Virus record (IMG/VR): IMGVR_UViG_3300025168_014165
Span: 1 to 33,504 of that record
DNA from: a virus
Reading direction: 5' to 3' (one strand)
Length of the DNA stretch: 33,504 nt
Part shown: in pieces, positions 1 through 33,504 of the stretch
Layout of the letters: each line of letters opens with the position of its first letter
How positions within the stretch are numbered: position 1 is the stretch's first letter
Translations under genes and position numbers: made by a program
Notes under the pieces: model-generated
Database searches by the model: none
Told to the model about the DNA's origin: nothing
The model's input: only the letters and a program-made list of their open reading frames with translations

Positions 1-837
1 TACATAATCTGAATGAGCTTGAACTCTGATAGTTTTATCTTCTTGTTCATCTCGTCTACTCTCTGAATAGTGAGTTACAGGTTTGATATCACCCCAAGTA
101 GATAGCGCCATCTCAAGTGCTTCTTGTTCCGACATACCACCGGTACAGAACTGATGGTGATGGTAGTCAAATACAATAGGAATACCAATCTTCTTGTAAA
201 TACCATAGTATAAATCTTTCACCGAATACATACTAGCTTTGTCATCGTTTTCCAATGTCAATCTACTACGAACACTTTCTGGTAGTCTTGGAAAGTTCTT
301 GACAAATCGTTTCATACTAGCTTCTTTGTCTCCATAAGCACCACCCAAGTGAATGTTAATTTTGTTGTAAGGTGTCCTACTCAATCCCATCATATCAAAC
401 TCGTCACCATGTATAGTCAAGTCTTTAATACAATTATCAACCACATGGTCTTTTGGTGATACCAATACATTGTAAGGACCTGGATGTGAAGTCAATCTAA
501 CATTATGAGTCTTAGCCATAGTACCAGCAGAATGAAACCATTGTCGGATTTCATCAATATCTTTTAGGTCTTCCCAATCATACTCCGTTTTCCAAGGAGC
601 TAGTCCACTACTCATACGATAGAAATCGTATCCGTTAAGAACATTCCAACTGATAATACCATTTAAGTCTTTCACATTTTTTAGTGTAAGTTCACTAGCA
701 TAATCCAAACCCTTTGACTCAAAGGTTCTCTTAATCATAGTACGACCTGTGGTAATAGGTTCTACACCTTTCTCTTTACCACCATATTTTTGTGGATAAC
801 ATAACTGCATATTGATACAAGCATAACCCATGTTCAT
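1..837 (-). CDS. uvdE: UV damage endonuclease UvdE (3' end cut by window)
   Basis: Family role: Mn-dependent TIM-barrel endonuclease that nicks DNA 5' to UV photoproducts and starts alternative excision repair. The 279 visible codons run off the window edge, so the C-terminus is missing. Seen in the translation: GYACIN near residue 4; SHPGPYNVL at 117-125 (metal ligand His118); NIHLGGAYGDKEA at 161-173; RLTLENDD at 192-199; FDYHHH at 223-228; HYSESR at 256-261; and AHSDYV at the cut end. These are the conserved blocks of the family in the right order. The ATG at 837 lies just after the stop of the upstream gene, with GGAG 9 nt ahead. It is probably co-transcribed with the MazG-like gene from the promoter near 1407-1435. 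Repair would help a phage exposed to sunlight, which is inference. Confidence 0.95.
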   Translation of the reverse strand, partial: MNMGYACINMQLCYPQKYGGKEKGVEPITTGRTMIKRTFESKGLDYASELTLKNVKDLNGIISWNVLNGYDFYRMSSGLAPWKTEYDWEDLKDIDEIRQWFHSAGTMAKTHNVRLTSHPGPYNVLVSPKDHVVDNCIKDLTIHGDEFDMMGLSRTPYNKINIHLGGAYGDKEASMKRFVKNFPRLPESVRSRLTLENDDKASMYSVKDLYYGIYKKIGIPIVFDYHHHQFCTGGMSEQEALEMALSTWGDIKPVTHYSESRRDEQEDKTIRVQAHSDYV

Positions 838-840
838 ACT

Positions 841-1026
841 CTAGTTCTCCCAAATTCTAGCTAGTCTACGAACAAATCCAAGTGTAGCACCAAACCCAAA
901 GGCTATTCCAGCTACTTGAAAGTTCTCCAAGTATAATGCTGAAGATGAAATCATATATGTTGAAAATCTAATCACACCATATATTGAAAAGTTACCACTT
1001 GCTTCTATAAAAGCTTTTCTAGTCAT
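841..1026 (-). CDS. Small hydrophobic protein, unknown
   Basis: 61 residues, not recognised. It carries two weakly hydrophobic stretches (about residues 14-33 and 36-52, the latter AGIAFGFGATLGF) followed by a basic RRLAR near the C-terminus, so it may associate with the membrane. Its ATG overlaps the TGA of the MazG-like gene (ATGA) and its stop lies 3 nt before the uvdE start. That placement in a translationally coupled set is the main support for it being real. No function is proposed. Confidence 0.6.
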   Translation of the reverse strand: MTRKAFIEASGNFSIYGVIRFSTYMISSSALYLENFQVAGIAFGFGATLGFVRRLARIWEN

Positions 1027-1400
1027 ATTAAGTTACTCCATTTTTTTAGTTTTTTAAGTTTTATTTCTTTACGTTTATCTAAGTCTTCTTGGTTAAGTAA
1101 ACCTCGTTTTATCATTAAGTCTATCATCACCAATACATCACCAGCTTCTTCTATTAATCTAGGATGATTTTCATAATTCTCACATCGGATAGCTTTGGAA
1201 CAAGCTTCTATTAACTCACCACATTCTTCCATTGTAATAACCATTAGTTCTGTATTGTAATCTAATTTTTTATTTATACTCATATCATTCTCTTTCTTAC
1301 CATAGATTTTATCCCATCTATCTGCCCATTCGGTTGGGGATATTTCTTGTCTTGGTTTATCACCCTTACCGGCGTTAGAATATTTTGGTGTCTTACTCAT
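1023..1400 (-). CDS. MazG-like nucleotide pyrophosphohydrolase
   Basis: 125 residues. The all-alpha NTP pyrophosphohydrolase signature is present as EECGE (58-62) and EEAGD (84-88), giving the ExxE...ExxD metal site (E59, E62, E85, D88). The family hydrolyses (d)NTPs to NMP and pyrophosphate, and phage versions are thought to tune nucleotide pools. Residues 8-37 are an extra N-terminal part with GKGDKPR and WDKIYGKK, which resembles free-standing short phage proteins, so this may be a fusion. An internal Met40 precedes the MazG part and could be a second start. The ATG at 1400 is only 6 nt from a -10-like box, so no Shine-Dalgarno site fits in the transcript. It leads the operon to uvdE. Confidence 0.85.
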   Translation of the reverse strand: MSKTPKYSNAGKGDKPRQEISPTEWADRWDKIYGKKENDMSINKKLDYNTELMVITMEECGELIEACSKAIRCENYENHPRLIEEAGDVLVMIDLMIKRGLLNQEDLDKRKEIKLKKLKKWSNLI

Positions 1401-1435
1401 TGATATAATTTACCACGGAATATTATAAAAGTCAA
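1401..1435 (-). promoter_or_regulatory. Sigma70-type promoter for mazG-like/uvdE operon
   Basis: On the minus strand CTTGACT (TTGACT at 1430-1435) is followed after exactly 17 nt by TAAATT (1407-1412), preceded by GG. Six nt (ATATCA) then lead straight into the ATG at 1400. The motif fits the 39-nt gap right after the upstream TAA. The same layout recurs near 2347-2375 and 26598-26626. A start site about 7 nt past the -10 would fall on the start codon. Confidence 0.75.
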
Positions 1436-1439
1436 GCGT

Positions 1440-1697
1440 TTATATAACACTTTTTATATTTTCAATATCCTCGGTTACTTCTTGTAATGTAAATGGACAC
1501 ACCCCACATTCAGGTTGATCTTCCCAACAATGCCAATGTGTTTGTGGTAAATCATGACAATCGTCATCAAAATCAGCACATATGTGATCAGGTATTACTT
1601 TATCATCTATTGGTGAATATGTTTTGTTTTTTACCCACCCATATGATGTTACAAAACCTTTCATTACTTTTAAATCATTTGTATCTATTTTATTCAT
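1440..1697 (-). CDS. Cys/His-rich small protein, unknown
   Basis: 85 residues from the ATG at 1697, chosen because it forms an ATGA overlap with the deformylase stop. An ATG four codons upstream (1709) is possible. Not recognised. The second half concentrates metal-ligand-type residues: C40, C47, H48, H54, H56, C57, C64 and C67, ending in CxDQPECGVCP-like spacing, so a zinc site or small Fe-S site is plausible. It is acidic (DFDDDCHD). It is encoded directly after def and probably coupled to it, which suggests but does not show a shared role. Confidence 0.65.
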   Translation of the reverse strand: MNKIDTNDLKVMKGFVTSYGWVKNKTYSPIDDKVIPDHICADFDDDCHDLPQTHWHCWEDQPECGVCPFTLQEVTEDIENIKSVI

Positions 1698-2320
1698 TTC
1701 AATATCCATCCCTCTTTTATAAGTTTTTCTGCTTTCTTGTATTTAAGAACTTTAACAGCATCACCTCTTTTAATTGTAACCAGATTATTTCTACCTATCT
1801 TTCTTTCAACTCTGATAGTAGTATCAACCACCCTATCTAATATTCTCATACCATTTAGGTGGTCAATCTCATGTTGGATACATACTGCTTCTAAGATTCT
1901 AAGTTCTTTACCTTGTGTTTTTTTATCCATTTCCCAAGAGCCCATACCATCTTCACCCTTATCAGCACCACTAAAATACCAATGGCTTTCTTCTTGTGCT
2001 GTGGATATAATTATATCTCTGTATCGTTTGGTATGACAACCTTTACCTGGATAGGATAGGCAACCTTCGTAAAAAGGTATCTCTACTTCTTTAGATATGA
2101 TTTTAGGATTGATAAGAATGAGTGGTTCTCTAACATTAAGAACAGCCACTTGGGCATCAATTCCCACTTGATTAGCCGCCAACCCAATCCCGTCTTTTCT
2201 TTCGTTAAGTATCTGAAATAATTCTGTGGCAATCTTGAGTCCTTCTTCAATCGAAACCTCTCTTAGTCGTTTTTGTATTAGTGGATTATCGTGCTTGTAA
2301 CAATCAATTATTGTTTTCAA
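1694..2320 (-). CDS. def: Peptide deformylase
   Basis: 208 residues; removes the formyl group from N-terminal Met of new proteins. All three family motifs are visible: GIGLAANQ (44-51), EGCLS (85-89, Cys87 metal ligand) and QHEIDH (149-154, His150 and His154 ligands, Glu151 catalytic). Phage deformylases are often short. This one is longer, with an insertion at about 109-138 (FSGADKGEDGMGSW region) and a 45-residue C-terminal extension after LNG (ending KAEKLIKEGWILK). The start codon is TTG at 2320, supported by AAGGAG 7 nt upstream. It has its own promoter at 2347-2375. Marine phage deformylases are proposed to favour turnover of photosystem or phage proteins, but nothing here specifies the target. 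Confidence 0.95.
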   Translation of the reverse strand: MKTIIDCYKHDNPLIQKRLREVSIEEGLKIATELFQILNERKDGIGLAANQVGIDAQVAVLNVREPLILINPKIISKEVEIPFYEGCLSYPGKGCHTKRYRDIIISTAQEESHWYFSGADKGEDGMGSWEMDKKTQGKELRILEAVCIQHEIDHLNGMRILDRVVDTTIRVERKIGRNNLVTIKRGDAVKVLKYKKAEKLIKEGWILK

Positions 2321-2346
2321 TATAAAACTCCTTTTTCATTGTAAGT

Positions 2347-2375
2347 AATTTACAACAAAAAAGAGTTAATGTCAA
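2347..2375 (-). promoter_or_regulatory. Sigma70-type promoter for def
   Basis: TTGACA (2370-2375) and TAAATT (2347-2352) are separated by 17 nt, with C before the -35 and G before the -10. The -35 box overlaps the TGA of the upstream gene. Unlike the two sister promoters, it leaves room for a leader with AAGGAG before the TTG start at 2320. Confidence 0.75.
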
Positions 2376-2542
2376 GCAATTAATTTAAGAATATGTGTTG
2401 GAATGATAAAGATAGCACCTGTACCACTTTTTACTTTACTTAGTCCGTTACCCTCTTCTTCGATTGTAACTTTCTCTTCTCGGTGAAGAGTACCTTTGTC
2501 ATTGTAAAAATCTTTTATCAATATAGCGTTTTGTTTTTTCAT
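2372..2542 (-). CDS. Small protein, unknown
   Basis: 56 residues. The open frame extends 20 codons further upstream to 2602, but the ATG at 2542 overlaps the stop of the HNH-like gene (ATGA) and is preferred. The sequence starts MKKQNAILIKDFYND and ends with hydrophobic IFIIPTHILKLI, consistent with a small beta-rich fold. No family recognised. It is the last gene before the def promoter; its stop codon forms part of the -35 box. Confidence 0.6.
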   Translation of the reverse strand: MKKQNAILIKDFYNDKGTLHREEKVTIEEEGNGLSKVKSGTGAIFIIPTHILKLIA

Positions 2543-3045
2543 TTGTAAAACCTTTCTGCTGAAGGCATATGTCCGTTGTACGATAAGTAGCAGTTTGGGC
2601 ATAATAACCTAATGTTATCTAAGTGGTTGTTAGTTACATTACCATCAACATAATCTAACCGAAGAGCAACTGATTCTTTGTTCATTACAATTTCGTTGTA
2701 ACCACAAGAACTACATTCTTCTTCTACCCACTTTTCTTTTATTAATCTTTTCTTGATGTATGATGGTCGCATACGGTAAGTCTTAGAACCATCTAAGATT
2801 TCATCAAGTGGCTTACTCCACTTACCATATCCCTTCTTAATTCCAACACCTGATTGATTCAGATGTTTTTCAAAGACACCATATAACCTAGCATACTTAC
2901 GGTAAGTTAGATAGTTAACTCCTAACCACCTAGCTGCTGCCATGTTTGATTTGGTCTGAGATTGAGCATCTTCAATCATCTTTTTAGTTAAGACTAATCT
3001 CTGACCTTTGATTCGTATAGGTTTTTGAAATCTACGACTTGACAT
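2539..3045 (-). CDS. HNH-like DNA-binding protein with altered catalytic site
   Basis: 168 residues from the ATG at 3045 (AAGAGA 8 nt upstream; an ATG at 3054 is the alternative). The N-terminal part (about 30-55, MAAARWLGVNYLTYRKYAR) looks like a helix-turn-helix of the type seen in phage HNH proteins. The C-terminal part has the zinc pairs CSSC (111-114) and CPNC (149-152) around LDYVDGN...NNHLDN. In active members the second position of this block is His (LDHxxG); here it is Tyr132, and the residue after the last CxxC is Tyr153 instead of His. The fold is likely kept, while nuclease activity is doubtful. Confidence 0.8.
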   Translation of the reverse strand: MSSRRFQKPIRIKGQRLVLTKKMIEDAQSQTKSNMAAARWLGVNYLTYRKYARLYGVFEKHLNQSGVGIKKGYGKWSKPLDEILDGSKTYRMRPSYIKKRLIKEKWVEEECSSCGYNEIVMNKESVALRLDYVDGNVTNNHLDNIRLLCPNCYLSYNGHMPSAERFYK

Positions 3046-3253
3046 ATATCTCATCTCTTGGTTTCAACTGAATTTCTTTTCTTTCAGAGATGTCAAAAGC
3101 AACACCATCTTTTACTTTACGAAAAGACTTAGCTTTATTATCTGGTCTTAATCTAAATACTTCGCCGATATTTACATCACCAAAATAATCTTTATCAAAA
3201 TCACTACCAACTGCCGGTGGAGCATATCTATCTTTAGCGTGATCGTTTGCCAT
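3032..3253 (-). CDS. Small protein, unknown
   Basis: 73 residues, charged (many Asp and Lys), no membrane segment or known motif. The start ATG at 3253 overlaps the preceding TAA as TAATG, with GGAG 7 nt upstream, which supports expression by coupling. The C-terminal half (GVAFDISERKEIQLKPRDEIYVKS) looks beta-rich. It ends inside the beginning of the HNH-like gene. No function proposed. Confidence 0.6.
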   Translation of the reverse strand: MANDHAKDRYAPPAVGSDFDKDYFGDVNIGEVFRLRPDNKAKSFRKVKDGVAFDISERKEIQLKPRDEIYVKS

Positions 3254-3465
3254 TATTCTACTCCTACTGATTCTTCTAATATTTTAATTTTTTCAACAAT
3301 AAACTCAAAGTTTTCTTGTATTAAATTAAAAGGAATAGTTTCTTTGTAACTTACTTTAGCAGCAATATTTTTTTCATACAAAGGTTTATTTAATTTATCA
3401 TAAGCATTATCCATAGCAGCTCTTATTTTTCTTAGCTCTGCTAATGCTTCATTATCTATCTTCAT
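3253..3465 (-). CDS. Small helical protein, unknown
   Basis: 70 residues. The frame is open to 3549, but the ATG at 3465 has GGAG 6 nt upstream and reduces overlap with the previous gene to 14 nt, so this start is preferred. The sequence is mostly helical and charged (EALAELRKIRAAMDNAYDKL, then FEFIVEKIKILEESVG). A coiled-coil or dimerising role is possible. Not recognised. Confidence 0.6.
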   Translation of the reverse strand: MKIDNEALAELRKIRAAMDNAYDKLNKPLYEKNIAAKVSYKETIPFNLIQENFEFIVEKIKILEESVGVE

Positions 3466-3694
3466 GTTTAACTCCAAAGTTAATTTCTGTTTGTTTTTTG
3501 TTTCTATTTTTGTTTTGTTCTTTTTGAAAAGGATCTGGTTTAATCTCACTAATATATGAAGTAAGAAAAGAACTTATATCTTGACTTATATTTTCCAATT
3601 CATTGAATGCTAACTTTCTGACAAATAGTTTTTCTTCTTTATCTACTATGGTTGTCATTAAGTTACTAATATATAGACCTAGTTTGTTTTCCAT
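3452..3694 (-). CDS. Small charged protein, unknown
   Basis: 80 residues, first gene after the sugar block, separated from it by 18 nt. An AAGAGG lies about 8 nt before the ATG at 3694. The N-terminal 55 residues look helical; the C-terminal 25 residues are Lys, Asn and Gln rich (FQKEQNKNRNKKQTE) and probably disordered. No known motif. Confidence 0.55.
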   Translation of the reverse strand: MENKLGLYISNLMTTIVDKEEKLFVRKLAFNELENISQDISSFLTSYISEIKPDPFQKEQNKNRNKKQTEINFGVKHEDR

Positions 3695-3712
3695 TATAAC
3701 CTCTTATTACAC

Positions 3713-4945
3713 TTATAAATATAAATTACTCTTACAAACAATCAACTTATCTTCATATGTTTGTAAAGAATTTATATATAATTTAAAAATATCGAACTCC
3801 ATCTCACCGACTTCACCACTATCTTGTAGCATTTTAGCTAGATTTACTATTATCTGAAAGTTCTCGTTGTTTAGTTTCCCACAATCAAACTCAACTAAAA
3901 TGTCATGAGACTTAGTTACATCAGCATTACCATACATTTTTATTTTTTCATCTAAATTAAACTGAGTATTTGGTTGTTCTTCTCGTTGATATTCAGCTGA
4001 ATACTTTCCTACTGAACCATAATCCAAATATATTTTACTACACCAAGGTTCTAATTCATATAGAAGTTGTTTGTTACAATTAAGAGCTTTGAAAGCAATA
4101 TCATATTTAGGTGGAACTATCGGTTTAAGATAAGCATCATGTTGAACCATGTGTCCCCACTTACGAATAAAGTTTCTTGTACTCTTTAGATTCTGAGCTA
4201 ACCACTCTGATGATTCTCTCCCATTCATAAAGACTTGACCTGCTGGATTCCTCATAGCCCCATCCTTAAATCTACTACCTCTACAAGTCATATGATATAC
4301 GAAACCTTGAAATGTTTGTATGGTTCTGTAACCAGCCAACTGAAATCTGTTGAATATATCAGAGTCTTCTTTAGATTGTGGAGCATACAACGGGTCGTGC
4401 CCACCAATCTTTTGAAAATCTTTCTTATGTATAGCCCACGGAGCAAAGATACCTCGTGTATACTTTTCTGTTCTTTCTTCACTCAACCAACTCAGTAATC
4501 CTTGTTCGTCAAACTCTTCTGGTTCTATACCAAAGTCTAACAATACCTTTTCAGGACCATCGGGATGTAGTGGTGGTTCTATTCTTGTAGCAGATACAAC
4601 ACTACCTTCGGTTAACCTACCTAATACAGCTTCGTCCATACCAGGACACGCATACATATCAGCATGATATATCATCACGATATCACTTGTAGCATATTCA
4701 TTTACTAATGTATCGTAAAGTATAGTATGACCTAAACGAGTTGGTCCTTCGTTACGATGTATCTTTACATTCGGGTCTTTTTTAGCAATTTCTTGCATCC
4801 ATTCCCAAGTTCCATCGTCTGAGAAATCATCAGCCCAACATATCTCATGCCTGTATCCTAAGTTTTTTCTGATACTATTGTAAGACCATTTAAGATACTT
4901 TAGGTTGTTTCTACTTGGTTGTATAAAACTTATTATTTTATTCAT
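3713..4945 (-). CDS. GT2-like glycosyltransferase with extra C-terminal domain
   Basis: 410 residues. The first about 270 form a GT-A glycosyltransferase: a start of the MNKIISFIQPSRN type, ADDFSDDGTWEW (38-49) for nucleotide binding, IYHADMY (92-98) with the DxD-like HAD at 94-96 for the metal-bound sugar nucleotide, then a region with Trp and Asp-rich WAIHKKDFQKIGGHDPLY resembling the acceptor side of family 2. The remaining about 130 residues have no recognised motif. Activated-sugar transfer to an unknown acceptor is inferred. It is the last gene of the sugar block and overlaps the preceding gene by 8 nt. Confidence 0.85.
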   Translation of the reverse strand: MNKIISFIQPSRNNLKYLKWSYNSIRKNLGYRHEICWADDFSDDGTWEWMQEIAKKDPNVKIHRNEGPTRLGHTILYDTLVNEYATSDIVMIYHADMYACPGMDEAVLGRLTEGSVVSATRIEPPLHPDGPEKVLLDFGIEPEEFDEQGLLSWLSEERTEKYTRGIFAPWAIHKKDFQKIGGHDPLYAPQSKEDSDIFNRFQLAGYRTIQTFQGFVYHMTCRGSRFKDGAMRNPAGQVFMNGRESSEWLAQNLKSTRNFIRKWGHMVQHDAYLKPIVPPKYDIAFKALNCNKQLLYELEPWCSKIYLDYGSVGKYSAEYQREEQPNTQFNLDEKIKMYGNADVTKSHDILVEFDCGKLNNENFQIIVNLAKMLQDSGEVGEMEFDIFKLYINSLQTYEDKLIVCKSNLYL

Positions 4946-5915
4946 TAAATACCTCTTTTATTTTTTTTGTAAGTTCCGTATAATCCCTATAACCTCTTTC
5001 CTCTATGTCGCTGACTGGATCTAATATTGGATAAAAGTCGTGATTTGACATTTTCGTGTAATAGTTATCTTCTCCAAAATAATCATCTCTTTTACACTCG
5101 GTGCCAGTATTAAAATATGATATGTTTGGGACACCAAACATACTACACAATAAACCTCCACCACCACCCATAGATATAAATCCATCAACGGATGATAATA
5201 TTTGCAACTGAATTTTATTGTAATTATTAGTATCAGTAGGTAACTTATAACCAGATGAAATTATCAAATCATCCATTAAAGTTACATTATCATAATATTC
5301 TGTTAACTGATAATCTGTCATACGACCAATACCATCTACATCAGAGACTATGTCGGTGTAACCATTAATTAAAGCAGATGTTTCATTTTGGTCTAAAGCA
5401 AATTCATTATTTTTTGGTCTTTTGTATATAATATTGTATCCATTTTCAGTTAAATAATTAAATGTCTCATTTAAAAATGGGATATCAAAATATCCCAAAG
5501 GTCTTTTTCCATGTTCAAAATTATACCTATTAGACATAAAAATAGTAGGCTTATCGGTTTTAAACTTGTCTGTTAGATAAGTTTTTTTGTATGGTGGTAC
5601 AGACCACTTGCTGTAGTCCAATCTACCATTACAACTATTTTGCTCTTCAACTGTTAATTCACCATAGTCTTTACCAAATAAAGATAAAGCGTTGTGATGT
5701 ATCCAATTATTAGGTAAATTATCAAGACCAGCAGCTTTATTATCAATAGTTCTATAATCATATACTTCTTCAACATTATCACAAAAATAGTAAAATGGTT
5801 TCATACCCTTTACGGTTCTCACCCCCTCTAATTCACCCCTTTCATGTAACCAATAAGCATATGTTATGCCAAGTGTTAGTTCCAATCCAAATTCTGGATG
5901 CAAGTCAATTACCAT
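4938..5915 (-). CDS. Putative GT-B-type glycosyltransferase, paralogue of 24066-25052
   Basis: 325 residues. No named family is certain. Two blocks match the protein at 24066-25052: PEFGLEL near the N-terminus (7-13; GEFSYEL in the paralogue) and PTIFMSNR...HGKR (123-138; PTIFIMAR...HGKR). The C-terminal half has a Gly-rich loop SMGGGGGLLCSMFGVP (248-263), as expected for the sugar-nucleotide side of a GT-B fold, followed by a pattern like that in heptosyl- and fucosyltransferase-type enzymes. Soluble, no signal peptide. Function as a transferase is inferred from fold-like features and context. Confidence 0.6.
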   Translation of the reverse strand: MVIDLHPEFGLELTLGITYAYWLHERGELEGVRTVKGMKPFYYFCDNVEEVYDYRTIDNKAAGLDNLPNNWIHHNALSLFGKDYGELTVEEQNSCNGRLDYSKWSVPPYKKTYLTDKFKTDKPTIFMSNRYNFEHGKRPLGYFDIPFLNETFNYLTENGYNIIYKRPKNNEFALDQNETSALINGYTDIVSDVDGIGRMTDYQLTEYYDNVTLMDDLIISSGYKLPTDTNNYNKIQLQILSSVDGFISMGGGGGLLCSMFGVPNISYFNTGTECKRDDYFGEDNYYTKMSNHDFYPILDPVSDIEERGYRDYTELTKKIKEVFNE

Positions 5916-6630
5916 AATAAAATTCCTTTAATTCTATAATTTGATTTCTGATATCTTTAACTTTTATTGTGCCCTCAAGACACCTATTAGCAACGGCATC
6001 ATCATTTTTATGTATTTTTATTTTTTTATCAAAAACATCCTTTATTAGATTTAACAAGTCATATTTTGAAATGCATCTTGTGGATGGAATGTTAGTTAAA
6101 GAATACTCACCCCAACTTAAAATTATCTCGTGACATATCATAGACCATTGTAGAGTAGTTATGCCATTCCAATAATTTTCAGACCAACCATATACCTCGT
6201 TCTCACTATTCATAAACCACTCAAAAAGACTACTCTTTCCATTTAATTCAGGACCGAATATAGATGTTTTTATAATTTTAGTTGACTTACCAAAGGTTGT
6301 TATATAATTAGAAGCATTTTTTTTGGATACACCATACTCACTATTATCCATTTCAAAATCTGTACCTGAATGTATTATACGACATTTATTACAATTATTA
6401 TCTAACCATATTGGTAAATCCACATTAACTTCAAAGTTGTTTGTTTTTTGATGTATTGCACCAATACAATTAATTATGTAGTCACCATTGAAACTTAAAA
6501 TATTTCTAACAAAATCTTCATCAGACCATCTCGAATCACTGGTTAAAATTTCATAGTTAGTCTTTTCATTAAAGTATTTATAAACCATATGACCTAGCAT
6601 ACCTTTATGACCTAATATTAATATTTTCAT
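5905..6630 (-). CDS. RmlD-like SDR, NDP-4-keto-sugar reductase
   Basis: 241 residues, short for the RmlD family (about 290). The N-terminal Rossmann motif is GHKGMLG (7-13), a hallmark of dTDP-4-dehydrorhamnose reductase relatives, and YGVSK (99-103) gives the catalytic Tyr and Lys. Expected reaction: NADPH-dependent reduction of a 4-keto-6-deoxy sugar nucleotide. No rmlA, rmlB or rmlC is visible in the window, so the substrate is unknown; the 4,6-dehydratase-like SDRs nearby are candidate suppliers. It overlaps both neighbours (ATGA with the C-methyltransferase). Confidence 0.8.
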   Translation of the reverse strand: MKILILGHKGMLGHMVYKYFNEKTNYEILTSDSRWSDEDFVRNILSFNGDYIINCIGAIHQKTNNFEVNVDLPIWLDNNCNKCRIIHSGTDFEMDNSEYGVSKKNASNYITTFGKSTKIIKTSIFGPELNGKSSLFEWFMNSENEVYGWSENYWNGITTLQWSMICHEIILSWGEYSLTNIPSTRCISKYDLLNLIKDVFDKKIKIHKNDDAVANRCLEGTIKVKDIRNQIIELKEFYYGN

Positions 6631-7868
6631 ATAGAATCAAATCCTTCTAACTCATCATAAGACTGCACTAATTGAATATTAGGAAATGCTACTAAATAAG
6701 AATAACTCTTAAATTGTGTTTTATCTATTATCATTTTTGAATAATTCCAAGCAAATATAATTATTAAATCTACGTCATTATTTTTCAATGTCTCTACATC
6801 AACGATTGGTATTTCAGTATTTGCTATGTAACGACCACATCTTTCAGGCGACTCGTCCACTATAAACTTAACAACATCTTTATTTATACCTGTCAAATTA
6901 CAAAACATATTTGCTCTACCAGAAGCTCCATAACCTGCAATTTTATAATCTTTACTTAGTTTTACAATTTCTTTTTTAAAGTTTAGGATATGTTGTTTTA
7001 CATCTTGACCATAACTCATCAAATAATTAAGATTGGCAATACTATGGGATTCTAACTCTACTTTTTTGGATATTTTATCAGGTACATTTATTTTTTTATT
7101 TACAACTGTAACTCTAATAGATCCCGAGTGTATTGGTATTTCTTCAAAATCAATTAAAGTCATATTATATCTTTCAAACATGTTTTTTAGTGAGGTTATT
7201 GAATAGTAAAAAATGTGCTCATGGTATACATTATCCCATTGTTTACCTTTAATTAATTTATCTAAATAGTGAACCTCAAGGATAAAATTACCATTTGGCT
7301 TTAAAACATAATGTATACCTCTAATAACACTTTGTATATCTATAATATGAGCAAAAGCATTGTTTGATACAACTAAATCATACTTACTTTTAAATTTTTC
7401 ATCACCAAATGTTTCATCATTAAAATAATCATTGTATACTTTTAATCCCCTATCGGTAGCTATTTTAACAACATTAACTGCTGGATCGACACCTTCTACT
7501 TTAGCTCCAAGTTTTGACAAAGGTTCTAACAAAACCCCATCATTACACCCTATCTCTAATATATGTTTACCTTTCACATTATATTTTTTATCTAAATTAT
7601 TAGCAACTTCACCAAAGTGATTAGATAATCCAACAGATGATAAATATCTGTAATCTTCAAATAATATTTTAGGGTTTATTACTGAATCCGTTTGAGCTAA
7701 CTTACAATCATTACAAACTAGCAAACTTAACGGATACTTACTTTCAATACCAACTTCATCTTTATTAGGAAAATATCCAGCAAGAGGTACTATTCCCAAA
7801 TTTAATATCACACTAAAATCACTACTATTACAAGAAGAACAATTTTTTCTCTTCTGATAACCTTTCAT
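6627..7868 (-). CDS. NDP-sugar C-methyltransferase
   Basis: 413 residues with the three-part layout of sugar C-methyltransferases of the TylCIII type: an N-terminal zinc module with CSSC (10-13) and CNDC (52-55), a SAM-binding Rossmann domain with LEIGCNDG (104-111), and a C-terminal domain containing IAGYGASGRAN and VDESPERCGRY. A YHEH motif in the middle (about 215-218) matches the family's catalytic His/Glu region. It would add a branching methyl to a keto-sugar nucleotide, using a 4-keto intermediate from the SDR dehydratases. It is coupled by ATGA to both flanking SDR genes, supporting one pathway. Confidence 0.9.
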   Translation of the reverse strand: MKGYQKRKNCSSCNSSDFSVILNLGIVPLAGYFPNKDEVGIESKYPLSLLVCNDCKLAQTDSVINPKILFEDYRYLSSVGLSNHFGEVANNLDKKYNVKGKHILEIGCNDGVLLEPLSKLGAKVEGVDPAVNVVKIATDRGLKVYNDYFNDETFGDEKFKSKYDLVVSNNAFAHIIDIQSVIRGIHYVLKPNGNFILEVHYLDKLIKGKQWDNVYHEHIFYYSITSLKNMFERYNMTLIDFEEIPIHSGSIRVTVVNKKINVPDKISKKVELESHSIANLNYLMSYGQDVKQHILNFKKEIVKLSKDYKIAGYGASGRANMFCNLTGINKDVVKFIVDESPERCGRYIANTEIPIVDVETLKNNDVDLIIIFAWNYSKMIIDKTQFKSYSYLVAFPNIQLVQSYDELEGFDSI

Positions 7869-8812
7869 TTTATCACTCCACTTTCTTTTAAGAATTTATA
7901 TGCATCAAAATCATTCATCAAATAATCTAAAGAATTATATGAATGATGTTCATCATTTATACTTTCATCACCTATCAAAAAAAAGTTTTCTAACTCCTCT
8001 GTCTTTAGCCATTCCTCAGCTGAAACCATCTCTTCATGTAACTTTTCACCAGATCTAATTCCTATTTCTTTTAAATTAACCTTTGCTTCATAACTTTTTA
8101 TTAGTACACTAGCAATATCAGTAACTTTTAGTGATTTAACTTTTGGTACTGCTATTTTACCATGTGAATTAGGATATTCATAAGCCCAATGAATTAAATC
8201 AGTTGCCTGTTCCAATGTCAATAAAAATCTAGTCATATCATAATCTGTTATTGGTAAAGATTTTGTATTGGAATCTTCTAATAAACCTTTAAAATATGGG
8301 ATAACCGAACCGGTTGATTCTAATACATTTCCATATCTAACAGTAACTACTTTTACTTTATTCTGTTGTTTAGCAAAACTGATATATAATTGTTCACTTA
8401 TAGCTTTACACATACCATAAATGTTTATAGGTTTACAAGCCTTATCAGTTGATACAAATATTAAAGTTTCCAATTTACCATATAGGTTTATAGATTCTAT
8501 TACATTTTGATGACCAATTATATTTGTCTTTACACTTTCATATGGATTATCTTCACATACAGGTACATGTTTTTGTGCAGCTGCATTAATTACTACATTA
8601 GGATTAAACCTTAATAAAGCATTCATTACCGAATCTTTATCTCTTATGTCACCAACTATAGATTTTATTTTTGGATATTCTTTTAACAAATGATAATGTT
8701 TGTGTTCATCTCGTGAATAAACAATTATTTCGTTGTCACGATGATACCTCTCAATTAAATGTCTACCTAACGCACCAGTTCCACCTGGTATTAATATTGT
8801 CTTATTTTTCAT
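7865..8812 (-). CDS. PseB/CapD-like NDP-sugar 4,6-dehydratase
   Basis: 315 residues. Extended SDR with GGTGALG (10-16), INAAAQKHVPVCEDNP (75-90) and FVSTDKACKPINIYGMCK (119-136): the STDKA block plus Tyr132 and Lys136 are typical of UDP-GlcNAc 4,6-dehydratases of the PseB/CapD type. The C-terminal part keeps IRSGEKLHEEM, another family mark. The product would be a UDP-4-keto-6-deoxy-HexNAc. The usual Ser/Thr before the catalytic Lys is Cys135, a minor oddity. A paralogue lies at 9725-10630. Exact sugar and stereochemistry cannot be read from sequence. Confidence 0.88.
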   Translation of the reverse strand: MKNKTILIPGGTGALGRHLIERYHRDNEIIVYSRDEHKHYHLLKEYPKIKSIVGDIRDKDSVMNALLRFNPNVVINAAAQKHVPVCEDNPYESVKTNIIGHQNVIESINLYGKLETLIFVSTDKACKPINIYGMCKAISEQLYISFAKQQNKVKVVTVRYGNVLESTGSVIPYFKGLLEDSNTKSLPITDYDMTRFLLTLEQATDLIHWAYEYPNSHGKIAVPKVKSLKVTDIASVLIKSYEAKVNLKEIGIRSGEKLHEEMVSAEEWLKTEELENFFLIGDESINDEHHSYNSLDYLMNDFDAYKFLKESGVIK

Positions 8813-9734
8813 TCCAAATCCCTTTCCAATTATCTACAAAAACTTTCTCTGAATAATACATTTCAAATCTTTTTTGAGTTGTCTCTACACACAGATTATA
8901 AAACTTATCTGTTTTCAATTGTTTAGCTATATCTTTAGCTTTATCTATGTCTCCAAGTTCTACTGTGGTCAATGGATGTAATATTCTCTGAGTATTTAAA
9001 TTAGAATATCCAATACAAGGTATACCATGAAAACTACAATTTAGTTGAAACTGACCAGCAGCTGCCGTTCCTAATTGTATACCTATCCTAAAGTTTGATA
9101 GTAAATCAATCCACTCTCTCCACATAACCCAAGGTATGTGTTTTAATATTTGATTTTCTTCTTGTTTCATTCTACCAGTAGTTATAGCAGTTATATCATC
9201 TGTTATTTCTGATGCAACTTGGTAAGAATCAAACCCACCATAATCCTTTACCCAATTACCACCAATGATGACACCATCACCTCTTTTATTTTTTCTATTA
9301 ATACCATCTGTAATCATGACGGTGGGAAGTAGTTCAGTTCTAACTTTAGTTAATCCTGTATAATAGTCTAAATCTATATCGTTGTGGCAGAATATCATAT
9401 CCATCTCTGTAATAAAGTTAAAATACCAAATCTGCTCTTCAATGGGACTATCTTGCCAATAGTTGTAGTAACTTTCTTGCATAACTGTAACTTTTTTACA
9501 TACTCTACGATATTGCTCTAATAGTGGATAGTTTAATAACATCTTTCTATTCTTTGGTAATATCATCACACCAATGTCATATGATTTATCGGGTAGATTT
9601 TGTAGTCTTGGAAATGGATGATGTGTTGCATCTGTCAAATACATCCAAGCAGCATCAGTTCTGATGTTTACATTATCTAATGTAATCTTACCTTCAAATC
9701 CACCTTCTGTAAAGAACCCTACTTTTAACCCCAT
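8802..9734 (-). CDS. Putative glycosyltransferase (GT-B-like)
   Basis: 310 residues, no signal peptide. The family is not certain. The C-terminal half has VIIGGNWVKDYGG (155-167) and IQLGTAAAGQFQLNCSFHGIPCIGY (219-243), the sort of loop and strand pattern that binds the nucleotide in GT4/GT9-like proteins, followed by residues suited to a terminal helix. It lies between two paralogous 4,6-dehydratase genes and overlaps both by 10-11 nt. Called a transferase from this C-terminal pattern and from context. Confidence 0.55.
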   Translation of the reverse strand: MGLKVGFFTEGGFEGKITLDNVNIRTDAAWMYLTDATHHPFPRLQNLPDKSYDIGVMILPKNRKMLLNYPLLEQYRRVCKKVTVMQESYYNYWQDSPIEEQIWYFNFITEMDMIFCHNDIDLDYYTGLTKVRTELLPTVMITDGINRKNKRGDGVIIGGNWVKDYGGFDSYQVASEITDDITAITTGRMKQEENQILKHIPWVMWREWIDLLSNFRIGIQLGTAAAGQFQLNCSFHGIPCIGYSNLNTQRILHPLTTVELGDIDKAKDIAKQLKTDKFYNLCVETTQKRFEMYYSEKVFVDNWKGIWNEK

Positions 9735-10630
9735 ATTAAATCCCTCATTTCTAATGTGGTCATCTTCTCAGCACTAGCAGAGTTATAAGGTTTTGATAAC
9801 TTATTAAACTCGGTATTTTTTTGAGCTTTTATATGTATATCGTCATCATAGATAAAGGTACGAGATATTTCTCTTTCGGATATTAAATCCTCATCAGTTT
9901 TCTCACCAGCTCTTTTACCAACTATCTCTATATCATCAGATATTACTTTTGCTAAATCTAACATATTCACACATTTCATCTTATATGACTTTACAAACCC
10001 ACCACCATATTTTTGGGTAAAGTCAATGGTTCTATTGATTAAATTAGCCGCATCTTCTTTTGTAAATATTAATCTATTCATATCTGGATCTGTAAGTTTT
10101 AATGGTTTACCTTCTGATTTTAACTTTAACCAAAATGGTAATACTGAACCAGCACTATGAGCTACATTAGCAAACCTAGTTAGTGCAAATCTAGTAGCAT
10201 CATCATTGTTTACATTCATAAAAACCCTTTCCATTAAATACTTTGAAGCACCATATACACTTTCCGATAAACAAGCTTTGTCCGTACTGACTCCAATAGT
10301 TATTGGAACATCATTTATTATACTAGCCTCAACTACATTCAAACTACCCATAACATTTACATTACAACCGGCAATAGGGTTTTGCTCCATCAAATCAATG
10401 TGTTTCATAGCAGCTGAATGAACTACCACATCTGGCTTTACTTCCTTAAATACCCTAAGTAGTAAAGATTTATCCTCTATGTTACCTACATAACATTTAA
10501 CATTTGGATATTCTCTTTTTAAATTAGTTATGTTTTCTTCATTTCTACTTATGCTAATATACTCATTATTATTCTGTTTTACAAGCGATTTTCCAACTGT
10601 TCCTGTTCCACCTGTTATTAATACTTTCAC
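9725..10630 (-). CDS. PseB/CapD-like SDR, second copy
   Basis: 301 residues, GTG start at 10630 with GGAG 5 nt upstream, directly after the preceding TAA. Features: GGTGTVG (7-13), HSAAMKHIDLMEQNP (71-85), VSTDKAC (114-120), and Tyr126 and Lys130 in YGASK. It keeps the RAGEKTDEDLIS block seen in 4,6-dehydratase/epimerase relatives. It is clearly homologous to 7865-8812 but divergent, so it may act on another sugar or epimerise C5. It follows the LmbE-like deacetylase in transcription order. Confidence 0.85.
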   Translation of the reverse strand: MKVLITGGTGTVGKSLVKQNNNEYISISRNEENITNLKREYPNVKCYVGNIEDKSLLLRVFKEVKPDVVVHSAAMKHIDLMEQNPIAGCNVNVMGSLNVVEASIINDVPITIGVSTDKACLSESVYGASKYLMERVFMNVNNDDATRFALTRFANVAHSAGSVLPFWLKLKSEGKPLKLTDPDMNRLIFTKEDAANLINRTIDFTQKYGGGFVKSYKMKCVNMLDLAKVISDDIEIVGKRAGEKTDEDLISEREISRTFIYDDDIHIKAQKNTEFNKLSKPYNSASAEKMTTLEMRDLIWG

Positions 10631-11281
10631 TTAGACTCCAAATAATTCTATTACTTTAAATTGTTCTACCACATCTCTACCTTTTTTATTACATTGAAAA
10701 TTATTATGAAAAGCGTCCAATGACTTCTTCTTAAAATAAGACTTATGACTTTGGGACTTAAACTCTTCCAATGACTTTAACTTATTATCATAGACAGATT
10801 TTATATCTATAAACAAGTTTGGTTGCCAACTATTAAGTGAACTGAATGTATGATATTCAATTAAACTTATGGGTGAGAACCTACATAAAGCTGAACCGAA
10901 CTTATTTACAAACCTATGTTCAAACATCGAGTCATCGCCAGTTGGAATAAATATTCCATCATAATTATTCTCCGTTACAAACTCATTCTCGATATAGTTA
11001 ATCCAACCAGGCTCGGTACAATCTTCAAAGTAATCATACTTAGAATGGTGTACTTGAACATGGTCTGTTACACCAGGTTTCCAAAAATTCCAAACATTGT
11101 CCACTTCTTTTCTTCTGTCTAATTTATTAGTTTCATCATAACCTTTTGCACCACCTTTTGTTAAACATAAGACATCAAACATTGTTTCATCATATTTAAA
11201 TATAGTGCCCATCATTCCTATCTCCACATCATCAGGATGTGGCGATAAACATAAAACTTTATTTAAATTTAAAAATTTCAT
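10631..11281 (-). CDS. PIG-L/LmbE-like N-deacetylase
   Basis: 216 residues. SPHPDDVE at 13-20 carries the zinc ligands (His15, Asp18) and catalytic Asp17 of the family, and DDSMFEHRFV (116-125) supplies the third ligand His122. Members remove N-acetyl groups from GlcNAc-containing substrates. Here it would act on a sugar nucleotide, lipid-linked sugar or finished glycan; which is unknown. It starts at ATG 11281, overlapping the acyltransferase stop by 4 nt, so acetylation and deacetylation functions are coupled. Confidence 0.85.
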   Translation of the reverse strand: MKFLNLNKVLCLSPHPDDVEIGMMGTIFKYDETMFDVLCLTKGGAKGYDETNKLDRRKEVDNVWNFWKPGVTDHVQVHHSKYDYFEDCTEPGWINYIENEFVTENNYDGIFIPTGDDSMFEHRFVNKFGSALCRFSPISLIEYHTFSSLNSWQPNLFIDIKSVYDNKLKSLEEFKSQSHKSYFKKKSLDAFHNNFQCNKKGRDVVEQFKVIELFGV

Positions 11282-12099
11282 ATTGACTTAAAAAACCTAT
11301 CGGTATATATTTTTATACCCCTTCTTCTTAAATAGTCCCTTAAATCTTCCGAGACATTATTTATATGACCATCAATTGTTCTTTCTTCTATATTATAAAT
11401 AGTTTCAAAGTTGCTCTGATACAAATATATTTTTTGATTTTCATATCTAACTTTTATTGTACGGGCTATCTTTTTCATATCACATTGAATTTTCCAATCT
11501 GAAAGTATACCTTCAACCATAACTTTAATTACATCTTCACTTAATTTTTTAGGATATACATTTTCTTTTAAAACCTTACAAGGTGAACCAGCAGCTAAAC
11601 AACCACTTGGTAAATCTTTATTAACTAGTGAGTTAGTTCCTATAACCACATTATCACCAACCGTTACATTTGGTAAAACAATACTTCTTGCGGGTAACCA
11701 AACATTATTGCCAATCTTTACAGGACCAAAATCTGATGGGAATCCTTGCGTTATATCTAACCAAGCACCATGTGTCCAAATCATTACATCAGCACCTATA
11801 CCACAATTATCTCCTATCTCTACCGATTCTGATGAATTGATTACTACATTTTCAAATATACCAACACCACTACCAATTCTAACATTTGAGTTAGGACCAT
11901 TACACCCACCTCTACCTATCTCAACTCCATGCCACATGAATAACCAACTATCAACCTCGAAACTACGACAAGTTATAGTTACATTATCTCCTATTTTACA
12001 AAACTTACCTATTTTTACATTTTCACAATCTATAACTACATTCTTACCAATTTCAACCGTTGGGTGGATGTCTATTTTATCTGCGTTTATATTAGTCAT
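11278..12099 (-). CDS. Hexapeptide-repeat acyltransferase
   Basis: 273 residues from the ATG at 12099, which overlaps the preceding stop as ATGACTAA; two Met codons 3 and 4 codons upstream are alternatives. Residues about 8-175 show repeated [LIV]GxxxxI hexapeptides of a left-handed beta-helix (VEIGKNVVI, VKIGKFCKI, VEIGDNCGI, VKIGNNVWL, VTVGDNVVI), ending in GSPCKVLKEN. WTHG supplies a candidate active-site His. It would transfer acetyl or another acyl group from CoA to an amino or hydroxyl sugar. A C-terminal extension of about 90 residues has no recognised motif. Confidence 0.85.
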   Translation of the reverse strand: MTNINADKIDIHPTVEIGKNVVIDCENVKIGKFCKIGDNVTITCRSFEVDSWLFMWHGVEIGRGGCNGPNSNVRIGSGVGIFENVVINSSESVEIGDNCGIGADVMIWTHGAWLDITQGFPSDFGPVKIGNNVWLPARSIVLPNVTVGDNVVIGTNSLVNKDLPSGCLAAGSPCKVLKENVYPKKLSEDVIKVMVEGILSDWKIQCDMKKIARTIKVRYENQKIYLYQSNFETIYNIEERTIDGHINNVSEDLRDYLRRRGIKIYTDRFFKSI

Positions 12100-13102
12100 T
12101 AAAAACATCATCCCAAGTGTATACTTTAGATTGATTAAACATATTATAAACATTATGATGACTCATATCACTAGCCTTTTTATACCAATCATGTCTCAAC
12201 CTACCACCACTAACATCATCAGATTTTATTTCACCCTTTACATAAGATCGTTTTTTAGTATGTTTTCTATTATGCACTAATAAAATATTTTTAATTAGAT
12301 ATTGTGGTATCTGACCTTGAAAAAATCTTTGTAATTGAAATTGAAATGCCGTATCTTCATGTATGAAAAAAGCACTTCTAGGTATATTAACACCAGACTT
12401 GATAACATCAGATGATATGACCAAACCACATCCATTAAATTTATATTCATTTAAAACTTTTATATCTAAATCATCTACCTTATCATTAAAAGAATTCATT
12501 TCATCTATGTTCATGTTATATCTAAGACTCCACCAATTTTTAGTGTCAACCGTACTCATATCTATAAAAGGTTTTACCGTAAACTCAGGATGCTCTAGTA
12601 CTTCCCAACTTTTATCCCACATCTTACATGTAGCAAAAAAACTAACATACTTTGGTGTCGTATCTTTAACTCCACTATGTAAGTTATCTAGTATTTCAAA
12701 GGTTTGTCTAGGTATCAAAGAGTCACTTTCACCCCACATGAGAACATCAACTTTGTCACAATACTTGCTATTAAATTCTCTACGATAGTCTGCAATAGTA
12801 TATATCTTTTTTCTTTCATGTAACATTATACCACCCAATCGCTGAACATTTAATGTGATACCGAACTTAATTAAGTCTTTTTCAATATCATTAAATCTAC
12901 TATTTATTTCTTGCATAGTACATTGTTTTTCGTCTATATTCTCTAAAGAAGTTGTCATGTTGAAATATAAATCAACGATGACATTTTCTTTGTTTTCTAT
13001 TATATCTAACGCATTCTTAACACTCTGTAAATATTCACCTATCAATTCTATTTCATACCATTGAACTAAACACCCAATAGCAAATTTATTGTTAATTTTC
13101 AA
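12092..13102 (-). CDS. Putative GT-A-type glycosyltransferase
   Basis: 336 residues, TTG start at 13102 preceded by GGAG at 6 nt. GT-A-like features: an N-terminal beta-strand region, DVLMWGESDSLIP (119-131) with ESD in the position of a DxD motif, and FFIHEDTAFQFQL later, resembling the acceptor or catalytic [EH]ED segment. No close family named; confidence is moderate. It sits between the acyltransferase and the GT-A gene at 13092 and overlaps both. Confidence 0.6.
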   Translation of the reverse strand: MKINNKFAIGCLVQWYEIELIGEYLQSVKNALDIIENKENVIVDLYFNMTTSLENIDEKQCTMQEINSRFNDIEKDLIKFGITLNVQRLGGIMLHERKKIYTIADYRREFNSKYCDKVDVLMWGESDSLIPRQTFEILDNLHSGVKDTTPKYVSFFATCKMWDKSWEVLEHPEFTVKPFIDMSTVDTKNWWSLRYNMNIDEMNSFNDKVDDLDIKVLNEYKFNGCGLVISSDVIKSGVNIPRSAFFIHEDTAFQFQLQRFFQGQIPQYLIKNILLVHNRKHTKKRSYVKGEIKSDDVSGGRLRHDWYKKASDMSHHNVYNMFNQSKVYTWDDVFND

Positions 13103-13874
13103 CTAATTCTCCATAAAAATATTTATATGTTTTTTCCATAAAATAGTTAGTTAATTTATTGTCTTTATTATTTGGTATAGCATTATACTGATATATCCAT
13201 CCACATTTTGTAAATAGCATATCATCAGCTAATATTTCTTTTCTACTCATATCATTCATGTTAAATTCATATGGTAATAGTTTTAAATCTATATCGTGTT
13301 TATGAACCAAAATATTAACTGGAGTTTGATCCGTACCATTATAAAATGTATCTTGTAATATAGTTAAATTATCTTTATAAGTCAAGTACAAATCTGTAAT
13401 AATTTTAAAAAATTCTCTGTGTTTATCATTTACGATTATAAACCCACAATCAAAATAATTATACCAAGGCATCATAAAACCATCAAAAATATATTTAGAG
13501 TAATTTTCTATACCTCTAAGAACCCAATCCCAACTACCATCAAATTGAGCAGCACACAATTTACCCTCACTCATATCAAAAAAATTAGGACAATCAGGAT
13601 GAACAATAGTATCAGCATCAACCATAAGAATTTGATTATACTCTATTTCATTAACATCCAATATATCAAATAAATAATATCTCTGCCAACAAACCCCCAT
13701 CTTATCATTGTCTAGTAATAGTTCATTCATGACAAAAAGTTCAGAGTTATTTTTATCACACCATTTTTTCCAACTGTCTATTGAATATTTGTAAGCTGCT
13801 CGTCTACTACTTGCATATCTACCATCACCTTTAATATCAATATCCATCATAAAAACTAAATTCTTCTTACCCAT
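13092..13874 (-). CDS. GT-A glycosyltransferase (GT8/GT34-like)
   Basis: 260 residues. It has the layout of retaining GT-A enzymes: KKNLVFMMD, then SWKKWCDKNN...WQRYYLFDIL, then ILMVDADTIVHPDCPNFFD (82-100) with a clear DxD (Asp86, Asp88) for metal and UDP-sugar, followed by FDCGFIIVN and the DQTPVN block (about 195) seen in galactosyltransferase-like GT34 proteins. It is a homologue of the N-terminal domain of the next gene (13867-15228). Sugar and acceptor unknown. Confidence 0.8.
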   Translation of the reverse strand: MGKKNLVFMMDIDIKGDGRYASSRRAAYKYSIDSWKKWCDKNNSELFVMNELLLDNDKMGVCWQRYYLFDILDVNEIEYNQILMVDADTIVHPDCPNFFDMSEGKLCAAQFDGSWDWVLRGIENYSKYIFDGFMMPWYNYFDCGFIIVNDKHREFFKIITDLYLTYKDNLTILQDTFYNGTDQTPVNILVHKHDIDLKLLPYEFNMNDMSRKEILADDMLFTKCGWIYQYNAIPNNKDNKLTNYFMEKTYKYFYGELVEN

Positions 13875-15228
13875 TTAAAATAACTCCCTCTCTATCAACC
13901 ATCTTCCAACCTGATTTAGTTTCGTATCCTATATTTTCTCCTATCTTTTTAATTATTTTTACCTTACCCTCTTTAATTTTATCATCAATTGATTTTCTAA
14001 TACTTGTGTTATTTGGATTGCCATAATCATCTAAAATTAATATTGGATTATCAAAATAATCCAATGCCTTTTGTATGTCAATTGCTACCTGTGGATAATC
14101 ATGACTAGCATCTACAAAAACAACTTCAGCCAATGGAAAATTCCATTTATCAATAGTCACATCCATAACTTCACTATGTACATTCTCACCACATTTTTCT
14201 CGTATTTGATTTACATTGTCGGAATCCCAATCATAAGCATATACTTCCTTAAATAAATGACTAAATATTTTAGTTGTATCTCCTTGACATGCCCCTAATT
14301 CTACTAAGGTCATATCTTTATATTTTTTATCTTTAAAAAAATCAATTAAATCCGACTTAAACTTTTTTGATGTAGCATTCTTAAATGTGTCTTTATGTCT
14401 TACTGAGTTTAATAATATTTTGTTTTCATCGAATGTATAATTATCTTTTACCAAATCCCAAACTTGCTTCATAACACCAGTTCGTTGATCTTTTGGTATT
14501 CCGTTAAAACTACAATTATATCCATATTTTATAAAAAATGGTGTCTTATCTTCATTAAGTTGCCAATTATAATTAAACAATTGTTTTCTCTGTAAATGAG
14601 TTATTTTATATGGAAGTGGTAAATTTAAATTTAAATCTATATTATTCATTTGTATCCAATAATTCATCGGCGTCTGTTCATTACCTTTCTTAACAGCTAC
14701 ATCTTGTAACCTAATAAACTCATCTATATTATTTATATAAAACCTCTTAAAATCAGTTAAAAATTCCTTATGACTCTCATTAAAAATCATAAAACCTGAA
14801 TTTACATACTTAGATTGATCTAATTTAAACCCATTAAATATATCTTTATATCCTTGAATACTATCGTAAATCCATCTCATATTATCCATATCTCTACATG
14901 CTGTAAACTTTCTATTAGTCATTTCAAAAAAATTAGGAGTATCCCATCTAATCATAAAAGAACTATCCACCAAACATATTTGATCATATTCTATATTTCT
15001 TTCTTCAAGCTCATCAAAAACAAATAATATTTTTTGCCAATTTATACGATACCTATTTAAATCCCCTTCTACTGGTTTTGTAAATTCTACAAATTCACAA
15101 CCATTACGCTCACACCAATATTCCCAAGTTTTTTTTGAATATTGAAAGTAATCATATCCCCCATACTTATCTATGTGATTTTCATTGACTACGGCTGGCC
15201 ACCATACAACATTTTTTTTACCACTCAA
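13867..15228 (-). CDS. Glycosyltransferase-methyltransferase fusion
   Basis: 453 residues, TTG start at 15228 with GGAG 8 nt upstream and a TTGA overlap with the preceding stop. Residues 1-260 match the 13092-13874 protein along their length, including WQK, TPNFFEM, NSGFMIFN and EQTPMN. The DxD site reads DSS (88-90), so the second metal ligand is gone. Residues 300-453 are a class I SAM methyltransferase: VELGACQG (309-316), FVDASHDY (371-378) and LILDDYG (397-403). Methylation of a sugar or lipid is inferred. The transferase half may be inactive or metal-independent. Confidence 0.8.
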   Translation of the reverse strand: MSGKKNVVWWPAVVNENHIDKYGGYDYFQYSKKTWEYWCERNGCEFVEFTKPVEGDLNRYRINWQKILFVFDELEERNIEYDQICLVDSSFMIRWDTPNFFEMTNRKFTACRDMDNMRWIYDSIQGYKDIFNGFKLDQSKYVNSGFMIFNESHKEFLTDFKRFYINNIDEFIRLQDVAVKKGNEQTPMNYWIQMNNIDLNLNLPLPYKITHLQRKQLFNYNWQLNEDKTPFFIKYGYNCSFNGIPKDQRTGVMKQVWDLVKDNYTFDENKILLNSVRHKDTFKNATSKKFKSDLIDFFKDKKYKDMTLVELGACQGDTTKIFSHLFKEVYAYDWDSDNVNQIREKCGENVHSEVMDVTIDKWNFPLAEVVFVDASHDYPQVAIDIQKALDYFDNPILILDDYGNPNNTSIRKSIDDKIKEGKVKIIKKIGENIGYETKSGWKMVDREGVILNG

Positions 15229-15974
15229 AGTAATAACTCCTTTGGAAATGTTTTTGTTTCACTATTCATATCTGATAGTAATTCTTCATTCCTTTCTTTA
15301 ATTAATTTAGTAAAATTACTGATGTTTTCATATCCCACTTCTGTCCAAGAATATGGGTGTGTTAATAACTGCATTTTTTGTGGTAAATCCCAATAGTCTA
15401 CATTAAAAGGATGACCATATTTCCAATCATGATTTGAGTCTGCTAAATAATGAACTCGTAAATCTTTTGGTTTTTCACCACTAAAGTAATGAAAGAATTG
15501 CTCGGAATAACAATTTATCTTATCAGGCACTTCAACATACTTTTCCAATATACCAGGATTACTACCACATCTATGAAATGCAAATCTATCAACATTAAAT
15601 CCATAATAATGTTCTAGTGTTTCAATATCTTTCTGTATATATTCAACTAAGTGGTCATCAGAAATATCTGATGGTGGGTTTTGATGTAACCCAATGTGAT
15701 GCCCCATCTCCTCTATCTCTCCTATAGCCTCGATGTTTTTTTGAGACAAAGCATTGTAAGTATTATTTCTCAATTGAACTGTATAAGTAGAATGGACATT
15801 TAAATCCTCATGTTCTATACGAGCCATTTGTAATGCTCTGTCTATTGAAAATTCTATGTCATGTCTTAACACGCAAAAGGCATTAACTTCATCATTGACT
15901 TCTGAAAAATCCATTATTGGTAAATTTTGTTTTACCAATGTAATTATGTTTCTATATTCAGCGTAATTAAACAT
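15225..15974 (-). CDS. Polysaccharide deacetylase-like protein
   Basis: 249 residues. NodB-type features: VLRHDIEFS (35-43) with the His38-Asp39 pair, EMGHHIGLHQN (89-99) with candidate zinc ligands His93 and His97, and TYTVQLRNN resembling the family's strand after motif 1. LTHPYSW near 205-211 probably lines the site. Unlike secreted members it lacks a signal peptide, so it would act in the cytosol on a sugar precursor or lipid-linked glycan. It follows the 69-nt gap with an AT-rich element and may begin a transcription unit. Confidence 0.75.
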   Translation of the reverse strand: MFNYAEYRNIITLVKQNLPIMDFSEVNDEVNAFCVLRHDIEFSIDRALQMARIEHEDLNVHSTYTVQLRNNTYNALSQKNIEAIGEIEEMGHHIGLHQNPPSDISDDHLVEYIQKDIETLEHYYGFNVDRFAFHRCGSNPGILEKYVEVPDKINCYSEQFFHYFSGEKPKDLRVHYLADSNHDWKYGHPFNVDYWDLPQKMQLLTHPYSWTEVGYENISNFTKLIKERNEELLSDMNSETKTFPKELLL

Positions 15975-16044
15975 TATATAACCATTTTTTTTACTTATTA
16001 ACCTTTGTATATATAAATATATATTTTTTTATAAAACAATGAAT
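15975..16044. promoter_or_regulatory. Intergenic gap with AT element shared with 30615-30659
   Basis: A gap between genes, the largest in the window. It holds GTATATATAAATATATA at 16007-16023, which also occurs exactly at 30641-30657 in another gap. On the minus strand it lies about 33 nt ahead of the next start (27 nt at the other site). It could be a promoter or a weak AT-only hairpin; no terminator stem with a GC-rich arm is seen. Confidence 0.35.
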
Positions 16045-16860
16045 TTATCTCCTATCATTTGCTAGATGACTATGTGAATATACAACTTCAATTGTTGATT
16101 TACCACCACCAAACCACCACTGCATTTCACTAAAACCACTACCATTTGTAGATATCATATGTTTACTTTGTCCACCCAATAACAAATCTATTACACAATC
16201 TTGTATACCTTCCGTAGTTTTGTAATCTCCAAAATAAGTTCTTTTTGGCGTATAAATTATTCTGTCGCCGTATCTATTAAGAACTTCTTCAAATGTTTCT
16301 TGATGGTCACATGTAACAAAAAATAATCTATCACCGTACAACTCATTATCCATTTTTTCAAAAACTTTATTTATGTCAAAAAATCTCCCATTAGAGTGTA
16401 TGTTTCTTTCAGCATCTAAATAAGTTCTTATACTTACAGTTATAGTATCGTCATTAAATTTAGATTTTAATTCATCAACTGATTTTCTTATATATTCTAC
16501 CGGTTCTAATTTATTTATAGTGTCTAAGATATTGTTTTTTACAATTACAGGTATGCTATTACCAGAATCGACTAATGCCAATTGGTTTAAATCAATTTTA
16601 GAACCATCTTTATAACAAATGGTTATAAACTGATGACCTCTGTATAGTTTAGCAGATGGATATAATTTATAGCATTCACTTTTTGTATATTGATCAAATG
16701 TTTCAAAATTATTTGTAAACAAATCTTCAAATGGACACCAAAGATGCACAGAATTTTCTTTAACAGTCCATATCAATTTTATTTCATCATCCAATCTCAT
16801 ACACGAAATTAAATGTTTTAATCTATCATTTAAACCACCATACGCATCACAAATTATCAT
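16045..16860 (-). CDS. Putative fucosyltransferase-like (GT-B) glycosyltransferase
   Basis: 271 residues. YGGLNDRLKHLISCMRL (7-23) resembles the Gly-Asn-Asp-Arg block at the start of GT11/GT23/NodZ-type enzymes. VSIRTYLDAERN (142-153) resembles their Arg-containing motif I, FFVTCDHQE (180-188) their D-containing motif, and HMISTNGSGFSEM (234-246) their Ser/Gly end motif. GDP-fucose is the usual donor, but another GDP or UDP sugar is possible. No GDP-fucose pathway is visible in the window. Soluble. It starts with an ATGA overlap to the SDR gene. Confidence 0.65.
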   Translation of the reverse strand: MIICDAYGGLNDRLKHLISCMRLDDEIKLIWTVKENSVHLWCPFEDLFTNNFETFDQYTKSECYKLYPSAKLYRGHQFITICYKDGSKIDLNQLALVDSGNSIPVIVKNNILDTINKLEPVEYIRKSVDELKSKFNDDTITVSIRTYLDAERNIHSNGRFFDINKVFEKMDNELYGDRLFFVTCDHQETFEEVLNRYGDRIIYTPKRTYFGDYKTTEGIQDCVIDLLLGGQSKHMISTNGSGFSEMQWWFGGGKSTIEVVYSHSHLANDRR

Positions 16861-17510
16861 AAATCAATACCACCATTTATTTTTAAAGAACATCCGCTAA
16901 CATACTCTGTTTTGATTAAATACCTAACAGCATTTTCAATTTCTGATATTTTACCCCATCTTTTTAGTGGTATATTATTTTTTATATTTGTTCTAAATGG
17001 TTCAGGTACCTTGTATGTAAGACCACCATCCATATATCCTAATTGAAGTGAATTACAAGTAATACCTTTACTAATATTTTCTACAGTACAAGTTTTTATT
17101 AAATTATCTATAAAGGCTTTACATCCTGAATATACCGCAGTTCCAAATGCTGGTTTAGAAGATAATACGGAAGAAGTTAGTATTATTCTACCATACTTTT
17201 TTTCTCTCATACTTGGTAAGCAATTTGCCAATATGTTTAAATTACCCTCTATATTAACTTGAATCTGTTTTTTTATTTCAACATCATCGCCATCGTATTT
17301 ATGTAAAATTGTATTGTGATTATACCCACTTAAATTTATAACAATATCTTGATTGTTATTTTCAAAAAAAGTTTTAACTTGATTAAAATCAGTTACATCA
17401 ACATCCTTAGAACTTAAAGCAACTACCTCATAATCACTAAGTAACTTATCACTTAAAGGTTTTCCCAACCCACCACTTCCACCAAAAACAACTAAACGAT
17501 TAAATTTCAT
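16857..17510 (-). CDS. Classical SDR oxidoreductase
   Basis: 217 residues. FabG-like: GGSGGLG at 10-16 for NAD(P) binding, NLSG (59-62) matching the usual NNAG, Ser113/Ser114 and YSGCK (Tyr127, Lys131) for catalysis, then LGYMDGG. The N-terminus is compact and lacks a transmembrane segment. It likely reduces or oxidises a keto-sugar nucleotide produced by the neighbouring enzymes. It overlaps the PhyH gene by 11 nt. Confidence 0.8.
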   Translation of the reverse strand: MKFNRLVVFGGSGGLGKPLSDKLLSDYEVVALSSKDVDVTDFNQVKTFFENNNQDIVINLSGYNHNTILHKYDGDDVEIKKQIQVNIEGNLNILANCLPSMREKKYGRIILTSSVLSSKPAFGTAVYSGCKAFIDNLIKTCTVENISKGITCNSLQLGYMDGGLTYKVPEPFRTNIKNNIPLKRWGKISEIENAVRYLIKTEYVSGCSLKINGGIDL

Positions 17511-18375
17511 AATTAATTATATCCTTTTCTTTTAAGTTTTTAAGAGATAATTTACCTCTTAAAGTGTCCGAAAACATAGGGCTGTAATAATGACTACATT
17601 CATCAAAATAATAATGAGTTGCTTGACTATATCTAGTTCTACTTGTATCTTTTATAGGTATGCTACCGTGTAATAAGTTAGCAGACCATATTAGTGTCTG
17701 TCCTCTTTTAGCAGTAAAGACTTTCTTTTTCAATTGTTGAGACTTTACTAACTTTTTAATAAACTCTTCATACTGATGATAAGCATCAAACTGTTCTCCA
17801 TATTTTGGAACATCAATACCGATGTTAGAAAACTCAAATATTGGTAACTTATGACTCTTGGGGACATACATAAGAGTTCCATTATCTTCATCCACATCTT
17901 CTAATGCTATCCAAGATACACCTAACCACCTTTGTGGAACTGAAGAAAAATGAATTGTATCACTATGTAATGGTTGTTGAGCACCACCAATAAAATTTAT
18001 TGTCTGAAATGGTAGAGGGTTTCTTCCATATAAAAATTTCAATGTATCAATTACCTTAGTATTCTTTGCCAATGACAACACATTATGACTCCACTTCCAT
18101 GCTTCAAATAATCTTGGATGTTCTGAATAATGATAGCCTGATTCTTGTGATTTGAACTCATCACTTTGAATTTTATTGTTAATTTCAACAATTATGCTGT
18201 CAAGAAATTCATCTTCTAATTCCAAATCTAAAATTGCATAACCCTCTTCGTGAAAATGTTTTGCTAAATTATATTGCTCTTCTGTTAGTTTTACTGACTC
18301 TAATAAATCATAAAAGAAAGGTGATTCAAACCAAGGCATATCCATACCATCAAAATCTTTGTAATAATCTTTCAT
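17500..18375 (-). CDS. PhyH-type Fe(II)/2-oxoglutarate dioxygenase
   Basis: 291 residues from the ATG at 18375 (ATGA with the previous stop; a GTG three codons upstream is the longest option). The PhyH fold shows QPLHSDTIHF with the His137-x-Asp139 iron ligands, LLHGS with distal His236, and SRTRY with Arg248 as the 2-oxoglutarate anchor. A hydroxylation or other oxidation of a sugar, lipid or small molecule is expected. Members of this family occur in polysaccharide and natural-product gene sets; the substrate here is not known. Confidence 0.85.
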   Translation of the reverse strand: MKDYYKDFDGMDMPWFESPFFYDLLESVKLTEEQYNLAKHFHEEGYAILDLELEDEFLDSIIVEINNKIQSDEFKSQESGYHYSEHPRLFEAWKWSHNVLSLAKNTKVIDTLKFLYGRNPLPFQTINFIGGAQQPLHSDTIHFSSVPQRWLGVSWIALEDVDEDNGTLMYVPKSHKLPIFEFSNIGIDVPKYGEQFDAYHQYEEFIKKLVKSQQLKKKVFTAKRGQTLIWSANLLHGSIPIKDTSRTRYSQATHYYFDECSHYYSPMFSDTLRGKLSLKNLKEKDIINYEI

Positions 18376-18932
18376 TTCAACCACTCATTATCAACAGAAA
18401 ATTTTAAAATATTTTCTTTATTTCTGAGTTTGTGAAACTTTACTGGATTTCCAATAAACACACTCCATTCTTTCAAATTATTTTTTGTGTAAATAAAACT
18501 TTTTGCTCCAATAGTACAACCTATTGGAATGGTAACTTTAGGAAAAACCATGACATCTGAAGCTATACCACTATAATCTTCAAAAACAATATCACCTCTA
18601 TATATTTTATTTCTTCCCCAAAATTCATTTACTGGTCCATATTCTCCACTATAATCTTCTGAAGCACAGAAGAGTTTGCTACCATATCCAATGAAATTCC
18701 AATTACCCAATGTTATCTTGTGTTGATTTCCACCACCTAAGACAACATGAGAACATATTTGAATATAATTACCCACCTCTAATGCCGTAGTCACTAATGT
18801 AAAGGGATCAATTCTTACATTATTTCCCAAGACAACTTCACTTGGATTTGTGAAGACAACATTTTGACCTATGAATACATTTTCCCCACAGTATTTTAAG
18901 CTCTTCTTTATTTCTTCATTCCAACCTACCAT
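18372..18932 (-). CDS. Hexapeptide-repeat acyltransferase (WbbJ/PglD-like)
   Basis: 186 residues from the ATG at 18932 (TAATG junction with the aminotransferase stop; a TTG two codons upstream is the longest start). Left-handed beta-helix repeats run from about residue 20 to 160 (ENVFIGQNVVFT, VVLGNNVRIDP, ITLGNWNFIGYGSKLF, DYSGIASDVMVFPKVTI), ending in IGNPVKFHKL. Placed directly after a DegT aminotransferase, it could acylate the amino group that this enzyme creates. Acyl donor and position unknown. Confidence 0.83.
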   Translation of the reverse strand: MVGWNEEIKKSLKYCGENVFIGQNVVFTNPSEVVLGNNVRIDPFTLVTTALEVGNYIQICSHVVLGGGNQHKITLGNWNFIGYGSKLFCASEDYSGEYGPVNEFWGRNKIYRGDIVFEDYSGIASDVMVFPKVTIPIGCTIGAKSFIYTKNNLKEWSVFIGNPVKFHKLRNKENILKFSVDNEWLK

Positions 18933-20110
18933 TACCAACCAGTCCTTATGGTATCCGCTATGTACTCCCTATCTTCTTGACTAACCCACCAACCAACTGG
19001 AATACAAATCATTTCCTCTGCTACCTCATCCAATGTTGGTAAGTGAGATAAAAAATCAGAAACACAGGTATGTTTATCATTTCTCTCATGAACTCTACTA
19101 ACCATTATGCCTTTATCGTTCATCATCCGCATGAAGTCATTTCTATTATCAACTTTCATTGTGTAAATCCAATACGAGGAATCAAAGCCATATTCATTTT
19201 TAAGTAAAGTTACACCGTCAACATTCTTCAAGGAATCATTATAATACTTACCATTTGATTTATGAGTGCTTATTAATTTATCAACTTTTTTTAAATTTTC
19301 AATACCAACAGCTGCACTAACATCGTTCATATGAAATTTAAATCCCCACTCTTTAATATCTTCTTCACATCTGAAATCTTTTCTGCTTGTGTCCTGTCTA
19401 TCAATCCCATACCACCTTAGTAACTTTCCTCTATCTAATAAGTCTTTATGTGGAACTATCAAAGCACCACCATCTACTGATGTTAAATGTTTTATGGCTT
19501 GAAAACTGAAAGTACATATATTTCCATGTGAACCTATCTTAGAATTATTATACTCAGAACCAAGAGCGTGAGCACAATCTTCAATTACGATTGGTTTAAA
19601 TCCATACATCCTCTCAGTTTTATTCTGAATTTGTTTTACTCTATCTAAATCTACAGGATAACCACCCCAATGTACTAAATATATTATTCTTGTTTTAGGT
19701 GTTATCTTTCTCGCCAAATCATCTAAGTCCATATTAAGAGTATTAGCATCTACATCAACCCACTTTATCTTTAAGTTATTAGCTAATACCGGCCAATTAG
19801 TTGCTGTACAGGTTAATGGTGTGCATAAAACTTCATCACCATCTTTCAACCCATCCCAATGACTATTATAAGAACCAGCACCATCAAAAACTTTTTGATT
19901 ATCTGTTTTATTTTTCAACATATGTAAAGCAAGGTGTTCAGCTGATGTAGCCGAATTGGTTGTTAAGAGATAATCTAATTGAAACCACTCCTTTAGATTT
20001 TCCTCGAACTTATCAACCATAGTTCCTTGTCCGATATATCCACTATTTAACACCTCACTAACACTATCGGAAACTTTATTTGACATAAAAACTTTGAATA
20101 ACGGTATCAT
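18932..20110 (-). CDS. DegT/DnrJ/EryC1/StrS aminotransferase
   Basis: 392 residues. PLP-dependent sugar aminotransferase: TNSATSAEHLALHML (51-65) for the cofactor phosphate, IEDCAHALGSEY (176-187) with Asp178 that holds the pyridine, and FSFQAIKHLTSVDGG (201-215) with Schiff-base Lys207. It converts a keto sugar nucleotide to an amino sugar with glutamate. Two such enzymes exist here (the other at 22965-24065), and each sits next to different partners. It starts at ATG 20110, 5 nt after the preceding stop. Confidence 0.93.
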   Translation of the reverse strand: MIPLFKVFMSNKVSDSVSEVLNSGYIGQGTMVDKFEENLKEWFQLDYLLTTNSATSAEHLALHMLKNKTDNQKVFDGAGSYNSHWDGLKDGDEVLCTPLTCTATNWPVLANNLKIKWVDVDANTLNMDLDDLARKITPKTRIIYLVHWGGYPVDLDRVKQIQNKTERMYGFKPIVIEDCAHALGSEYNNSKIGSHGNICTFSFQAIKHLTSVDGGALIVPHKDLLDRGKLLRWYGIDRQDTSRKDFRCEEDIKEWGFKFHMNDVSAAVGIENLKKVDKLISTHKSNGKYYNDSLKNVDGVTLLKNEYGFDSSYWIYTMKVDNRNDFMRMMNDKGIMVSRVHERNDKHTCVSDFLSHLPTLDEVAEEMICIPVGWWVSQEDREYIADTIRTGW

Positions 20111-20115
20111 TTTAT

Positions 20116-21132
20116 TTAAACCCCCTCAATATCATCTAATTTACTAAAAATATTATAAATATGCAACACTAAATTTTTTAAATTATATTTTTCTTCGTAT
20201 TTTTTTCTCATATTTTGAACTAATCTTTCTCGTATATTATCATAATCAGATAAAACATAATCTATTTTTTCTTCAAGATTTGACCAATTATAATTTACGG
20301 CAATATATGTTTCATCATCCTCATATATAAAAGGTTCGGATTGAATGTAACCCATATCAGGTTTCATCAAAACACTTCCGAACATAGCAGATTCTACATC
20401 TCTTGGTGCCATTTCACCATATCCAATTGGTGCCATAATAATCTTAGAGTTAAACATATTTTGATAATATTCTTGTTGTGATATTCTAACTCCATTGGTA
20501 AGTTTAGCTACATTATATGTATCACCTAAAATGTCCATTAATTGTTTTCTATGAGGATCGTAGTAATCTGTTTGGCAAACTTCATGCTCGTAAACAGGTT
20601 CTTTTGTAGGATATCCAAACATACAAGATACATCAAAAGTTTTTTCTTGATTATACTCCATCCAATTTGGTTGAATTGTATGTAACCAATTACAACCAGA
20701 TAGCTTCATCTTGGGTTTTAAATCATCAATATCAGGAACAGAGTAATCTCCCTTACCCCAATAGTATCTACCATTAGCCCAACCTTGTTTATATAAATCA
20801 AAATCTTTTAAATATGTATTTTTTAAAAACAATTTAGCATTGGATTCTCTAAATACATCTACCGTTCCAATAAGGGTTGTAGCATCTTGACCATCTACTA
20901 TAAAGTAATCACCGGTTATCTTTGAACAAAATTCTAATCCTTTGTCTATTGATTCTTGTAATGATTTTTTCTTATCTATTATACTTGCCTGACCTACAAA
21001 AGCATAATCATATGTATCAGAAGTAGTAAACTCAATCCCAACTTCTTTGAATAATCCTTGAGCCATTAGGAAAGGTCTAAAAGTAGTTTCATTTCTATGA
21101 ACATCTAGCTCATACAATTTTATTTTAATCAT
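20116..21132 (-). CDS. Putative glycosyltransferase (CgeB/Glyco_trans_1_2-like)
   Basis: 338 residues. The C-terminal part has the pattern MFNSKIIMAPIGYGEMAPRDVESAMFGSVLM (226-256), in which an E near 247 and a following small-residue helix match the nucleotide-binding region of GT1/CgeB-type proteins, followed by a 5-aa-spaced Tyr/Leu-rich helical tail. The N-terminal half is unrecognised, with DYAFVGQAS and IVDGQDATT strands. No transmembrane helix. Substrate unknown. Confidence 0.65.
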   Translation of the reverse strand: MIKIKLYELDVHRNETTFRPFLMAQGLFKEVGIEFTTSDTYDYAFVGQASIIDKKKSLQESIDKGLEFCSKITGDYFIVDGQDATTLIGTVDVFRESNAKLFLKNTYLKDFDLYKQGWANGRYYWGKGDYSVPDIDDLKPKMKLSGCNWLHTIQPNWMEYNQEKTFDVSCMFGYPTKEPVYEHEVCQTDYYDPHRKQLMDILGDTYNVAKLTNGVRISQQEYYQNMFNSKIIMAPIGYGEMAPRDVESAMFGSVLMKPDMGYIQSEPFIYEDDETYIAVNYNWSNLEEKIDYVLSDYDNIRERLVQNMRKKYEEKYNLKNLVLHIYNIFSKLDDIEGV

Positions 21133-21989
21133 AAAACTACCTCTTTACCCTCACCAGAATATCTTAGATAATCAATGTTAGAATAATCATATTTTTTAAT
21201 TCTATAATTTGTCCAATCTCCAGCATAAGGTCGTCTTATATTTATAGAACCAGCAATCATATCAATACCAGCCCCAACATCTAAGAAAATAGAATTTGGT
21301 TTCCACTCTGAAAACTTATGTAATATTCCACTTTTAACATGACCTACACCGAGTAAAAATATTTTAGATGTTGATTTTTCTAATTGAGGTCTAACTATAC
21401 TTTCTAACTTATCTAAATCATCAGCAGCAAACTTTTGTGGGAAGTATATGTAATCTTTAAATTTTTCAAGGCCTAAATAATCTTGATATTCTGAATAAGT
21501 CATCAACTCTTCAATTAGGTGTAACTTTGGTTCAGCACCAACTAAACCTATACAAGACCGAAATTCATTGAGTAACCATTTATTACCAACTAACCCATAA
21601 CCATATTCTGCTGGATAGTTTATATCCCTATCAATTACATCCGAAAACATTTGTTTATTTTCTGGATATAGTTCACAGGTATAAAAATCACATTTATTAG
21701 CACCATCCTTATGAGCTTGTAAATCTATTTCTGTGTATGACAAACTCAAAGCTCTATTACCTGGTTTGGCACTACCCACTTCTTGTGCCGTTAAAAAACG
21801 ATAATCACCGTCTCCAAATTTATAAAATGTAGCACTATCTCGACTCTCAACTAGTTGTTTTAAATGATTCTTAAATAACTCTAGTCCCTCTTGAAATTGA
21901 GGAAATGTATTTTCATCATTGAAACAAGAGTGTTTATCTAAATTAATAGTACCGTCTATTTTATACAAATCTAAGATTTTATTCTCCAC
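21129..21989 (-). CDS. Putative GT-D-fold glycosyltransferase (DUF1792-like)
   Basis: 286 residues from the GTG at 21989; a TTG at 21968 is another possible start and the Shine-Dalgarno evidence is weak. YKFGDGDYRFL (56-66) resembles the FGDGE-type motif of GT-D enzymes (metal/UDP site, Asp60 and Asp62), and IFLLGVGHVKSGIL...SIFLDVGAGIDMIAG resembles their C-terminal LG...DIG block. Known members act on glycan chains of surface proteins. The match is by motif recall only, so confidence is moderate. It overlaps the radical SAM gene by 19 nt. Confidence 0.6.
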   Translation of the reverse strand: MENKILDLYKIDGTINLDKHSCFNDENTFPQFQEGLELFKNHLKQLVESRDSATFYKFGDGDYRFLTAQEVGSAKPGNRALSLSYTEIDLQAHKDGANKCDFYTCELYPENKQMFSDVIDRDINYPAEYGYGLVGNKWLLNEFRSCIGLVGAEPKLHLIEELMTYSEYQDYLGLEKFKDYIYFPQKFAADDLDKLESIVRPQLEKSTSKIFLLGVGHVKSGILHKFSEWKPNSIFLDVGAGIDMIAGSINIRRPYAGDWTNYRIKKYDYSNIDYLRYSGEGKEVVL

Positions 21990-22963
21990 TCACTTTCATA
22001 TTTTTGCATACTTCTCAGTTTGACTTTACCCTCATTTGGAACAGCCACTCCATCATCACACCTATTGCATATATCAGTTTTACCCGTCATTATTCTAGTC
22101 TTAAAGTTTTTAGTTTCAAATATATCTGGATAATCCATTTGTAACAAATTCCCAAGTGGTTCTTCTAATCCATAATCTTGACAACATAATTGTAAAGTGC
22201 CATCTGGTAATAAAACATTATGTATTATTCTATGACACCAATTGTTTTCCCACAACTTTTTACCAGTCAACTTGCCTAAGTTTCCAGCTCGTGAATTTAA
22301 TCCTCTATTTTTATAACCTATAGCTCTTATCCTATCACCAGCGTGTTTCTCTATTTCTGGATGTAATTTATAACCTTCTGCACTATGAGTATGGAATACT
22401 TTACGAAAATCGGCATCAATTATATAATCTATCATCTCTAAATAATCATCTGATATTTCTCTTCCAGTTTTTGATTTAACACTTGGTGAATTTTTTCCTA
22501 TGTTTTCAAAGTATGTTGCGGATGTTAAGTGTACATTAAACTCTTTAAAAGATGGTATTTTTTCTAATCTGTCTATATCGTTCTTTTTCATCCCAACCAA
22601 TGTCGTGTTGATTAAAACTTTATGTCCTTTTTTGTGAGCGTGTTCTATCATATCAGTACAATTTGGATTTTCAAAAGCTTCTGTGTAGCCTGTAAAATGT
22701 ATATCTACTTCTTTTGATACAGTAGAAAGACATTTTTCAAAAGTTTTCATTGACATCATTGTTACTCTATTCTTATCATCCTTAACATACTCATTGGTCA
22801 ATAACTTATCTAAACTTTTAGTATCACCTGAACTTTCATAGTAATTTACTAATCTTTCATTATGAACATTACCTACAAAATTCTTAATTAGCTTAGTTTG
22901 TGGGCAATATTCACACATGTTGGAACAACCGATTTTTGTAGTAATTTCTAAAATGTACTGCAT
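21971..22963 (-). CDS. Radical SAM protein with SPASM-like C-terminus
   Basis: 330 residues from the ATG at 22963, chosen for AAGGGG 4-5 nt upstream; the frame opens 9 codons earlier. CSNMCEYC at 13-20 is the CxxxCxxC [4Fe-4S] motif. A radical SAM barrel follows (HFTGYTEAFENP, INTTLVG, NVHLTSA). Near the C-terminus come LQLCCQDYG and TDICNRC, cysteines that may bind a second cluster in a SPASM/twitch region. It may perform a hard C-H or C-C reaction on a sugar or peptide. Neighbours are a DegT aminotransferase and a GT-D-like enzyme. Substrate unknown. Confidence 0.85.
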   Translation of the reverse strand: MQYILEITTKIGCSNMCEYCPQTKLIKNFVGNVHNERLVNYYESSGDTKSLDKLLTNEYVKDDKNRVTMMSMKTFEKCLSTVSKEVDIHFTGYTEAFENPNCTDMIEHAHKKGHKVLINTTLVGMKKNDIDRLEKIPSFKEFNVHLTSATYFENIGKNSPSVKSKTGREISDDYLEMIDYIIDADFRKVFHTHSAEGYKLHPEIEKHAGDRIRAIGYKNRGLNSRAGNLGKLTGKKLWENNWCHRIIHNVLLPDGTLQLCCQDYGLEEPLGNLLQMDYPDIFETKNFKTRIMTGKTDICNRCDDGVAVPNEGKVKLRSMQKYESEWRIKS

Positions 22964-22964
22964 A

Positions 22965-24065
22965 TTACCCCTTACTGTTAAAATATTCATGAACCCAATA
23001 AATTACATAATCAATATCTTCCTCTGTCATTCTATTATGACAAGGTAATGTAATAAATCTACCCCATTCACTATCAGCTACTGGATAATCTCTATTTTGT
23101 ATTAATGGAGCGTATTTATGAAGAGGTTTAAAATGAACTGAAGTGTGAATGTTTTTGGTTGCTAAATAATCAATTAACTTATCTCTGTCATCGTGTAAAA
23201 CTCTTGAGCAATAATATTGTACAGTTTCTGAGTGTGGTGGTCTTTCCATAATATCAGGCAACTCTTTATTATATCTCTTTTGAACATGTCTACGAAACTT
23301 TAAGTTTTCAGGCAACTTCTTCATCTGTTCTAAAGCAATAGCAGCTATTATATCAATCATATAGTATTTATAACCAATCAAGTCAACTTGGTAATCCCAA
23401 GCATATCCTGGAGTAGCACCACTAGCTCTACTCCAAGTAGAAGATACACCAAACCAAGTCATTTCCCTACACTTATCAGCTAATTGTTTATCATTGGTTG
23501 TTATCATCCCACCATCACCAGTAGGCATTGTTTTTACTGCTTGAAAAGACCATACAGCAGCATCGCCACCTTGTCCAGCGCCTGGTGTATAACAACTATG
23601 AGCAGTATCTTCAAGTATGAACCCACCAAATACTTTTCTTAAAGCATTATAATCACAAGGTACACCAGCTTGATTTACGGCTATCATGACTTCACTATTC
23701 GGTTTCTTATACTTCTCTACATCTTTTGGATCTATACATAATGTATCTCTCTTTACGTCAACTATGTTAGTGGTGAATCCATTCCATAAAGGAATCATCG
23801 CTGTGGCTATAAAAGATATAGTTGGATTAATAACATCAATACCTTTAAATCCCATAGCTTTCATGATCAAATCTTGACCGTGAGACGCACTTGTGACAGC
23901 CACAGCATATTTGTGACCAACCATTTTAGCGAACTTCTCTTCAAACTCTGCTACTTTAGGACCTTTACCCCACCACCCACTCTCTATGACTTCTTGAAGG
24001 GCTTCTATCTCTTCTTTTCCACCTTTAGGACCTAAAACTGGTAACATATTTTCTCTAATATCCAT
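22965..24065 (-). CDS. DegT/DnrJ/EryC1/StrS aminotransferase, second copy
   Basis: 366 residues. GWWGKGPKVAEFEEKFA (30-46), TSASHGQDL (58-66), ILEDTAHSCYTPGAG (150-164, Asp153) and VWSFQAVKTMPTGDGG (171-186, PLP Lys178) are the family blocks. The divergence from the enzyme at 18932-20110 suggests a different keto sugar substrate. The gene starts directly after the upstream stop and is followed by the radical SAM gene. Confidence 0.93.
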   Translation of the reverse strand: MDIRENMLPVLGPKGGKEEIEALQEVIESGWWGKGPKVAEFEEKFAKMVGHKYAVAVTSASHGQDLIMKAMGFKGIDVINPTISFIATAMIPLWNGFTTNIVDVKRDTLCIDPKDVEKYKKPNSEVMIAVNQAGVPCDYNALRKVFGGFILEDTAHSCYTPGAGQGGDAAVWSFQAVKTMPTGDGGMITTNDKQLADKCREMTWFGVSSTWSRASGATPGYAWDYQVDLIGYKYYMIDIIAAIALEQMKKLPENLKFRRHVQKRYNKELPDIMERPPHSETVQYYCSRVLHDDRDKLIDYLATKNIHTSVHFKPLHKYAPLIQNRDYPVADSEWGRFITLPCHNRMTEEDIDYVIYWVHEYFNSKG

Positions 24066-25052
24066 TTATAACTCCTTATAAAAACTTACAAATTCATTAA
24101 ATAATTCTTCTATTGGTGACTCGTAGATTTCACCATCGTGATATTTATCAAAATTCTTAAAATGTTTAAAATCTAATAATTTCTTTTCCCATCCAAGTTC
24201 AAGCCTAAAACCCTCTTCTTTTGTCTGCTGAGTAAATGTTGGTGTGTTTACAAAGAAAGGAACTACAGCAGCACCACTAGCACCATAAATACTACATTTA
24301 GTATTTTTTAGTATTGCTAGTTGTTTTTCAAATGAATCTGAATCATTCTTTTCCAATTCAAAATTCATTATCTTATCTCTCACATCTTCAAATAATTCGT
24401 GTTCAGCTAAACCCTTTGAACCACCCCTACTTCCTTGAGTCTTAATAGACAATGAAATCACATTTACATTTAACTCATCAATTAATTTTCTAGTAAAAAT
24501 AGGCCAGTTATCAGGATTCCAATCTAAATAGCATCTTTTACCATGTCTTGTTCTAGTTCTCGCCATAATAAATATAGTAGGACTATTATTATCAAAGTAG
24601 TTATTTATATTAGAAATTACTTCTTTTTCAATTTTTGTATCAACATCATAATGTACATATTCACCATATGGAAAATCTTGTAAACACCTTTCTCTTGTTA
24701 TAGGAAAATCACCTGGTTTGTGAACGGCTATTTCAGTAAAACCTCTGTTCTTTAAATCTTCAATTACATCATTCAAATGATTTATAAAAACCGATGGAAT
24801 TATATCTCTACCATCAACATGCTCACCATATGTAGCAGGAAATTTTAAAGTTTCTTCTAATTCAATTGGATGAGGTATGTATTCGTCTATGAAATCTTTA
24901 TAAGCAACACCCCTACCATTAAAACCCAAATACACAGCATGACAATCACTAAAATTTTCATTTCTAATTTGTCTACATTCTGGATTCCACCAACTTAGCT
25001 CGTAACTAAATTCACCAACCCAAGGTCCAAATATTATAACTTTCTTACTCAT
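24066..25052 (-). CDS. Putative GT-B-type glycosyltransferase, paralogue of 4938-5915
   Basis: 328 residues. Blocks shared with 4938-5915: GEFSYELSWW (13-22) near the N-terminus, PTIFIMAR...RHGKR (158-173), and a C-terminal ILKNTKCSIYGASGAAVVPFFVNTPT (247-272) that occupies the place of the Gly-rich loop. Outside these blocks the two proteins diverge. The N-terminal EFxxEL and the mid-protein HGKR may define the family. Soluble; a sugar transferase role is inferred from fold pattern and neighbours. Confidence 0.6.
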   Translation of the reverse strand: MSKKVIIFGPWVGEFSYELSWWNPECRQIRNENFSDCHAVYLGFNGRGVAYKDFIDEYIPHPIELEETLKFPATYGEHVDGRDIIPSVFINHLNDVIEDLKNRGFTEIAVHKPGDFPITRERCLQDFPYGEYVHYDVDTKIEKEVISNINNYFDNNSPTIFIMARTRTRHGKRCYLDWNPDNWPIFTRKLIDELNVNVISLSIKTQGSRGGSKGLAEHELFEDVRDKIMNFELEKNDSDSFEKQLAILKNTKCSIYGASGAAVVPFFVNTPTFTQQTKEEGFRLELGWEKKLLDFKHFKNFDKYHDGEIYESPIEELFNEFVSFYKEL

Positions 25053-25959
25053 TTTTTAAACTATATTTTTTATTTATATATTTTATTATATCAATTTTAG
25101 CAGCCCATCCCAAAAATTTTTTAGCTTTATCATCTAAGTTTAATGTTTCTTTTTGTTCTGCTGGTCTTTTTGTGATATATTTTTTAGGATAATTTTTACC
25201 AAATGCATCTGCTATTTCATTTATGGAATAATTTTTACCTCTACCTAACTCATATGTTTTTCCACGAGTGTTATCGCCAAAACAAAGAAATATACCACAT
25301 CTGATTAACCCATCTACTATATCATCAATATGAGTGAAGTCTCGTCTTTGTTCACCATCACCTGTAATAGTTAATGGTTTGCCCTCACGATATTGTTTTT
25401 CAAAAATACCAACAACTGTAGAGTAATCACCTTCTTCTAATTGATGTTCCCCATATACATTATAAAATCTACATATCGCAGTTGGCAAATCATATACCTT
25501 ATCATATAACTTACATAATTGTTCACCAGAATGCTTTGACCAAGCGTATGGACTACTCCATAAACCCTTATGAAAGGTGCTTGATCCAGAGAATACTACT
25601 GGTGTATTATTTTTTCTAGCCCACTCCAATACATTAAGAGCACTATTAAAATTATTGCTTATTGCTTTGGTTGGATTTTTCAATGATGGTTGTATACGAG
25701 CTAAAGCAGCAATATTGAATATTAAATCAACAGGTTCTACTTGACAATCACATGAAACCTCACACTCACATATATCAGATAGATTCCACCATTTATCTTT
25801 TGATAAATCTCGGTCAATGTAAAGACACCCATTTTGTTCATTTTCTTTCTTACCGGTTGAATAATTGTCCACAGATATTACATCATGTTGTTCTTTCAAT
25901 AATCTTTTTATTAAGTTTGTGCCTACAAATCCAACACCACCAGCAACTAATATTTTCAT
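25045..25959 (-). CDS. NAD-dependent epimerase/dehydratase (GalE/WbpP-like SDR)
   Basis: 304 residues. GGVGFVG (7-13) binds NAD, IAALARIQPSLKNP (83-96), Ser124-Ser127 and YAWSK (Tyr138, Lys142) form the catalytic site, and FYNVYGEHQ and RRDFTHIDDIVDG are typical of UDP-hexose 4-epimerases and relatives. An insertion at about 62-73 carries four cysteines (ICECEVSCDC, C64, C66, C70, C72) absent from the family at large. A 4-epimerisation of a UDP-sugar is the simplest guess. It overlaps both neighbours. Confidence 0.85.
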   Translation of the reverse strand: MKILVAGGVGFVGTNLIKRLLKEQHDVISVDNYSTGKKENEQNGCLYIDRDLSKDKWWNLSDICECEVSCDCQVEPVDLIFNIAALARIQPSLKNPTKAISNNFNSALNVLEWARKNNTPVVFSGSSTFHKGLWSSPYAWSKHSGEQLCKLYDKVYDLPTAICRFYNVYGEHQLEEGDYSTVVGIFEKQYREGKPLTITGDGEQRRDFTHIDDIVDGLIRCGIFLCFGDNTRGKTYELGRGKNYSINEIADAFGKNYPKKYITKRPAEQKETLNLDDKAKKFLGWAAKIDIIKYINKKYSLKNE

Positions 25960-26591
25960 TTTTTTATCCCACTTATATCTTCATTATAAAATCTATTTTG
26001 CTCTACTTGTCTTTCTATTGTTTTAGGATGAGTAATAGAATACTTATGTCCTGTTGGTAGGTGAGCATAAGTTTGAAAACCGACTAATTGTTCATGAACT
26101 GGTTTTTCCCAACGAATGTTTGGTCGGTTACGAAAGATGCGACCTTGCCAATCAGGATAGTTTATCCAACCTCTTTCGTTTATTGTATACCCATACATTC
26201 TACAATGTTCTTCTGTTATTCCCTTTACGGTATTTACTCTTGGTAAGAAAATTAAGTCAACCGGATTACCTTCAAGTATCTCGTGGATGTCTGCCATAAA
26301 CCAAGATGAAATTATCTCATCAGCGTCCAAGTTAAAACTATAATCACCACTACACATTTTCTTTAGATAGTTTTTTTGTGAAGCAAAATCTTCCAACAGA
26401 TTTCTTTGCTCAAAGACTATGTTTTCAGTAGATACATAAAAATCTAAAATAGCTTTTGTTTTTTCATTGTCTGAATAATCATCAAGAATAACTATCTCAT
26501 CTTGTGGTTGTTTATACTTTATTAAAAACTTTAATAGCTTTTCAAGAGTAGTAGTTTCGTTGTGGGTTAATATAGAATAACTAATTTTCAT
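25956..26591 (-). CDS. GT2 glycosyltransferase (WaaE/KdtX-like)
   Basis: 211 residues, shorter than usual. SILTHNETTTLEKLLKF (6-22), IVILDDYSDN (33-42), FNLDADE (86-92) with DxD Asp89 and Asp91, and a C-terminal WQGRIFRN...VHEQLVG plus HPKTIERQVEQNRFYN match the WaaE-type core-glucosyltransferase layout. It is the first gene of the long sugar run, and its ATG at 26591 sits 6 nt from the -10 box of the promoter at 26598-26626. Confidence 0.88.
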   Translation of the reverse strand: MKISYSILTHNETTTLEKLLKFLIKYKQPQDEIVILDDYSDNEKTKAILDFYVSTENIVFEQRNLLEDFASQKNYLKKMCSGDYSFNLDADEIISSWFMADIHEILEGNPVDLIFLPRVNTVKGITEEHCRMYGYTINERGWINYPDWQGRIFRNRPNIRWEKPVHEQLVGFQTYAHLPTGHKYSITHPKTIERQVEQNRFYNEDISGIKK

Positions 26592-26626
26592 TGATATAAT
26601 TTACTATAAAATATTGATAAAGTCAA
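26592..26626 (-). promoter_or_regulatory. Sigma70-type promoter driving the sugar block
   Basis: TTGACT (26621-26626), 17 nt, then TAAATT (26598-26603), preceded by G, then ATATCA and the ATG. The sequence from the -10 to the ATG (15 nt) is identical to that at 1398-1412. The -35 overlaps the TGA of the upstream gene. Transcripts would be leaderless or nearly so. Confidence 0.75.
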
Positions 26627-27081
26627 GTGATAAATTGTGTATTTATCTGTGTAACTTTTAATGATGTTAACTTGGTAAGTTTGTATGACCTGTATGATCC
26701 TTTAAAATATTTATCAGCTGATATAATATCACTATAAAATCTTTTAGGTGTCATAGCACTTCTTTTCTTTGGATTAGCAATCTGCAATCTAAAGTATTCT
26801 TCTTTCAAACCGATTAAGTTTTCTACCTCATCTGTTTCTGTTTTTTTAAAGTCAGCAACAGTAAATAACTTTTTTAACTTAGTTGGATTAAGATAGTTTA
26901 TATTTAAACCCTCTAAATTTTTACTTTTCTTATTTGTATTTAGATAAAGTAGAATAGGTCTAGGATCCATAACACCTGGTTCTGAGTAATTAAATGTAAT
27001 TATCATACCAGGTAATAATCTACCTTGACCTATTGTTTGAACAGATTTAACTATTCGTTTGTTGTTGTATCTGCTCGCCAA
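26623..27081 (-). CDS. Conserved phage protein, function unknown
   Basis: 152 residues, TTG start at 27081 supported by GGAG 7 nt upstream; overlaps the previous gene by 35 nt. It begins MASRYNNK, has LLPGMIITFNYSEPGVMDPRPILLYLN (22-48) and GLNINYLNPTKLKKLF (58-73), then a basic C-terminal region (SYRSYKLTKLTSLKVTQIN). This reminds me of a T4-type phage protein family with GxxYxFxYxP...GLNLHYLP blocks, usually of unknown or structural role, but the recall is not firm. No enzyme motif. Confidence 0.6.
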   Translation of the reverse strand: MASRYNNKRIVKSVQTIGQGRLLPGMIITFNYSEPGVMDPRPILLYLNTNKKSKNLEGLNINYLNPTKLKKLFTVADFKKTETDEVENLIGLKEEYFRLQIANPKKRSAMTPKRFYSDIISADKYFKGSYRSYKLTKLTSLKVTQINTQFIT

Positions 27082-27463
27082 TGAGATTCTCCAATTTTTC
27101 TACCATTTTAAAAGCATCCGAAAATGTAGGCATTACTACTTCTGTAGCAGGATCTGCTTGAGCGTAAACTCTCCACTTTAACTCACCATCAACTACTGGA
27201 ACAACCATATAGTTTTCTGTTGTGAATACGGATGGCGCCCAATACCTACCCTTACTTGTCTCCACACATACTTCCTTAAAGTCATCAGGAAATGGTTTTA
27301 TGTGAGTTTTCATAGTTTTGTTAGAAGCGTAACCACAGGCTAAGCACTGCATATTCTGTTCTTCATCACCCAATAAAACCATTGACTCTAATATCTCACC
27401 ACCAACAACAGTACACTCTTTTGTGTTATTTGGACATTTGACTTTTAATATCATATCATCCAT
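27047..27463 (-). CDS. Zinc-ribbon-containing protein, unknown
   Basis: 138 residues. Two cysteine pairs, C10 and C17, and CLAC at 40-43, suggest a small zinc ribbon in the N-terminal 50 residues. The remainder has beta-rich FKEVCVETSKGRYWAPSVFTTENYMVVPVV and a helical, Gln-rich tail (LENLIGEQIQQQ). It starts directly at the stop of the GT4 gene (TAATG). Not recognised beyond this. Confidence 0.6.
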   Translation of the reverse strand: MDDMILKVKCPNNTKECTVVGGEILESMVLLGDEEQNMQCLACGYASNKTMKTHIKPFPDDFKEVCVETSKGRYWAPSVFTTENYMVVPVVDGELKWRVYAQADPATEVVMPTFSDAFKMVEKLENLIGEQIQQQTNS

Positions 27464-28818
27464 TATGTTACCTTTTTTAGTTTAGGTAGTTTTATTTTTG
27501 CTGGTTGTGGAGATTCACCACCGACTTTTTTAAGTTTAGGAAGTTTTAAACTGACAGGTTGTGGAATTGATTTTAATACATCATCTATAAGTTTATTAAA
27601 TTGTGTTGCCATAGCAGTTAATGAAAACTCTCTTCTGTTCTTCTTACCCAAACGAGTAGCTTTCTTTTGTATTAGTTTTCTTTTCTTGTGAAAAGTTCTA
27701 ATCTTTCTAACCACATCGGCTTCATTTACATCAAACCATTTAGATGGTTCTACAATAATAGGTTTCCATATAGCAGACTTAGGAACTGGTTTTAAAAAGC
27801 CATCAATTAACATAGATTCGGCATCTGTAAGAAAATCCATATGACCACTCCACTTTGGAGCAATTACAGGTAAGTCACAACAAGTAGCTTCTAACATTGG
27901 TCGTCCAAAACCCTCTCCGTGTGTACAAGTAATAAAAGCAGCAATCTTTGGGTGGTTGTAAAGAGTTGACATTTCTTCAATCGTTAAGTCACCGTGTATT
28001 AAATAAATATTTGGTAAATCAACACCCTCAAACATATCTTTAACTGATTGTATTCTTTTCTTTATGTCAGCTTTATCAAGAACACTAAAGTTAGCACCAT
28101 TAGTTTTAAGAACAAGTGCTGGTGGATTGGGTATATTAGAGAAAGCCTTTAAAAAAGATTTGATTAAAACACCAATGTTTTTTCTATCTTCTCCAAAACC
28201 TTGTTGTCCCCATTGTCCAACATGAAGATAAGCAAAGTCTTCTTTGATAAGTTTATCCAAGTCATTATATAAACCTCTCTCCAACTCATGTTTTTGTTTT
28301 GGGCAATATGCATCCGTATCTACACCCTCAAACAAAACTGAAATAGGTTTTTCATTTTTTATTTCACCCACTTTTTGTTTTTGTCCGTTAGGAGCATCTT
28401 GCATCTTATCAAATGTACATCTGTTAAATGTGTCTGCTGTAAACTTAGATGGAACTATATTAAGGTTCATCTTGTTCATACCATCTAAAAATTGAGGAGA
28501 TACAACATCAGTTTCTACACCAGCAGTTATACCGATATTAACTTTACCACCTTGAATAAACTCATTAGGTATTCTAATATCGATAACAACATCAGGTTGA
28601 CTTGTTATTTTATCTTGTGTTGTAAAACTACTTAACAACTTCTGATGTCTTTTGACTTCAGGTCGTAAGTGATTTCTAGGTGTTGAACCCCACTTAACAT
28701 CTAAACATTTAATGTCTAAATCTTCTCTATCCATAATAGAATAATAGATTGAACGAGCATGGTCACCATACCCACTACGGGTATTAAAAGGTGCAATCAT
28801 AACTACTGAACGTTTCAT
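27463..28818 (-). CDS. GT4 glycosyltransferase with repeated C-terminal tail
   Basis: 451 residues from the ATG at 28818 (ATGA overlap with the previous gene; the frame opens 12 codons earlier). A GT-B fold: MKRSVVMIAPFNTRSGYGDHARS for the N-terminal Rossmann half, LFEGVDTDAY at the domain hinge, and THGEGFGRPMLEA (299-311) with the E-x7-E signature (Glu302, Glu310) for sugar-nucleotide binding. Residues about 419-450 are two copies of a PQP-x4-LPKLKKV motif, Lys/Pro rich and probably disordered. Paired with another GT4 gene upstream. Confidence 0.88.
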   Translation of the reverse strand: MKRSVVMIAPFNTRSGYGDHARSIYYSIMDREDLDIKCLDVKWGSTPRNHLRPEVKRHQKLLSSFTTQDKITSQPDVVIDIRIPNEFIQGGKVNIGITAGVETDVVSPQFLDGMNKMNLNIVPSKFTADTFNRCTFDKMQDAPNGQKQKVGEIKNEKPISVLFEGVDTDAYCPKQKHELERGLYNDLDKLIKEDFAYLHVGQWGQQGFGEDRKNIGVLIKSFLKAFSNIPNPPALVLKTNGANFSVLDKADIKKRIQSVKDMFEGVDLPNIYLIHGDLTIEEMSTLYNHPKIAAFITCTHGEGFGRPMLEATCCDLPVIAPKWSGHMDFLTDAESMLIDGFLKPVPKSAIWKPIIVEPSKWFDVNEADVVRKIRTFHKKRKLIQKKATRLGKKNRREFSLTAMATQFNKLIDDVLKSIPQPVSLKLPKLKKVGGESPQPAKIKLPKLKKVT

Positions 28819-30176
28819 ACTGCCTCCATAGTGTATTTTTCTTTTGGTTTCCAATTATCAAATGCCCCATCCATAGAACTAATAAACTCTTGTCCCATAG
28901 CTTTTGATGTCATTAGATTTTCTTTACAAAACTTAGTTCCCAATGAACCAAGTCTTTTTCTTTCTTCCCTACCTAAGTCGTATAGTTTCTTTAACTGAAC
29001 AGCAGCATCTTCTGGCTGACATCTATCATCAAAAATATAAGGTGTCATAGGTGAACCTTGAAGTGAACGATTAGTTGGATAAACAGGAAATACCCACTCA
29101 CCATGTTCAGTATAAGTTCCTTTATGATTAGAACCTAACTCGACATAATCTTCAGGTGTTAAAAACTCACCATCTTTCCTAAAACCACATTGGTCTTGTA
29201 GACCACCAGTAACATTAACAATGATTGGTGTTCCAACGGTAAGAGCTTCAGCACTACCTAATCCAAATCCCTCGTTACTAGCCAAGTTAATATAAACATC
29301 AGCAGAGTTAAATAGTAGATTCATGTCATTATCATTAAATGGTCGTCTATCTGTTTCATATGTAAAACAAACATCATATTCAGGACATAAGTGTTTATGA
29401 ACTCTTGGTAAATCTGTTCCGTTATCATCAACTGGTGAACAATGAAATACCAACACACACTCTTCTCTTTGTTCAGGTGTTAAACCATCCATAAAGTATT
29501 TATATGCCAATAAAACATCACCAGGTTGTTTTCTTCTGATGTTTCTATTACTATAAAGTATCTTAAATTTCTTGTTAGCGATACCATGTTTAGAGTTAAA
29601 ATCAATTAAAGAAACATTATCATCTTCTATCTTATTAAATCTTCTTTCTGATATACCATGAGGCACATAAGTTATTTGCCAATCTTCATAATCAGGTAAT
29701 AATCTTTTATTGATTCCATACGTTTGTTTTGATATACCCATCAACAAATCAGAACTCTTGTAGTAGTTTGTATTGTATTGTGGATCTGGTAAGTCATCCC
29801 ATATATTATAATAAAAGATAGGAATATCTCTACGGATTTCTGCTTCCATGTTATAAAACCAAATCCAAAATCTAGGATCAGTATAATGAAGTATAGCATC
29901 TGGTTTTTCTATAGCAATAACATCTCTTAATAAATCTTCATTACCATAACCATCAACTGGATATATTCTCAAGTAGCCATCTTTTATACCAAAATCTTTT
30001 TGGAGATGTTCTGACATGTCAATAACTTTTCCAGCTTCAGGATGTTTGATAGCTCCACCCATCTGAACCCAATCATATTCATTTAATGTCTCAAATACAA
30101 TATCTTTAGATACCGTAGCTACGCCACTATGCATTCTCAAGTCATCAGACATTAGTAATATTTTCTTCTTAGCCAT
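28815..30176 (-). CDS. GT4-like glycosyltransferase
   Basis: 453 residues. MAKKKILLMSDDLRMHSGVATVSKDI (1-26) is a GT-B N-terminal Rossmann start; ITYVPHGISERRF (168-180) precedes the C-terminal domain; ASNEGFGLGSAEALTVGTPIIV (299-320) carries Glu302 and Glu310 of the E-x7-E signature. Several insertions (QDQCGFRKDGEF and the NRSLQGSP segment) distinguish it. Soluble; it could modify phage or host structures. It overlaps the following GT4 by 4 nt and the preceding helical protein by 8 nt. Confidence 0.88.
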   Translation of the reverse strand: MAKKKILLMSDDLRMHSGVATVSKDIVFETLNEYDWVQMGGAIKHPEAGKVIDMSEHLQKDFGIKDGYLRIYPVDGYGNEDLLRDVIAIEKPDAILHYTDPRFWIWFYNMEAEIRRDIPIFYYNIWDDLPDPQYNTNYYKSSDLLMGISKQTYGINKRLLPDYEDWQITYVPHGISERRFNKIEDDNVSLIDFNSKHGIANKKFKILYSNRNIRRKQPGDVLLAYKYFMDGLTPEQREECVLVFHCSPVDDNGTDLPRVHKHLCPEYDVCFTYETDRRPFNDNDMNLLFNSADVYINLASNEGFGLGSAEALTVGTPIIVNVTGGLQDQCGFRKDGEFLTPEDYVELGSNHKGTYTEHGEWVFPVYPTNRSLQGSPMTPYIFDDRCQPEDAAVQLKKLYDLGREERKRLGSLGTKFCKENLMTSKAMGQEFISSMDGAFDNWKPKEKYTMEAV

Positions 30177-30411
30177 TTATAACCTCTTTATTTCTATTAC
30201 CACTTTCAAAATATTTATTTAATACATTTAGTTTATCGTCATAATCAGCGATAATTGCTAATTCTTTTTCAATCGTATCCATAATATCAGGATGTTCTGC
30301 TAAACCAAAAGCATTTTCTAATAAATTTTCAATATTTATACGATGCTTTTCGATATGAGCCTTAAAATGTAATTTACTTGCATTTACCAAATCATCTCTC
30401 AAGTTAATCAT
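30169..30411 (-). CDS. Small helical protein, unknown
   Basis: 80 residues, almost entirely predicted helix (INLRDDLVNASKLHF, KHRINIENLLENAF, DTIEKELAIIADYDDKLNVLNKYF), with charged faces that suit a coiled coil. No known motif. The ATG at 30411 overlaps the stop of the RHH-like gene by 1 nt. Co-expression with GT4 and RHH genes is likely, function unknown. Confidence 0.6.
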   Translation of the reverse strand: MINLRDDLVNASKLHFKAHIEKHRINIENLLENAFGLAEHPDIMDTIEKELAIIADYDDKLNVLNKYFESGNRNKEVING

Positions 30412-30614
30412 TAGAACTGACTCCCACTTGTATGTAGTTTATCATAACTTTCTATGCTTTCTTGTATAACATTATCATGAACATATTGATGAACTGAGCG
30501 ATTAACTAATTTTTGTAAATTCATTGATGAGTTGACCGTTCTAAGTTTAAAATCTTCATATAACGATTTAAGAATTTTTACCGATGTCAACTTTGTTAAA
30601 GTATCTTTTTTCAT
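30411..30614 (-). CDS. Ribbon-helix-helix-like small DNA-binding candidate
   Basis: 67 residues. LTSVKILKSLYEDFKLRTVNSSMNLQKLVNRSVHQYV (9-45) has the spacing of a beta strand (SVKI) followed by two helices, as in Arc/MetJ-type proteins, where the strand pair reads the operator as a dimer. A short acidic tail follows. It begins 27 nt after the AT-rich element at 30641-30657, which might be its own operator; that is inference. Phage RHH proteins are often transcription regulators. Confidence 0.6.
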   Translation of the reverse strand: MKKDTLTKLTSVKILKSLYEDFKLRTVNSSMNLQKLVNRSVHQYVHDNVIQESIESYDKLHTSGSQF

Positions 30615-30659
30615 AACCTATTCCTCGTTGTCTATAACTAGTATATATAAATATATAGT
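30615..30659. promoter_or_regulatory. Intergenic gap with AT element shared with 15975-16044
   Basis: 45 nt between the SLOG stop and the RHH-like start. The 17-mer at 30641-30657 is identical to one at 16007-16023. On the minus strand it reads as a near-palindrome (7 nt arms around TT) and is followed by ACGAGG before the ATG, the Shine-Dalgarno site. It may be a promoter or an operator for the RHH protein. Confidence 0.35.
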
Positions 30660-31076
30660 TTAATTAATAACAAGGGTTTTTTTTCCAAACTTATTAGCAT
30701 ATTTAATCGTTGACATAGAGCCTTTAGACTCAACTCCTCTTGGAACAAAAGAAACAACATATTCTGAATAAGCAGCTATGATTTTGTTTCTAACATAATA
30801 GTTTTTTACGCTATATGGTTTACTATAATCTTTTTTATCTTTTGGGCAATATAAATTCCAATGTTCGTGTTGTGGTGGAAACTCTTGATATTGTAATCCT
30901 AGTTCTAAAGCATACTTTTTAGCGTAATAGTCAGCGCCTGTTTTACAACCACCACTAACTATGATTGTATCGGCACCCTTATCAGTTTTCAACTTATAGA
31001 TAAATTCTTTTATCTTTCTTCGGTTTTCGTACTTACGACTACCTACTATTGCTACTCTTAAAGTACCTTTCCCCAC
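30660..31076 (-). CDS. SLOG/DUF2493-like Rossmann protein
   Basis: 138 residues, GTG start at 31076 (GGAG 8 nt upstream, no in-frame ATG before the fold). VAIVGSRKYENRRKI (8-22), IIVSGGCKTGADYYAKKYALELG (38-60) and SKGSMSTIKYANKFGKKTLVI near the end match the nucleotide-binding SLOG fold (DprA, LOG and YspA relatives). Members sense or process nucleotides or nucleotide-derived ligands, including in anti-phage systems. Role in this phage unknown. It overlaps the nuclease gene by 19 nt. Confidence 0.75.
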   Translation of the reverse strand: MGKGTLRVAIVGSRKYENRRKIKEFIYKLKTDKGADTIIVSGGCKTGADYYAKKYALELGLQYQEFPPQHEHWNLYCPKDKKDYSKPYSVKNYYVRNKIIAAYSEYVVSFVPRGVESKGSMSTIKYANKFGKKTLVIN

Positions 31077-31921
31077 TCACAATGCTCCGTTTTTACAAAC
31101 TCACAGAACTTACAAGCACTACCAGGAGAAGCATTGTAATTTCTATCTGTTTTATGGTTTCCACTTTTATCATAGATAGCCTCACGAAATTCTGTAAAGG
31201 CTTTTATAGTTTTATTTACACTAACTTTACCATTGGCAGGCTCAAATCTCTGTAACCTACTGATAGGAAAGTCACTTTGTTTTGCTATCTTTCTTTTTAG
31301 TATCAAGAACTCCACAGATATTTTATCCAATGGAACATCAAACTTTTCTGAATAAAATTGTTTGTAAAGTAATAACTGAGCTTTCTTGTAAAAGTTCTTC
31401 TTATGATAATCTGTCCAACTTCTCGTAGAAGTTTTAAGGTCAATAATAGTTATCTTACCTGATATCTTATTTCGTATCACAACATCAAGAAAACTTTTTA
31501 ACTCTACGTTCTCTTGTAGTTCTATAGTTATAGGCAACTCAATCCCAACTAACTCGTAGTTCTTTTTCATGAAATACTTACCACGATGTTTTCTGAAATG
31601 TTCAAGTATAGCCAAACCATCTTGATAAAACTCAACCATTTCATCTTGACTACAAGGTAAGGTTTCTTGACCTTCTTTTATGAGTTTAAACTCACCCATC
31701 ATTTCAGTTTTCAACATACCATTTAGGTCGAGTGCTTCAGCAGCTACGATAGAAGTACCATACATCACCGTGAGATATTCTTGTATCACGGTGTGCATAG
31801 CAGTTCCAAAAAGAGTATGTATATTGCCGGTAAAAGTTCCTAGCTTGTCTATATAACGAAGTTTCCACTTGAGGTTACATTCACTATAAGAAACAAACTG
31901 ACTATGTGATACATGTCCCAT
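31058..31921 (-). CDS. PD-(D/E)XK nuclease with Cas4/AddB-type Fe-S cysteines
   Basis: 287 residues. RecB/Cas4-like exonuclease core: GTAMHTVIQEYL (39-50, His43), SFLDVVI (143-149, Asp146), ITIIDLKTSTRSW (157-169, Asp161 and Lys163) and Gln182. Cys15 plus Cys270, Cys273 and Cys281 give the four-Cys arrangement that holds a [4Fe-4S] cluster in Cas4 and AddB. Single-strand exonuclease activity in recombination or DNA processing is expected; Cas4-type proteins are found in several phages. It shares a TAATG junction with the ClpP-like gene. Confidence 0.85.
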   Translation of the reverse strand: MGHVSHSQFVSYSECNLKWKLRYIDKLGTFTGNIHTLFGTAMHTVIQEYLTVMYGTSIVAAEALDLNGMLKTEMMGEFKLIKEGQETLPCSQDEMVEFYQDGLAILEHFRKHRGKYFMKKNYELVGIELPITIELQENVELKSFLDVVIRNKISGKITIIDLKTSTRSWTDYHKKNFYKKAQLLLYKQFYSEKFDVPLDKISVEFLILKRKIAKQSDFPISRLQRFEPANGKVSVNKTIKAFTEFREAIYDKSGNHKTDRNYNASPGSACKFCEFVKTEHCEWGKVL

Positions 31922-32520
31922 TATATTATCTCGTCAATCATCCCATATTTTAAACAAGTTTGAGCATCCCACATTAAATCGTGTTTTAGCATTTCATCAA
32001 GTTTTTTCATAGGTAATTTAGTGTATTGTTTATAAATGTCTTTTATTGTTTTCATCATTAAGTCTAAGTTTTTCTTTTCATCATCAAAGTTGGAATATGT
32101 TCCCCAAAAGTTACTGCTTAATTGGTGGATTAACATATAAGAGTTTCTACTCATAAACCTTCTCTTACCGACCACACTTAAAAATGTTCCAGCACTAGCA
32201 GAGAATCCATCTACATAAGTTTCAACAGGAACTTTACATCTTAACATAGTATCCATAGAAGCAATACCACTTACTATACTGCCACCACCTGAATTAATAT
32301 GTATCTTAATAGGTGGTGGTAATATACCAAGAGTTTGTGACAAAGTCAAGGACTTTCCTTCTAATTCACCAATTTTTTTGTTTAACTCACTACATGAGTT
32401 TCTGTTTACGCCAGAGTAGAAGTATATTTTGTTGTCTTGAACTGAAATATGTTTTTCAGCAACATCACCATTATATTTTCTATCTGGTGTTTCTTTCTTA
32501 GCTCCCCAATGTCTTTCCAT
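31921..32520 (-). CDS. clpP: ClpP-like serine protease
   Basis: 199 residues. IHINSGGGSI (73-82), GFSASAG (105-111) with nucleophile Ser109, LIHQLSS (130-136) with His132, and Asp181 in KHDLMWDA complete the Ser-His-Asp triad. The order and spacing match ClpP, and the length suits the family. The first about 25 residues are charged and may be a propeptide. It may work with host Clp ATPases or cleave phage head proteins. It is a different family from the T4 gp21 prohead protease. Confidence 0.9.
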   Translation of the reverse strand: MERHWGAKKETPDRKYNGDVAEKHISVQDNKIYFYSGVNRNSCSELNKKIGELEGKSLTLSQTLGILPPPIKIHINSGGGSIVSGIASMDTMLRCKVPVETYVDGFSASAGTFLSVVGKRRFMSRNSYMLIHQLSSNFWGTYSNFDDEKKNLDLMMKTIKDIYKQYTKLPMKKLDEMLKHDLMWDAQTCLKYGMIDEII

Positions 32521-32894
32521 TATTTACCCCATTTACCATTTTTTACAATTGTTGCCATTATGCCATAATTAGATACATCTAAATAAGCATCTTCCATCGG
32601 CTCACCTTGTACTGCATTGTCCCTACCACTCATTAGTAAAGTTTTTAGTCTTTGTATCTTATCGTTCATACGAAACCATAAACCAGTAAGTGATAGATGA
32701 ACTTCTTCTTCGGTCTGTAATTGTGTTCCTACAGAAATATTACCAGGACCATAATCATGTTGTTTTTTAAGAAATAGTTCGTATTGTTCTCTTTGTAACC
32801 TACGAAACTCTTTAGTCATTTCCGGCCATTCTTTCTCCATCTGTTCGACTATAGGATGTTCTTCAGTAATTAACTCTCGTTCTTTTATTTGCAT
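32520..32894 (-). CDS. Nmad1/DUF1599-like protein
   Basis: 124 residues. KKQHDYGPGNI (43-53), FRMNDKIQRLKTLL (73-86) and MEDAYLDVSNYGIMA (99-113) recall the helical DUF1599 (nucleotide modification associated domain 1) family, with K..DYG, DK..RL and D..L..Y blocks in order. These proteins have been linked by context to base-modification systems of phages. This is a recall-based call; no modification enzyme is visible next to it. Start at ATG 32894; TAATG with the ClpP-like gene. Confidence 0.7.
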   Translation of the reverse strand: MQIKERELITEEHPIVEQMEKEWPEMTKEFRRLQREQYELFLKKQHDYGPGNISVGTQLQTEEEVHLSLTGLWFRMNDKIQRLKTLLMSGRDNAVQGEPMEDAYLDVSNYGIMATIVKNGKWGK

Positions 32895-32895
32895 G

Positions 32896-33249
32896 TTATA
32901 CCTTTATCACATTTGTTAATTGTATTAAAATAATCGATACTGCTAATAATATACTTATTAATGTTTTAAGTGTTGGTATTTCACCGATTAATAACCAAGT
33001 CAATGTACCAAATACAACAGTACCAATACCGAACCCAGCTAATCTCATATTCCAAAAAGCACCAAAGTATTCATAAGACCATTTAGTGGAATACCAAAAC
33101 ATTGGGGCGATAACTAAACTTGTAGCATAAACCCACCACATTGATTTTAAAAACCTTACTTCCGGCCATACATAATGCCCTTGTAATTGAAAAAAAGCAA
33201 ATACCGAAGCAATTAAATTAGCCAAACAAGCTAAAACAAGTTTTGTCAT
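32896..33249 (-). CDS. Small DMT-superfamily-like membrane protein
   Basis: 117 residues with about four transmembrane helices (roughly 2-20, 36-52, 66-86, 92-114). The final segment WLLIGEIPTLKTLISILLAVSIILIQL resembles the last helix pair of small drug/metabolite transporters (SMR or DUF486 type), and WW and Trp/Tyr in helix 2 also suit that group. Likely inserted in the inner membrane as an oligomer. Substrate unknown. It overlaps the gene upstream by 4 nt and ends just before the Nmad1-like gene. Confidence 0.7.
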   Translation of the reverse strand: MTKLVLACLANLIASVFAFFQLQGHYVWPEVRFLKSMWWVYATSLVIAPMFWYSTKWSYEYFGAFWNMRLAGFGIGTVVFGTLTWLLIGEIPTLKTLISILLAVSIILIQLTNVIKV

Positions 33250-33494
33250 TTAACACCCATCTTTTTTATTTCTTTATCTGTTTTACCATATTGTTTTAAT
33301 AGTAGCTTTAACTCATCAGTAGTCATTAAGTTATAGTATTCACTTGCTTGTAACTTACTAACTTCAAAATATTCTTTTATGAAAGGAACAACCTTTTCAT
33401 TTGTTTTGGTTTTCTTTCCACTAAGGTATCTTAGATAAGTTTTTTTCTTTGGTAATAAGGAGCAGTAAAATTTATATACCACTCCTATTGGCAT
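33246..33494 (-). CDS. Clamp-loader small subunit-like C-terminal fragment (gp62-like), possibly partial
   Basis: 82 residues from the ATG at 33494 (GAGG 2-3 nt upstream), but the frame stays open to the window edge, so the true start may lie outside. Residues 14-72 (LPKKKTYLRYLSGKK, FIKEYFEVSKLQASEYYNLMTTDELKLLLKQYG) recall the C-terminal part of the T4 gp62 clamp-loader small subunit (basic KRxxKW block, then a helical YY.xS.xxA segment). gp62 is about 187 residues, so this would be the last third. The resemblance is by recall and moderate. Confidence 0.5.
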   Translation of the reverse strand: MPIGVVYKFYCSLLPKKKTYLRYLSGKKTKTNEKVVPFIKEYFEVSKLQASEYYNLMTTDELKLLLKQYGKTDKEIKKMGVK

Positions 33495-33504
33495 TACCTC
33501 AATC

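Follow-up and report, generated by a model that had tools for sequence, protein, structure and literature searches.

Where does a sugar chain go when it is built by a phage that carries a large set of glycan enzymes and no recognizable means of exporting or polymerizing the product? The question is raised by a 33,504-nt stretch of DNA (hereafter the window), which is the entire IMG/VR fragment IMGVR_UViG_3300025168_014165 and comes from a T4-like phage. An earlier note had placed a glycan cluster at positions 3713-30176, and both this span and its gene order proved correct: the open reading frames (ORFs) are contiguous and every one lies on the minus strand, as do all features described below. 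Genes for a nuclease, a DprA-like protein, an HNH protein and a peptide deformylase are its neighbours. Among phage records, none matched the window closely at the DNA level. The relatives of the locus form a large family of T4-like phages, most of them environmental. The T4-like backbone was read from these relatives, with a Gp23 that shares 51% identity with that of immuto, a tail sheath and a baseplate wedge (none of these is on the window fragment itself). Two complete cultured genomes contain the same locus, those of Flavobacterium phage immuto (160 kb) and Microcystis phage Mel-JY01 (190 kb). The genome contigs that matched are of phage origin and sit in mixed MAG bins; 4 of the 13 hits fall in Flavobacteriales-type bins (L140, L144, L145, L147), which is not decisive for the host.

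Across relatives, among them phages of hosts as different as Flavobacterium (immuto) and Microcystis (Mel-JY01), the locus has a fixed frame, GT4a-GT4b-two small genes-GT2a at one end and GT2b at the other, enclosing an exchangeable middle of 2-26 kb. The first gene of the operon in the window is a small conserved ORF of 67 aa (30411-30614) with homologues in 51 of 59 compared records, followed by a conserved ORF of 80 aa (30169-30411; phrog_1811) found in part of the relatives. Next come the glycosyltransferases GT4a (28815-30176; Pfam Glycos_transf_1, E 1e-9) and GT4b (27463-28854; Glycos_transf_1, E 3e-7; phrog_2170, E 6e-19), a 138-aa ORF without Pfam match that is recognized by synteny in relatives (27047-27463), and a 152-aa ORF kept in relatives with a weak match to phrog_429 (DNA end protector; E 0.0017; 26623-27081). 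The stop codon of GT2a (25956-26591; Pfam GT2) marks the left edge of the cassette and the start codon of GT2b (3713-4945; Pfam GT2) its right edge; GT2b has 262 relatives in IMG/VR, and its structure search returned generic GT-A matches only.

Between these edges lies a cassette of 21.0 kb and 23 genes (4946-25955). Thirteen glycosyltransferases had been claimed for the whole cluster, and seven of them have family support: the four frame enzymes, a marginal GT8-like protein (13092-13874; Pfam E 6e-4, below cut-off), its paralogue (32% identity, E 6e-32), in which a GT8-like domain is fused to a methyltransferase-like domain (13867-15228), and a probable glycosyltransferase with a weak Glyco_trans_1_2 match (20116-21132; E 0.018) whose family is common to the cassettes of many relatives. 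The remaining six (4938-5915, 8802-9734, 12092-13102, 16045-16860, 21129-21989 and 24066-25052) are unproven candidates without a match to a glycosyltransferase family, and 13 is therefore an upper figure; 16045-16860 belongs to phrog_32718, 8802-9734 often occupies the last cassette slot adjoining GT2b, and PDB searches with the family profiles of 8802-9734 and 12092-13102 matched nothing.

The other enzyme counts of the earlier note are borne out by profile matches. The five SDR enzymes are an NAD-dependent epimerase/dehydratase (25045-25959; Pfam Epimerase, E 7e-40), a short-chain dehydrogenase (16857-17510; Pfam), a Polysacc_synt_2 dehydratase (9725-10630; Pfam) with copies 87-88% identical in the G007 and G018 cassettes, a UDP-GlcNAc 4,6-dehydratase-like (PseB-like) protein (7865-8812; Pfam E 3e-77, with solved relatives; 262 bits in the PseB model against a cut-off of 408) and an SDR/epimerase-like protein just under the Pfam cut-off (5905-6630). 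Both sugar aminotransferases are of the DegT type, one PseC/ArnB-like with a profile match below the PseC cut-off (22965-24065), the other matching Pfam at E 2e-69 and closest to the solved 4zwv, 4xau and CalS13 (18932-20110). Tailoring enzymes comprise a PIG-L de-N-acetylase-like protein (10631-11281), two hexapeptide acyltransferase-like proteins (18372-18938 and 11278-12153) and a PhyH-type dioxygenase (17500-18384), all with Pfam matches, a sugar C-methyltransferase (6627-7868; Methyltransf_13/14) and a SPASM radical-SAM-like protein (21971-22990; family match); the ORF at 15225-15974, without family match, is possibly polysaccharide deacetylase-like by eye.

Sugar-nucleotide enzymes and glycosyltransferases are thus present as in Wzx/Wzy or ABC-transporter polysaccharide loci. 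All cluster enzymes look soluble, as had been proposed: a single hydrophobic segment occurs across the cluster, at the N-terminal end of 11278-12153; it precedes an internal ATG, and the annotated start of this ORF is probably too early. Across 283 cassette proteins, the number of hydrophobic segments never exceeds one, and in the scanned records the immuto tape-measure protein and an EamA transporter in G016 are the only proteins with at least five, according to a simple hydropathy scan that covered Mel-JY01 over 37 kb only. The phage genome to which the window belongs is incomplete. About 20 related records, among them the complete genomes of immuto and Mel-JY01, yielded neither a flippase nor a polymerase nor an initiating transferase, and PF02397, PF01943 and PF00953 matched in 0 of 15 records while the positive controls matched. 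The lack of export genes thus holds for the window, and for relatives where testable. The same applies to a Gtr module (GtrA flippase and membrane-bound GtrB/Gtr), as there are no multi-spanning proteins in the window or among the 283 cassette proteins.

Such a soluble enzyme set can be read in more than one way. Soluble phage-encoded glycosyltransferases, seen here in family matches and hydropathy, are a trait of phage virion glycosylation. They can also act on host lipid-linked precursors that are later exported by the host, so that the enzymes might lengthen or alter a glycan destined for the host surface (lipopolysaccharide or a capsule precursor) while it is in the cytosol and leave export to the host's own flippase and polymerase; this would serve to exclude competing phages or to keep progeny from sticking to debris. 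The missing export genes are compatible with such use of host machinery and the cassette enzymes are typical of O-antigen, whereas the absence of Gtr-type membrane proteins speaks against it. We regard a host surface target as possible but doubtful, although it is the main rival to a virion target.

Whether the cluster has a function at all can be judged from its exchange and its conservation. Outside the cassette, the window and its sister record G014 share 91-93% DNA identity; homology ends at 25955, one base past the GT2a stop, and resumes at 4947, two bases ahead of the GT2b start, and in between G014 has 22.8 kb of mostly non-homologous DNA. Similarly, L036 and L038 are 99.5% identical over 6,717 b to +10 at the GT2a-side border and unrelated thereafter, and L008 and L078 carry 100% identical cassettes, yet differ in GT4a-GT4b (84-93%). 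An assembly chimera as the source of these breakpoints is ruled out by the recurrence of the same borders in several independent records, and is also countered by several alternative cassettes each being found in more than one sample. Phages that are otherwise nearly identical have thus swapped whole cassettes, with GT2a and GT2b as the borders. The arrangement recalls bacterial capsule and O-antigen loci, in which fixed end genes enclose exchangeable sugar genes and switching occurs via recombination in the flanks; in contrast to those loci, that of the window is without flippase, polymerase, initiating transferase and export genes.

Cassette genes are kept by purifying selection, with dN/dS values of 0.04-0.10 in six pairs, and this strong constraint indicates that they are not filler. 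For the large cyanophage LPS clusters, filler has been raised as a possibility, and PMC3037559 leaves the choice between 'functional or stuffer DNA' undecided. Our selection data address this question for the lineage of the window, where the cassette is under selection. A block serving as filler in headful packaging, or an island carried along neutrally as a hitch-hiker, would fit the large size, the variability and the position outside the T4 core; it is contradicted by the dN/dS values and hard to reconcile with the intact, overlapping ORFs of the window cassette, the fixed borders and a conserved promoter-like motif, and we consider it very improbable.

This motif, discovered de novo in the lineage, bears on the time of expression. 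ATATTTATATAT occurs twice in the window against 0.16 matches expected by chance: at the head of the glycan operon (30643-30654), about 30-40 b upstream of 30411-30614, and in the sole sizeable intergenic gap within the cassette (16009-16020). It heads the glycan operon in 33 of 43 distinct relatives, immuto included, compared with 3.6% of genes, and an early-type motif was found there in 0 of 61 cases. Structural and replication neighbours are divided 25:5 for the former motif and 1:11 for the early one (Fisher p 1e-5). In immuto it precedes the terL-gp20, tail-fibre and hub/tape-measure genes; it is also found at PhoH, ssb and a few replication operons. The label 'late' rests on this association with virion genes, by which the glycan operon would be expressed late. 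The T4 late promoter TATAAATA, tried as a timing marker, was not above chance and is missing upstream of gp23 in the lineage.

A motif of the virion type rather than the early type is evidence against remodelling of the host surface, and so is the conservation of the frame in phages that infect different hosts, since the lipid-linked acceptors of these hosts would not be the same. Conservation from immuto to Mel-JY01 is what one would predict for an acceptor that the phage brings along. Because of the late-type motifs and this frame kept across hosts, the virion is favoured among the three targets that the earlier note had left side by side (host carriers, virion proteins, DNA), and we infer, with moderate confidence, that the acceptor is a phage virion protein. 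The homology of GT2a does not settle the matter: among solved structures, this enzyme is closest to GmaR by sequence (full length, E 7e-12) and to SunS/ThuS by fold, all of which have proteins or peptides as substrates, but TarP/TarS, which act on wall teichoic acid, are next in line, and WaaE/LgtF-type families are absent among its PDB matches. PF01973 (MptE-like), considered as a marker of flagellin-type transferases, gave a positive-control match in archaea only.

Attachment to phage DNA bases in the style of T4 would agree with a GT4 pair that is universal in the lineage, with GT4a passing the Pfam cut-off for GT4-conflict (PF20706), and with the 7-deazaguanine DNA pathway of immuto. DpdA, however, is inconsistently present, and a thymidylate-synthase-family gene (PF00303) is missing in 14 of 15 records, including complete Mel-JY01 and the 100-130 kb fragments G001-G003, the sole match being ThyA of immuto. 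As complete Mel-JY01 is without such an enzyme, the known DNA-glucosylation route is disfavoured; moreover, a variable 20-gene cassette with a late-type motif does not match the needs of DNA protection. A search for Tet/JBP base-oxidation enzymes gave zero matches, its positive control likewise remaining without match. DNA is an unlikely target. We assign an equally low probability to products that act elsewhere, such as a small glycoside, a secreted molecule or a host cytosolic protein. Several ORFs without family leave room for these, but at least seven supported transferases and the invariant enzymes of the frame are indicative of a single defined oligosaccharide, attached to an acceptor that does not change, and we know of no precedent for any of these targets.

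The motif shared with virion genes, together with the wholesale exchange, suggests that the particles of these phages carry a sugar coat which the phages make themselves and can swap. In this model of virion glycosylation, the enzymes would assemble an oligosaccharide in the host cytosol straight onto a phage virion protein, with the frame enzymes starting or finishing the chain on the phage-encoded acceptor and the cassette setting the sugars used. During co-infection, homologous recombination in the frame would exchange the cassette and thereby change the coat, much as capsules are switched in bacteria; the phage would likely gain by adsorbing differently, by being shielded against grazers or host factors that bind phages, or by having its virion masked. 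In our view, the probable explanation is late expression of cytosolic enzymes that attach the glycan to a virion protein, with cassette exchange as the phages' means of changing it. The more detailed proposition, in which a widespread lytic T4-like lineage coats its virions with complex oligosaccharides (of nonulosonic-acid type in some) from a late operon and switches them in one step via a 10-26 kb cassette, has about an even chance of being correct.

Virus-encoded cytosolic glycosyltransferases are also a feature of chloroviruses, whose self-encoded glycosylation targets the capsid. Their B736L (3oy2, E 8e-15) is the closest solved structure to GT4a; chlorovirus hosts are eukaryotic algae, however, and the likeness is one domain-level match only. 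In mycobacteriophages such as Che8, virion proteins carry sugars added by glycosyltransferases of the phage itself (Freeman 2023, cited in PMC11256854 and PMC12619734), but the Che8 relative Maravista has few of them, and an exchangeable 20-gene cassette is not reported in the relevant parts of these two papers. Pelagimyophage host-recognition islands (PMC7029224) resemble the locus as large variable islands of marine T4-like phages with many glycosyltransferases and sugar enzymes, and modification of the host O-chain is their published interpretation, which lends the host surface reading some support. These islands sit among tail-fibre genes between VrlC and gp14, whereas the locus of the window, judging by its neighbour genes, is not within a tail-fibre/host-recognition region and forms an operon of its own, with fixed genes at its ends and a cassette that is exchanged in a single step. 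The LPS clusters of cyanophages P-SSM2 and S-SSM7 are likewise long sugar-gene clusters of T4-like phages, but adjoin hli03/phoH, and fixed-frame exchange does not figure in the pertinent passages of PMC3037559.

Large sugar-gene clusters in T4-like phages have long been known, with their functionality left undecided in PMC3037559. Here, such clusters prove to be under selection, to be exchanged as units at fixed borders and to be linked to virion genes via a shared motif. If the virion is the target, lytic phages would have their own serotypes, with a bearing on their adsorption, on recognition by grazers and in immunity, and on competition among phages, and cassette exchange would be a viral counterpart of bacterial capsule switching. 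The cultured relative immuto (Immutovirus, vB_FspM_immuto), which has Flavobacterium sp. LMO8 as its laboratory host, makes virion glycosylation testable. Its locus (immuto35A_88-101) has the same order, with a PD-(D/E)XK nuclease, a small ORF, GT4, GT4, an ORF, GT2, sugar genes, a GT2b-type glycosyltransferase and HNH, and the same motif at the operon head as the window; it differs in a cassette of only 5.7 kb with other sugar genes and in frame proteins that are 39-46% identical.

The frame of the glycan operon is fixed and its middle is variable. IMG/VR holds at least 98 relatives of GT4a (28815-30176) and at least 262 of GT2b (3713-4945), and in the examined records containing both ends, as well as in two cultured phages with complete genomes (Flavobacterium phage vB_FspM_immuto, hereafter immuto, and Microcystis phage Mel-JY01), the gene order is nuclease, (DprA-like), small ORF, GT4a, GT4b (27463-28854), usually one or two small ORFs, GT2a (25956-26591), the cassette (4946-25955), GT2b and the HNH side. 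Identity of the frame proteins among relatives is mostly 60-96%, and most of the window's cassette genes are missing from most relatives. Cassettes comprise 1.9 to 26 kb and 3 to 31 genes, which lie, with practically no exception, on a single strand. SDR, DegT, methyltransferase, radical-SAM, PIG-L and glycosyltransferase families dominate; NeuB, a nonulosonic-acid synthase, is encoded in 6 of the 22 records checked, among them the sister record G014, and is absent from the window.

Comparison with this sister record (IMGVR_UViG_3300020165_002465) delimits the exchanged block precisely. DNA identity is 91-93% on either side of the cassette, stops at window position 25955, one base beyond the GT2a stop, and restarts at 4947, two bases ahead of the GT2b start; between these breakpoints lie 21.0 kb in the window versus 22.8 kb in G014, alike only in short patches (71-81% similarity). 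Two other loci, L036 and L038, are 99.5% identical across 6,717 bases to 10 bases beyond the GT2a stop and unrelated thereafter, and L035 breaks from L037/L038 in the same way, at 97.5%. The reverse case is found in L008 and L078, where the cassette is 100% identical and the GT4a-GT4b region just 84-93%. This divergence, some 1.5-5.5 kb ahead of the GT2a stop codon, lies between flanks of 99-100% identity, and the GT4 pair itself has therefore recombined. Cassette genes common to pairs of relatives have dN/dS values of 0.04-0.10, which indicates that they are functional. Furthermore, the cassette SDR at 9725-10630 is 87-88% identical to copies in the cassettes of two relatives, G007 and G018, from lineages with much more divergent GT4a (52% identity for G018). 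Identity of GT2b likewise reaches 71-79% in cases where that of GT4a is 52-55%; parts of the cassette and GT2b thus move between lineages.

A de novo motif search of intergenic upstream regions returned a Shine-Dalgarno signal, an early-type element (TTGAC-N-TAnnTT) and a second element, [AT]ATATTTAT. Among operons classifiable as structural or replication through immuto's annotated proteins, the second element occurred 25 times upstream of structural genes and 5 times upstream of replication genes; for the early element the counts were 1 and 11, respectively (Fisher p 1e-5, an optimistic value as the records are related). Of 43 distinct sequences upstream of the operon's first ORF, 33 contain the second element, compared with 3.6% for other genes, and when re-anchored on GT4a it was found at 41 of 55 distinct loci versus 30 of 261 control windows; the early element heads the operon at none of 61 loci. 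The window contains ATATTTATATAT twice (30643-30654 and 16009-16020; 0.16 expected), both times intergenic and on the coding strand. In immuto the second element lies ahead of the glycan operon, terL-gp20, tail-fibre/structural and hub/tape-measure genes. Judged from this motif, the glycan operon would be expressed together with the virion genes.

Islands of glycosyltransferase genes are already known from T4-like phages, and so are phage virions that bear glycans. What our data add is a combination of features: transferases fixed at the borders, cassettes swapped in a single step by near-identical phages, cassette genes under purifying selection and a motif shared with virion genes. We did not find this combination in the published literature, a limited negative as subscription journals were thinly covered.

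The enzyme inventory of the earlier note held in part. Of 13 proposed glycosyltransferases, four exceed Pfam cut-offs (GT2 at 3713 and 25956, GT4 at 27463 and 28815) and three have weaker match or paralogy support (a GT8-like glycosyltransferase, below the Pfam cut-off, at 13092, a GT8-like domain at 13867 and a Glyco_trans_1_2-like glycosyltransferase at 20116), while six lack family support; all five SDR genes, both aminotransferases and the tailoring enzymes were confirmed. Because the PseB-like (7865) and PseC-like (22965) proteins score under the cut-offs of the respective models, the exact sugar cannot be named. GT4a also exceeds the cut-off for GT4-conflict (PF20706; 27.4 versus 26 bits), a family named from conflict systems.

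The proposed lack of flippase, polymerase and initiating transferase was borne out by hydropathy in the window and by Pfam in 15 records, including complete immuto and Mel-JY01, where PF02397, PF01943 and PF00953 had no match and controls were positive. Each of the 283 cassette proteins examined has at most one hydrophobic segment, and a hydropathy scan of the window, a set of relatives and complete immuto found proteins with five or more spans in two cases only, the tape-measure protein of immuto and an EamA transporter in one relative, G016. This transporter (L243:11318-12226) and a DUF6580 membrane protein (L245:4817-5302) are encoded near the glycan locus of G016.

Among the three targets originally left open, a virion protein is the best fit as glycan acceptor. 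Synthesis of virion proteins takes place in the cytosol and at the time suggested by the motif. Such proteins are also carried along by the phage, which would account for the frame being kept between Flavobacterium and Microcystis phages. The best solved relative of GT2a is GmaR, which glycosylates flagellin, and by fold (confident model, pLDDT 91.5) it resembles ThuS and SunS, the latter glycosylating a peptide. These relatives are only suggestive of a protein acceptor, since teichoic-acid transferases rank close behind. GT4a is closest to chlorovirus B736L. Modification of host carriers is the serious rival; similar islands of pelagimyophages were interpreted in this way (PMC7029224), and the lack of export genes is compatible with use of the host's export machinery. 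DNA, on the other hand, is an unlikely target, as the known route through hydroxymethylated bases is lacking wherever testable. A DpdA-type DNA guanine transglycosylase is encoded in immuto (34045-34839), with a weak match only in G009 (49217-49843), a related record; 7-deazaguanine DNA modification is therefore not common to the lineage.

The window, a fragment of 33,504 bases representing one whole IMG/VR record, has no near match among the 50,697 phage records searched. Both flanks are phage-like: genes for a UVDE-type endonuclease, a MazG-like protein, a peptide deformylase and an HNH protein lie on one side, and those for a DprA-like protein, a PD-(D/E)XK exonuclease and a ClpP-like protease on the other. 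T4-like genes are present in longer relatives, which encode tail sheath and baseplate wedge proteins, DnaB, a family-B polymerase and the major capsid protein Gp23; their Gp23 is about 51% identical to that of immuto, the closest well-annotated isolate, which infects Flavobacterium. Together with several MAG hits of the lineage to Flavobacteriales and the early-type element of the relatives, which we take to resemble Bacteroidota promoters, this makes a Bacteroidota host likely, although the strong Shine-Dalgarno signal in the relatives calls for caution. This signal (TAGGAGAA) occurs beside the Bacteroidota-like early elements in intergenic regions of the relatives. One relative, G001, encodes a protein (L084:728-1372) that joins a POPDC (Popeye) membrane domain to a cyclic-nucleotide-binding domain, which is unusual in a phage; a protein of another relative, G003 (L101:17782-18435), has a similar N terminus.
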